A stretch of 64,000 bases of DNA, taken from Paramyrothecium sp. XJ0827. Its lineage: Eukaryota; Ascomycota; Sordariomycetes; Hypocreales; Stachybotryaceae. Numbering within the stretch: the first letter of the stretch is position 1; each line of letters begins with the position of its first letter. Both the position numbers and the translations under genes were made by a program. Shown here in pieces: positions 1-64,000 of the stretch. Location of the stretch: assembly GCA_020881915.1 (NCBI GenBank), contig JAJFPB010000004.1:5394001-5458000 (forward strand), read 5' to 3'. Under the pieces are notes generated by a model. It ran no database searches and was not told the origin of the DNA. It saw only the letters and a list, made by a program, of their open reading frames with translations.

Positions 1-1057
1 TCCTATTGCAATAGGAGGGCTAGCTAAGCTGGCCCTTATATGCCTCGCAAAGCCGGTTCTAATAGGCCTTAGTTAATGAGATCTTCGAGACATATAGCAG
101 GGAAGGCTCATCAAGGCAGAGATATCGACCAGGGGACACAAATATAGCTATAGAGCAACATAAGCATATCCGAACGAAGATATTAGTGCCCTATCTTAGC
201 TGCAAGGGCGTCCAAATTGGCCCACAATCACAGAGCTCACAATGCCCTCAAAATTGCCGTCAAAATCGGGCTCCTATAGCCACATTAGATGCAAATAGCC
301 TCAACAGGCAGGGGCTAGGTCAGATACGGGGCTCTACTAGGAAGAGGGCTACATAGACCCGGCTACGTTGTGATGTATGTAATGTAGCTATTTATAAACA
401 GGGAAAATGCTAGGACTTCTACTACAAGCAAATTTAGGTGGGAATAGATGTTACTTGATTTTTCCCGGTTTTAATTAGATCAGATCCATGTCCGTTACAC
501 CCCTGCTGCCTCCGCACACTCAAGGGGATATTGCGCACCCAAGTCAAACCGACAAGTCGGGATAGATGTGCCAGCACATGCGTTCCGATACCGAGCCAAG
601 TGGAAGGTCCTAGACAAATAGCCCGGGCTTCAGGAGTCGAAGGGCCCTTTCAGGGTCTCAGAGAAACTCATAGATAGTGTCGAACCACTTCTTGGTGTTG
701 ATATTGCCGTCCTGATCATATAACAATGTCTAAATAATGTGAAAATTTGGTTTATTGGAATACTGAATCTTATGGATTCGTTCTGAAATTTTATGCTTTA
801 AAGGTAAATTGGCTTCCCATCCGGTTTGCCTGTGATCACCTACACTTTACCATTGATAATGAATCAATCTGAACCCAATAGGTGGGGAACAAAACGGTAC
901 AAACGAAGCGCATGCTCCAAAACCTGTCCTATATTCGGCCCAAACTTTTCGAACGGCCACCCGTGTCTTCAAGCCTCTTCAAGTTCGAAATCTAACATTA
1001 ACCCTAATAATGGAGTTGCGGACGTTATGCTTCGATTCAATCTCCAGTAGTCTAAGA
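1..1057. other. gene-free left edge
   Basis: I see no credible gene here. The short open frames lack family features and splice-compatible neighbours. Positions 1-16 form a perfect 16-bp palindrome (TCCTATTGCAATAGGA). The rest is unremarkable intergenic DNA downstream of the minus-strand oxidoreductase. Confidence 0.5.
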
Positions 1058-2195
1058 CTAAGCGCTAGTGTTCTTCTTGTTACCCTCTTTGTCGCAAAAG
1101 ATCTTCTGTCCGGTTATCAGACTTTCCTGTAACGCGGCTGCTATCTTCAATGACATTAGTGATGACCGCAACGGCACAGGTAGTGGCTGCTCATCTAGCA
1201 GTGCATCCACCCAAGATTGCGCTTCTGTAACAAAGGCCGAGGCGTATCTCTCATACCATCCGGGGTGAGCAAAGGTCTTGACATAACCATCGCGATCACA
1301 AAGCTCGATTGCATTGTGGCGAGGTATCAAGTTGACTGAGAGCTTGCCTTCGGTTCCAAAAATCTCAGTTGCGTTGTCGTATCCATGTGCTGTGATTCTG
1401 GAATTGTAGAAAAACGCAATCTTGCCGTCCCAAAACTCACAGATTCCCACACCATTATCGGCGTCGCCGTCTGCTTGAATTTGCTCGTGGACGGCGGTGA
1501 TGCCAATCGCGGTGACAGACTTCGGCTTTGAGTCTTCTCCCAAAAACATAAGGGCAAGGTCGATGTCGTGGATAACACTATCCACAAATATCCCACCCGA
1601 TTCTTTGAGGTATTGTTTGTAATACTCACTCTCGTCTCTAATTTCGCACCCTTGCGAACGAATGACGACTGGCCGTCCTATGGCATTTGACTTAATCTTC
1701 TCTAGTACTTGTCGATAGTTGTTATCGAACCTGCGGACAAACCCAACCATAAGTGTGGCTTTTGGATTGACATCTGTGAAATTGACCAGTGTTTCTAACT
1801 AGTGGAGCGATTAGCAATTGTATTGAAAAAGAAAGAATTGCAGAGTGCACCTCAGTGAGACTTCGGCAAACCGGTTTCTCACAGAGGACATGTAAGCCCT
1901 TCTGCAATGATATTGTCGACTGTGAAGTGTGTAGATGAGTTGCAGAAGCAATTATAACAGCATCCAAGCCGGGGGTCTCAATCATCTCCTCGAAGGTTGG
2001 GACCACTCGCACTCCATGGGGTATCAAGTGGTCTTGTGCCCACAACAGATCCGCCTGAGCTGGAGAGCAGGCACAAATGAGATTAGCTCCTCGAACGTGA
2101 TGCAAGATGTTCATGGCATGGTGCCGTCCCATTCGACCTATTCCGACAACACCAACATTAAGCTGTCTAGGAGCATCGTACTTTGGTGAGGGCAT
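1058..2195 (-). CDS. Gfo/Idh/MocA-family NAD(P) oxidoreductase (inositol-2-dehydrogenase-like)
   Basis: Two exons, 2195-1851 and 1798-1058, with a 52-bp phase-0 intron, give 361 aa. The N-terminal Rossmann fold carries VGVVGIGRMG (about residue 14) and the family Glu-Lys-Pro motif (CEKPV) just before the intron. The C-terminal half is the substrate-binding alpha/beta domain with the HDIDLA segment. The family oxidises or reduces sugars and polyols such as myo-inositol with NAD(P). The start at 2195 is the ATG just before the Rossmann fold; an in-frame upstream ATG would add about 28 residues. It is divergent from the transketolase across 533 bp, which suggests shared regulation. The substrate is not predictable. 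Confidence 0.88.
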
Positions 2196-2728
2196 GGTGT
2201 ATGAGAGATGTGGGGGACAAATGGTGTTTTGTGTAGGTGTTTGTTCGGCGCGTAATTTCAAAATTGACGATTTGTGCATGTTGAAGATGTGATCAGACAA
2301 GATAAATTATCACAATCAAGCTTGATCAAGTAGTAAACCCTGTGGGGTGTGTGGCAAGCCTAAATTCCGGACCCAGAGTCCGAGACCGATGTTGCCCCTT
2401 CCCCACACCGATCAGCGGCTCCAGCCGGCGTAAGAAACCCGGCACTAGAAAGACGGAAACCAGTTCCCGGTGTGAGACCCCGGGTTTGGCAATGGCTTCC
2501 CCAAACTAACAACGGATAATGTTTTGCTGTTCATTATACCGACGGGAGTTATGACGTAACTATGGATTATAGGGAAAACAACGGACCCTCCTACCGGTGA
2601 TAATGACCTTGAACGTTCTTCGACATAACTTCAAAGTGATATCGATTATTCTTTCCTACGGGCGCAGTCAAACGAATCTGTCTGTGAACGGAAAGTTAAG
2701 CATCATAACGAAGCACGCCGTCTTATCA
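2196..2728. promoter_or_regulatory. divergent intergenic region (oxidoreductase / transketolase)
   Basis: This 533-bp gap lies between two head-to-head start codons and so must hold both promoters. I could not assign a specific site. Confidence 0.5.
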
Positions 2729-5022
2729 ATGAGTAATGGGTTTGCCGAAGAAATGTTACCCCCAAACGTTCGTTCGGAGGACGAACTAGCCGTTCTCGCC
2801 GTCAGAAACCTTGTCGCAGACCTATGTAACCAGCATGGCAGCGGACACGGAGGCTCAGCAATCGGAATGGCGGCCATCGGAGTGGCACTTTGGAAATACA
2901 TCATGCGATACAATCCAGCCGACCCTACGTGGTTTGATAGGGACAGATTTGTGCTTTCAAACGGTAGGTCATCGTGAATCTGACTGAGCCTTTTGCTGAC
3001 GGGAACTTAGGCCATGCAAGCACTTTTCTGTATGCGATGAATCATCTTGTCGGCTTCGACAATTGGACCATGAACGAGCTAAAGGGATATGCAAGCGCTA
3101 AGCTGACTGGTCACCATACTATATCACATGGTCACCCAGAAATACAGATTCCCGGGATCGAGGTGACCACAGGCCCACTGGGTCAAGGAATCGCCAATGC
3201 CGTTGGTTTGGCCATCGCATCTAAGAATCTCGCTGCCAATTTCAACAAGAAAGACTCAGACATAATTCAGTCTAACATTTGGTGTACCACTGGAGATGGC
3301 TGTCTTATGGAAGGCGTCGCTCTCGAAGGTGAGATTCGGCAACTATGCGATAATGAGATGACGCTGACTTACAGGATTCAGCGATTTCTTTGGCTGGCCA
3401 CCTGGCTTTGGACAATCTTGTACTGATTTATGACAACAATGCCGTCACTTGCGATGGCCCACTCAACTGGATCAACACAGAGAACATCAATGACAAAATG
3501 CGAGCGCAAGGCTGGCACGTGATAGACGTTCAAGACGGAACCTTCGATGTTTCTCAAATTACGGCGGCCCTTTCTTTAGCAAAGCAGCACATAGGACAGC
3601 CTGTATTTGTCAACATTCGAACCGTCATTGGTGTTGGAACCTTGACGGCTGGAACATACAAGGCGCACCATGGAGGCATTGACAAGGAGAGCATGCTTAT
3701 GCTAAAACAAGACGCCGGCCTAGATCCAGACTCGTCCCATGACATTCCACCCTTGGCGCTAAGATATTTTCGGGAGCGCAAGGAGCATGGCGAGGCGATA
3801 CAGCGAAGATGGGCAGTACAGCTCGATACCTACTGTCAAAAATATCCCGAGGATGGTCGCAAATTGAAGAGCAGACTCCACCATGCTGAAGACAAGGGTG
3901 TGAAGATGCTGCAAAGCCTCGACAGCTTGCAATTCGTCGGAAAAGCTACTAGGCAGTCTAATGGCGCTATTTTAGAGAAGCTATGGATTGCAGTGCCGTC
4001 CCTATGCGGAGGGGGTGCTGATCTGGTCAATTCTAATCAGATCAAGTACGCAGAAACGGACGTCTTCCACCCGTCGGTTAGCTATCGGGGCCGGTACCTA
4101 AGAAATGGCATCAGAGAGCATGCTATGGCTGCAGTTGCAAACGGGCTGTCGGCCTACCATCCCGGAACATTTCTCGCCATAACCGCTACATTCGCAGTTT
4201 TCTTCCTCTATGTGAGTTGAGGATCGTTAGATGCGACTCCAACTCGCAAACTAACATAACATGTAGGCAGCACCAGGCGTCCGCATGGGGGCGCTGAGTG
4301 AGCTTCCTGTGATTCATATTGCAACACACGATTCGTTCCGTAAGTGGCATCTAGCATCATGAGAATATAACCCTGCTTACTATTCTCTTGTAGAAGAAGG
4401 ACAAAATGGTCCAACTCACCAGCCAGTCGAAATCGATTCACTCTTTCGTGCGATGCCCAACCTCAATTATCTCCGCCCATGTGACGCAGAAGAGTTAATT
4501 GGTTGTTGGATTTATGCTCTTCAGAGCTATAAAAGCCCTTGCATGCTGTCGTTGGCGAGAGACCCCGTTGGTCCAGTACCGAACACTAACAGGAATATGA
4601 TCTTCAAAGGTGCATACCTCATTCAGAGTCCGGACAATTACCAGATCACGCTTGCAAGCTGCGGTTCGAATCTACACTACGCTGTTGCTGCAGCCGAAGT
4701 TTTGGACTCTAAAGGTGTTACGACTAGGCTAGTCAGCGCACCCAGTCTGGATCTTTTTGAAAAGCAGAGCCGCGAGTACAAGGACACTATTTTCCCTCGT
4801 GATGGTAGGCCAGTGATAAGCGTTGAGGAATACGTGCCAACAGTTTGGGCGAGATATTCGACTGCAAGCATCGGCATGTCAACGTTTGGCTACTCGGCCT
4901 CAAATGAGAGCAACTACGACAGGTTTGGATTGGACACGCACGGTATTGTGAGGAAGGTGGAGGGCTATCTTGAAGACTTGGCAGGATCAGATGCCAGACA
5001 GTTCGGTTGGAGGAATTTGTAA
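2729..5022 (+). CDS. transketolase family, dihydroxyacetone-synthase-like
   Basis: Five exons: 2729-2963, 3011-3328, 3382-4211, 4267-4339, 4394-5022, giving 694 aa, close to the usual 660-710. Joins rebuild family motifs: LSNGHAST at the exon 1/2 border, the ThDP/Mg motif TGDGCLMEG, then LAGHLALDNLVLIYDN. The GAL/SEL...THDS pyrimidine-domain segment is split over exons 4-5. The stretch YDNNAVTCDGP resembles the fungal dihydroxyacetone-synthase-like branch more than the housekeeping transketolase, which usually has DNHITIDG. The family moves a two-carbon ketol unit from ketose phosphates, using thiamine diphosphate, to an aldehyde; in true DAS the acceptor is formaldehyde. Start chosen at the ATG at 2729; a later Met just before LPPNVRSE is possible. 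The acceptor used here is unknown. Confidence 0.88.
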
Positions 5023-5612
5023 ATCCAGGCCAACAGAATACTTGCTGAAATTGGTAATTAGCAAAAATGACCATTCAACAGCACAAACGTGCCGTCCCTG
5101 TTAAGCGGAGGCTCCAGGAAGTAACTTACATACGCTCTATCTACACCCTTGTCGCAGGCTATTGGGCTCCACTACTTCTGTAGCGGGTGGTCTACCGTGT
5201 GTCTTCAGCGGTGTTGCAAGACACTGCCGCACCACCACCGGAGGGCTACGAACCGAGGTCAACGCCAGGGTCATGAATTGGTGGACCAATATGGAATCGC
5301 AACTTCGGCATTTCCTACCTCGGTAACAGGTATCCGAGGTGAAATTCAGTTGCCGGTTTGGCCGCACTAGTTCCAGAGTGCCTTATGAATCAGCTGTTTT
5401 GGCGTTAGAGTCTAGTTGCCAATGGCCTGTTCCGGTCCGGTCCGGTCCGGTCAACAGGGATTTGTATCATCCAGTGCTTCAATACTTTATATACCGGATT
5501 CTGCTGCCCTGGATTGATTCAAGGCCTTCTCTTAATTTACCCTGAAACTTCCATTCTCATTGTCCATTTTGTAATATTGTGAAGAATCGACCAATTGCAG
5601 TAGGAAGGAACA
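5023..5612. promoter_or_regulatory. intergenic region with TCCGG tandem repeat
   Basis: No gene is visible. Positions 5431-5450 are four exact copies of TCCGG in tandem, about 160 bp before the aldehyde dehydrogenase ATG. A TATATA-like run lies near 5488-5493, about 120 bp before that ATG, and is a plausible core promoter. Confidence 0.4.
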
Positions 5613-7371
5613 ATGGCAGTGAACGTTGAGAACCCTTTGGCATCAGTAAGTCGACTGCCGGATTGAAGCATTCTTGTTATACCCTGGGCGACTGACCAGC
5701 ATTTTAGCTTGCCGACTCTTCCCTATTTATCAGCGATGCATTTGTTGGCGGCAACTGGCTCAAGACTGAGTCGACCTTCGAGGTGTTTGGTACGTGGCAG
5801 CATTCCAGCCATAGAATCTGGGTTAACAACAAGCAAAGAACCCGTCAATGGCAGCGTGATAAGCAATGTCGCCAACCTCACACGACATGAGATACGAGAG
5901 GCCATAGCTAAGGCCAGTGAAGCGCAGAAAGCCTACTATGCATCCTTCACTGCTAGCCAACGTGGTATTCTTCTTCACACGTGGTACGACCTCGTGATGA
6001 AAAACCTACGCGACTGTACGCTGAATTCTTTTGCGTTCCTCATCAATCTTACTGAACATCTATTAGTGGCAATAATTCTCAGCTACGAAAATGGCAAGAC
6101 TCTAGCGGAAGCGGAAGGCGAGATCAAGTACTCAGCGTCATATATTCGCTGGTTCGCAGAAGAAGCGCCTAGAGCATATGGAGACACAATCCCCTCCTCC
6201 ATCCCCAATACCACCGTCCTCACATTCAAACAACCCATCGGTGTCTGTGGTATTATTACACCGTAAGTTCTCTTATTCGTGCTGTTTCACCCTGAAGCAA
6301 ACAGGTCCTAAAACCGCTCACCAGGTGGAACTTCCCAGCGGCCATGATTGCCCGCAAGATTGCACCAGCTTTGGCAGCAGGGTGCTCAGTGGTTATCAAG
6401 CCGCCCAGTGAGACTCCGCACTCTTGCTTAGCTCTCGTCAAGCTCGCTGTCCAGGCCGGCATTCCAGCTGATTGCATTCAAGTCTGCACCACTCGTGATA
6501 GGGCTGCTGCAACCGAACTGGCTACCAATCCGCTCATTTCCAAGCTGAGCTTTACTGGTTCGACAAACGTCGGCAAGATGCTGGCGTCACTGGCGACAGG
6601 CACACTCAAGAAGTGTAGCCTTGAACTTGGCGGTAATGCGCCTCTTATTGTGTTTGATGATGCCGACCTTGAAGTTGCCGTTGAAGGTGTTATGGCCTCT
6701 AAATTCCGGTGCACGGGACAAACTTGCGTCTGGTATGTTCAATTTGAGCTCCAGAGCTACGAACTTTAAGGCTGACATATGCTAGTGCCAATCGAATTCT
6801 TGTCCACGAAAAGGTGGCTGAGCAATTCACGGAGAAGTTAGTTCAAAAAGTCAAGGATTTGAAGATGGGCTCTGGATTCGACCCAATGACTACTCAAGGC
6901 CCCCTTGTCAATGCAGCTGCCGTGAAGAAAGTAACTGAGCACTTGGAGGATGCCGTGTCTAAAGGTGCACGTGTGGAGCTGGGCGGCTCCAAGCCCACAG
7001 GGAAAGGATTCTTCTTCCAACCTACTGTCATATCTGGGGCGACCCTTTCCATGAAGGTGGCTACTGAAGAGACCTTTGGACCTCTCGCGCCCATCTTCAC
7101 GTTCAAGGATGAAGCTGAAGCTGTCGCTTTAGCCAACGCTACAGAGTTCGGTCTCGCTAGCTACCTATTCACGCGCGACGTTAACAAGGTCCTCAGGGTA
7201 TCAAAGAAGATCGAGAGTGGCATGGTTGGCGTTAATGTGGGTGTGCTGAGTGCCGCAGAGTCGCCGTTTGGAGGCGTCAAGGAGAGTGGCTATGGTAAAG
7301 AGGGTAGCAAGTATGGTCTGGATGAGTACCAAGTGCTCAAGTCGGTGACAATTGGAAACAACCACTTGTAA
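5613..7371 (+). CDS. aldehyde dehydrogenase, succinate-semialdehyde-dehydrogenase-like
   Basis: Six exons: 5613-5645, 5708-5789, 5839-6015, 6067-6262, 6325-6732, 6786-7371, giving 493 aa, a normal length. Every join restores family sequence: FEVFEPVNGS, ILSYENGKTLAEA, GIITPWNFPAAM and GQTCVCANR. The catalytic Cys sits in GQTCV, the general-base Glu in LELGGNAP, and the NAD-site WNFP motif is present. ENGK plus GQTCVCANR is the pattern of the SSADH/ALDH5 branch, which oxidises semialdehydes to acids with NAD(P). The neighbouring transketolase and polyol dehydrogenase suggest a carbon-use pathway, but the aldehyde substrate cannot be read from the sequence. No mitochondrial presequence is evident. 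Confidence 0.9.
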
Positions 7372-8163
7372 CACCACCCACCATAGAGAGGGATGCCTCA
7401 AGCCGGTAGTCAATAACAAGTTCATGCCAGCCAGATCTTTCCTGATGTCGCAGGGGTATGTTAACAATAGACACACAACCTAACACAGGCGAATTCATTG
7501 CATATATCTCTATCAAGTAAAGTATCAGAAGAATGGGCGCTGCATAGCAGGGAATCTTTTGTGGTAAAGAGAGTACCATTTGTCTGAACATCCCCAGTGT
7601 ATGCTCCAAATACTACATCCTTAAGTGCCTGAGTGGAAACCATTTTCGGAAGCCATTTAATGTAGCACTTTAAATTAACTACAAGTGTCCGCAAGCACCT
7701 ATCTACAGGCATGAAGGAAACCCTCCCGTTTGCTCTAACGCCGGAAACGTATCACCTCGCATGCGCCTTGTTCGCCTAACTGTTTTGCGGTACTGTTACA
7801 ACTAGTTCGGAAATTTAGAGCTTTCAAGATGTCCTAGACTTATGGCCAAGGTTTATATTATGTCTTTGCATCTAGCAAGAAAACTCTCCGCGATAGTGTT
7901 GCCTCAATGATACTGACACCATCTTCTTTCATGTTAGAAGTGGGCACCATAGTCATAATGAGCATTCGTAGAGCCGGTGAAAATTGAGTTGTTTTATCTC
8001 ATAGCATGGTAAAGACATGCTTTTAACACAACTGCATTATGATGGCGCGGTCTCAGGCATATTCGAATGCAGCGAAAGCTCAATAGCTTGTAAACCTATA
8101 GTGTGATTGAGTGAAATAGAGAGAAGTATAGAAGGTGTATATTATTTTTAATCACTAAGCACT
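7372..8163. other. intergenic, nothing recognised
   Basis: This gap lies between the converging 3' ends of the aldehyde dehydrogenase and polyol dehydrogenase genes. The open frames here have no family signature. Confidence 0.5.
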
Positions 8164-9477
8164 TTACTCTTCATTTTCCACAACTACTTTCACCACCAAC
8201 TTCCCCTCGTCGTCGGATGTCTTCGCGGCCATGGCAAACGCTTCCAATGTCTTGTCCAGACCGTTGAATCTATGTGTAATGAGTTTCTTCAACTCCGGCA
8301 CACCATTCCTCCCAGCTTGTTCCATCAACTCAATTCCCTCGGTATAGCAATTCGCGTATCGCCACACTCCAACCAGGTCGACCTCCCTTAAAGCAGCGGC
8401 AGATATTGGTAACGTCTGGACAGGAGTACCCATTCCCACAAGGAGGACTTTTCCACCATTCTTGGTAGCCTGTGACATGTTAGCGCGGTATGAGCAATCT
8501 CTCCTGCAAGCCTTACGTAGATGGACGTTCTGACACACGCCTCGACACCAGTGCACTCAAATGTCCGGTGGAACGTGTTACCCGCATTCTCCTTTTGCAA
8601 GTATATTGCGTCTTCTCTCGCAAATTCCAATGCTTCGTTGACGTTGGAAGGCCTTCTCGCGGGGAGTTTGGCAATGGCATCCGCGAAATTATTCGAGAGC
8701 GCAAAGTCAAGTCTGTTCTGTACAACATCGGCTATAACCACGCGACTGAATCCAGCACTTCTCGCGACAGCCGCACAGAGAAGTCCGACGGCTCCGGCCC
8801 CAATCACTAGACATGTCCTTCCGTTTTCCGCCCCTGCCTTACGAACAGCATGTATAGCCACAGATAGTGGTTCGACCAAGGCACCTTCGGCGAATGAAAT
8901 GGTATCAGGAAGTCTGGTTTTGCACATCAATTAATATTGGAATCTTTGCAATATTTGTGATGTCCCACCTGTGCACCCGCTTGGCGGGATGGTTGAAACG
9001 TTGCTGCAACGTGCCTTGATAATGGGGAAACGCTGTGGCACTGCTCCGAAAACGAAGGTTACCGCAAACGTTGTAAACCCCATCTTCACAGTGCTCACAG
9101 TCGCCACAAGGCACGCCAACCTCTACGGCAACCCTGTCGCCGACCTTGAACATCTTCTTCGTGACCTCACTAGATCCCACGGCGACAACCACCCCAGCGC
9201 ACTCGTGTCCGGGAGACAGAGGTTCGCGAATCTGGAAGTCGCCATTTCGGAAATGGGTAAAGTAATGCAGATCAGAGCCGCAGAGAGTCGTCGCTCTCAT
9301 GGCAATCTGAACCTCATCATCTTTTGGAGCATCGATGGTACGAGATACCTAAAGTAAACAAAGCTCTCGTTAATCAATTGTGATTGTTTATGGGCCCGGA
9401 TACAAGGCGCAATAAGGACTTTTTACCAGCCTGAGGTCCTTTGCTGCTCGCAATTCTTGCGCTTGGATCACCGTCAT
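8164..9477 (-). CDS. zinc medium-chain dehydrogenase, sorbitol/xylitol-dehydrogenase-like
   Basis: Four exons: 9477-9427, 9348-8969, 8913-8517, 8469-8164, giving 377 aa. The catalytic-zinc ligands are in TLCGSDLHYF and GHECAG. The structural-zinc loop keeps its four Cys (CGDCEHCEDGVYNVC). The cofactor fold reads VIGAGAVGLLCAA, followed by the FECTG motif. Joins are supported by RVHRLPDTISFAEGA and SIYATKNGGK. The family interconverts polyols and ketoses, for example xylitol/xylulose or sorbitol/fructose, in the cytosol with NAD(P). It is divergent from the Baeyer-Villiger monooxygenase gene across about 520 bp. The branch (sorbitol, xylitol or arabinitol) is not resolvable by eye. Confidence 0.88.
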
Positions 9478-9998
9478 TGTGAATACTGCGGTTGGTCTCA
9501 CGAGTTTACAAGTAAAGGTTACGATAAACTGGGCTCGCTTCGTGCTCATTCGCACACTCTTCCACCCCTGCTCAGTAATTCCAGTTCTTTATCACCGCCT
9601 ATAGTTAACACTAGCTCAAGGAGACATTCGATCCCGAACCGAGCGATCGGCGTGGAGCTTGTGCAAAGGAAGAATAATCGGTCAGAGCCGGAAATTGGTT
9701 TCCGACACCCCACATTTCCATTGCACCAACCCCAATTTTCAACGTCACGGATTAGACTGCAATTTCCGAAATGTTCGATGAAGTACGGTCTTTCGATAGT
9801 TTGATGCTTCGCGTGGTCGTTGGTTCATGTCCCGTGACCGCTGGACGTTGACCTGTCATATTCGAGAAAGACGTCACCTCTCTAATAACCAATGTTCATC
9901 CAAAGTCAAGAACTTCTGTAAAATAAGCTTCTGTCTCAAACCACATCGTGTCTCTCTTTCTTCCTTCATGTCAAAGTTTGCCTAAAATCGGAGCAGCA
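9478..9998. promoter_or_regulatory. divergent intergenic region (polyol dehydrogenase / BVMO)
   Basis: The start codons are head to head, so both promoters lie in these 521 bp. No specific operator is recognised. Confidence 0.45.
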
Positions 9999-11863
9999 AT
10001 GAGTGCAAAAGCCATCTCAGCTATCATTATTGGTGCCGGTCCCTCCGGCATCGCCATGGCCTACAAGCTCAAGCATGAGCTTGGTTTCGACGACTTCACC
10101 ATTTATGAAAAGATGGATGGAGTTGGGGGAACATGGCGTGCAAATTCATATCCTGGCTGGTATGATTCCAGAGCACAAAAGACTCTTTGGTCAAAGCGAC
10201 TAACGGATCCCAGCGGTTGTGACGTCCAGTCAACCCTCTACTCCTTTAGCTTCAACCTGAACCCAAACTGGTCCAAGGAGTTGGCCGAACAAGGGGAAAT
10301 CCTTCAGTACATTGAAGACACCACAGACAAATTCCAGTTGCGGCCACATATCAATATTTCTGTGGAGTGTATTGGTGCGAAGTGGGATACTGTCAAGTGC
10401 GAGTGGCAAGTGTATCTGAAAGACCTCAAAACAGGTATCAAGTTTACAAGATACGCAACCATACTTATTTCAGCCGTTGGTGGCATCTCTGTTCCTCGAG
10501 AGGTATGTTCTAAATCAAGAATGACGTATGAATGCTAAGTTTCTTTTTCAGGTCCATTTTGAGGGAATGGATAACTTTAAAGGGCCAATTTATCACACTG
10601 CCCAGTGGCGCCACGACGTGTCTTACGCCGGGAAGAGAGTGGTCAGTCAGATATTCCAAAAATTGTCCGCGTTCCGACTAACATGGTGCTTAGGCCGTGA
10701 TTGGAAATGGATGCAGTGCCGTACAGGTTGTCCCCGCGCTTGCCGAAAAGGCCACGAGCGTCAAGCAATACGCTCGAAGCCCACAGTGGTATCACGAGCG
10801 GCCTAACCGCCATTTCACAAGCTTTGAGAAATGGGCGTTCCGAACCTTCCCCATCGTTATGCGCCTACGTCGTTGGAACATCTTCTGGACCATCGATAAA
10901 CAGTCTTACGCCTATCGCGGCACAGAAGCTGGCGTCGCGCAGCGGTTGAAAGAGGAGGAAGTTGCCCGGCAATACATCCAGAGCAAGGCTCCAAAAAATT
11001 ACCATGATATCCTAACACCTGATTTTGAGCTGGGTTGCAAACGGAAGATTGCCGATCCCGGCTATCTTGTGGCTTTGCATCGCAAGAATATTGAACTTAT
11101 TCCGGAGGGAATACAACGAATCACCGAGAAAAGCATTATCAGCTCATCTGGTCGAGAAGATGAGTACGACATTGTTATCTTGGCCACAGGCTTCAAAGTC
11201 TCGCAGTTCTTGACACCCATGGAGATAATCGGTGCAGATGGTAACACCTTGCAACAACAGTGGAATGAGTGTCGAGGGGCTCAAGCGTACCTTGGCACAT
11301 TCGTCCACAACTTCCCCAACCTCGCCATTCTGTGAGTCCTCAGTCTCCCCGTCTTTGCCACCAGACAGCTGCTAATTTTTCCCAGATTTGGGCCCAACAC
11401 GTTCCCTGCCAACAACTCGGCTCTTTATGCATGTGAGGTTCAAGTCGATTACGCCTGTCGAGCGTTAGTGAAGCCCATCCTCGACAGCCGCGCCAATGTG
11501 CTCGAAGTCAAGGAGTCGGTGGAGAACCGAACCACCAATAACATACACTTGAAGCTGCGCAACAGTGTGTTTGCGGGCAAGTGTACAAACTGGTATATTG
11601 GTGATTTTGGCCGCAATGCGGCCTCCTGGCCCGGCATGGCCATCGAATTTTGGCTTGCCACACTCATACCCAATCGCAAGGCTTTTATTTCAACAGGAGG
11701 AAGCAAAATATGGTTTCTCAAGAGCTTTAAGCGATGGATTATGGGATCCGGCCTCATTCATAGAGCTCTATGCTCCGTGATAGTAGTCTATGGCCTGCAT
11801 AAGCTAGGGTTCTTGACCGGTTTGGACGGATTTGCAGGACCATATCTCAGCATCAAGTCTTGA
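9999..11863 (+). CDS. Baeyer-Villiger-type flavin monooxygenase
   Basis: Five exons: 9999-10159, 10214-10502, 10552-10641, 10694-11331, 11386-11863, giving 551 aa. The FAD motif is IIIGAGPSG near residue 10. The type I BVMO fingerprint FxGxxxHxxxW is seen as FKGPIYHTAQW, and the second dinucleotide fold (NADPH) is VIGNGCSA. The first intron lies inside the PGCGCDVQS segment and its removal restores that family motif. LFGPNTFPANNS spans the last intron. The enzyme would insert oxygen next to a ketone to give an ester or lactone, using FAD and NADPH. The ketone is unknown. The start is the first ATG before the FAD fold. Confidence 0.9.
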
Positions 11864-13425
11864 ACCGTATCTGAACCAAGCGTTCACTACCATTCTTCGA
11901 ACTCTGGTTGTTGACTCATAAAGGCCATGAGGAATGATCAAAAGCTCATTTGTCTATTGGGACGATTGCTTGAGACGGTGGAAGAAAATCCTTATTGAAG
12001 CTAGCAGAAATATGACAAGCATTATAATCCTCACGCGGACCAGGCCCGCCAGAACTTGCCCGTAGGAAAACTCAGTAGCTTGAAGATTTGGTACCTTTTG
12101 CACTTATTTTTAGCTTCGTTATGAGTTGAACTAATTACGATCCAAATCTTGAAGCTTCGCCACGCCAATAGCAATCTTGCTAAATCAATTACAAAGCATT
12201 TAGTCCCTGTAGGGCACGTTCCGGCACCCCAAAGCCACCGAACACGATTGAGCCACGTACGTCGCCTCTTCTTTCCACGAATAGAGTACATCTCCAACGA
12301 AGCAAGGGGCTCCGTAGATAAACTTAATGCCTATTGATCATGGTAACTCAAGGAGACAAACCCTTGCTTCATGTCTGAAGGGTTCCTGCAGAGAAGAAGA
12401 CTTGAAGTAATTGGATGCTTGACGGCAGCGAGGGTAAGCCCATCGTAGGATTGCTTGATATGGGGCGGCTTGAGGACTATGACAAGTCCTGGTTCTGGTA
12501 GATTAATTTGCAAGGCTCTTGCACCCACTTCTGCCCCAGTCACCATCGTTACAATTTTGACGAAGGCTTTCTTTGTTGGACCGCGCGTCTTGCTGCTCAG
12601 ACCCTCGACTAGAACAAAACAAGCGAGTTTATCTTCGGCGAGTTCCAGGTGGGATGGTTGTTAAAGTGCTCACTTCTGTTAAGGGCATGCCTCCCATTTT
12701 CAGGCCTAATGATAAGCAGTATTTGGCGAGCGAGGTATGAAAGAGAGAAGACCGAGAAGAACGAGATACGGACGTGAAAGATGAGAGACTCATGGGGCGC
12801 AGGCAATATGCAATGAGACTCTCGCCAAAGCGAAATTGCGAAGCAACCGAGGGGACCGAGAATAATCCAATGTAGGCGCTATGCCTCTGAAATCACTTTA
12901 AGATCTCGATGATCCTAGAAATCAAATCCTAGTCGCAAAGGCCTGCCACATGCGCAATACGGCCAGCGCTAGTAACGAAGAGAGCGAAAAAGCTTGAAAT
13001 TGGGTCGCTCTCATACAGCTGGAGTACAGGAGAGATTCTAGGGAACGCCACACACAACTCGCCGCTACAGTGACCGGGACTGCTTGCAGCAGAACGAACT
13101 TTCAATAGTCGCGCGCCACAACATACTCTAAGTTTGTGCAGGAAATGAACTATTGGTGGGTTCGATAGCACGGTTCATCGATAGAAGTATTACTCGCTTG
13201 ACTTAATTCAGGATTCGGAAATTGCCGTAGCGAATAAGACACAGCTATCTGGTAGTATGTTTCGGCGGTCCCAATGGCGCTTCGGGATCTCGTTCGACTC
13301 GACTGGAATAGTCTAAATTCCCAATAGGACTCTGCTACATAGAATAAGAACTATGCTTCCTATACCTCCAAGTTCGATTTAACTTAGGCCAAGTTAACAT
13401 TTGTTGATGTTCATAGCTTCTTGCC
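11864..13425. other. intergenic, nothing recognised
   Basis: There are only short frames on both strands without family features or plausible splice partners. I found no repeat or RNA gene by eye. Confidence 0.45.
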
Positions 13426-14395
13426 ATGCCTTTCCAAAAATCGCCTGCCGCAAGCGACGACACATATGAATTGCAGCAAGCGTGGCGTAATATACAGAAA
13501 TATCTCCTAGAGTGGCTTGACTTGATTATAGGCAAGTTGCCAGTGGAAGAGTGGTGGGAACATGACGGATACAAGCTCCATCTGATCGTTGGCGGAACCC
13601 CAGCGCGAACATCCGACTCATCCTCCATCATGGAGTCGGTTGCAACGGCCGCCAGATGGCCATGATTCTCGGCCGTCCACTGCACGCCGGTGGCTTCGAG
13701 CTCGTTGCAATCGATACGCCTGGCTACGGCTGTACGCAAGTCCCCAAGGCAAGGTCTACGCCTACGAGGACTGAGTTCAACTCGCCAGTGACTATATAGA
13801 CTATAAGCTAGCGCATGACCCACGGCCCATCGCCCTCAACGGTCTCAGCGCAGGGGGCATGCTCACTTACCACGCCGCGGCAATGAACAAGAGGGTCTAA
13901 AGCATCATCGGTATGACTTTCCTCGACCTGCGGATTAAGCAGGTTGCGGACGAAACAGCTGCCAATAACTTGGTCAGCCGCATCCGTTTGTCGTTGGTGC
14001 GCGCCGCCTATAAGACTTCATTCCAGAGCTTCGGGATTCCGATGTCGATGGCGAGTAAGATCTCGACGCTCGTCAATACCCGCGACGCACTCTCCATATT
14101 TATGCACGACAGTTCATCTGCCGGGTCCAGCGCATCGATGCATTTCCCCGCCTCCTACTCCACGTACAAGCCTGCGCTCGGGCCCGAGGACTTTGATGTC
14201 TGCGCGATACTACTAACGCAGCCCGCCGATGATTGATGGACGCCATTACACCTGAGCCAGCTTTCCCTGCCGCGCGTTAAGAAGGTGGCAAATGAGTTTG
14301 TCGAATTGGAAAATGCAGGTCACTGTCCGCTTGAAGACCCAGGCTTACAGCAGATGGCTGGGGCTATCATAAAGTTTCTGAATGGGTCTAAGTAA
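13426..14395 (+). pseudogene. alpha/beta-hydrolase pseudogene
   Basis: Pieces of one hydrolase lie in order but in broken frames. An N-terminal part ends at LHLIVGG. A one-base shift near 13590 leads to a segment with HHGVGCNGRQ (oxyanion-hole region), and another shift near 13750 leads to ALNGLSAGGM, the nucleophile elbow G-x-S-x-G. The C-terminal part ends in NAGHCPLEDPG, the catalytic His region. In-frame stops interrupt the sequence after YAYED (TGA), after MNKRV (TAA) and after QPADD (TGA). All three can arise by C:G-to-T:A transitions, as RIP would give. Short introns could explain one of the shifts but not the stops. It is probably a dead gene of about 300 codons. Confidence 0.7.
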
Positions 14396-16472
14396 TTTAT
14401 GAGCTAGCCTACATTTAATAAATATCCTGTGCCACGATTAAGGGGAGAAACTGTTCGATTTTTCAATGTGCTAGTAGAACTATGTAAATAGTAGTGGAGC
14501 CAAGGGCATAGTAGAATAATTATGCATAAAGAAGAAATATACATAGATGGGAAACTAGGTTAAGAAAGACGTAGTACGATGGATTATGAAACATCCATAA
14601 TCGGATAAGAAGCTGAAATGGTAATAGTCATGGAGCGCTCGAATATCTTGCTATATTCTAAGTCTTGGTGTGTCTTCTCACGATCAGATGTATGGCTGGA
14701 TGAGTCAGAAATTGCCCGGAGCTATCATCCTGAACAAGCCCCAGAGCAGTTGCGGTGGCCATTTATCACATTATGTGACCCCGATTTTCTGCTTTCCGCT
14801 TGGTCGACTCGCAGTACAAGCTCGTTGAAGTCTGGTAGGGACAACTTTGTTTCGGTAATCTGCCAGGCCAGGTAAGTCGAGAGTAGGACGAGTGATGCAT
14901 ACATGTCATAGCTTAGCATACAGACAGGGTCGCTTTTCTCTCATTGGTCTGCGGCTGCCATGAGAGACCCATTATACATGGCCTGGGGCTTTGGATGAGT
15001 TTCGTAAAGGGAATTGTCGGCAAAGTAACGACAGATTTTCTTAACAATTCTTGAGAACCATATTGACAAGCCAGCTCGACCCCTCAAGTGCATGCTTCAA
15101 TGCGTGAATAGTAGAGTCGGAGTGCAGCTTAGTTGCAGTTGTAGCTCGTTCAAGTGAATACAGGCAGACCTCTTGGACTTGATGACCCCCTTTTGCAAGG
15201 AGACTGTAAGACAATCATACATAGATGTAATTGCGTGATTTGAACAGCATGAACACATTGATCATCTGATTGGGCGTTGGTGAGACGAGAGGACATATCT
15301 CTCGTCAAAATTTACTTGCTCTATGAGATTCAATTCGTAAAGCCTATCGTAGAATTTCGGTGGGGGGAAATCAACATGATTTATCATGGCTGTCAAGAAT
15401 TTTACATCCTTGTATCTGGCGATTTATATCGACTGGCTTTCCCTTCTAAACCTAGATATAACAGAACACTTGGGTTACTTATGTTGCATGAGAAGGACCA
15501 TACTATCGGCCTCTCAGCCTTTAGGTCCTGAGTAACAGATCGCTTCGTGGTTCCACAGCCAAGGGTACATTTGCTAGAAACAAGACAATCTTGTCCTTTG
15601 AGCCGAGGTCTGTGAACTCTGTATAGTGCCCTTTGCGTTCCTCATAGCCTGACCAAAGTGAATGGTTAGCTTGACAGTTAAAATTGACCGGGGCCAAATA
15701 CAAACATTCCCACTGTTCCTCGTTCTAGGGAGGCTTTTATTGCTTCATTTGGCAGAAGTGTGACTGGATGCTGCTTGGCTTACAAGGGGCGAAGTCACTT
15801 GAACGTGCCAAGGTAGTCTTCCAATGCTACCATAGGCTCGGAAAGACCAACGAATGGAGCCTAGAGGATGTGTGGCTGCGGCACAGGACGGAGGTTACAA
15901 AGTCTTTCCAAATACGGAGCTGCAACTCCGGACGTCCCGGAAGGGAATAAGTCTCAACGGAAAATGCAATGCCTAGGTTGCGAGATTTAGATTCTGGTGT
16001 TCTTTGGGTTTCTCACAGACTTTTAAAGTCTTCAACCCTCAGTACGCATAAAAGATCTCGCTCATATTTTATCTAGATTTGATGTAATGCCCATTTGCAA
16101 TATGAGGCTGAAAAGCTTTCATGGGTAGATTGAGAACCGGAGACTAAAATGGATTGGAGAGTTCTAGTAAAATTACGTCTGTTGTAATATGCGGGAGGCC
16201 TGGTGATCTCGCCTGTGCCTCACTAGCACAGAGGAAGGCGTCAAAGCTAACCCGAATTATAATAAAAATACGTCATGTAGTTTGGAATAAGTGCCGTGGT
16301 AGCAGTATGTGGGTGGAGTCTGTTATTAGACCGTCTTCCAGAATTCACAGCCTTCACACCCTTTCGGATTAAAATCCTCCGTACTGTCTGTTCCAATTTG
16401 GCCATCGCCAAGAGAAAGCTTTTAACAGAAAAGACTAGAAAATACCTGGCGTATATGTAGAATCGTGCAATT
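14396..16472. other. gene-free tract of about 2 kb
   Basis: I see no gene, tRNA or clear repeat. It may be decayed DNA next to the hydrolase pseudogene, but nothing in it can be identified by eye. Confidence 0.45.
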
Positions 16473-16482
16473 TATATATAAA
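16473..16482 (+). promoter_or_regulatory. TATA-like box of the AA9 LPMO gene
   Basis: TATATATAAA lies 86 bp before the LPMO start codon, a normal position for a fungal core promoter. It is called from sequence and spacing only. Confidence 0.5.
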
Positions 16483-16567
16483 GCCTCGACTTTAGATGCA
16501 TTTCTACTGACTCAAATACAACATGCCTCCTTGACCACTCTTTTCCTAGCCCTCAGATCAAGCAATA

Positions 16568-17308
16568 ATGATCCGTGCAAACACTTTCCTGGCTCTTCTT
16601 GCCGGCCTCACCCATGTTCTTGGGCACGGATTCGTCCAAAATATCACCGTCTATGACAAAGTTTATGACGGGTTCGACCCTCGAATCAACCCTCCCCTAC
16701 CGCACCCTCCAGCTGTCGCCGGCTGGGCCAACAGTGCCACTGATCTCGGCTTCATGGAACCCGACAACGCTGGGACACCAGATATCATCTGTCATAAGAA
16801 TGCTCGTCCCGGCCAGCGGTCTATAAAAGTCAAAGCAGGAGATACCATAACAGTTCAATGGAACAACTGGCCATCAAGCCACAAAGGCCCGGTGCTCGAC
16901 TACCTTGCGTATGTCAGTGGCGACCACACCACTATTGACAAGAAATCACTGCGTTTTTTCAAGATTGCTGAGAAAGGTCTTATCAGAGGAGAGCCTGACA
17001 GTGGCTACTGGGCTACAGACGAGCTCATCGCCAATGGGTACAAGTGGCAGGTGACTATCCCACGAGATATCATTGATGGCAACTATGTCCTCCGTCATGA
17101 GATGATTGCTCTTCATAATGCAGCAGTACCCAACGGGGCGCAGTTGCATCCACAATGTATTAACCTTCAAGTTATTGGGAGTGGCTCCAATCGACCAGTT
17201 GGCATTCCTGCCACCGAATTTTACAAGAGTACCGACCCTGGCATCCGTTTCATGGTCTTTTCAAATCGCAACCCATATCCAATACCTGGTCCCCCTCTGG
17301 CAACCTAG
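16568..17308 (+). CDS. secreted AA9 lytic polysaccharide monooxygenase (former GH61), axial Tyr replaced by His
   Basis: A single exon encodes 246 aa. Residues 1-19 are a signal peptide ending ...HVLG, so the mature protein starts with His (HGFVQ), the first ligand of the copper histidine brace. The second brace His is in SSHKGP (precursor 105, mature 86). In known AA9 enzymes the axial Tyr is mature 175, in a GAQ-x-Y-P-Q-C context. Here the matching segment reads GAQLHPQC, with His194 (mature 175). The second-shell Gln (QLH) is kept. There is no CBM1 or linker. AA9 enzymes oxidatively cut cellulose and some hemicelluloses outside the cell. With a non-canonical axial ligand, activity or substrate could differ. 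Confidence 0.9.
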   Translation: MIRANTFLALLAGLTHVLGHGFVQNITVYDKVYDGFDPRINPPLPHPPAVAGWANSATDLGFMEPDNAGTPDIICHKNARPGQRSIKVKAGDTITVQWNNWPSSHKGPVLDYLAYVSGDHTTIDKKSLRFFKIAEKGLIRGEPDSGYWATDELIANGYKWQVTIPRDIIDGNYVLRHEMIALHNAAVPNGAQLHPQCINLQVIGSGSNRPVGIPATEFYKSTDPGIRFMVFSNRNPYPIPGPPLAT

Positions 17309-17689
17309 AAGCTGTAGCATGGCGAGAAACCTACAGAGGGATGAGATTTTTAGTGTTTTGGTATTTCAGTTTATAGCGCGATGCAATACTCATTCTGATT
17401 CATTTACATAAAGTCGATCTTGGTGCGATACTTACTTGACAAGCAGTACGCTTAAGTAGTGTATCGAAATTTAGTTGATAAATATGCCACCGGTCTCATT
17501 TATGTGCATATAAGGAGCATTCTTGGGGTTGGCATAGGTTGGCACGCACAAATGAGCATTCGGAGTCGACCCTAAGACACCATAAACGTGTTATTCTCGC
17601 CGAAATAAATGACCTCATTTCAAACTGCCGACCATGCTTCTTACTAAGCCATCAATAGCCATCAATAGCCGTCGTCGAACTCGTTTGTC
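17309..17689. other. short intergenic region
   Basis: This gap lies between two converging genes and contains a small direct duplication (CATCAATAGC twice, near 17648-17668). Nothing else is seen. Confidence 0.45.
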
Positions 17690-19993
17690 TCAGTTCATTG
17701 CCACTCCCTCAGCACTAATGCTTTCGCCAATTTGCGTAAGAGGGACTATATTCACCAAGTCACCCTGATCAGCCATTTCCCATTCCGAGCCAAACACGAC
17801 CCCTCCGGTACCTATGACTTGAACAATGATCCGCGGTGGCGTAGTATTCAGAAGTGTCGCCAAAGGTGCGCTGATTGCCGTTATATTCAGGTTTGACCAG
17901 CCAGAGGTCCACGTCGACCCAATTGGGGCTCGGTGGTTAACCATCCCGCTCTCGCTCACAATGAAGATATCCAAGCGGTGGCTTACTGTCACGACAACTG
18001 ATGGAACACTGTTCCACGATCCCTTGAGATCGTTGCTTGTGTAACCCGAGATGGCGGTCCAAGATATGTTGATCAAGCTTCTGTTAGTCTTGGATATGCC
18101 AAAGAATTCGACACGGTCATCCATGGGAGAAACCACGACGGAATCGCCGACATAGGTTCCATTGAGTGCCAGCCAAGGACCCCAGCGATTGCGAAACCCA
18201 AGCCACTGTCTGTGAAGTAGGCATCTTTGTACCTTATCGTATATGAAGACATCATTGCCTTCGGTACTGTTACGACATACCACCGCCGGTGCACCAAGAG
18301 CCGGTTTTGGACCTTCGTGGTTCACACCCATTTCCCAGTCCGAATAAATAAACCGCCAATCGTCGAAATCATGCTCCCAGTGATTGTGCAAGATGCGCTT
18401 GGTCTCCGCGTCCTCACGGACCCAGATGTGGGGCACGTCGGGTTCTCGGTCAAGACAAGGTATAACTGGGCTGCTGACCTTCGCCCCAAGCCCTTTCCAA
18501 TCACCCCATGCACCGTTATAGTGTGTGCCCGTCATGACCACCTTGTCGTCTCCAACGTGGAACACGCTCAATCTCTTCGGGTTTCCCCAGACCACGCTGG
18601 TCGGTTGACTCTGAGCCCTTTCTGCAATGCTGTCCCACTTGAGGGTCCAGGAACCCCGTTCTCTTGAGGTGACTAAAACCTTTCTGTCGTGCCCTCTAGC
18701 GAAAAGGAATATTTTCTCATCAAGGTCCGCACTGCTGAGCGCTTGAGGCAAAATCCCATCCTGCTTGCTCCTATGGTTGGACCATCAGCGGCGCAACATT
18801 TTGGGGTCATATCCAGGTCAACTGGCTTACCTGACTTCGATCTTCTTTGGGATGAACCTTACGCAAGGTCCAATGACGATAGTACATATTAGAAAAATCA
18901 CGGCCAAAGCAATTACAATGCGCTGGCGCCTTGGTGATCTCTCCACCCAAAAGCGATAGCAGACCGCCACTGATGACTTGGTGAACCCTTTCAAACTCGA
19001 AGTTGTCTGGCTGGGTTCCGGCGAAAGCACTCCAAGGAGTTCCTTTGCGTATGCAGCTGCAGTCGCAGCAGCATAATTTTGCCATTCTTTGTTCTTGTGT
19101 GAGTCTGCGTAGTCGCAGATACCACGAATGGGCAAACACTGGACGTTCTCCATCATGCCGGCCGCCTCCATCTCGAAACATATTACAGAATATCGCTGGG
19201 AAATTTCGTCCCGTCTTATTGCGTTCTTCATGACACTGTTTCCCGAAGCGATGCCTCCGTAGTGGATGGCTGGTTGAATCGAGAAGCGTACGGGACGGTG
19301 TAGTAGCCTCTCTACATCACAGTCATCACACGTAGACGCACCATGAGGATGTTCGTATGACGCCTCAAACAACCGATCAAGGTGATTTGGACGCCTGATG
19401 TTCGTTTGCAAGAAGCTCGTCAATTTGTCGCCAGAGTCGTGGCTTCGGTACCTCGATCGCAGAATAGAGACAGCAGAACCCAGTAGCCAGGCAGGTGTCT
19501 TCGCATCGGCCGTTCCTTGAAACTGCCCATCCATAATGACCTTGCCCATGTCATATTGCATCACAGTCGTACCGACCACAACGTCGCCTAAGCGTAAGTC
19601 AGCTCTGTCCGGTGCTCCGCCGCCAATTCCCACCATGAGAGTGGCACGGATATTCGGAAAACTTCGCTTCGGATTTGTTGCGACAATTGCAGCGTTGTTT
19701 GTTCCGTATTGACCCGGCAAGCATGCCATGACGACATTGTGCTGGTGTATGCGGCCCAGCACATACGTGTTGTCGTCGCCGACAGCATGTAGCGGTTGGT
19801 GTTCCTCGTCCAGCATAGCGCATGATGCTGCTAAGTCTAGGGGGAGAGCGCAGATCCAAGCGATCGTGTAGTCTCTGTGATGCGCTTTGTGGCGCGCGGG
19901 AGTTTTGCCATTGCAGGCTTTCGGTAGCTTTGAAGCGGACCGGCTCGCGCCTGCTTGTCCATCTTGTGCATGTGGCGGAATCTGCGAGTCCAT
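17690..19993 (-). CDS. nucleoside-phosphorylase-like domain + TM helix + lectin-like beta-propeller fusion
   Basis: Two exons, 19993-18831 and 18770-17690, with a 60-bp GTAAGC...CATAG intron that keeps frame, give 747 aa. Residues about 40-330 match the PNP/UDP-phosphorylase fold seen as the N-terminal domain of many fungal NLR-type proteins: DYTIAWICALPLDLAA at the start, LMVGIGGGAP in the middle, then FEMEAAGMM and RGICDYADSHKN. A basic stretch (RSPRRQR) precedes one hydrophobic helix of about 20 residues (about 363-383). The rest, about 360 residues, repeats short W- and G-rich blades such as W-x-x-W-x-G, resembling PLL-type fucose-binding propellers, and holds about six N-x-S/T sequons. 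This fits a cytosolic phosphorylase domain and an outward glycosylated propeller. The alternative is two adjacent genes. Confidence 0.72.
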
Positions 19994-22310
19994 CCAATGG
20001 AGTGTATCTCAACAGTTATTTATTGAGAATAAGCCGCGCAGGTTGATGATCAGATCAACCAGAGGGACTCCGCGCCAGCGAAAATCAAATACATGGATGA
20101 GTCGGCTTTGCTGTCGTCTGCAATAGAGAAGGCTCCCATAGAAAACATGCCTAATAAGTGCGGGTGTTCGAGAGAAATAATACGTTTATCCAGAATCCAC
20201 CGCCAGATATTTCGGTCTCGGTCTCAAGAAGCCTACGCGGATTGCGTATTCCTGAAGCTACAGGCATGTAGATTGGCTGCCTGACCTCAGTGTGGCGCAA
20301 GCACAGGTGCAGCGCTGCCCCCTGCAGGTTTGTGCACATTCTGCTTGAGCTGAGTGTGAGGAAAGGAAGAGGCAGCATCCCGGCGTTCAATGATTGGTTT
20401 TTGCAGGCCTTATCCGTCCGCCCTGGATGCATACACGCCAAGGTCCCTGCCCCCAATGCTCATACGGCTGCCTCGGCCATTGCCTCAGCCACGCCGCGTG
20501 TCGTCGGGCTTTGAATGGCCTCTAGAATAATGGGAGAGGACGAAAAGAGTGGATTATAAAAAGTAATTTATTTACATATATATATAAATAGAGTCAAGAC
20601 ATGGCATTTTAAAGTAGTCCTTCGACATATTACCCAATTTAATAATGAGGAAGAATAAGAGCTTCAGTCTCTAAATCTGCGGCCTGAGTACCTAAAATGC
20701 CCCTGGACAAGATTCCGGAATCGAACGGTTATGGCCCCTGTACGAAGCGTCCGCGTGACGTGGCGTCAATTTAAGAGAACCATGTAAGCGCGGTGGCGTC
20801 ACCAGGCGGTTCGCTTGGGGTCCATCCTTCAGAATGCCTCGCTCATGGCACCAAAGCGAGCGCTTGCCAAGGACAGTAATATAGCAAGGTATCAGAGGAA
20901 ACCTAAGCTATCGTGTCTGCCACAAAAACAAACAAATGCGGCTCCTTGGTATGACGTTACGGGTTCAAAGAGGCTTGCTCCCGAAAAGGGGGTTCAGTTA
21001 GGGACCCACGCTGGCCACACCAACAACTTCTCAAGAGGCGTTCCAGAGTAATAGGGCACCACTGTCTGAGAAATATAAATTCGATATAGAAATATTAGTT
21101 TTAAGATAATAGGAAAAAGAAATTGCATTGTTGGAGCGGGGAAAAGCCCACATGCTGTGATAGAGCGTGCAACTTAATTGCTAACGATGGGAGCGTGCAT
21201 GTTTGTTCACTTCCCGAACTGGTCGATCCAAACATGCAACATTATGTTGTTTGAGCGAATGTCAATGTATTTAGTCTACATGCAAAATGCAAATTTCAGA
21301 ACTTAGAGAGACGATCTCCCTATTTCAGACTTATCCTTGTAGTTTTTGCCGAAGGTGGACAGCGAACATTGCCTGCTGCTACAGGATCTTAATTCGCGCT
21401 ATTCTCAAGTTGCGGGCAGAAACAAGAGCACAACCCGACCTAGTTCAAAAGCCCCACATGTGTCTTTGGCCGTAAGACTGACGGTGGTCGATTGAGCTCT
21501 GTTCTAGAAGGTGGTTGCTCCGCACGAGCGTGTTGTTAGAATTTGTGAACGTCGACGTTAATACCGGCGACGTTGAGCTCGATAGCCTACTAAACCCATG
21601 GATGGGGTGTATAGAGAGCAATGTTACATCTGCCATCAGGTGGAGACCATATGTCGAAGTACATAAGAATGTAATAAATAATGACCAATGACTAATTCAA
21701 AAGTATTATAAAACTTACGCGATTTGGAAATCATCCCTCACTTTTATCTCATAAATCCATCTTCAGGTAAAACTTTTAATGCAGTATACTTGGTTACTGT
21801 TACTACATGTCGACTGGCATGGTTGTAAATGCCCGGCGTCTCGCTAGTTCTCTCGCAGACATTACGAGGCGTTCTAGCTCCTGATCATTCTACGCTCTAG
21901 GCAGTGTCTTCGTATCGTTCACCACAACGATCAATGCCGCGTGCCGTTTAAAAATTAGGGTTTGAATCCTAGGGTGCAAGAGTAGAATCGGGCAATAAAG
22001 GAGATTGAGTGGGTGAAGTAGTAATATAAGGATTCAAATTTTACTTTAATATGAAGGAGATCATGCTTGTTAGGCCCCCATTAAATTTGAGTTACTTAGA
22101 GTACCTGGGTCCATTTAATAGATCTAGTAAAGGCTGCCTCCTTATTTGTTTGCTCCCCGATTCTTTCTCGTCGTTAGCAGATCTTTTCACACTTGCTAAT
22201 TCTTTTGGAAGCAGAGTGCGCCATAACTGATGAAGTTATCAGCAAAATGGACTTGCGATTCAGGTTGCTCTCTCCACATGAGTGAGTGCTGACTACTTCT
22301 CCAAAGAAGT
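19994..22310. other. gene-free tract with a dispersed-repeat copy
   Basis: No gene is recognised over 2.3 kb. It contains repeat copy A (listed separately) and an A+T-rich stretch with a TATATATATA run near 20575-20590. Confidence 0.45.
20499..20725. repeat. dispersed repeat, copy A
   Basis: About 225 bp align by eye with 26277-26520 in the same orientation. Shared blocks include TCGGGCTTTGAA, TCAAGACAT.GCATTT, AGTAGTCCTTCGA and CCCAATTTAA.AATGAG. Many differences are C/T or G/A, as expected for an element decayed by RIP. No coding capacity or ends are visible. Confidence 0.6.
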
Positions 22311-24020
22311 TTAGGCCTGTTCTCTCCTCTCCAGCTCTACTACTTTAGAGTCTTTGTGTAGGCCTGCCTTCGCATCGATATCAATGTCGTCAATGTTCCT
22401 GGTAGCCATGGTATCTCCAAACAAGGCTCCAATTTCCTCCAAAGTCAACCCCTTTGTCTCGGGTAAGTGAAACCTATACACATAGGCGGCTAGGATGTTG
22501 CTGGCAATAAAGACAGCGTAATAGCGCCAGTTGATGTTCTCCATGGCGATTGGAGTGATCTGCGACATGACGATGGAAGCAACACCGTTACAAAAAGTAG
22601 CCAATGCCATTCCTTTAGAACGAAGGAAAACGGGTAGTAGTTCTGATCCGACGACCCAGGTAGTTGAGTTGAAGAAGATGGCATAGGCTGCCGAGTAAAC
22701 GAAGATGAAGGCCACAGTAGCTCGTGAAGCGGCCATGTTCGAGCCGTCGCTGTATTGAGCACTGAGAGCCATACAGATGGCCAGCAGAGAGGCAAGAACC
22801 ATGCACCCCACCCAAAGAGTTGTTGTTCGACGCCATTTATCTACAGAAATACGTGTCAGTTCGCATACACCACGGCGTTAATGCATCAAGTGATTCTCTT
22901 ACCTGCCACAACAGTCAAGCTGATAAATTGACCAATGACGCCCATGAAACCATAAACGGCACTGATAAGCAGTGCAGTATTTCCTGTAAATCCCACGGCG
23001 CCGTAGAAGATGCTCTGGAAGTTCTGAATGACACCAACACCTGCGAACTGGGTCATGGTCTGCACAAAGCAGGACAGGCCAACACGGAATATAAACTGCC
23101 TACTGAAGAGCTTGGCAAACGTGGCTAGAGTACCCTGTGATCCGATGCTCTTCTCAAGAGAAATCTGCTCGCGGATTTGAATCATCTCTCTCTGGAGGTA
23201 ATCTGCATCTTCTGTGCCGTGAACGGACTGGAGCACGTCGTTGGCCTCTGTATGGCGGTCCTGCCCGACAAGCCACCGTGGTGACTCGGGGATGAAGAAG
23301 GAGCCTACTAGCAAGAATACGGCGCAGGGGAATTGCATGGCAAGAGGGATGCGCCATTGGGCGTTGCCGGACGCGTAGATGCCGCCATAGCCAATCCAGT
23401 TGGCCAGGCAAAAGCCAATGGCAATGCCCATGCCCTGGAAACCGACAACGATGCCGCGAGACTTGGGTTTGGAAAGCTCGGCGATGTACACTGGGACGAC
23501 GGGCAGGATCATGCCGGATGAGATGCCTGTGAGCAGGCGGCCAGTGATAAACATGCCGATGTTGACTGCAGCAGTCTGCAGCACGATGCCGACAATGGCG
23601 ATGATACAGGCGAGGCTGATGGCGCGCCGGCGGCTCAGCTTGTCGGCGGCCCAACCTCCAACAAATGTTCCGACGGCCTGTCCAGCATTGTAGACAGAAA
23701 CGACGGCTCCTAAGTTGGTATCAGCTGTTGATCAAGGCGGGAAACTCGATCCGGGCTAGAAGTGGAGTGGGAGCCGTACCAGTCAAGACAGTGTCTTTGC
23801 CATCTGGGGGAAACATGTACATGTTGAATGATTTGTGGCCGATTGTGGTTGCAATGATACCTGTTGTGCCCGGTCAAAAGGTGCCAGTTCTGTGAGGGCT
23901 AAGGCAGAGGTCCTCCTCCTCCAAGGCCAAGAAATTTGATTGCATACCTGTGTCGACTCCGTACATGGCGCCTCCGACGGAGGCAACCATAGCCGGAACC
24001 AGCTGGCGCAATTTGGACAT
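22311..24020 (-). CDS. MFS sugar transporter
   Basis: Four exons: 24020-23948, 23860-23780, 23709-22903, 22840-22311, giving 496 aa with about 12 hydrophobic segments. Sugar-porter marks are present: GVDTGIIATT in the first helix, a DKLSRRR loop after helix 2, GRLLTGISSGM, PESPRW in the central loop, and PETKGLTLEEIG after the last helix. It would carry a hexose, pentose or disaccharide across the plasma membrane with protons. The start is the only ATG before helix 1; the family often has 10-20 more N-terminal residues, so an upstream exon is possible. The sugar cannot be predicted. Confidence 0.88.
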
Positions 24021-25162
24021 GCCAGGCAGTGTCAAGAACTTGATTATCTGTTTGTTTAGCAGCACGTATGGGATGATGGCAGCTTTAACTAGTATCGGCT
24101 TGTACAGCAACAATACAAGTCTGCAAGAGAGAACAAGGATAACCCGAAGGGACGGGTCGAACGACGTTCTATGCTGCGATGAAGAACGGGCTAGTTATTG
24201 ATGCGCTGTTTAAATATATCGATGTTGCAGGGAGGGGTTCAACCTCCTCGAGTGGCCCTGGACGGAATACTTGCACAAAGGCTGGTCTACAATAAAATAC
24301 AAGTGAAGCTGGAGGGGGTCTAGACTGGAACTCAACAGTCTAGGTCGTCAGGCCGGGGTAATTAGTCTTACCTCCTCATGGAGGATTATTGGCAGTCTAC
24401 CTGTGAGGTGGTGGCGTCTAATGGCGATCCCTGCTTCCGGGTCATACTGCATGCGGGCTGGATGAGGAAAGTTGAGGCACCGGACGGCGTGCGGGGTTGG
24501 CGCTTATTTGTGCCTTATTTGGACTCTTGGGATAAAAACAGGGATAGAGAACAGGCAGAACGAAGCAGCCATAGCCTGATGCAATGGTCGAAGGGATATA
24601 TTAATTATCCAGGAGGCGGAGTCCATGCAGCGACGCTAACAGTGGCAGGCCGCAATTGTTGAACCAGAGGGCCTGTGGTTATTCGCAGGGCACGCTAGCG
24701 TTATAACTGGTAAAAGACAAACACAAGCCTCGAATGTATTTAGTGCAGATTAAGTTAGATAAATGCTCCTCAGGGCGCCGGAAGGCAGGGGGTAATGAGA
24801 ATTTAAGTATCCTATAATCCCTGCGGTCTAATAGTAATTACTATTAACCCGAGGGTAACTGCAATGTACAGTTATTATTATACTAGAACCTTAAGTCATG
24901 TGTTTCGAGCTGCATTTCGCTAAAACGCTCCTCGGTCTTTAGGGACCGAGGAGAGACAGACAATACAATGACTTTGCGGTTCAATATGAGGCTTCCCAAT
25001 ACGATCCTCCAAGAGCATGCGTAGGCTCTCCAATCTAAAGCGGTCCTACAAGAATCGAATATACTTAACCAATTTAGTAAACTCCATATCCAGGATCGGT
25101 GGGTACCTTACAGGCGGCATAATATCGCGGCGTGCACTCCATTAGGCCGACGCTTACTAGAA
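24021..25162. other. intergenic, nothing recognised
   Basis: This 1.1-kb gap lies upstream of the transporter and downstream of the solute-binding-like gene. Short frames are present without features. Confidence 0.45.
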
Positions 25163-26071
25163 TTAGTCGCTCAGCAGAAAATTGGCAAAGGGCTTTGCAC
25201 CCTCCGTGTGGGAAGCACCCTCGAAGATGGCGATAGATCGGGACCAGCTGATGAAGCTGCCTTCGCTTGGGAACAAAACATCAAAATTGCCAGAGGGCCG
25301 CAGGCCGATGGAAGCGCTGAAGGCGATGCCCTGTTTACTGCTGGGCTGTCTAAGGACTGCTAGGGGAGAGCGCATGCCACGCACCCAGCGAGGGTTGTCG
25401 GCCATGAGACGTCCGAACCACTCGTATCCATATTGGCTCATGCTGTATCCCATGAGGAAACTGATTTCATTAGTCAGACAAGAGTTACACGAGATCAAAA
25501 ATATATGCCACAGCATCGTCATCCCTTGGGTGCGTAAGCACGATCTTGTTCCTGTATCCGGGCTTTGAGTAGTCAGGCCATTTCCTGGGGGGGTTGGCGA
25601 TCTTTTCCGTGTTCCGAACAGTCGACCATGTGTTAATAGCAAAGCCATAGTAAGCAGCACGGCTATGCTTGGCGGGCGTATAGACCTTGTCATAATCGAG
25701 CAGAGCGTAATGTAGAAGAGCCCCATCCTTTTCCCAGCGCTGGTAGTCCTGAAGTGACTGGAGGATGATCGTGTCAGCGTGAGATCTCCGGCGGCCAAGC
25801 CGCACTCGATGGCGAGACTATGGTACTTAGATCGGTTGACAGTGACAGTACCCGGGAAGCGTGTCTCAAATGCCCGTTTGAGATTGATCTGCTGGTTGAC
25901 CTCTTCGCCGCCATGAAAACAGCTTACAACACCTCCCTCGGCTAAAGCGGCTTGGTAGATCTCGTCTATGGTCCTATTCCCGTTGATACGTGGAAACTTG
26001 AATGACAAGGTGATGTCGCTGGCACAGTCAGCTGCAGCCAGAACGCCAGTGATGATCAGGGTTAGTCCCAT
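25163..26071 (-). pseudogene. secreted periplasmic-binding-protein-like (ABC Fe3+-type), one-base frameshift
   Basis: The product starts with a signal peptide (LTLIITGVLAAADCAS) and continues with type 2 solute-binding fold sequence: EIYQAALAEGGVV, then the IECGLAAGDL segment. Reading frame is lost next to 25780/25781, where one base appears to be missing. The homologous continuation (HADTIILQSLQDYQRW ... DDDAVAYIFDLV) runs in another frame. A 46-bp intron (25488-25443) then returns to the first frame at MSQYGYEWFGRLMA. Fungal secreted proteins of this kind resemble bacterial ABC iron-binding components and lack a partner permease; their role is unclear. It is either a fresh pseudogene or a sequencing error, since the rest of the gene is well kept. 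Confidence 0.7.
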
Positions 26072-26212
26072 GATGACGGCAGCCGAAGGGTAGCTTGGAA
26101 AGCAACGTGGAATTTGATGAAAAAGTGATGAGCCCGAGAAAGGATTGAGGTTCTCTAGGAACTTCGTCTTGTATTTATCACTTCAGCTTGAAGCCATGAC
26201 CATCTGCCAACA

Positions 26213-26520
26213 TAGACATATCATCAATAGTCTTGACGAGGAGGTTTAAAGCCGCACACAGTCTCCCGACCGCATGTCATCGGGCTTTGAACGGCGTCTC
26301 GAATGATAAGAGAGGTCGAAAAATGGAGCATGAAACGCAATTTGTCTGCACGTATGCATGATTGGAATCAAGACATAGCATTTGAACGCGTTTCAAAGCA
26401 GTAGTCCTTCGATACATCGCCCAATTTAAGAATGAGCATACATATCAGCTTGAGTGTTTGACTTCGGGGCCCGAGCACCCAAGATACTCCTGACCAGATA
26501 CTATCCAGTACCTAAGTATT
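26213..26520. repeat. dispersed repeat, copy B (longest)
   Basis: The right part, 26277-26520, matches copy A at 20.5 kb. The left part, 26213-26275 with CTTGACGAGGAGGT.TAAAG and CCGCACACAG, matches copy C at 28.17 kb. It lies just upstream of the solute-binding-like gene. Differences between copies are mostly transitions. Confidence 0.6.
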
Positions 26521-26900
26521 CGAAGCCGGGCATCCATATATCAGTCGCCAGGGGTAGTTCCGAGTCGCGGGGAAATGTAGCCCGTAAGCAACTTGCAGTA
26601 GCGCCAGTTCAATGTGGAGGGTGGGTCGGAAACAAAAACACTGCCATTAAATAACGTAATCCCAATACCACTTTGTAGAAGTATTGGAGCATTATATAAT
26701 AGGTGAAGTAATGCCGCTTGAGACACGATTAATAATGGGCAAAAAGAGTTAAGTGGTGTTATCCTGACAAGCATCTTGCACCTTGATTTCAAAGCCACCC
26801 GTGGAGCTTCCGGGGTTTGATTCAACATCCAACATCCAGCATTTAAAGCGTTGTGTACCGCAATACAATTTCTGCAACCGAATACCACCAAGCAATCACC
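26521..26900. other. intergenic upstream of the SDR gene
   Basis: This region holds the promoter of the SDR gene at 26901. No specific site is identified. Confidence 0.4.
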
Positions 26901-28167
26901 ATGGGTCCACGTAAGGTTCTTGTAACCGGAGCCACAGGCTTCATGTAATATCCCAATTCAAACCCACGACTCAAGTCGACCAGCTGCTTCGGTACTACTC
27001 AGACATGTAGCGGAGGCTCCGTCCTGGCCAAATTGCTCTCTTCCGTCGATCCTGAAATTCAAGGCCTCCTCATCACCGCTATAGTACGTCGCCAAGACCA
27101 GATTGCTGTCCTCGCCGAGAATGGCATCAGAGCTGAGCTTTTTGATGGCCTGGACGATACTGAACGACTGATGCGCCTCGCGTCTGATTCCGACATCGTG
27201 TTTCATTGCGCCACCGGCTTGCATACTAGCTCAGCGAAAGCTTTGGTCTTAGGTTTGGGCCACTCGATGAAGAAAAGCGGTCAGCAGGCTTACTACATCC
27301 ACGTGAGTGTCCTGACAATGCCAACGATTCACTGGTTGGAAGCCATACCACGATGAGGACTGACCCGATCGCATCGTCCACCAGACCACTGGCACATCAA
27401 ACCTAGCTTACAGCTCGCTCTCAAACCCGAAACCTACTCTCCGGGACTTCTCAGATGCCGACGATGATGTTTACGGCGAAGAAGTCCGCCGAGACGCTGA
27501 GCAACTTTATCCCCAGCGGCGGACGGATCTTGTTGTCCTTGAAGCGGCCGAGAAGACTAATGTCAAGGCCTACCTCATGATGCCCCCCACAGTGTATGGC
27601 AGAGGACTTGGATTATTCAAGACACAATCAATTCAACTCCCATTCACCATCCGCCCCACGATCAAATGCGGGTACCCGGAATATATTGATGATGGCTCGG
27701 GAACGGTGGGATATGTCCACATTGCCGATCTTGCAGTTCTCTACGAATTACTTCTTAGCAAGATTCTTGCCGGTGTTGATGTACCCCATGGGAGAAAGGG
27801 CTACTACTTCAGCAACACCGGAGCCTTCACTTGGAAGGAGGTAAATAAAAGACTTGGGGAAATCGGCTACCGCCTCGGCGTCCTGGAATCTCCTGAACCT
27901 GTATCCATTACTTTGGACGAAGCACTCGAAAGATGGGACCTTACTGAGGGTGACCGGCTTCTCCTCGAAACGAACCATGCTGGCAGGTCAGTATTTACAT
28001 CAACCGCGTGCCATAATTGCGGCTAATATAGGAGTTTCAATTGCAGATCGAAGACGACCCCGAAGAACGCATATAAATTAGGCTGGAAGCCTGAGAGGAC
28101 CGCTGCCCACTGGGAAGCAGAACTTGAGGAAGCTTGGAAAGCTGTGGCGGCTGAAGCTAGCTACTAA
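26901..28167 (+). CDS. extended SDR / NAD-dependent epimerase-dehydratase-like protein
   Basis: Four exons: 26901-26944, 27011-27302, 27385-27986, 28047-28167, giving 352 aa with no internal stop. The N-terminus KVLVTGATGFIGGSVL is the extended-SDR nucleotide-binding motif, rebuilt exactly by removing the first intron. SDSDIVFHCAT matches the strand after the adenine loop. The downstream segment MMPPTVYGRG is the usual post-catalytic motif. The C-terminus has LGWKPERTA, typical of NAD-sugar epimerases and NmrA-like reductases. I do not see a canonical YxxxK, so catalysis is uncertain. The gene is bracketed by repeat copies B and C. Substrate unknown. Confidence 0.8.
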
Positions 28168-28173
28168 AGATGA

Positions 28174-28237
28174 ACATATCAACCATAGGCTTGACGAGGA
28201 GGTCTAAAGCCGCACACAGCCTCCCAACTGCGTACCT
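28174..28237. repeat. dispersed repeat, partial copy C
   Basis: About 60 bp just after the SDR stop codon match the left part of copy B in the same orientation (CTTGACGAGGAGGT.TAAAG, CCGCACACAG, CTCCC). Similarity ends near 28237. Confidence 0.6.
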
Positions 28238-29439
28238 GGATGACGCATCTCTTCCATCCTTGATCAGAAATGAGATCGCGGCTAGTTGATTGAAGCAAAT
28301 GAACCGAATAATGCCTTCAGCTGCCCCAAAATTCGTGACGTATTTTCGTTTTGGCAGGCCTCTTCACCGGGATCAACTCGGTAATCTAAGACCCTGTCTC
28401 ATGGAAGCATTTAGGGATGGTACCATCACTAACCTCCAATGGCGTGTAGGAAAGATTGCGACTAACAAGCTACTGGGATTCCACCTCGTGAAAAGTTCCC
28501 CCAATTCTGCATTCCCGAATATTAAGGGGGCCTTCATCAACGAAAATAGCATGAATCTTGGCACAAAAAGATCGAAATAAGTGCCCGAACTTTCAGGGGC
28601 CTACAGCACGATCTTTCCTTCGAAGGCCGTTGATGCAAACACTGAGACGGAACCACGATCCACTTCTAGCCAGTAGGACTATTTGCTAAAATTTAATGCA
28701 CGCATGGGAACGTGAAGTAAAGCCAACCGGAGGCAACGGGATATGGTCAAGGACATACGTGTTGGATCTCGGCTGGAGATCAAACGAAGTCCGTCTGCCT
28801 GAGTCATGAACAAATGATAGATGACACGTGAGGCCACCCATGATTGGCTTTTGTGTAAATTCGCGCTGCTACAGGTAGGTGGGTTACAAGTTCTGCAGGA
28901 CTATATTTAGTTACTTTTAAAAGGATTACTCACTAGTACCCTAGACTTATATATATATTGAACTACCGGTAATTAATGGTAATTAATGTATAAATAATTC
29001 CAAGAGAACTAGATTTCCCTTATATAAAGTATGTTCTTGTAATGGCAGTACCTAGCCAACACCAGAGACCATCGACACCAATTCTTGGGAAGCAAGTGTC
29101 TGCGTCATGCTCCTCTCAGAGAGGTCCAATCTGCAATTAATTCGAAGTTAATCTCAACCGCGTCATCAATTTGACTTCATGAATGGTAAGAATAGAAAGA
29201 ATCGTTCGCTAGGCTTGAGCACCCGCGTTGTAGCTTTCTGCTTATGCCACATGGAGAATCTTCCTTTCTGTAGTCACCTTAAAGCTACTAATATCATCTG
29301 TCCAATAGCAGGAACTGGTTTAAGAGACGCAAAAAAGGGGTCACAAATGTAACCTCTTTAGGAAAATGAGTCCGCGCTTCTCACATTTTACACAGATACA
29401 TGTCTCGAAGCATTATCTTTTGTACTTCTACAACCTTCC
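28238..29439. other. gene-free tract
   Basis: About 1.2 kb without a recognisable gene, partly A+T-rich (28900-29030). No RNA gene or clear repeat is seen. Confidence 0.45.
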
Positions 29440-30117
29440 CTAGAACTTCCTGAAGCCCCTGTCCCCACTTGTCATTTCATTCGATACACTACTAATCTCT
29501 TCACTATTACTTTGCCACACTTCGCTTGCGTCCTCCAACCTCTGCACTCCGAACTTATGCTTACACCACTCTAATAACTTCTCCATTTCATCTCGTATCC
29601 TCTCTGCAATATTCTCTTCCTCCCCACCCCTTACTTCCTTTGCTTTCTTTTGTCTGAATATTTCTATGTCGTCGATTAACCGCATCACATCCGATGAGCC
29701 ATATATGTATTCTATCAATGACCGTGAAACGCCTTGGCCTCCGCTCAGCTCGTCGAATATGTCCTGGTCCAGCTTCTGCCCCTCAAACTTCTGCTTGGGA
29801 ATCCATCCCTCGCACGCGTCTTTCACATCGTTGAACCACGCCCGTGCGTTGTTAAAATCACCTTCCGCCCGGTGCAGGATGCCGTGCAGCAGCATCCCCT
29901 CGACCGCGGGTGGAGCCTGCAGACGTCGGACTAGGAAGTGCGCCGACGGAAGATCAGCATTGAGCAGATGAAGGATCGCCTCAAGAACAGGATGCAGTTG
30001 CAGATCTGCGATTACGGCCGTCAAGGCTGGATATGTTGAATGGTACGGTGGGCGCGTAAGCCGAAGACTGGAAAACATCATCTCTGAGAGTGTGTCCAGC
30101 GAATACGACTCGGGCAT
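29440..30117 (-). CDS. hypothetical protein, 225 aa, helical
   Basis: A single clean frame from an ATG encodes 225 aa. The sequence is rich in predicted helices with a Leu-rich first half (AVIADLQLHPVLEAILHLL), a segment typical of small fungal proteins (ARAWFNDVKDACEGWIP), then a charged Lys/Glu helix that could be a coiled coil (about 155-195). There is no signal peptide, membrane helix or catalytic motif. Several ascomycetes have similar short proteins as far as I can recall, but I cannot name the family. Codon use and length make it likely real. Confidence 0.6.
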   Translation of the reverse strand: MPESYSLDTLSEMMFSSLRLTRPPYHSTYPALTAVIADLQLHPVLEAILHLLNADLPSAHFLVRRLQAPPAVEGMLLHGILHRAEGDFNNARAWFNDVKDACEGWIPKQKFEGQKLDQDIFDELSGGQGVSRSLIEYIYGSSDVMRLIDDIEIFRQKKAKEVRGGEEENIAERIRDEMEKLLEWCKHKFGVQRLEDASEVWQSNSEEISSVSNEMTSGDRGFRKF

Positions 30118-30603
30118 TTCGACAATTCAAGGATTCCAGATTATTTTCGGTCTCTCCTATAAGATGAATTCATGTTATAAAAATGTTGAGTTGTAGACAG
30201 GTTTGACTAAAAAGGCCGTTATTAAATGGCAGAGACGCGCCAAGGAGTAGAATTCCAGGAATACAGTAAACCACAGCAGCGAATACGCCGGAGTAAGTTG
30301 AGAAGACGGTAAATGTTGAGTCTCAGCCTTTCCTCACGCATGGCTTCCTTCTGACGCCACTGACTCATTGAGTGCCTCAGGCTAGCCGCTATTTCGTTGG
30401 CGTGTGGCAGCAGCTCAAGCTTGTCTTCTGGGGCTGCTAGCGCCATATGACAATTTTTAGGCCGTTATGATACGCTGTTCATTCCCTAGGGTTACCAATT
30501 GTGTTGACGTCGACCCAGGAATACAAAGACGCTTGGTTTAACGATTGAGGCATACACTACCCAAACCAGATAGCCAGTATATCTCAACAATGAACAATCA
30601 CTC
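30118..30603. other. intergenic, one small uncertain frame
   Basis: A 74-codon minus-strand frame at 30222-30446 starts with ATG and encodes an acidic-then-basic helical peptide. It has no recognisable family and I do not call it a gene. Confidence 0.35.
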
Positions 30604-31234
30604 TTAAGGCGGGTAGTGCTCCTGGTCAGCAAGAAGTATGGGTCTCTGATCTCCACGTTGGCGTGCTATCGAACGTCGCTTGATGTCCACAAAGATGCGT
30701 CTGACGAACCATCCGATAGCAAGGCCGCTTGCCGGCTTGGGCGCGTGGATAGAGTAGGTGGTCCAGGGAGCTAACACAGTGATCTGGTAGTACTCGACGT
30801 CATAATCTCCCCAGTACAGGTAGCGTTTACGTCCTGGACTACACTGTGGGGATGCAGGTTAGGTGACATTGGATCAAACCTTCTTCCGTCAAGAATCACA
30901 GGTAGCAGCTAAGATTATTCAAACGGATAAGGGTACTTACCACAGACTGAACGATACGACCCTTGTCCACGGCTGTGAGGGTGTCAAGTATGGTGCTGGC
31001 CTCGTCAAGAGACATCTAATCCAGATGCATTTTAGAGACCCGGAGCAAGGTTGGGAGATCCCTGTGCATCTCGAGCACGAGTGGAAGACATTGTATTGCT
31101 CCCATGAGTCCGATGGAAGTAGAAATGAGACCTGGCATATTTGTCATGAGGATGGACTGGAAGAAACTCTCATCAATAAACGGATAGATGAGCAGTGGGC
31201 ATTCCGCGGCTGCTAGTAGAATGGGAACATTCAT
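30604..31234 (-). pseudogene. unrecognised gene with an in-frame TAG, 3' part
   Basis: Two minus-strand coding segments join cleanly over a 97-bp intron (30940-30844, GTAAGT...CCTAACC...ACAG): an upstream segment ending GRIVQSV and a last exon starting CSPGRKRYLYWGDYDVEYY and ending at a TAA at 30604-30606. The upstream segment is interrupted in frame by TAG at 31016-31018, between KMHLD and MSLDEAST. A Trp codon changed by G-to-A is the simple explanation. The 5' end is unclear; a possible earlier exon lies at 31258-31490. I do not recognise the family. The segment before the stop is moderately hydrophobic. Confidence 0.45.
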
Positions 31235-32247
31235 CTATTTTCATCGCATGATTAGACCTTCAGATACTTGAACATCCGAGCCATTATAGGAACGGTGCTG
31301 CCACCAATCCTCCACTCAGGCAGCCCCGCGGCACCCGATCTAGGTCTTTCGCACGAATCCTGCCGCTTCCGCTTAACACAATCCTGGATAAACTGGCAAT
31401 GACTGCCATGCCGGCTTCGGCTTTTTGCCTCAGATCGCCTGCGGGAGCGAGCTTCTGTTTCACAGTCCGAACTGGGATATATTCGACACGACGCCATCAC
31501 AAACCAGACCAACTCCTTCTGCACTCCGTACCGCAAGTGTGAAGGTAAGAAGGTAACTCAAAACACCCAACGATGCTATGAGTCGGATGCTAATTTTAGT
31601 GTCCTTTACCATTTTCCGCGTACTACATTACCTATGACTGTAACTTGAAGGGCATGTTGTCCGTTTGAAGCTCACCCTGCATCTCCAGGGACGCTAATTT
31701 TGTGTTGGAGTCAGGCCCGGTCCATAGTCTGGCAGATCTTGTTTTAACCTGGCCCTTTAGCGTAGAGAACCGCGGAATCCGGGACAGCATCAAATCATCC
31801 TAGGCTCGTTAAATATAAGGTACGAATCTCATTGCTTGAATTATCTTATGTGTGGAACTGTTGAGATCGAGAGTTTGTTGAAGAATGAGGATTACAGAAG
31901 ACTAGATCGTTAGCAGTACTAACAAAAAACAACATAGCCTACAACTTTTCCTTTTTCCCCCCCCCCGTCGATTCAAGTACCGGAAACCCGCCGAGATCGC
32001 TAGGGATGAAGCTGAGCACATTCTTCATTAGGACGAGCCCACTTATAATGAATCCATTTGTTGTCATTACAGGGCTGGGCATTTCCGATACTAGTCGCGA
32101 AAAAGAAGGTGGCAATTTCTCAGATGGATTGTAATTGCACCATTTATGGCAGCTACTTCAAATACGAGGATCTTATCATGGATTGACCGCCGCACGAAGA
32201 GAAACTCGTCTCTCGTCATCTTCACAATCTGTTTACCGGTGTGCAGG
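31235..32247. other. intergenic, unresolved
   Basis: It may include a 5' exon of the broken minus-strand gene (31258-31490, Arg/Ser-rich, five Cys). A run of ten C lies near 31958-31967. Otherwise nothing is recognised. The last part is the promoter of the deiminase gene. Confidence 0.35.
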
Positions 32248-34116
32248 ATGAGGGCCGACATCAAAAAGCTTGGATTCATTTTCTTGTGTAAGTCTATTCT
32301 TGACACTTGGTTCGAGGTCGAATAATCCTAACTTTCGAAAGGCCTGCCCGATGCGGTCTATGGCTTGACTGCAACCATTTTGGCAGACACGAATCGAGAC
32401 GGCGTGGTCGATAGCCTCGACTTTGAAGCTAAGAACAACTGGACTACTGAACATGGCGCGCTCTTCCTCGCCAATATAGTCGACACAGACCGGAGGTGCT
32501 CGTTGCAAATCACAAGGCAGACAGGAGATGCAGCCCTCGAATTGTGCCATGATGCTGCTGATGACGTCCTCCGAAACCCACGGTACCTCGCTCCGCTAAT
32601 CACCATGCCCATTAATGGCTTGAGCCCTGATGCCAAAGGATCTGTGTCTATCGCAGACGTGGCTGCTGCGGCCAAAGTCCGCATCTTTCACAGGGGGGCA
32701 GACGACCAATGGACCTTTATCAAGGCCGACCACCTTTTCACAGCCCAAGATATTGAGCAGGGTCTTCAACTTGGTATTGATGGTCGTGACATCCGCCGAC
32801 CAGGCGGGTGGAACGGGTACGCTACTGTCCGATTCACCGTGTCTGACGGACTCAATGGTACGACCGAGGACACCGTCTCTTTACGCATCGCGCCTGTCCT
32901 TACCCACCATCATGCACAGCCAGCAGACCGGGTCTTTGTAACAAGCTTCCCGTCTGGCGTGAATGGTCAGTTTGTTAAGGATCTACATGCCAACGTGGAT
33001 GCAATTGTGCCCGTCCAGGAGCTTAGGAATGCGAGCAGCGATATATGGACGCAGGACTTCTTCGAGACTGCTTACAGCAGCATTCCTGGCCCTGACGGGC
33101 CCATAGTCCTGCGTATCATGCTTCGCACTGCGTCGCTCTTCAGAACCGCTGGCCGCGCTGTGTTTTCAGAGCTGCGCGATGGGAACGTAGGCGCAGTGAA
33201 CACGGGTGACGGCGGAGCCGGGACGGATGCAACGGGTAACTTGGAGACAATCCCACCATACTCGCACAATGGTAGGCAGTTTCCAGCGGGGCGTATCATT
33301 ATGGGCAGACAAAGCAATGTTGACCCGAAAATCTTGCCGCTTCTCCAAGCGCAGGAAGTCCAAGATCCTTTGAGGTTGGATACTGACTGGCTCTTGGTGG
33401 GCCATGTGGATGAGTTCCTACAGTTTTTACCAGCTAATAATAAGAGGGGATGGATCTTGATCGCAGATGATCCTCTGAGGGGACTGGAAATACTGGAGGA
33501 GGCGGTGGCCAACGGCCATGGAAACCAGCGCGCGTTCTCGCGACCGAAGCTGTCCTCTGACGGAAGAAACTGTGTGCCTGGCTTGAGCGTCAGCCAGGTT
33601 CTTGCCTTAGACAAATTTATCGAGGCTAATAGGTTCGCCGCTGAACGCATCAGCGCCAACCTGGAAATTCTGAAACGCGAGACTGGCATCACGGACGACG
33701 AGATCCTCCGTCTGCCCGCCACCTTCTACAACAAGGATGCCGGCGGTTGTGGCACCACCAGCAAGGTGGCATCGGCCTCGGTCGATCAAATCCCACTCAA
33801 CATCATTGAAGCCGCGTCACTGCCCGGCACCATCGTCCGTCGCCAATCTGGAGGAGGCTTCGCAAGACAGCTCTTTGCATTCTACCCGGGAATCGTGAAT
33901 GGGGTGGTTCTGAACAACTCGACTGTGCTTGCGCCGAACCCATGGGGCCCTATGGTCGACGGCAAGGATATCCTACTAGTGGAGGCGGAAGCGGTATATG
34001 CTAAAATCGGGTATAATGTAATTTGGCAGGATGATTTTTTCTCGCACCACGTGTTGCTAGGAGAGATCCATTGTGGTACGAATACTTGGCGCGCTACAGA
34101 TAATATCTGGTGGTGA
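32248..34116 (+). CDS. secreted protein-arginine deiminase-like enzyme
   Basis: Two exons, 32248-32287 and 32342-34116, with a 54-bp GTAAGT...CTAAC...AAG intron, give 604 aa. Exon 1 supplies a signal peptide (KKLGFIFLCLPDAVYG). The mature part begins ATILADTNRDGVVDSLDF, a Ca-binding-like Asp-rich loop seen in fungal members. The catalytic fold holds the four deiminase landmarks: Asp in IWTQDFFE, His and Asp in VGHVDEFL, and nucleophile Cys591 in IHCGTNTWR near the C-terminus. Animal PADs use the same set (D-H-D-C) to turn peptidyl-Arg into citrulline with Ca2+. Secretion implies extracellular or host-protein substrates. It stands alone, with no partner gene. The start is set by the exon-1 ATG because the second exon has no upstream ATG in frame. 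Confidence 0.85.
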
Positions 34117-34212
34117 GTAGATATATGGTTATGTAGAACTCCTATTGAGAAATTTATTAAGATGACCCAAACTTAAGAATATTAAAAAGGGACATAGATA
34201 CGATGAATTTAA

Positions 34213-35111
34213 CAGTGAAGTAAATAGTGTGGCCGTAAATAAGACAATATCATATTCAATATCGTATTGCCTGCACGGTATAAAAATACCGTGCAGTGCA
34301 AGCAACACCGGAAACCGTGCAATACAGTGCATGGTCGTTCAAATATCGTATAAATATGATATCAAATATAGTGCAAGTACTATGTAATACGAGTAGTACG
34401 AGGATTCTCCCCATATATGAAGCATTATGAAGATCCCAATTTACAGGACTTTTTACTAACGAAGTGTAACCTGGTTGATCTGCACTCGGTTGATTGCCGA
34501 TAGTAATAACGCCACCAAATAAAGGCCTCGTCACAAACTCCTGAGTGTTTGAGTGAGTATGTAACAAGCTCGCCAGCTCTCCGAGAGCTTTCAGTTCTTC
34601 TTTTCTTCAATGCAATCAATTTGTTGGTTTCCAAGCATGCTTCTGGACGAATAAGGCCTATGCCCCTGACATGAAGCGTGTCAGCTCCTGAACTTTTCCT
34701 TACTTCCTCAACAAGTCTTATTCTACGAAATAATGGCTTCTCAGCGCTCAGGCATTAGCGCTTCCTTCACGGCTACATCATCCCAGACTACGCGAGCGAG
34801 GTCTAGGAAAACGTTTTCCCGAGCGTTCTCGCTATCTGGCAATAGTATAATCTTATATGTTGGCTGTGAATGGCTTCATCTTGTTAGGGTCCGTGAGACT
34901 ATCTTGAGCCTCAACCTTACTCAATTTGGTTAGTTTTATGCTTAGGCCATGCGGCTCTTCGCACGCCGTGCGATATGATATTACGATACGATATTGCTTA
35001 AATAGAGTGGAATACCGTATACCGTGCAGTGCACCGAATTCCTAAACAATCCAGTGCAGTGTGGCGTTGAAAAAATATCGTATACCGTATTTTGCACTAT
35101 TTACTTCACTG
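34213..35111. mobile_element. 899-bp element with perfect 17-bp terminal inverted repeats (hAT-like, non-autonomous)
   Basis: The left end CAGTGAAGTAAATAGTG (34213-34229) is the exact reverse complement of 35095-35111. The CAGTG...CACTG termini resemble hAT elements. Subterminal regions on both sides carry repeated ACCGTGCA and ATATCGTAT motifs in both orientations, as transposase-binding regions often do. No transposase frame is present. I see no convincing 8-bp target-site duplication, so the class is tentative. Confidence 0.55.
34271..34296. repeat. perfect hairpin inside the element
   Basis: Eleven-base arms (CTGCACGGTAT / ATACCGTGCAG) flank a four-A loop. It lies in the left subterminal region of the inverted-repeat element, and related half-motifs recur near 35030-35090. 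Confidence 0.7.
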
Positions 35112-36257
35112 CGATGAAAATGATTCAACGGGGAGATCTAATACTTAGAACCTCAGATACAGTAACAACAAATTCAACAATGAAGATATCTGCAATACAA
35201 TGTACCACAGGCACTTATAAGGCTTGAGCTATCTGTTCCGACAGGAACTCGATGGAGCCATTCAGATATCGCTGCACCACCAAGGTCTTGTGGCTGCAGC
35301 TGTGGCGATGCCAGCAGCAAAGCCGAAGACAGAACTCCTATACTAGTATTCTAGTCAGCACTAATACCACACCTCCAATTCTCTCTATCTTGGTCTCCAT
35401 TCTGGAGCCGCCACTTCAAAGAATATAATTTCTTTTCTCCATAGTGGCTCTGGCTACGATCTCCTCGCCTTCTCTCATTTGCCTACAAGTTATTACCTCT
35501 AAATTCATCTGTCCAGTCTTCACTGCTGATAAAATCGCTTTACCGAAAAAACTGCTATGGTTATAACATGGGATCTCACGTACGCGAAGCAGACGCCTCG
35601 TGATAATCGCAGAGACAGCCATGAATACTAGCATTACTTGCAAAGCTAGCTTTACATTAGCCTTTTGCTTGGGCTTATGGGACCGGAATCATTGCAATGC
35701 CATCGTAGGCACCGAAATCAGATTCATTGCCAGTTGACCACGTACGCAGGTTCAGCGGAATTGCTTGGTGGGTCCATCGACATACGAGACTGACAAGGTT
35801 AACCGCGATGAAGATCTCACATAAGAACAACATACATTGTTGCTGGGGTCGTAGACCAGGTTTTCGGCGCATGTTGCTTTTGGCAATTAGTTAGGACTTG
35901 TACTACATCATTTCATGTCAACTAATCACCATTGTAAATATCTTTTTGTCCTAATGACTTGCGCAGGTGACAGGTTCTTCATATGGAGGAAAAGGGGGCA
36001 ACCGGTCCGAACCTTCAGGGATTAGGACTTAGCTACCCTATACATGCTCCTGTACCTATGCTTTGGTTAGTTATATCTAGAATATATTATATTTTAACAA
36101 TATTTCCATCTTAATTATTAGCTTATCAAGTTACAGGCTACTAATGGCAGACAAATTAACCTGAGGATATCGTAAAATGTAAATATTTAACTAGTAAATA
36201 AGGGAGTCTAAGTTTTTTCGGAGCTCTTGTAACTCTTAAAATACTTTGAATGGATGG
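35112..36257. other. gene-free border left of the biosynthetic cluster
   Basis: Short minus-strand frames at 35416-35643 and 35675-35872 have no recognisable family. The stretch 36050-36200 is strongly A+T-rich. This appears to be the left boundary of the cluster. Confidence 0.45.
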
Positions 36258-38131
36258 TTAATATTCGTCCATGAAGATTGGCCTGAAAAACTCCTCCAGT
36301 TTATGAACCTCGTCGAGTCCTGCAGCGAATGCAAATATCCCGTCTGGCCTAACAATAACCACACCACCTCTATCATGGTAAATACCGTAGCGATCATGTG
36401 CAACATGGTCCTTGTCGAAATAGACATGCCCAATCGCTGGACCATCGAAAGCCATCCAAGTCGAGGCGACAGAGCCGACCAGGATAGTAGCTATGTTCAA
36501 TTTCTCAGCATTCTCGCTTAAAGGGCGGTTGGGCTTAGCCATTTCTTGTCGTAAGTCGTTATATCGTGCTTTAGTCTGATGATGCGAGCCCGCAAAGACA
36601 AGGATCGACCACTGGCCGGTGCCTTTCCCGCCCCTCTGGATGATGCTATGTAGACGGACAGGGACCGCAGGTCCCGGGGCCTGTACGAGAGCATCTGGGC
36701 TGCGGACACCGGGGGCCAATGTGGAACAAGTGGGTTCTCTGCATAGTACCGACTTGCTATAGCTGATGCCTAAGCCGATAGTAAAGCTCATGTTCTGTTC
36801 CAGAATGTTTTTCAGAGCTTCTTGACCGTTCAAGCCTATTCCTAGCCATTGCTCAGGCATGTCTCCTGACACGGCTTGAACAGCCAGTTTGTCAATGCTG
36901 ATCAGCTTCTGTGCAGCCTCTCTGCGCTCCACGGAGTATGTGTCCAGAATTTGGGGCTTGTACCACCCTTTCAGCGTGCCGGCGAGCTTCCACACCAGGT
37001 TAGTCGCATCATGGACTCCAGTGTTCATGCCTTGCGCAAAGGCTGATGAGTGGGTGTGGGCAGCATCTCCAGCTAGAAAGATACGGGTATCCTTGCACAT
37101 TGTGGCCGCCACCTTTTGCTTCACGCTGCACCTGTCAGCGTCTCACGCTCAGATTGATTGCAGTGCCCCTTACGTGTAGTATGTCCACCAATCCAACCGC
37201 TCAATCTGCAGTTTGAACGGTCTGAGAGCTTCGATAGCCTCTTCCCTCACATTCTCCACACTGGGACCATGGGGATACTTCAGTTGCAACCTTGGGGTGA
37301 GGGCAAAGCCTATACGGTAAGCATCCCGGTCTAATTTGACCCAAAGTACATTGCCGTGGTTTGGAGTTTCCAGGGCAGCAAACGTGACATCAGGCTCAGG
37401 TATGTCAGTTCTGAACAGCCCGTCTAAACGGACCCATTTGTATGTCGTGTCTGTTCCTTCCATGTCTATATCTGCAATCTTCCGGACGGTTGACTGTCCA
37501 CCGTCGGCACCGACAAGATATTTGCTGTGTAACATCAGCCACAAATTGATGAAAATTTGCCAAGTGAAGCTGACCATTGTATTTTCTTGATCCCTTCTAT
37601 GGGATGAGAGATATCGGCCGTGATGTATTTGCCTTCTAAATTTGAAGTTTGGCTAATGTTTTCCAGCTTGTATTCATAATTGACCTTTTTTCCGTGGTCG
37701 CTGTCAAGCTTCGCGGCGAATATCTGCTGAAAACTCCTCTGCCGGAGATTCACAATGTAGTTGTGGAAACTGCTGTCCATCATCGGAAACATGGATTGCC
37801 ACGCTCTCCTTGTGACCCGCTGTCCGTGGGCGTAGGTGGCATAAGATCGTCCAATGAAAGCGTTCTGGGCAATATCATTCCCCAAGCCGAAAGAGTCCAG
37901 GAGCTCCATCGTCCGTGGATAGATTGTACATGCTCTCCCGAAAGTCTGTTGCTCCCCCAAGCTTCTCTTCTCTATCAATTCACTCAGCTTTCTGGCTATT
38001 GCATTAGGCGCTACCTTGGACTTACCAATGATCACGACATCGATGCCTTGCTGGGCAAGACCTAGGGCCGTGAGCAAGCCCACGGGCCCAGCTCCAACTA
38101 CCAACACATCAGTAAATTCCGGAATCGACAT
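36258..38131 (-). CDS. FAD-dependent aromatic hydroxylase (phenol 2-monooxygenase type)
   Basis: Three exons, 38131-37575, 37524-37174 and 37131-36258, give 593 aa, the usual size of fungal phenol-hydroxylase-type enzymes. The N-terminal FAD motif is VLVVGAGPVGLLTALGLA. Joining exons 1 and 2 restores CKYLVGADGGQSTVR (DG motif), and exon 3 has RIFLAGDAAHTHSS (GD motif). The C-terminal about 170 residues form the thioredoxin-like domain, with IYHDRGGVVIVRPDG near the end. The family hydroxylates aromatic rings with FAD and NAD(P)H; some fungal relatives do so with loss of a ring carboxylate. An aminobenzoate or prenylated derivative is a plausible substrate given the neighbours. It is divergent from a P450 over 443 bp. 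Confidence 0.88.
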
Positions 38132-38574
38132 GGTAAGGTGAATCTACGAAGACATTGAGCTGTTCCACAGAGGCACGGAGACAGACGGTGTGCGCCTTGC
38201 ATGTCCTCGAATGGAGGAAATGCCACCCGTCGTTATCGACTGCATTGTCGTTTGATAGCCACTGGGAGAACCGGATCGGGAATAATTTCTCGCCCTAGTT
38301 TGACGTCCGGTATTCGCAGGTGGATCTGCATCGGTGGTTGGCAATGCACGACCGGTGGTTTTGCTTTGGTATGGATGGACAAATGCCGTACCGGGGTGGG
38401 CCCATCGGCGGTTCCATACAGACATCAGACCCTTGATAGAACAAGGATTGGATCCTTTTGCTTGAGTTGATGTACATTTCCAAGGGCTCACGGTTTGGGA
38501 CAAGCTGCTGTTGAACCCCCAAAAACTATTCCAGTGCATTCCTTTGACTGCTCCAGACCGCACACACAGCTGAA
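38132..38574. promoter_or_regulatory. divergent promoter (monooxygenase / P450) with CGGYGGTT sites
   Basis: This is a 443-bp head-to-head spacer. It has CGGTGGTT at 38353-38360 and CGGCGGTT at 38406-38413. The same octamer family recurs in other intergenic regions of the cluster, and CGG-containing sites suit a Zn2Cys6 regulator such as the one encoded at 43 kb. The binding role is inferred. Confidence 0.4.
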
Positions 38575-40384
38575 ATGATAGAACCCAGTGCGGCATGGCA
38601 TTTGCGTCCCTCCACACTCGTGGTGGCGGCGGTGGCCGTGGTTGTGCTGTATGCACTCTACATTCGAGCATTGCCTAAACCTATCCCAGGGATTCCTTAC
38701 AACAATGAGTCCGCCAATCGACTCATGGGTGATGTGCCGGATTTCCTTACTCTACTCAAGGCAGGAAAGCGTCCACGGAATTTCTGGGTAAACCTGAGTC
38801 GACAGCACAAGTCGGTCTTGACGCAGTATTTTCTTGGACCGTTTCAGAAACCATGCGTTGTCTTGTCTGATTTTCGCGAGATCCAAAATCTACTCACCAA
38901 ACAAGCTGCATCTGTCGATCGAGGAGCGCTCATCACAAATCTATGGTCCGGGGCCATTCCTCACCATTTCATTGGTATGAATGCGTCTGACGCCAGGTAC
39001 AACGAGTCCAGGAACCTGAGCAAGGACCTCATGACGCCGAGCTTCCTTCATACTGTGAGAAGATTATTGAAGAGGCTAGCGATCCCGCATTAACACTGTC
39101 CAGGTCTCAATTCCCGCCTCTTACGAAAAAGTCTTGACTTTTATTGAGATGTGGCAGTTCAAGGCAGACATTGCTGCGGGTCGACCATTCACTGCAAGCA
39201 ACGATCTGAATTTTCTCACGTCGGATGTTATCCTCACAGCTGCCCTGGGTATCGAAAATGACGAATGCGACACCGTCATCAACCTTGAGAAGCTTAGGCA
39301 TACGCGATTCAATCGTGAATCGTCAGGCGACGATAAAGAGCCATTCGTGTTTCCCGAAATCAAGCCCAACGGCCTGTTGAAAATGATCTTGACGCTTGCA
39401 GATGCTGTAGGCGGCGCCGCTGCAGCTCCCTCAATCAAGCTGTATTGGTTCTTCATGAAGCTGAAACCGTCCTATCGTCGAGCATTGAGAGCCCTGGAAA
39501 CGCTATTGCAGCTACACATTGATAGGGCCAAGGCACGCGTGATGCGGAGCAGCAGTGACTCAAAACACCACGCTGCAGTCGATTTCATCGTTTCACGGGA
39601 GTTGAAAGCCGCAGACTTGGCAAAACGTCCCCCAGCCCTCGAAGATGCGAAGCTCCGTGATTCCCTATTTGGGTACTGCTTGGGTGGCCAAGACACAACA
39701 CACAGTGTTCTATCGTTTCTCGTCAAGCAGCTGGGGATCAACCAAAATGCTCAAAGCTGTCTTCGCTCGCAACTACAGTACACCTATGAGTTGGCATCGA
39801 AGCAAGGTCGCAATCCTACGGTTCAAGAGTTCCTGAAGGCCCAAGTACCATATTTGGATGCGTTCATTGAGGAGGTGATGCGCCTCGATAGCCCGGCTCC
39901 CGTGCTAATTAAGGAGACGGTCAAAGAAGTGCAAATTCTTGGAAATCCAATACCAAAGGGAACGAGCATATTCTGCAATGTGTGGGGGCCGTCCATTGAT
40001 GAGCCTGCTTGGCCGGTGGATGAAAAGCTACGTGGTGGTACGGTTAAGACGTCTCATCATGAGACACCGGGCGATTGGACGCACTGCGGATATCCTGCCG
40101 GAGAATTTTGTCCTGAAAGGTGGTTACGAAAGAATCCGAAGACGGGGGCGACTGTCTTCGATATCAAAGCCGGTCCAACGCTGAGCTTTAGCGCAGGTCC
40201 GCGAGAGTGCTGGGGTAAACGTCTGGCATATCTAGAACTCAAACTCATGACTACTCTACTTGTGTGGAACTTTGAGTTTCTGTCTTTGCCGGCTGGATTG
40301 GTAGACCGAGAGGCCCTCGATAAACTGAATGGGAAGCCGAAGAGATGCTTCGTCCGCTTGGTCAAAGTAGAGAGGAAGAATTGA
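38575..40384 (+). CDS. cytochrome P450 (cluster P450 1)
   Basis: Two exons, 38575-39054 and 39104-40384, with a phase-0 intron of 49 bp, give 586 aa. An N-terminal membrane anchor (LVVAAVAVVVLYALYI) precedes a Pro-rich hinge (PKPIPGIP). The I-helix reads LGGQDTTHS, the K-helix ExxR is EEVMR, and the heme loop is FSAGPRECWG with ligand Cys529. It is clearly paralogous to the P450 at 61.8 kb, sharing MGDVP, AGKRPR, SDFRE and the same intron site. It would oxidise a cluster intermediate at the ER membrane with a P450 reductase. The reaction cannot be predicted. Confidence 0.9.
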
Positions 40385-40818
40385 TCTCAGAATTATGCAA
40401 CCCATGAAAAGGCATAAAAGAACTCACGAGTTCCTTCGCTTCGCTCTTAGAGCCGATTCGTAGTCCCTCAGACAGCTCAAGTAAGATATCACGACTTTTT
40501 CATGACTTCCACCAGGACCTGGGCCGTGAAGAAGATCCACTTCCGGACAGTATGCCAGTCCGAGGTGTGGACTCCAGCGTGCTGAATGGAGAACCGCAAG
40601 CCAAGAGTTAAGACCACCGACGACAAGTTTGCTGATCCCCGATCTTATTAACCACCGATGCATACCTCCGACAAGCTCTGACGTTAAACAATAATGCAGA
40701 TTTGAGAGAGAGAGAGAGAAAACCCCTAAATACCCCACTCTTCAAGGTGCAAGACTCCAAGCTGACAATAATCAATTAACACACTGGTCCCCTTGCAACC
40801 ATAAGATATCCTATCGAA
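40385..40818. promoter_or_regulatory. prenyltransferase upstream region
   Basis: Two sites on the minus strand match the cluster motif: CGGTGGTC (complement of 40612-40619) and CGGTGGTT (complement of 40650-40657), about 40 bp apart and 160-200 bp before the prenyltransferase ATG. A short GA repeat runs at about 40705-40719. Confidence 0.4.
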
Positions 40819-42148
40819 ATGACAGAGCTCATCAATACCGCTCAACACCAGGGATCTGACCTGATGATGGAACCCACTGGTGACAAAGAGTGAGTTCTAT
40901 GAAACGCGATTTGCAACTACCCTGACACACCACAGGCGCAAGAACGATCTTCAGTATTGGTCTGACCACTGTCTACCGGTATTTGAGTCGTTTTTGAAGA
41001 ACACAAACTCCTACTCGGATGAGCAACAAAAATCTCATATTCGATTCTTTAAAGATGCCATCCTGCCGAACATTGGTCCCCGCCCTATTTCAGGTGCGGC
41101 ATATCTATTGGCTCATACAGGATCTGTGATCGAGATCAGCATCAATTTCAACGATTTTGGGAAGCCCATTGTTCGTTTCATCTTCCAACCCTACTCTATA
41201 CGGGGAATCCCAGGGGCGCTCGGTGCCGACATGACATGGTATCGGCAGCTTGCCTCTGTGTTTTCTGTGAACGAGGAAGAGAAGTCCATTTTGAAAGAGA
41301 GGCTTCCTGGGTTGGCAGATATTCCTCAGTGCTTACTAGGGTTCGATTTGCACCCTGGCAAGCGATCAATGAAGGCATACTTCGGATCCATATATAAGCA
41401 GGTGCTTAGTGGAGAAAATACCGATGCCTTGATCTTCAACACGCTAAAGCGCTTGGAACCCCTTGGCCCAGAACTCGCCAACCCCCTGGCCAAACTGGAG
41501 GAGTTCAGGATCGCCGAGCCGCAGCCGTATATTGGCGTCATCGGAATCGACTGCATCCGACCAGATGCCGGGGCGAGAGTTAAGCTCTACACAAGAATGA
41601 AGGCTGGCGTGAATGCATTTCATACTGTCGAGCACCAACTGACCCTCGGCGGGCGCTTGGTGAACGAAGAGATCAACCGGGGGATTGAAATACTTCGAGA
41701 TGTCTGGCACTTGCTGCTTGACGAACCAGAGGAGTTCACCCAGATTACAGAGTCCAAGCCTGAAGCTGATCCGACCAGCCCGCACTCTGGCATCATGATC
41801 AGTTGGGAGCTACAGCCCGGCAAGTCTGCGCCGTCGCCCAAGGTCTATGTGCCACTCTGGAAGTTCAGCAACAGCAATCGGGCCATTGCAAGCAACTACG
41901 AGAAGATCCTTGCGAAATGGGGTTGGAGCTGGGGGCAGGACGGCAAATACAAAGAGGCGATTGCAAATGCCTTGTAGGTTGACGCTCCCGCTATGACCAT
42001 CAAATACTGACCGTACATTCGCAGCGGGGGGGATGGTGTGAGCGACGGCTCAGAAATAATCCACACGTACTGCTCCTTCAACTTTTCGGCGAAGAAGGGC
42101 AAATATATGACCTCTTACACGTCGCCTCGACTGGCCACCCACTCCTGA
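40819..42148 (+). CDS. DMATS-type aromatic prenyltransferase
   Basis: Three exons, 40819-40889, 40936-41973 and 42025-42148, give 410 aa, the usual size of the family. Introns are 46 and 51 bp. Exon 2 carries the ABBA-barrel signatures: a conserved Glu in the SVIEISINF segment, then LHPGKRSMKAYF and the RVKLYTRM strand, whose basic and Tyr residues match the diphosphate shield, and finally KVYVPLWKF. Exon 3 restores the usual ending IIHTYCSFNFSAKKGKYMT. The family moves a dimethylallyl or longer prenyl group onto an electron-rich aromatic ring without metal. Tryptophan is the classical acceptor, but here the local aromatic supply is from chorismate through the ADC synthase, so an aminobenzoate-type acceptor is a reasonable inference. 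Confidence 0.9.
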
Positions 42149-42915
42149 AAATCCTGATGATTTGGTTTGCTTGAATGGAGGATCCGCTATTGTAACCACG
42201 CTGCTTCTCATCCGTGGCCTGAAGGAGGCGACTAATCCTATCTGCATGCCAAGACCTGCAAGCTTTTATCTTGCCTAAAATGGAAAATCCTGCGGTGAAT
42301 CCTGTGCTTCGTAAAGGGTGAGATGTCTTGAATAGTGGCAGTAAGATTTACTATCTGCAGAGACCCCCTTAATCTTGAAACGATTGAAGACAGGGCGAGC
42401 GAAGCAGTTGTCGTGGCCGTCCAATTATCGGCTCCTCTAGTCCGTTGAATCGGATTGTTGTTTCCAACATTACAGAGCACACAAGACTGAGCCCCTTGGT
42501 CAATGCCAGTGAAGGGTTTGAGAGTGCGATTTTTACGGTGCTAATCACCAGTTAAGGATTGATATAGCATTGGATGGACCCCTGTCACCGGTAGTTGGCG
42601 AAGGGTTCTTGACCCCTTGTTGCACCAAGCGTGGCCCTATTTTTATCAGGTTGTAGCCTGGATAGGGACAATCAAGCCGAATTGGTACCCAGTGTCGGGA
42701 CCGAACCGTGCTCAGCGACCCGCCAGCAAAGCCATTGGTCGGGGGTACGGCTTCGTGGCACTTGCTGGCATCCTACCCCCCTGAACGCATCAGCGGGGTC
42801 CAACAGGTGAATTTGGGGGCGAGGCTGGGCTCGCGTACAAAACCACCCACACCGATGCGAATATGTTTTGCAGATGTGCAGGATTATAGATCGTCCAGCT
42901 TTCGTACAGGCGAAG
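42149..42915. promoter_or_regulatory. upstream region of the cluster regulator
   Basis: No gene is seen. A near-match to the cluster motif, CGGTAGTT, lies at 42589-42596. An in-frame ATG at 42874 could extend the regulator by 14 residues. Confidence 0.35.
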
Positions 42916-44112
42916 ATGGGTCCAAGTCGCGAAGCCTGCGATCGTTGTCACGACATGAAGACTCGATGTGTCCGCCCAGACGACTCTGCCACTACACAAT
43001 GCACACGATGCAGTCGACTGGGCGTCCTGTGCAATTTCAGTCCACCGGGGAGGGCTGGGCGTCCATCCGGACGAAAACGAACACGAGAAATCTCGAATGA
43101 ACCTCGCCCTGGGTCTTCGCTCGAAGGTATGCACTCTGGTGCAGCAGTTCTTGAACAATTCTGATGATGTCTGGTCTGTGTAGACTCGCACTTCGGATCC
43201 TCGTATCCATGCGTCACCGATGCGCGCTCCCTAGATAACCTCGAGATTGATCTGGCACTGCAATGCGATCCGACCTTCCAACTACAATCGTGTCGTGACC
43301 AGGATGCCGCATCGATCTCATTTATGGATGATCTCCTCGATAATCTATTCCACTCAGACGGAACCCCCACGAACACGGCGACGTCGGACGAGTCAAATTG
43401 TACAAAGCCATCTAGCGTCGAGCTGCATCTGGATGCTGCCATTGACCCACGGTTACGAGACGGGCCCTCTCCGTCTACGCCCCTATCCGAGCATCAAGAA
43501 CTATTCAGTCAACTCCTGGATTTTCAGCTGCGAGTGGCAAAGCTCATCAAATATCTTTCAGGGGAACAGAATACCCCTGAGGATGTCGAGGAACTATATC
43601 GAGTCAGCTCTGCCATGACTACCATAATCGACAGCATGGGTTCTGCACAAGGCAACGACTCCACCAGCACTCGACCAAATGGCATCGTCATTCTGGCGTT
43701 GGCCAACTGTTACTACAGTACTTTACATGCATACGGCCTGCTAGTAAGGTCTCTGAACCGTGAGCTGAACGAGCCCGGAAATCAGCCTGAAAGTGCGAAG
43801 CTAGCGGATGACTCTCCGAAAGCTTCCACCCACAGAGGTGTACCATCCATCAGCATTGGTGCCGTTCGCCTTTCCGTGCCCCGCAAGGCAGTGGCTAAGG
43901 TTAATCTATACTTGGTTTCCCAAACCATAAAATTACTCCGAGATTCTATGGATGCGCTCTCGTCAAGAAGAGAAAGTGACGATCAGGTATTAGAAAGAAG
44001 AAACCCCTCGACAAATTGCGCGAGAATGACCAGAATGGCGATTGATGAGTTAGACGAACACGAGCAGGGGTTGATGAACGGTCTCACGGCTATCCCATTT
44101 TCTGCAGACTAG
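42916..44112 (+). CDS. Zn2Cys6 transcription factor (AflR-like), putative cluster regulator
   Basis: Two exons, 42916-43126 and 43184-44112, with a 57-bp intron, give 379 aa. The N-terminus has the binuclear zinc cluster with spacing C-x2-C-x6-C-x10-C-x2-C-x6-C (ACDRCHDMKTRC ... CTRCSRLGVLC), followed by a basic Arg/Lys linker (GRPSGRKRTR). The rest, with acidic and Ser-rich stretches and the LFSQLLDFQLRVAKL helix, resembles the AflR-type C-terminal region found in secondary-metabolite regulators. Its central position suggests that it controls this cluster by binding CGG-type sites in the intergenic regions. Confidence 0.87.
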
Positions 44113-44658
44113 GAAATTAGATTTTAGATCGTAATAGAGTAATACCAAGAAGAACCCGCCGATCGTACGTTGCCGAATAAGAAAAGACTGTTGAATTATT
44201 AGAAGCTCCCATTCGCTTATATCCTTGTTGAACAAAGATGATTGGGATTGCGTATACGTATACCCTAGGGGACAACACGCACATATTCCCAGACGGTAGA
44301 TGCAGCAGGGTAGTCCGGCGGATTGTGGCCAGGGCATGGGGGGTTTGGCATGGGGTACGGAGCTTGGCAAGTCGGAGTTGGAGATTCTCTGGTCCAGCTT
44401 TGCAGATAAACCCAGCCGACGGTGAACGTGGCAGGGGTTAAATCCCGTATCTGCCACAGTCGAATCATGGTAAACCGAGAAACGCCGAGTGGTCGATTGG
44501 TCTCCCACACCATTGCCGATCATGCATGCGACCGGCGATGACATCAAGGTAAGGATTGTCCTCGGTTGAGACAAGACACCGAGGCTTGGAAATGAGTATT
44601 TGCGGTTCCATGGTCTACCTCTGCTGCAACCAGAGCTTTCACTCCGCAGCTGCAAACC
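44113..44658. promoter_or_regulatory. intergenic, upstream of the enoyl reductase
   Basis: This 546-bp gap separates the regulator stop from the next start codon. A long minus-strand open frame here overlaps real genes in antisense and is not supported. Confidence 0.4.
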
Positions 44659-45820
44659 ATGGACGCCGTTATCGTACAAGAGCCTGGGAAGGTTGCTGCT
44701 ATCCAGCAAGTACCCATCCCAAAAGTTAGGGACGAGTGGGTGCTCGTTGAGGTGAAGGCTGTGGCGGTCAATCCCACCGACTGGAAACACGTCGACTACG
44801 GCGCAGCAGACCCCGGCTCCAAGGTCGGATGCGAATATGCTGGAGAAGTGAAACAAACTGGCGCCAAAGTCACAAACTTCAAGGTCGGCGACCGTATCGC
44901 AGGATTTGTTCGGGGGAGGTGGGCACTTCTCTGACTCGAGGCATTTCCCTTGCTAATATGCCGATCAAAGCGACCGACTCGATCACGAGAATGGTGCCTT
45001 CAGTAGATACTTGATCGCAAAGGCTTGCATGCAATTCCATATCCCAGACCACCTCAGTGACAATGAGGCAGCCACCCTGGGCGTTGCCATTACCACAGTT
45101 GTAAGGGAAGCCCGAAGGCCGTGTCTGGAACCCGCAAGGCACTTACTAACTTAGTTCACTTAGGGACAAGGACTTTTCAAGGCCCTCCAGCTGCCCAGCC
45201 CTAACGCCCCGGCAATTGAGCCGGCGACAGTGCTCATATATGGCGCCAGCACCGCAACGGGTCTTGTCGGTGTCCAGTACGCCAAAGCTTCAGGAGCCAC
45301 CGTAATCGCGACGGCTTCAGCACGAAACTTTGTTTACTTGAAAGATCTAGGTGCAGATGAAGTCTTCGACTACAACTCGCCCACTTGCGCAGCCGATATC
45401 AAGGCTGTCACAAAGAATAAGCTAACCCTCGCCTGGGACTGTACAGGTACTGGCACAGAAATCTGCGCCGCTGCCATGAGCGACACTGACCCCGGTCGCT
45501 ACGCTACGATCAATCCCGTTGACAAGGACGTCCTTCGTCGCATCAACCCTCATGTCGATGGGCCTTACTTCACGCTTGGCTACGACGCCTTGGGCGAGCC
45601 ATACAGCTTTATGGGCAGGCTTGTGGAGCCGAAGCCTGAAGAGATGGGGTGGAGTATTCAGTTCTTGAAACTGAGCGAGGAATTATTGAGAAAGGAAGTC
45701 ATCAAGCCAGTGAGGGTGACACTGAACAGTGGTGGATCGGGACTGGAAGGCGTTCTCCATGGGTTGGATAAACTCCGAGCAAATGAAGTCAGCGCCACAA
45801 AATTGGTTTATTCGTTGTAG
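44659..45820 (+). CDS. trans-acting enoyl reductase (LovC-type MDR)
   Basis: Three exons, 44659-44918, 44971-45100 and 45164-45820, give 348 aa. The N-terminus (VAVNPTDWKHVDYGA) and GCEYAGEV...GDRIAGFVRG are typical of the LovC/trans-ER branch of zinc-free medium-chain reductases. Splicing restores ENGAFSRYLIAKA and AATLGVAITTVGQGLF. The NADPH fold is LIYGASTATGLVGVQYAKASG. In the lovastatin system the trans-ER reduces the polyketide chain on a PKS whose own ER is dead. The PKS here also has an ER with an altered NADPH site, so this enzyme is expected to work in trans with it. Confidence 0.88.
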
Positions 45821-45853
45821 TGCGAAATTCAAGAGAGAACCCGAAGTCTTTGA

Positions 45854-48403
45854 TTAATCGATCGACATGAGAGCTCCAAGCACACTCGAAGCCTTTGTCT
45901 GCATCTCCTGAAACTCCCCTTCATCCGTACTCTGAATGGTAACCGCGCCTCCAGCACCTACAGTCCAGCATTCATGACCACTTACGGAGTCGTCGTGATG
46001 TTCACCATGGCCATCCACTACACCATTCTCAGTCTCGTACGGGCATCGACCATTATTTCCACTGCTTTTTGCCGAACTCCGAACAGCAGTGCGAATAACG
46101 ACTGAGAAGTCCCCTCCTCCACCCACATCCAAGTACCCTAGAACACCAGAGTACAAGCCTCTGGGTCGTTGTTCGATATCGCGAAGTATTTCGCATGAAC
46201 GTTTCTTGGGTGCCCCCGTCATGGACCCTGGAGGAAGAGATGCTTGCAAGATGTGGATGCCGTGCGACTTTGGTGCGCCCTTCTCCCGGGCCGGTGGACG
46301 CCCTTCAATCACGGACACTAGTTGGTAAACAGTCTGATACTCCTCAACAACCATCAGTTTCGAAACAAAAGTGTTTTCTGCTCCAATGACACCACTCAGA
46401 TCGTGACGTATGAGATCTACTATCATGAGATTCTCAGCTTGCTCTTTAGAGCTATTGAGAATTTCATGAGCGCGTTCCCGCGTCATCGTGGGTCCCTTTT
46501 TGACCGTTCCTTTGATGGGCCGAAACTGGACATGGCCCTCTCTGGACCAGCTCAGAAATCTCTCCGGGCTACTGCCCACCACCACTGTCTCTCCAAGACG
46601 CAAAAAGGCCCCGAATGGTGCAGGGTTGTTTTTTCGCAACGTCTTGTACAAGTTCCATGGCGTGAGCTGTGCGGATGTGCCAGTGGTTGGGATAAACATT
46701 TTGGACTCGTCCGTCAAGCATAGCTCGTATGAGTCTCCGGATCGCAGAAATTCTTGACATTGCAGAACCTTCGCCTTGTAACGTGACTCTGCCGGTCGAA
46801 CAAGTCGGGTGTTGGCCAAGGGCTTGTCCAAGAAAGGACTCGAGTTCTGTGACGCTGATTTTCCATCGGACGTAGGACAACCAAGAAACGACACCGAGGA
46901 TGTGAGTTCCTTATCCGAGCGTTTGGAAGAAATTCTGCTCGAATAATCATCTATGATCCTTCCAATGTCAAGAATCCATGGCCAATCCCCAGGCATAAGC
47001 GACTGTATATAGACTTGCGACTTCTCGTGATCAATGACGATGCTGCGATGGATAAATGCAAAATTGACATCTGGAGCCAAGGTGGTTGCGCAAGAGGGAT
47101 GAAGGTCGACATTAATTGTCTGTAAACCGGCCTCGTAGGAGATATAGCCCATAAACCCTCCCCAGAAAGGACTGTCCGAAGGTGGATGCCCAGCGACGAA
47201 CCTATCCATTGCGGACAATTGCACCTTCTCGCCAGGGGCGAAGGCACTTGGATTATTCATGTCAACAGCCTCTTGTATGATTGGCCACAGTTCATCTATA
47301 GATGCGAGTTGCAGCTTTGAAAGTCGTTCTCCTTCCAGACCGTACTGCATTGTTCGATGCCAAGAGTTGTAGGTGATCTTCATTGTCTTACCAGGCATGA
47401 CAAGCCCAAGTATACTGTACCTGCCAGATGGGTGATTCTGCGAGTCGAGGAGGACAACCTCATCCTGCTGCAGACCTAGAGTGTCCACCAGCCATGCGCC
47501 AGTAATCTGAACGGAGGGATGTCGTCCCCAGCGGAGGAAAACATCCTCATTTCCAGTCACTGATTTGAGTTCCTGTGCCAGTGTACATGGTAACGGAGAT
47601 GGATCTTGCACCCTCCCCGCGTGTGCACGTGCGAATGGCTGAAGTGCGCTGGTCCCATTATTGCGATTGATGATGGCAGGCCGATTGTGTCTGGACAGCC
47701 ACTTCTTGGCGTAATTCCACCAGTTTGCAACCACCAATCTTCCTGCTTGTGACGTGCAGATAGACTCCGGATGGAATTGCATGCCCCAGAAAGGCTTTTG
47801 CACATGGCGAGCTGCCATCAGAATCGAACCGTTATCCTGTTTGTGATCGATGTCCCAGGCTAGGGGCTGAAGAGAGGGACACTTGCTGGAGGGACTCCAA
47901 CATATGCCACCAGTCTTGATCCCGTCTATGGCATCGGGTACGCCAATATCAGCGTGTAATGAGTGATACTGCGTGGCATCAACCTTGCCAACCCCGGAGA
48001 AGATGTCTGTATTTTGATGATGAGCCCGAGACACGATGCCATGACGAGGTACTTTCAATTTCTCCACTTTTGCGCCATGAGCGATGCATAAAGACTGGAA
48101 GCCTAAACATATTCCTAGGATTGGTATCATGTCCTTGATGCCAATTTTCCACAAGTCTGGGATGAGCCCGACATCAGCGTCAATGGCCGGATGCCCAGGC
48201 CCTGGCCCGATGACAACGGCATCAAAACATTTCAGCACATCGCTCAGGTCTCGACGGACCTCTAAGTTGTCGATGTGAACAATGGTCACGCTCGCCCCAG
48301 TCTGCTCTTCCAAGAGGCCGATAATGTTGTTTGTAAAGGAGTCGAACGCATCGATATAGAGAATACGATTAAATCGCAGGAAATCCGGGCCCAGGGATCC
48401 CAT
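45854..48403 (-). CDS. bifunctional aminodeoxychorismate synthase (PabA-PabB fusion, PABA pathway)
   Basis: One exon encodes 849 aa. Residues 1-250 are a class I glutamine amidotransferase with nucleophile Cys99 in GICLGFQSLC and the His-x-Glu pair in MQFHPES. The C-terminal half is a chorismate-binding domain with PIKGTVKKG, LPPGSMTGAPKKRS and GAGGAVTIQS. The Lys of PIKGT is the mark of aminodeoxychorismate synthase; anthranilate synthases have PIAGT. The product would be 4-amino-4-deoxychorismate. Conversion to p-aminobenzoate needs an ADC lyase, which is not in the window and may come from folate metabolism. Fungi normally have one such gene for folate, so a copy inside a PKS cluster points to supply of an aminobenzoate building block. 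Confidence 0.9.
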   Translation of the reverse strand: MGSLGPDFLRFNRILYIDAFDSFTNNIIGLLEEQTGASVTIVHIDNLEVRRDLSDVLKCFDAVVIGPGPGHPAIDADVGLIPDLWKIGIKDMIPILGICLGFQSLCIAHGAKVEKLKVPRHGIVSRAHHQNTDIFSGVGKVDATQYHSLHADIGVPDAIDGIKTGGICWSPSSKCPSLQPLAWDIDHKQDNGSILMAARHVQKPFWGMQFHPESICTSQAGRLVVANWWNYAKKWLSRHNRPAIINRNNGTSALQPFARAHAGRVQDPSPLPCTLAQELKSVTGNEDVFLRWGRHPSVQITGAWLVDTLGLQQDEVVLLDSQNHPSGRYSILGLVMPGKTMKITYNSWHRTMQYGLEGERLSKLQLASIDELWPIIQEAVDMNNPSAFAPGEKVQLSAMDRFVAGHPPSDSPFWGGFMGYISYEAGLQTINVDLHPSCATTLAPDVNFAFIHRSIVIDHEKSQVYIQSLMPGDWPWILDIGRIIDDYSSRISSKRSDKELTSSVSFLGCPTSDGKSASQNSSPFLDKPLANTRLVRPAESRYKAKVLQCQEFLRSGDSYELCLTDESKMFIPTTGTSAQLTPWNLYKTLRKNNPAPFGAFLRLGETVVVGSSPERFLSWSREGHVQFRPIKGTVKKGPTMTRERAHEILNSSKEQAENLMIVDLIRHDLSGVIGAENTFVSKLMVVEEYQTVYQLVSVIEGRPPAREKGAPKSHGIHILQASLPPGSMTGAPKKRSCEILRDIEQRPRGLYSGVLGYLDVGGGGDFSVVIRTAVRSSAKSSGNNGRCPYETENGVVDGHGEHHDDSVSGHECWTVGAGGAVTIQSTDEGEFQEMQTKASSVLGALMSID

Positions 48404-49019
48404 GATGTAAAAGAAGTCAAAGGACCTTGACTTCCACGATCCGATGAGCTTGTTTAGCTGCGGGTGGCTTGGAGACCGTCTTTGCGAATGCGAAAGTTAT
48501 TGTGTGAATTGATAACACAATTGGATCGTACATTGAATTTATTCCTATCGTTGTGGCAGGTCAAGATAGACCGCTTATCTTCTGTACAGAGCAACTCAGG
48601 AACATAATTCGTTATGATCTATGTATCGGCCTAAACCAGACGCTTATTCCACTATCGAAACCAAAAAAAAAAGAATCGCCGCTCTCGGCGAACAAAGGAT
48701 CTTTCTAGATGATCCTACGAAGGATTTTGTCGTAAATATCCGACAGGTCCCAACCTCCGATGTCAGAGCAAAGATGTCTTACTGCCGAAGGAGTGCGGGG
48801 ATCCTCTGGTGACGTGCTTCCGACATACCAAGAGCCTATCGACGGGCAAGGACGTTGAGAGACACATTAGACACCAAGCATCAAGTACTAGCAATCAGTA
48901 ACTGTTTCTTTTCGCTGGCAGCTTCCACTAAGGATCGTCAGACATAGCTCTTGTTAAGTAGAATAGACTCGACTTCTCATATTTCAGAAAGCAGGAACCT
49001 TGACTCCTCCATAATCAAG
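48404..49019. other. intergenic between ADC synthase and NAT
   Basis: This 616-bp gap contains the ADC synthase promoter. A minor GGGTGGCTT element near 48463-48471 resembles the cluster motif only loosely. No gene is seen. Confidence 0.4.
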
Positions 49020-50073
49020 CTACCCATAGAAGTCAAAATCATCACCTTTAATCTCTGAAGGGAAGCCTATTATGTTCTTCTTTTCTCCGGCAGAAAGCGT
49101 GATACCAAACTTTTCCTCCAATGCCACAAATCGATCATTCTCAGAGTAGAACTTCTGAAGAACTTCGGTTTTACCTTTGTAGTTCATCCTCATCTCGCTT
49201 TCCAAAATCAACAAATACCCCACGGGAGTTTTGCCCTCGTACAGCGTCTGGAAGCAGCAGACGGAGGGTGCAACCCATCCGGTACCTAAAGTCGCATAGC
49301 CCAGACGTATGAGCTGAAAGTCCATGGGTAGCCATTCGGTTTCTGTAAAGCACCATACGTCCAACCAAGGTTCATGTTCATCGTGTCGAATTTGTACCCG
49401 CCACCATTTCTGCTCAGGACTAGCCCACCCCGGGATGGAATCGAATATGACTCGTCGCTGTCTTGGCCAGATATCCACGGCCGGTTCGTCGTGGACAAGC
49501 GGTACTGGCGTCGGAGAGCCCGATGGACCGTGGCTAGTGTCGACGATGTATCGACGTTGTCCGACCGTGACAATTGTGTTCAAATGGACCCTGATGTTCT
49601 TAGCATTATTTCATCAAGAAGGGCGCATCTCTAACGAACCATGGACCATACGACGGGACGGTTCTGTCAAGGTGCGGGTTGGCCAGTATCCCGGCTGCAG
49701 CGTTGATGCGGCTTCCCGTACAATAAACACGGAATCCAAAGTGCTCTAGCAATTTAGCAAAAAGTGGGTGAATCTGATCGCAGACACCACCTAGATTCCT
49801 TTTGATAACTCGTTCAAAGATCACATCCAGATCTTGCGTGAGAGAGTGGTGTTTAGTGTAGTGTAGGTCGAGGTTTTCGAACGGTATAGTGTTGAGGTGG
49901 CATCTTTGCAGCTCTGTAATGGCCTCGAGTGCATGATCGCCGTCTGGACCGTCTGACAGCCAAGATCTCTCCCTGTCCGGAAGCTTGACTCGTTCCAGGT
50001 ATGCATTCACCTGCTCAGTAGAGAGTGGCACGCTGCGAGGCAGTTTGGAGCCTAGAACTTGCTTAATGGTCAT
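49020..50073 (-). CDS. arylamine N-acetyltransferase family (candidate amide-forming enzyme)
   Basis: The first segment, 50073 to about 49630, starts with ATG and has the NAT N-terminal pattern NTIPFENLDLHYTKHHSL and the catalytic Cys98 in RNLGGVCDQIHPLFA. The rest, about 49610-49020, lies in another frame and carries the catalytic His in IRVHLNTIV and the Asp in RRYIVDTSHGP. The frames must be joined near 49584-49660, either by an intron of about 61-64 bp with a weak GTC donor or by a frameshift. The full triad is present. NATs move acyl groups from CoA to arylamines; the related amide synthases of ansamycin clusters (RifF) release a polyketide onto an aminobenzoate-derived amine. Divergence from the PKS and the adjacent ADC synthase favour a similar role here. 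Confidence 0.8.
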
Positions 50074-50631
50074 GTTGTGATGCTTGAGATAGACGTATAA
50101 TTCGCAACAAATTAACGAACGTCGGTGACCAAAAGCCTTGGCTCTGCATCTATTCAGAGAGGTCTCTATTCACTTGACGAACTGCCGGATGTGAGTGTCC
50201 ATTCACTGCTTTGGTGGGGCGGACTTCCGGTCGTCATCCGATCGCGGCAACGCCGACGCGGCGATTACACCAGCGTCACGCCTGTAACCCGCCGCTGGTA
50301 GGATGGAGGTGCCCAGAATGGCAATGAGCTTTTAGGCCCTGTCCAAGGCCTCTGATGTATACCAATGAGAATACTCATCCGGCGATTGTGGAAATCACGT
50401 GTATTTCCGACGACGGCAGCAACTTGTGAACAGCCCTTGCTTCTTGTATGGACTCTATAAACTTCAGACCATGACATCGGGTTGATCCTGGCTATCAGCT
50501 ATCTTTTTAAATTTTTTCTTTTCACCAAGCCCTGATTCAGCATAACCCTTTGTTCCTGAATAGATCGGTCAAAGAGAGGAAAGGCTCGTCTAATTTGTCT
50601 TGAGACCTTGCTAAATGTTCCAATCGTGAAC
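50074..50631. promoter_or_regulatory. divergent promoter of NAT and PKS
   Basis: This is a 558-bp head-to-head spacer rich in CGG/CCG triplets (about 50215-50270). Shared control of the acyltransferase and the PKS is likely from the geometry. Confidence 0.45.
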
Positions 50632-53600
50632 ATGGGCTCCCTATTGAATGCGTACGAGGCAAGCCGAGAGGCAATGCCCATTGCCATTGTCGGAATCGGA
50701 TGTCGACTTCCTGGCGGAGCATCGAGTCCAGAGAAACTCTGGACTCTCCTAGAACGAAAAGAATCTGCTTTGAGCCAGACCCCTCCAGACAGGTTCAACA
50801 TCGACGCCTTCTATCATCCTAATGGTGACAGAAATGGCTCTGTACGTATAACCCGCTTCACTGGTTCCCATTTGGATGCGACGGCGTCATATAATTGTAC
50901 ACTGGTGCTGATCCGCACGGAATAGATAAACAATCGTGGAGGCCATTACTTGAAGGAGGACATCACGGCTTTTGACGCACCCTTCTTTTCCATATCGCCG
51001 GCTGAGGCACGGGCAATGGACCCGATGCAGCGTATCCTACTCGAAGTTGTCTACGAGGCATTGGAGAACGCAGGGATCCCATCTTCCAAGATCATGGGGA
51101 CCAACACTGGTTGTTACGTTGGTTGTTTTACCTCAGAATATGACCAAATGACCAAAAAGGATACGGAAACCCTGCCTAAATACCACTCCATCGGGACTGG
51201 GCAGGCGATTCTCTCAAATCGTATTAGTTTTTGCTTCGACCTTAAAGGTCCTAGTGTGACATTGGATACTGCATGCAGTAGCAGTCTAGTTGCTTTGCAT
51301 TTGGCTTGCCAAAGTCTAAGGATTGGTGAGAGCCATGCTGCTATAGTTGGGGCATCGCATGCCATACTACACCCCGATATGATGGTTGGCATGACCAACC
51401 TGCACTTTCTCAGTCCCGACTCCAAGTGTTACACATTCGACTCTAGAGCGAACGGGTATAGTCGTGGCGAGGGAATGGCAGCGGTGGTTCTGAAGCCACT
51501 TGATGTTGCACTCAGAGACAACGATACGATTCGTGCCGTAATTAGGGGAACAGCATCAAACTCAAATGGCAAAACGCCTGGAATCACACTACCATCGAAA
51601 GAAGCCCAGGTCAATCTTATCCGCGCAGCGTATCAACAAGCTGGCTGCGACCCAGCAGTAACAGGCTACTGTGAGGCGCATGGCACTGGTACGCCAGCGG
51701 GGGATCCCATTGAGGCCTCTGCTATTGGCGAGGCCCTGGGAGCTCACCGGCCACCAGGCGAGGATGGGAAGTTGTTGATAGGAAGTATCAAGACAAACAT
51801 TGGACACTTGGAAGGTGCTAGTGGCTTAGCTGGCCTGATCAAGGTCGTCTTGAGCTTGGAGAAGGGACTGATCGCACCAAACCTTTGGTTCGAAAACGGC
51901 AACCCGGGAATTGACTTTGAAAAGTGGCGGCTAAAGGTTCCAGCCTCGTTGACACCTTGGCCTACACAAGGACTGCGACGAGCGAGCTTGAACGGGTTTG
52001 GCTACGGCGGGAGTAACGCTCATGTCATTCTAGATGATGCATTGCATTATCTTCAAGAGGCCGGGCTGCGAGGCCGTCACCTCACTCTTCAGACCTCCGG
52101 TTCCGTCAGCTCAAGCGTTGAATCACCTACAGATTCATTGGGATCCGAACCCAACATCGTACCATCATCCTCTCAGACGTCACTGGAGTCTCTAAATTTC
52201 CAAAAGAGAAAACCATGGATGCAGCGTCCTCGGGTCTTTCATCTATCGAGTCACGAGTCGCCTCTTGTGCTGGAAAACGCCAAGGCACTTGCGGAGCATC
52301 TTGTGTCTACTGACGAAGCTGACGACAACTTTTTGGACAATCTAGCTTTCACCTTGTGTGAGCGACGATCTAAACTGGAATATGGATCTGCCGTGGTCGC
52401 TACCTCAAAGTCGGGCCTGATTGATTCCCTTCGATCAGCATCCTCTCCTGTCAAGTCCCAGCCCAGATCGCCCAGACTTGGCTTCGTCTTCACTGGACAA
52501 GGAGCCCAGTGGTTTGCTATGGGACGAGAACTTATGCCACATCCTGTTTTTCGTCGTAGTATACAAGATTGTGACGCTGCGGTCGCCTCTTTCGGCTCTT
52601 CATGGTCTTTGCTTGGTAATCGAGCCTTTTAGCTGTGCTTTATATGAGAATTTACTAACACATTTGCACAACAGAAGAGTTTCAGCAGCCTCAAAACCTG
52701 TCTAGAATCAACGAGGCTCAAATCTCTCAACCACTCTGCACGGCGCTACAAATAGCGCTCGTTGACCTGTACTCATCGTGGGGCATCTATCCTTCACGAG
52801 TTATAGGTCATTCGAGTGGTGAGATAGCAGCTGCATACGCTACAGGCGCTTTGAGCCTTGAATCCGCTATGAAGGTTGCCTATTATCGTGGAGTGTTGTC
52901 ATCCACAGTGAAGGATCTCGGATTCCATGGCGGAATGATGGCCGTGGGCATGTCGGAGGTGGAGGTCTCGACAGACATCGAGTCCCTCGACAAGAAGTTT
53001 GGCAGAGCAGTCGTCGCTTGCGTGAACAGTCCTCGGAGTGTCACGATAGCGGGTGATGATGCCGCTCTAATCGAACTGCAAAAGATCCTCACATCGCGTC
53101 AGATCTTTGCAAGAAGGCTCCAGGTGGATACAGCTTACCACTCCCACCATATGATGGCTCTTGCCGAGGATTATCATTCACGGCTAGGCGGTCTGAACAT
53201 TGTCCCATGGAACCAAAGAAAGCAGGTCACCATGTTCTCTTCAGTCCTGGCTCGTGAAGTTTCCGAGGGCGACCACCTAGGCGCCGGCTACTGGGTCGAA
53301 AACATGGTTTCTTGTGTGAGGTTCTCTGATGCCCTGGCATCTTTGTGCAGCTCGCTTGATAGAGGTCATCAAGCATGCGTCGATGTGTTGTTGGAGCTCG
53401 GTCCTCATTCGGCGCTGGCAGGACCTGTGAAGCAGATTTTATCCAGCCACGAGCGGCTATCTGGAATCTCGAAGGCGCCACAGTACCTCTCGGCCATTGT
53501 ACGCGAGAGAGACAACCCAAGAGGAGCAGCCGTAACGGCTGTGGAGACGGCAGCAACCCTTTTCAGTCAAGGCTACCCTGTTAACATGCACAGTGTCAAC

Positions 53601-56600
53601 TTTCCCCATCCCGTGCTGAATCATCGACTCTCTACTATTACCAACTTGCCTACCTATCAATGGAATCACTCCAAGAAGTACTGGGCAGAGTCACGGCTGA
53701 GTCGCGATCACAGGCTAAGGCCATTTGCTCGTACAGATATACTAGGAGCTCCTTCTAGCGATTGGAACCCTATGGAACCACGGTGGCGGAATTTCATTCG
53801 CCTCTCTGAGCAACCTTGGGTTAGAAGCCACGTTGTGCAAGGCCTAGTTGTGTACCCTGCAGCGGGATACATCTGCATGGTCTTGGAAGCTGCTGCCCAA
53901 TTGGCAGTGAGACAGAAACAGATGAATGACTTTGACAACTCTTCACGCCCTGTGTCCGAGTACAAAATAAGAGATTTCAATGTCTCACGTGCCTTGGTTG
54001 TTCCGGAGACAGAGGATGGTGTTGAAGTCATCTTGTCTATCCGCGTCAGCCCATCTACGAGCGAACTGCCGCTGAGTGTCTGGAGCGAGTTTCGGGTATT
54101 CTCTTACACAGACGAGGCTGGCTGGGCGGAGAACTGCAATGGTATGGTCGGGATATCATACCGGTCAGATGAGGACTTGAGCTTGAGCCCGCCCGACTTG
54201 CAAAATATTCCATCAAAGGCATCAAAGGCAGGAGAGGATTGCTGCGAGATCTGTATCCCAACTCCAGACCTTTATGCAGGCTTTGACTCCGTCGGCCTTC
54301 ACTATGGACCCGAATTCCAAGGGATTGTTGACCTACGGGCCGGCAGTGGCCAGGTCAGTGGCACAGTGAAGGTCATAGATACTGCCCTTGGAATGCTTCA
54401 TGGCTTCGAATATCCGCGATTAGTTCATCCTGCAACCATGGACAGCTTTTTACAGGCCAGCATTGCTGCCTTGACCCATGGCCGCATGGCAAACCTGAGT
54501 CGGCCATATGTGCCATTGAGCATCCAGGATATCCGCATTTCTGGAGATATGGCGATGCCGGCTGGGAGTATGCTCAAAATTTACGCACAAACCCGGACCC
54601 GCGGCAAACGAGAAGCGCTCTCTACCGTTAAAGCTCTCGTTCAAGGTTCAAGTGCCTCCATCTCCCTTGAAAATGTGAAATTGATTGCTCTTGCGTCCGG
54701 TTCTGAGGTTGCTACCACCGCCGTCGTACCAAGCCACATTGCAACAGTCGTCTGGGAACCAGATGTCGATCTTATTAGTAAAGAAGAGCTTGATACACTT
54801 ATGCAAGATGCCGCCAACATAGAAACAGACAGTGCACGATTGAAGAATCTCGAATTCCTGGCTTATTATTTCTTCAACAAAGTCTTAGATACGATACCAG
54901 AGAGCGAAGTGCAACACATGCATTCGCACCATCAAAAGTACTACCGCTACATGAAGCACCAGAGGGATCTTGTTATTTCCAACAAGTATGAACAGCAAAG
55001 CCCCGACTGGCTAAGGCTTGGGGATGGCGATGTCATTAGCAAGGCTGAATCCCTGCTGAGCCTGTTTGACAAGAAGACAGACTTTGAGGGAACAATGTTC
55101 GTCCGCATGGGGCGTGCTCTCACGTCTGTGCTACGTAAAGAGGTGGATCCCCTCTCACTGATGATGAAGGATAACCTCTTGCACGAATATTATACGGTAT
55201 CGCTCGGTACTCAAGGAACATACCCACAAGTGCAGAGGTACCTCTCGCTACTCTCTCACAAGTACCCAGACCTTGAGTATCTCGAGATAGGTGCTGGGAC
55301 AGGAGGCTGTACAACGCCTGTGTTGCAGGCCTTGAGCGGCACCGAGAACCGTCATTACCCGAGGATGAAATCGTACACGTACACAGACATCTCTTCTGGT
55401 TTCTTTGAGAAAGCAGCTGAGAAGTTTAATACCTGGGCAAGTATGATGAATTTCATGAAGCTTGACATAGAACAGGACCCTGAGACACAACCAGGGTTTG
55501 AGAACAAGAAATTCGACGTCATCATTGCCGCAAATGTGCTACACGCGACATACGATATTCAGCGGACCATGCGCCACGTCCGAAAGCTTCTCCGTCCAGG
55601 TGGCAAGCTGGTGTTGCTTGATATGACTCACTCAGTTCTCTCAGTCTCGCTCATCTTTGGCAATTTGCCAGGCTGGTGGAATTGCTCCGAACCATGGCGA
55701 GAGTACGGGCCATTGTTGGATGAGACCCAGTGGAGAAATGTCTTGATGGAGAACGGATTCACAGATTTACAGGCAAGCACGCCTGATGTACTGGATCCGT
55801 TGGGCGAGCAAACGAGAGTCATCGTAGCGACTGCTATTGAACAGCCAGGATCTGGATTGATCGAAAATCGTAGGATTTCTCGAGTGCTCATCGTTACCCA
55901 AAATTATCACGCAAAGGAAGATGCCTTGATACATAGCACTGTGACCAAGCTGTCCAGTATGTATCTTTCTGTGGAAGTATGTACGCTGGAGGAGTCAGCC
56001 AGCAGAGGGATTGAAGAAACCGCCGTCATCAGCTTCTGTGAGTTCCATGATCCGCTTCTCAAGGACATTTCTCAGTATGACCTTGAGATTATCCAAAGCC
56101 TTCTCCAAAACTCAGCAGGACTTCTTTGGATCACCAGTGGCGGATGTTCATCCAAAGCTTACAAGCCGGATCTTGCCCTCTTTCAAGGGTTGGCTCGTTC
56201 TCTGAGGGCGGAGCGAGAGGATTTTCCCTGTCTTACTCTTGACCTCGATGCACACTCGACTCTCGCAGTAGAGAAGGTTGCAGATCTGGTCGCAAGGGTC
56301 TTTAGGCAGGGTTTCCAACTGGGTACTCAACAAGTCAACCGTGTGATAGACCGTGAGTTCTCCGAAGAGAAAGGCTATTTGCGAGTCAAGCGTGTTGTGG
56401 AGAATACGAGACTGAATGAATTGGTCGCCGCAGAGGCCAAAGACATTGACATGAGTCCCGACACGAAAGTTCTCAACGATTTCGAGGACCCTGTCCAGGT
56501 GACAGTCAAGACTTTTGAGAACAAAGCCGAGGTGGTTTTCAAAGCTAGTCCTTTCGCTGTCTCGCTTCCCGTGCCCGACGATCACGTGCAAATCAGAGTG

Positions 56601-58728
56601 CACGCATCGGGCTTGACAAACAGAGACGTGCAGCTCTATAAAAGTTCGCTCGATGACGGAGAAGAACTACTTGGAGAGGAGTGCTCTGGGGTTGTTACAG
56701 AAGTCGGCAGTGCGGTCGAACGTGTAACGATAGGTGATCGTGTTGTCGCATGGTGCAAGGGGGCTTTTGCTACACATGTGAGGATCCCTGAGCAGCACGT
56801 ACACAAAATTCCATCAGAAATGAGCTATCAGGCAGCCGCAGCTCTCCCAGTTGCCCATGTCACAGCTTACTACAGCCTATTACATATTGCTCGAGTTCAG
56901 AAAGGCCAAACAGTCTTGGTCTACGATGCAGGCAGCCCAACGGGGCAAGCTACTGTCTCTCTTGCGCAGTCATTAGGAGCTGTTGTCTATGCCACAGCCA
57001 CGACGGATGACCAAAAGAACACGCTTGCTGGGGCTTTCAACCTCCCAAAAGATGATATATTTACAATACAAGACCCTCTCTGCATCAGCCAGATGCATGA
57101 AAGAATCAGGACCAGAAGCGTCGATATCATCTTGGGCAAGTTAGAATTCGAATTTCTTCGCAACATCTGGGATCTCGTCGCTCAGCTTGGGTGGATCATA
57201 CAACTCGGAGATGATGACCTTGATATTGCGGCTTGTCAATCGGGGTCGCCGCAGGCGAAGAACATTATGTTCACGAAATTCGATATTTTCAGCCTCTTCT
57301 TACATGAAAGTGACTTGGCACTCAAGACCTTCGCAAGAGTCATGGAGCTTACGAGTGGCTCTGGCCTACGAGAACCCTCGCCATTAATTGTCAAGCCATT
57401 TTCGGCACTTGGGCAAGCTCTTGGAGGTGACATTGACGCACTTATGGAGAGGAAGACAGTCTTTGAGTTTAGATCTGACGACAAGATACCAGTAAGCTAC
57501 TTTTGGCATGTTTCACTAGATTTATGTTGATCAAATGTTACAGGTTATACCGAGAAAATTGGGTCCTATGGCGTTCCAAGCTGACGCATCTTATCTTCTC
57601 ATTGGTGGTTTCGGCGGACTCGGTCGCAGCATATCCAAGTGGATGGCAAATAATGGTGCTAGGAACCTCATCTTCGTCTCTCGCAGTGGCAGCTCATCTG
57701 AAAAAGCAATGTCTCTTCTCCAAGAGATGGAGTCACTAGGAGTTCAGACTAGGACACTTCAATGTGACATCACGGATGAATTGCGGTTCTCTGCATTGTT
57801 GACGGAAGCACTTGCCAGCTTGCCCCCTATTCGGGGTGTCATTCAGGGCGCAATGGTTCTCAAAGACCAAGTCTTTGCAAACATGAGCCATGATTCCTTT
57901 ATGGCATGCTTGAAACCAAAAGTTCAGGGATCATGGTCTCTTCACCAGGCCACCTTGGGACAGCCGCTGGACTTCTTCCTCCTTCTTTCATCGTGTGCAT
58001 CTTTTTGGGGTAACGCAGGCCAAGCTAACTACGCTGCTGCATGTGCCTATCAAGTCGCTCTTGCGGCTCATCGACAATCGCTTGGCCTGCCAGCGACAGC
58101 TGTTGACATCGGCAAGGTCACAAATGTTGGCTTCGTCGCTGAAAACGCAGGCACTACCTCCGAGAAGAATCTCATCAAACTTGGTCTCTTAGACATCAAC
58201 GAAAGAGAATTGCTGGCCATGTTGCAGATTGCTATGCGTCCCGCGGCTACAGATCGCTCCCGAGATGTACCAAACGGTCATATGCTCACAGGTGTCAGTT
58301 CTTCCAATGACCTAGCCAAAGGAGATGAGCTTCCTTTCTGGAGCCGAGACCCTGTCTTCTCACACATGGATTTCGTACGATCACATCTGCAAAAATCCGA
58401 GACCGGAGGAGAGTGCAAAGGTGGATCATTCACAGCTAAGTCGCGATCGATGTCTGAGCAACTGATGTCAGCCACTTCAGCAAGCGAAATCGAGGCTTGC
58501 ATCCTTGAGGCCTTGATTCCAAAGCTCGGACGGGCTCTGATGATGCCGCTGGAAGAGATGGACGGAGAGAAGTCTATAGCTACCTATGGTGTGGACTCTT
58601 TGGTTGCTGTGGAATTGCGCAACTGGTTTGCCAGAGAGGCAAAGGTGGAAATGCCGGTTTTTGAAATTCTGCAGGCACCATCTCTCATCAGTTTGGCGAA
58701 CAAGGTAGCTGTACGTCTTAGCGGGTAG
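50632..58728 (+). CDS. highly reducing type I polyketide synthase, KS-AT-DH-MT-ER-KR-ACP
   Basis: Four exons, 50632-50841, 50926-52615, 52675-57491 and 57544-58728, give 2633 aa. KS (about 15-440) has Cys187 in DTACSSS plus EAHGTGT and NIGHLEG. AT (about 590-900) has Ser680 in GHSSGE. DH (about 980-1290) has His1019 ([16 protein letters not shown]) and Asp1223 (HPATMDSF). The C-methyltransferase (about 1440-1690) keeps [10 protein letters not shown] (about 1920-2236) has an odd NADPH loop, [10 protein letters not shown] rather than the usual AAGGVGQA, and GDDD where GKRD is common, so it may be inactive. KR has [10 protein letters not shown] and Tyr2402 (GQANYAAAC). ACP has Ser2591 in GVDSL. 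No thioesterase, reductase or condensation domain follows. The product should be a reduced, C-methylated chain released by a separate enzyme. Confidence 0.93.
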
Positions 58729-59421
58729 TTTTGTGTTGTACTCGATACGAATAGATGTAGTTGATTGCATTGACATTGTCACTTATCCATGAACATCTCC
58801 TTCCCGAGCATCAAATGTTGTTCTCTGCCGCTATATGCAAGGCACTGGTTCCGAATACCGCGCGAGGACAGGTTACATACCACTAATTATGAGGATAGTC
58901 TCTCAATTTCCAGTTGTGCGACAGGAGTATTATATTTAGCACCAATATTCAAGGTCAAATGTTTTCGATTTATGATAGGGAAAAAATCCGGATAAAAGAG
59001 ACTAATGTCGATTCCGCGAAAAGCCGATGCACTAATTGGGCCGAGGTCTGTTATATCGAGTCGTGAATATTGAGTCGTTTGTGTTGTTTCAAAGAAATTG
59101 GTGTATGGTACTGATGACGACTAAAATTCACAGTGATTGTTTCTTGAATATGAAGTTGGTCTATCTGACAAAGGGTTTCCTGTACATTCACTGATAATAA
59201 GTACTCCAGAATATGAAATACATCGTGGAGAACGGAAGTGATGGTTCCACGGTACACGGTCCGTCCAAGCTTGCTGGAATTTATGAATGAAGAAGTGGTT
59301 GTATTTCTTATATATGTAAAGATATTGCTACAGTACTTGTAATCAATTATTTGAAGCTATCAATTTTGGCTACCTGTGTCGCATATACTGTCTCCCTTGC
59401 GTATTACCTCATTGAGCTATA
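58729..59421. other. intergenic between converging genes
   Basis: This 693-bp gap lies between the 3' ends of the PKS and the P450 at 59-61 kb. No gene or motif is recognised. Confidence 0.45.
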
Positions 59422-61065
59422 TCAGATCTCATGTTCCGCTTGTTTATCAAATCTCCAGAGCGGCTCTTTTCTCCTCCGGAATCGTATTGATGCTTTAAGA
59501 GGTGGAAAGAGAGCAACGCTCAGTGTTGGATTTTGCGGCCGTTCACGTAGTGGCTCAAGGTCATAGTTCAACAAAATATATGCCAGCATCACTTTAAGCA
59601 TATTCGCAGCAAAGAAACGACCAGGACAAGCGTGACGACCAGAGCCAAAGGCAGTATAGTCTTTTGTGACCGAAATCCAGTTTTGTCGAGCCCGCTGCAA
59701 GGCAGAAGCACCTTCAACATCCCGAGCTGCTGCGAATCTGAACGGCTCAAACTTTTCTGGATCTGGACCATAGATCTCCGGGTCATGGAGCACTGGGTAG
59801 CCCAGGATCGCGGGATAGGCACCATAGGGCAAATGGAGACCAGACGGAGTAGTGACACCTTCAGGAACGGATACTGGCTTGGGCGATGCAATTGTGACAA
59901 TGCTGTTGAGGCGCTGCGACTCACGGAAAACCGAGTCAAGCTTGGGCATGTCTCCGAGTGTTCGCTTGTTCCAGGCGCCATCGTTCTTTTCCAGGCCAGC
60001 AACAATTTCAGCCCGCAGCTCTTCGATGTATTCCGGAGAGCCGGCAGCTAAATCAAGTAGCACATGGGTTATGGCGAAGGTGGTCGTGTGAATGGAGACA
60101 AAATTGGTCAGTAAGACTCGACCCATGATCGTTTCGGGTTTCATCCAGTACCGGTTGCCGCTTTGGACAGCAGAGTCGATTGTGTACTGCATGAAATCGT
60201 TGTACTTGACGTTGGTGGCCTTTGGGTCTGCTCGGTACTCACGCATTCGTCGATTTAGCTCTGGCCGTAGCTTGTGAAAGAATCGCCAAGTTGCCATTTT
60301 CTGTGGCAACGTCAGGAAGAGGCTGAACAGAGGCCTCACCGACTGCGGGATGCATCGTAGAATTACTGATGTGAAGCCCAGGCCACGAGAGAACTCGATA
60401 CTGTCAGTGACCAGTTCTCGATTACGGCACAAGACGGGGCCGACAAAGGCCAGATTCATGATGCGTCCCACAACATCCGGCATGTCGTCCAGCAGCACAT
60501 ACTCCTTGAAGTTCTCGGCATCGGAACCCCAGCCATCGTCCACACTGCTCGCGATTTCGTCGGCGAGAGTTGGCAGAAGTCTGTTGGTCTCGCGTGTCAA
60601 ATGAGTGTTGATGAGCGTTTGATGGATTGGATATTCGTCCTCTACCAGCCGCGGGTCGGTGATGGTGAAATTGAGCTGAAAAGCATTCAACTGGTTCCAG
60701 TGGGCGGAAAGGACTCCTTCTGGCTGATCGTGATACCATGCCACGTCTTGGGGTGGTATGATGACGGCTTGTCCCATCTCGATGACGGGAAGAATGCAGG
60801 CTTGATCTTTGTACTGGTATGCCTCATTGCAGGCTCGTCGAATGTCCATCGAGTTGCGCCACATGGCTCTCCATACTGGGAACCACTCGCCCTCTTTAGC
60901 ACCAACAATAGGTAATTTGGGAAGTTTAGGAGAGGTCTCGTACGGCAGCTTAGGCCGCAATAGTTCGTATAAGACTGTTCCGATAACCAGCAGCCCGAAA
61001 CTCAAACCTATGAGTGAAAGCCAGCTCAATGCAGCCAAACGAGTTATCCAAGGTTCGAAAATCAT
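59422..61065 (-). CDS. cytochrome P450 (cluster P450 2, HTTT-type I-helix)
   Basis: One exon from the ATG at 61065 encodes 547 aa. An N-terminal anchor (WLSLIGLSFGLLVIGTVLY) is followed by a Pro/Lys hinge. The I-helix has SIHTTTFAITHVL, the K-helix ExxR is ESQR, and the heme loop is FGSGRHACPGRFF with Cys480. This pattern belongs to the branch of fungal biosynthetic P450s that includes gibberellin-type oxidases, and differs from the other two P450s of the cluster. It is divergent from P450 3 over 700 bp. Substrate unknown; likely an oxidation late in the pathway. Confidence 0.88.
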   Translation of the reverse strand: MIFEPWITRLAALSWLSLIGLSFGLLVIGTVLYELLRPKLPYETSPKLPKLPIVGAKEGEWFPVWRAMWRNSMDIRRACNEAYQYKDQACILPVIEMGQAVIIPPQDVAWYHDQPEGVLSAHWNQLNAFQLNFTITDPRLVEDEYPIHQTLINTHLTRETNRLLPTLADEIASSVDDGWGSDAENFKEYVLLDDMPDVVGRIMNLAFVGPVLCRNRELVTDSIEFSRGLGFTSVILRCIPQSVRPLFSLFLTLPQKMATWRFFHKLRPELNRRMREYRADPKATNVKYNDFMQYTIDSAVQSGNRYWMKPETIMGRVLLTNFVSIHTTTFAITHVLLDLAAGSPEYIEELRAEIVAGLEKNDGAWNKRTLGDMPKLDSVFRESQRLNSIVTIASPKPVSVPEGVTTPSGLHLPYGAYPAILGYPVLHDPEIYGPDPEKFEPFRFAAARDVEGASALQRARQNWISVTKDYTAFGSGRHACPGRFFAANMLKVMLAYILLNYDLEPLRERPQNPTLSVALFPPLKASIRFRRRKEPLWRFDKQAEHEI

Positions 61066-61765
61066 TGCGCAAAGTTGAAACACAGAGGTTGAAGCTGATG
61101 CCAAATGAATATGTTGATCTCGTTATGATCACGCCACGGTGTTCGCAGTTGGTGCTCCTTGTGTGCAGCAACCAAAAAACGTGACCGCATTAAACAGCAG
61201 CCAGTTCATTGAGTACTTGAGCAGGCTTTTAGCCAACTCAGGACCAGCAGGCTTTGAATCCTTCGTTCTGTGCTGTATTGCATCTACTCCCATTGGCTGA
61301 AACTCACCGGAGCTCCCCACAACGGAGGTTACTACCCCAACGGACACCACTCCCAACCGCCGTGTACTATCCATGGGCAAATGCACGCATCTTCCTTCCA
61401 TTGCCGATAAGCAATTATCAACCTCCGACGGGTAGCCGTGCTGTGGGCCCGCAATGGAATCCTGGCCATCGGTGAAGTCGACATCGATCGGCCTATACAT
61501 GAATATGTGGCTTCGACCATGACACCCCAGCTCGCACGATCCTTCTTGCGGAATGGTCCAAGATACCAGCCCCTCCTGTCCAGCGACAGGGGCCCTATAT
61601 TAGACATTGTATCATATTTTTCATACCATGTCGTCAGACAGAGGTAAACGACCAGCGATTAAGTAAACCAGGACCTCGTCGTCCAGTTTTTGAAAGTGAA
61701 ACGCCAGATTCGTCGATTCAAGGCCAAGTCTGTGTCACGCTTTCTGGAACATTATACTTTTCACA
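61066..61765. promoter_or_regulatory. divergent promoter (P450 2 / P450 3)
   Basis: This is a 700-bp head-to-head spacer. CGGCGGTT (complement of 61355-61362) matches the motif found in the other cluster promoters. Confidence 0.4.
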
Positions 61766-63559
61766 ATGGACTACCTGAAATACGGAACTGCCACGTCTGT
61801 CTTGATCTGCAGCCTGGCCATCGTTGTTGTATACATATTATATCGGCGCTGTCTACCAAAGCCCTACCCTGGAATTCCACACAACGAAGATTCCGCCCAG
61901 CGGTTAATGGGCGATGTCCCGTACATCCTGGAGTTGGCAGCCGCTGGGAAACGTCCCCGCGACTTCTGGGCCAATCTTTGTGTCAAGAAGAACTCACCCA
62001 TAGTTCAGTTCTTTCCCGGTCCATTCTTCCAGCCGCTCATCATCATTTCGGACTTTCGCGAGGTCCAGGACCTTCTCGTCCGTCGGTCAAAGGAAATTGA
62101 CCGCGCATATATCAGCAAGATCATGTGGTCCGGTGTGGCCCCCGACCACTTTGTTGGCATGGGCGCTTCTGATCCTCGTTTCGTTCAAGCTAAGCAGTTG
62201 GTGAGGGATGTGATGGGTCCCGCATACATCCAGAATGTGAGCCGGCTATGCTTCTTCGCTCCATCTTCACCTCGCTAACACAAGACCCAGGTCGCTACCC
62301 CAGCAGCGTACAGCAACGTCTCCAATCTTGTGGAGTTATGGAAATTCAAAGCACAACTGGCCGGTGGCCTGCCTTTCAAAGCTATCAAGGACCTCAATTT
62401 TCTCACGGCGGATACTATTTTTGAAAGTGGCCTGGGCATTCGTGGTAAGGACAAGCATTTGGCTCAACAATCGGAGCGTCTCCGGGAAGCTGGCCTCGAA
62501 AAAATATCCATTTCTCCTGAGATGAACATCTTCGACTTCCCCGAGTTTCATGAGACAGGCCTGTTGGGCACAATCGAGACCATTGCCGAAGTTGCTGGCG
62601 AGTTTCCAACGTCTCCTATTATCCAGCTATTCTGGCCGTTGGCAAGCTTACGTCCAAAATTGAAGTCAGCACGCCGTACCCACGCTCAGCTCATAAAAGC
62701 TCACATCGACATGGGTGTCTCACGATGGGAGAAAGAAGGGCCCCCTGCCCGGCCTGAGAGCGCCTTGGATGCGATGATTCACCGTGAGCGTTTGGCCGCC
62801 AAAAAAGAAGGCCGCTCCCCCAATTATCACTCCCCCTTGTTCACAGATGGACTATATGGATATTGCTTCGGAGGCCAAGATACAACTCACAGTGGGCTCT
62901 CCTTCCTGGTCAAGTATTTTGGAGCCTATCCCGACATACAGCGACGTTTACGGGATTGCTTGCATCAGACTCATTCTGCTGCGGTGAGCGATAACCGTTG
63001 GCCTACCGCAGACGAGATTATGCAAACTCCTGTGGCGTATCTGGATGCGTTTACGCAAGAGGTATTGCGATTGAACCCTTCGGCATCAGCTGTACTCAAA
63101 GAATCTGTCGATGACATGACAATTCTTGGCCACCACATCCCAAAAGGTGCTCAACTTCTCATCCCTCTCTGGGGACCTTCCATAGATCAGCCCGCAATCC
63201 AAGTCCCTGAGCATGTCCGAGGCTCCAAGGACTATACTGGCGGGACCACTTGGGACGACACGCCATTCCCTGCGGCTGATTTCAACCCAGATCGCTGGTT
63301 ACAAACAGACGAAAGAGGGGGGATGGTTTTCAACAACAAAGCCGGGCCATACCTGACGTTCAGTTTGGGCCCCCGAGAGTGCTGGGGTAAAAGATTGGCG
63401 TACCTCCAAGTCCGCATATTAACAACCTTGCTTGTTTGGAATTTCGAGTTTCTTCCTTTGCCTGTTGAGCTAAACAATTGGGACACCGAAGACATACTCA
63501 ATGCTAAGCCTAGGGTGTGTCTGGTTAGATTGCGAACCTTGCCAGAAGCAGGGTCATAA
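61766..63559 (+). CDS. cytochrome P450 (cluster P450 3), paralogue of P450 1
   Basis: Two exons, 61766-62236 and 62291-63559, give 579 aa. It has a membrane anchor (VLICSLAIVVVYILY), hinge PKPYPGIP, I-helix FGGQDTTHSG, K-helix QEVLR and heme loop FSLGPRECWG with Cys521. The intron sits at the same place and phase as in P450 1 at 38.6 kb, and long blocks such as RLMGDVP, AGKRPR, SDFRE, PRECWGKRLAYL and LLVWNFEFL are shared. The pair arose by duplication and now brackets the cluster core. They may oxidise successive positions of one scaffold. Confidence 0.9.
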
Positions 63560-64000
63560 ATTCGTTTATACTAATAGATACCTGCACGATGTGTTGATGG
63601 TTCCAATTTCTCTATTAATTTCCGTGATAGTTAGAGCCCGTAAAGCCGATGCGTGCAATGGACGAGAAGTTAGAAGACAAAGAAGATTCAGGTATCCCTG
63701 CTAACGTCTTCCGGATAGCTAGGCTTGGATCGGACAAATCCGCCTCCCGTTGCTGGGGAACACCTGGATACGTGCTGCATTCCCTACAAGTGGTCAGCTC
63801 ACAGCAAATGAGCCAGCGAATAAGTCTTTACGAGTTGAGATTTGAAAACATATGAAGGAAGGGACATGAACAATATTCTAGGTAGACTTAGACACGCCCA
63901 TTGCCAGGGCTATTCCGAAACCCATACCAACCAAGAGCGCTGTAGGGTTGGAAGCTATTTTCAACAACAGGCCCAACGGTCCCAGGACTGCATGCATGAA
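63560..64000. other. right edge, nothing recognised
   Basis: No supported gene lies in the last 440 bp. Whether the biosynthetic cluster continues beyond the window cannot be seen. Confidence 0.45.

What the first reader, a model, noticed from the sequence alone, without database searches (positions are those of the whole stretch)
36258..63559. Possibly undescribed cluster joining an aminobenzoate pathway, prenylation and a reduced polyketide
The sequence shows, in one run, an ADC synthase, DMATS prenyltransferase, phenol-hydroxylase-type monooxygenase, NAT, HR-PKS, trans-ER, three P450s and a Zn2Cys6 regulator. Each part is known, but this combination is not one I can assign to a known fungal product. 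Inference: a prenylated, oxidised aminobenzoate (or its aminophenol) carrying a C-methylated polyketide as an amide.
Basis: partly seen in the sequence, partly recalled or inferred. Interest (0 to 1): 0.88.

Follow-up and report, generated by a model that had tools for sequence, protein, structure and literature searches.

The report
Fungal aminobenzoate–polyketide gene cluster, uncharacterised
A run of ten fungal genes looks like an assembly line that makes p-aminobenzoate, probably adds a five-carbon prenyl group to it, and probably joins it by an amide bond to a reduced polyketide, a logic described from bacterial antibiotics but, as far as could be checked here, not from fungi.

Summary
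They are more than chance neighbours: relatives of the aminodeoxychorismate (ADC) synthase, the arylamine N-acetyltransferase-like protein (NAT) and the DMATS prenyltransferase share contigs, pairwise, in six named fungi, two or five locus tags apart in three. Two papers, read in part, report from Acremonium chrysogenum a DMATS of the same length as our 43% homologue, a 2671-aa C-methylating polyketide synthase (PKS) and a NAT, in what I take to be one region, without MIBiG match. Best reading: PABA from a dedicated, divergent ADC synthase is prenylated, oxidised, and N-acylated by the NAT with the chain of an HR-PKS that has a degenerate ER, a LovC-like trans-ER and no release domain: a fungal analogue of bacterial ansamycin/manumycin amide synthases. 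The amide step is inferred. Rivals: the NAT only protects an amine, or works as in benzastatin (O-acetylation before P450 ring closure). Product unknown; MIBiG and subscription journals were not searchable. Shared promoter words were not significant.

The parts
36258..38131 (-). FAD monooxygenase of the phenol hydroxylase/VibO kind, 591 aa, introns 37126-37173 and 37525-37574
   Evidence: PF01494, PF07976; PDB 8r2u 5.3e-45, VibO 7yj0 2.7e-44 (run with an earlier 593-aa model that differs at one splice site); the Asp of the ADG motif reads Cys here, ACT; final model
38575..40384 (+). Cytochrome P450 A, 586 aa, intron 39055-39103
   Evidence: PF00067; 44% identical to P450 C
40819..41977 (+). 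DMATS-type aromatic prenyltransferase, 370 aa, intron 40890-40935
42916..44112 (+). Zn2Cys6 regulator, 379 aa, intron 43127-43183
   Evidence: Cys spacing read directly in the model; PF00172 20.3 bits, cut-off 21
44659..45820 (+). Trans-acting enoyl reductase, 348 aa, introns 44919-44970 and 45101-45163
   Evidence: LovC (3b6z) 3.6e-43
45854..48403 (-). ADC synthase, glutaminase-PabB fusion, up to 849 aa (a C-terminal intron is possible)
   Evidence: TIGR01823 639.8 bits, cut-off 442.55; PIKGT, GICLG and HPES motifs; 35% to another copy in the genome
49020..50073 (-). NAT-family acyltransferase, 334 aa, intron 49591-49639; proposed amide synthase
   Evidence: PF00797; Cys, His and Asp at triad positions in GGVCDQIH, VHLNT and VDTSHG (model; relatives)
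50632..58728 (+). HR-PKS, 2633 aa, KS-AT-DH-CMeT-ER(degenerate)-KR-ACP, no release domain; three introns
   Evidence: Pfam; motifs; ER motif
59422..61065 (-). Cytochrome P450 B, 547 aa, no intron in the model
   Evidence: PF00067; weak PDB matches only, best CYP51 1.2e-18
61766..63559 (+). Cytochrome P450 C, 579 aa, intron 62237-62290
   Evidence: PF00067; paralogue of P450 A
63881..64000 (-). 3' end of a 184-aa gene (continues to 64432 in window numbering); possible member of the cluster, no Pfam match

Best explanation
One biosynthetic gene cluster for a prenylated aminobenzoate (or aminophenol) N-acylated with a reduced, C-methylated polyketide. The dedicated ADC synthase feeds 4-amino-4-deoxychorismate to an ADC lyase encoded elsewhere, giving PABA. 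The DMATS protein puts a dimethylallyl group on the ring. The FAD monooxygenase and P450s oxidise the ring, the prenyl group or the chain; loss of the carboxyl is possible but not shown. The HR-PKS with trans-ER builds a short methylated chain. The NAT takes the acyl chain from the PKS carrier protein (or CoA) on its Cys and hands it to the aromatic amine, which both releases the chain and forms the amide. Shown: gene identities, motifs, pairwise conservation of three genes. Inferred: substrates, order and the amide.
For: ADC synthase meets the fungal equivalog model and has the Lys of PIKGT, where the genome's best chorismate-enzyme match reads PIAGT. The NAT has Cys, His and Asp at the catalytic positions and lies head to head with the PKS, 558 bp apart. 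The PKS ends at its ACP, and no thioesterase, reductase, condensation or other acyltransferase gene was seen among the ten gene models. cis-ER GGVG reads SPTG, matching the trans-ER. Locus tags: A. album PWT90_02932/02934, Monosporascus 5C6A DL771_008661/008663, Diatrype stigma SLS62_003532/003537. A. chrysogenum: NAT2 in an 'Indole-T1PKS' region; 386-aa DMATS with a 2671-aa C-MeT PKS; our hit P0047 is also 386 aa. Bacterial NATs make such amides in ansamycins and are proposed to in asukamycin.
Against: No substrate, expression or product data. The best fold match of the NAT, Fusarium FDB2, is titled an N-malonyltransferase, and PABA was among the poorer substrates of the fungal NATs tested (PMC4542470, passages). 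6 of the 14 NAT hits on contigs over 10 kb had no partner in the lists. In A. chrysogenum the ADC synthase homologue P0093 is on another contig (212,779 bases) than the DMATS P0047 (64,684). No ADC lyase in the cluster. Co-regulation is not supported by a shared motif: 55 of 300 shuffles share a 13-mer between promoters. Conservation of the PKS, P450s and monooxygenase with the trio was not tested, except for the PKS through print in A. chrysogenum.
Confidence: 0.55

Rival explanations
1. The NAT only N-acetylates or N-malonylates a toxic amine intermediate (protection), and the PKS chain is joined by an ester or other bond by another enzyme.
For: Best fold match is Fusarium FDB2, an N-malonyltransferase; tested fungal NATs acylate substituted anilines, one group with malonyl-CoA (passages of PMC4542470).
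Against: The family has its own signature, GGxCxxxH in all 10 of the 26 relatives that hold that segment, where two of the genome's three other NATs read CMELN and CMEIA; it recurs with biosynthetic genes; no other release enzyme was seen among the ten gene models.
Confidence: 0.17
2. Benzastatin-like logic: prenylated PABA is N-hydroxylated, the NAT O-acetylates the N-hydroxyl, and a P450 uses the activated nitrogen to close an indoline or tetrahydroquinoline ring on the prenyl group; the polyketide is attached otherwise.
For: The benzastatin NAT BezG is listed as an O-acetyltransferase for p-hydroxyaminobenzoic acid and P450 BezE is suggested to act through a nitrenoid. This cluster too has a PABA source, an aromatic prenyltransferase, a NAT, an oxygenase and P450s.
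Against: The monooxygenase here belongs to the phenol hydroxylase/VibO kind, which oxygenates carbon in the cases read. No Bez sequence was compared. The PKS would still lack a release enzyme.
Confidence: 0.13
3. Two neighbouring pathways: a conserved ADC synthase-NAT-DMATS set for a small prenylated N-acyl-aminobenzoate, and an unrelated HR-PKS set that happens to adjoin it.
For: Only the trio was shown, pairwise, in several fungi; PKS homologues were not searched. No significant shared promoter word.
Against: Genes are interleaved: trans-ER and regulator lie between DMATS and ADC synthase, paralogous P450s sit near both ends, and A. chrysogenum appears to have DMATS, C-MeT PKS and NAT in one region.
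Confidence: 0.12

Closest known systems
Ansamycin and manumycin-type clusters (RifF, GdmF, AsuC2, ColC2; bacteria)
   Same: Aminobenzoate supply, PKS, NAT family protein as amide synthase or N-acyltransferase (PMC11213898 section 9)
   Different: Bacterial; 3,5- or 3,4-aminohydroxybenzoate precursor; asukamycin and colabomycin listed as type II PKS; no prenylation mentioned. Here amide formation is only inferred.
Benzastatin cluster (BezG, BezE; Streptomyces)
   Same: p-Aminobenzoate core, prenyl-type chain, NAT and P450
   Different: Geranyl chain; NAT listed as O-acetyltransferase; no HR-PKS and a membrane prenyltransferase (recalled).
A. chrysogenum 'Hybrid 8' / NAT2 'Indole-T1PKS' region
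   Same: 386-aa DMATS and 2671-aa C-methylating iterative PKS, NAT2; likely the same kind of cluster
   Different: Described only as predicted regions; the genome paper has 0 occurrences of 'aminobenzo' and 'N-acetyltransferase'; ADC synthase homologue on another contig
Vibralactone pathway (VibP1/2, VibO; basidiomycete)
   Same: Prenylated para-substituted benzoate followed by a phenol-hydroxylase-like monooxygenase
   Different: 4-hydroxybenzoate, UbiA-type membrane prenyltransferases; VibO has the ADG motif that is ACT here
Flavoglaucin-type clusters (fog, px)
   Same: HR-PKS and an ABBA-type aromatic prenyltransferase (px gene list)
   Different: The px list has SDRs and cupins and no ADC synthase or NAT; the prenylated ring comes from the polyketide itself
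LovB/LovC-type HR-PKS with trans-ER
   Same: C-MeT HR-PKS with degenerate cis-ER and LovC-like partner
   Different: No domain after the ACP here; LovB's condensation-like domain is recalled

Membership tests
Fungal ADC synthase (TIGR01823) | Curated score cut-off of the equivalog model | tested here: met
   639.8 bits, cut-off 442.55
Fungal ADC synthase (TIGR01823) | Lys in PIKGT, glutaminase Cys and HPE motif | tested here: met
   PIKGT, GICLG, HPES; meaning of the Lys recalled
DMATS aromatic prenyltransferase | Family model cut-off and fold | tested here: met
Tryptophan dimethylallyltransferase | TIGR03430 cut-off | tested here: not met
   73.6 bits, cut-off 740.75
NAT family | PF00797 cut-off on both exons and Cys-His-Asp | tested here: met
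   53.8 and 25.9 bits, cut-off 22.8; residues read in the model
NAT-type PKS amide synthase (RifF-like) | Acylates an arylamine with a PKS-borne chain | not testable with these tools
   Needs enzyme or knockout; GdmF is among the fold matches but ranks below classical NATs
LovB-type HR-PKS with trans-ER | Non-functional cis-ER plus LovC-like ER | tested here: inconclusive
   Motif changed GGVG to SPTG, LovC homologue present; activity not tested
Phenol hydroxylase | Active-site Asp of the ADG motif | tested here: not met
   Aligned position is Cys in GRACTIYPR
Benzastatin-type cluster | N-hydroxylase and P450 of the BezE kind | not tested
   No Bez sequence compared

The most novel reading that the evidence does not exclude
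A eukaryotic counterpart of the ansamycin/manumycin strategy: a fungal NAT that unloads an iterative HR-PKS directly onto a prenylated p-aminobenzoate made by a cluster-dedicated ADC synthase, spread over several orders of ascomycetes (taxonomy of the named fungi recalled) and giving a product class that I could not link to any cluster.
Probability: 0.42. Interest if true: 0.78.

Novelty: new variant of a known kind. Interest (0 to 1): 0.62.

Why it matters
If true, it gives HR-PKSs without a release domain a new partner (a NAT), adds an aniline-amide branch to fungal polyketides, and explains a NAT subfamily that recurs beside ADC synthase and DMATS genes in ascomycetes with no role that I found assigned. 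The ADC synthase-NAT-DMATS trio is a simple search handle for such clusters.

Tried and rejected
Anthranilate synthase instead of ADC synthase: rejected; the PIKGT motif and equivalog model say ADC synthase. Tryptophan prenylation: score far under the cut-off, though the substrate itself was not tested. Flavoglaucin-type logic (aromatic ring from the HR-PKS): considered after reading passages of PMC11161606 and set aside because the ADC synthase and NAT would be unexplained. The window ADC synthase as the housekeeping copy: unlikely; 120 of 120 listed homologues (of 2133) score higher to it than to the second genome copy L003. That test leans to the window copy, because those hits were found with it and the L003 frame used lacks the N-terminal part; L003 was not shown by context to be the housekeeping gene. 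That cluster copies form one clade: not resolved; the 25-row set that holds the window copy is drawn open and long branches meet. Co-regulation by shared promoter words: AACCACCGATGCA is exact in two promoters, but 22 of 60 shuffles reach the 9-mer count and 55 of 300 share some 13-mer. ADC lyase: nine Aminotran_4 matches in the genome, three partial matches to the proteobacterial PabC model, none over its cut-off; which gene is the lyase is open. The number of TIGR01823 genes in the genome was asked twice and not answered. Naming the organism: no tool gave it. Papers: ten searches, open-licence PMC only. Searches returned none; one search returned one review (PMC9452667, listing only, not opened) and four papers that by title and abstract start are not on the point (not opened). 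PMC11669671 (passage) concerns o-aminobenzoic acid. I know of no described product for this gene set, but that is recall.
Full report
Setting. The window is C10:5394001-5458000 of an unnamed 51.8-Mb genome in 15 contigs; the contig is 5.61 Mb long. Short introns and gene families fit a filamentous ascomycete (inference). I built gene models by hand from open frames and GT-AG introns; eight of ten have introns.

What is there. From left to right: FAD monooxygenase (-), P450 A (+), DMATS (+), Zn2Cys6 regulator (+), enoyl reductase (+), ADC synthase (-), NAT (-), HR-PKS (+), P450 B (-), P450 C (+). Left of it lie a protein-arginine deiminase gene and about 2 kb of AT-richer DNA. To the right, a 184-aa and a 239-aa gene without Pfam match follow, then a chromate transporter.

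The polyketide half. The PKS carries intact-looking KS, AT, DH, C-MeT, KR and ACP motifs, an ER whose GGVG motif reads SPTG, and stops after the ACP. The separate ER matches LovC at 3.6e-43.

The link. The NAT keeps Cys, His and Asp at the expected places (model). GGxCxxxH is found in the 10 of 26 hits that contain the segment; the genome has three other NATs, and the two whose motif my script caught read CMELN and CMEIA. The family fold (P0002, pLDDT 77.3) matches classical NATs best, first Fusarium FDB2; a bacterial arylamine N-acyltransferase (8k56) and GdmF also match. The large rmsd values there (about 15-16) show that this comparison is coarse. No other release enzyme was seen among the ten gene models.

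Is it one cluster? Three protein searches gave 26 NAT, 64 DMATS and 2133 ADC synthase homologues (120 listed). Comparing the longest-contig column (all 26 NAT, 35 of 64 DMATS, 120 ADC synthase), 8 of the 14 NAT hits on contigs over 10 kb share the exact contig length with an ADC synthase or DMATS hit; 6 of 14 do not, Trichothecium roseum and Elaphomyces granulatus among them. Named cases are A. album, Xylariaceae sp. FL1272, Rhypophila decipiens (NAT with ADC synthase), Diatrype stigma (NAT with DMATS), Byssothecium circinans and Monosporascus sp. 5C6A (DMATS with ADC synthase); one unnamed 67,028-base contig has all three. Locus tags put the pair two apart in A. album and Monosporascus and five apart in D. 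stigma. A shared contig of several hundred kb does not by itself show adjacency. Most listed ADC synthase hits have no NAT or DMATS partner in the lists.

The PKS is tied in by print. PMC11213898 (outline, passages, section 9 in full) lists A. chrysogenum ATCC 11550 NAT2 in JPKY01000133:1..34441, type Indole-T1PKS, no MIBiG match; other fungal NAT regions in that table match characterised clusters such as 8-methyldiaporthin. PMC11719821 (passages) describes Hybrid 8 as a 386-aa dimethylallyltryptophan-synthase-like protein and a 2671-aa PKS with C-methyltransferase, with mutations numbered up to n.33388. My hit P0047 from that strain is 386 aa. That these are one region is my inference from lengths and coordinates; neither passage names the other. 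The ADC synthase homologue of that strain lies on another contig; the region starts at base 1 of its contig, so a split assembly is possible.

Mechanism and rivals. PMC11213898 lists NATs that close ansamycins, are proposed to join asukamycin's chain to 3-amino-4-hydroxybenzoate, and, in benzastatin, O-acetylate N-hydroxy-PABA; the producers in that table are bacteria. BezE may then form a nitrenoid (PMC11843346, passages). Passages of PMC4542470 report PABA as one of the poorer substrates of tested fungal NATs and leave the role of NATs near fungal PKS genes open. I prefer the amide (0.55), with protection by acetyl/malonyl transfer (0.17), benzastatin-like chemistry (0.13) and two adjacent pathways (0.12) as rivals.

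Limits. No expression or product data, no MIBiG access, no supplements, and no homologue searches for PKS, monooxygenase or P450s in the large protein collection. Promoter-word tests were not significant. Novelty: a new variant of a known kind; the nearest published entry that I found is an uncharacterised predicted region.

Noticed in passing
77447-83427 in window numbering continued (L006 5447-9000, L007 1-2427): Non-reducing PKS with SAT, KS, AT, PS-DH-like, two ACP stretches and TE, with an FAD monooxygenase at L007:3987-5273; a second biosynthetic locus about 14 kb to the right.
   Followed up: partly
63881-64432 and 65284-66000 in window numbering continued (L005): Two genes (184 and 239 aa) without Pfam match; each has only distant relatives in the same genome (26-28% identity). 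AACCACCGAT occurs upstream of the second.
   Followed up: partly
32332-34116: Protein-arginine deiminase family gene (PF03068, 353 bits), outside the cluster; I recall this as an uncommon enzyme in fungi.
   Followed up: no
G000:C13:4138593-4139711: A DMATS-like frame with three internal stop codons: a pseudogene or an intron-containing gene.
   Followed up: no
P0121, P0122 (Neurospora) and other ADC synthase hits: The divergent ADC synthase type appears in more fungi than the NAT partner in the lists seen, so it may serve other aminobenzoate products as well.
   Followed up: no
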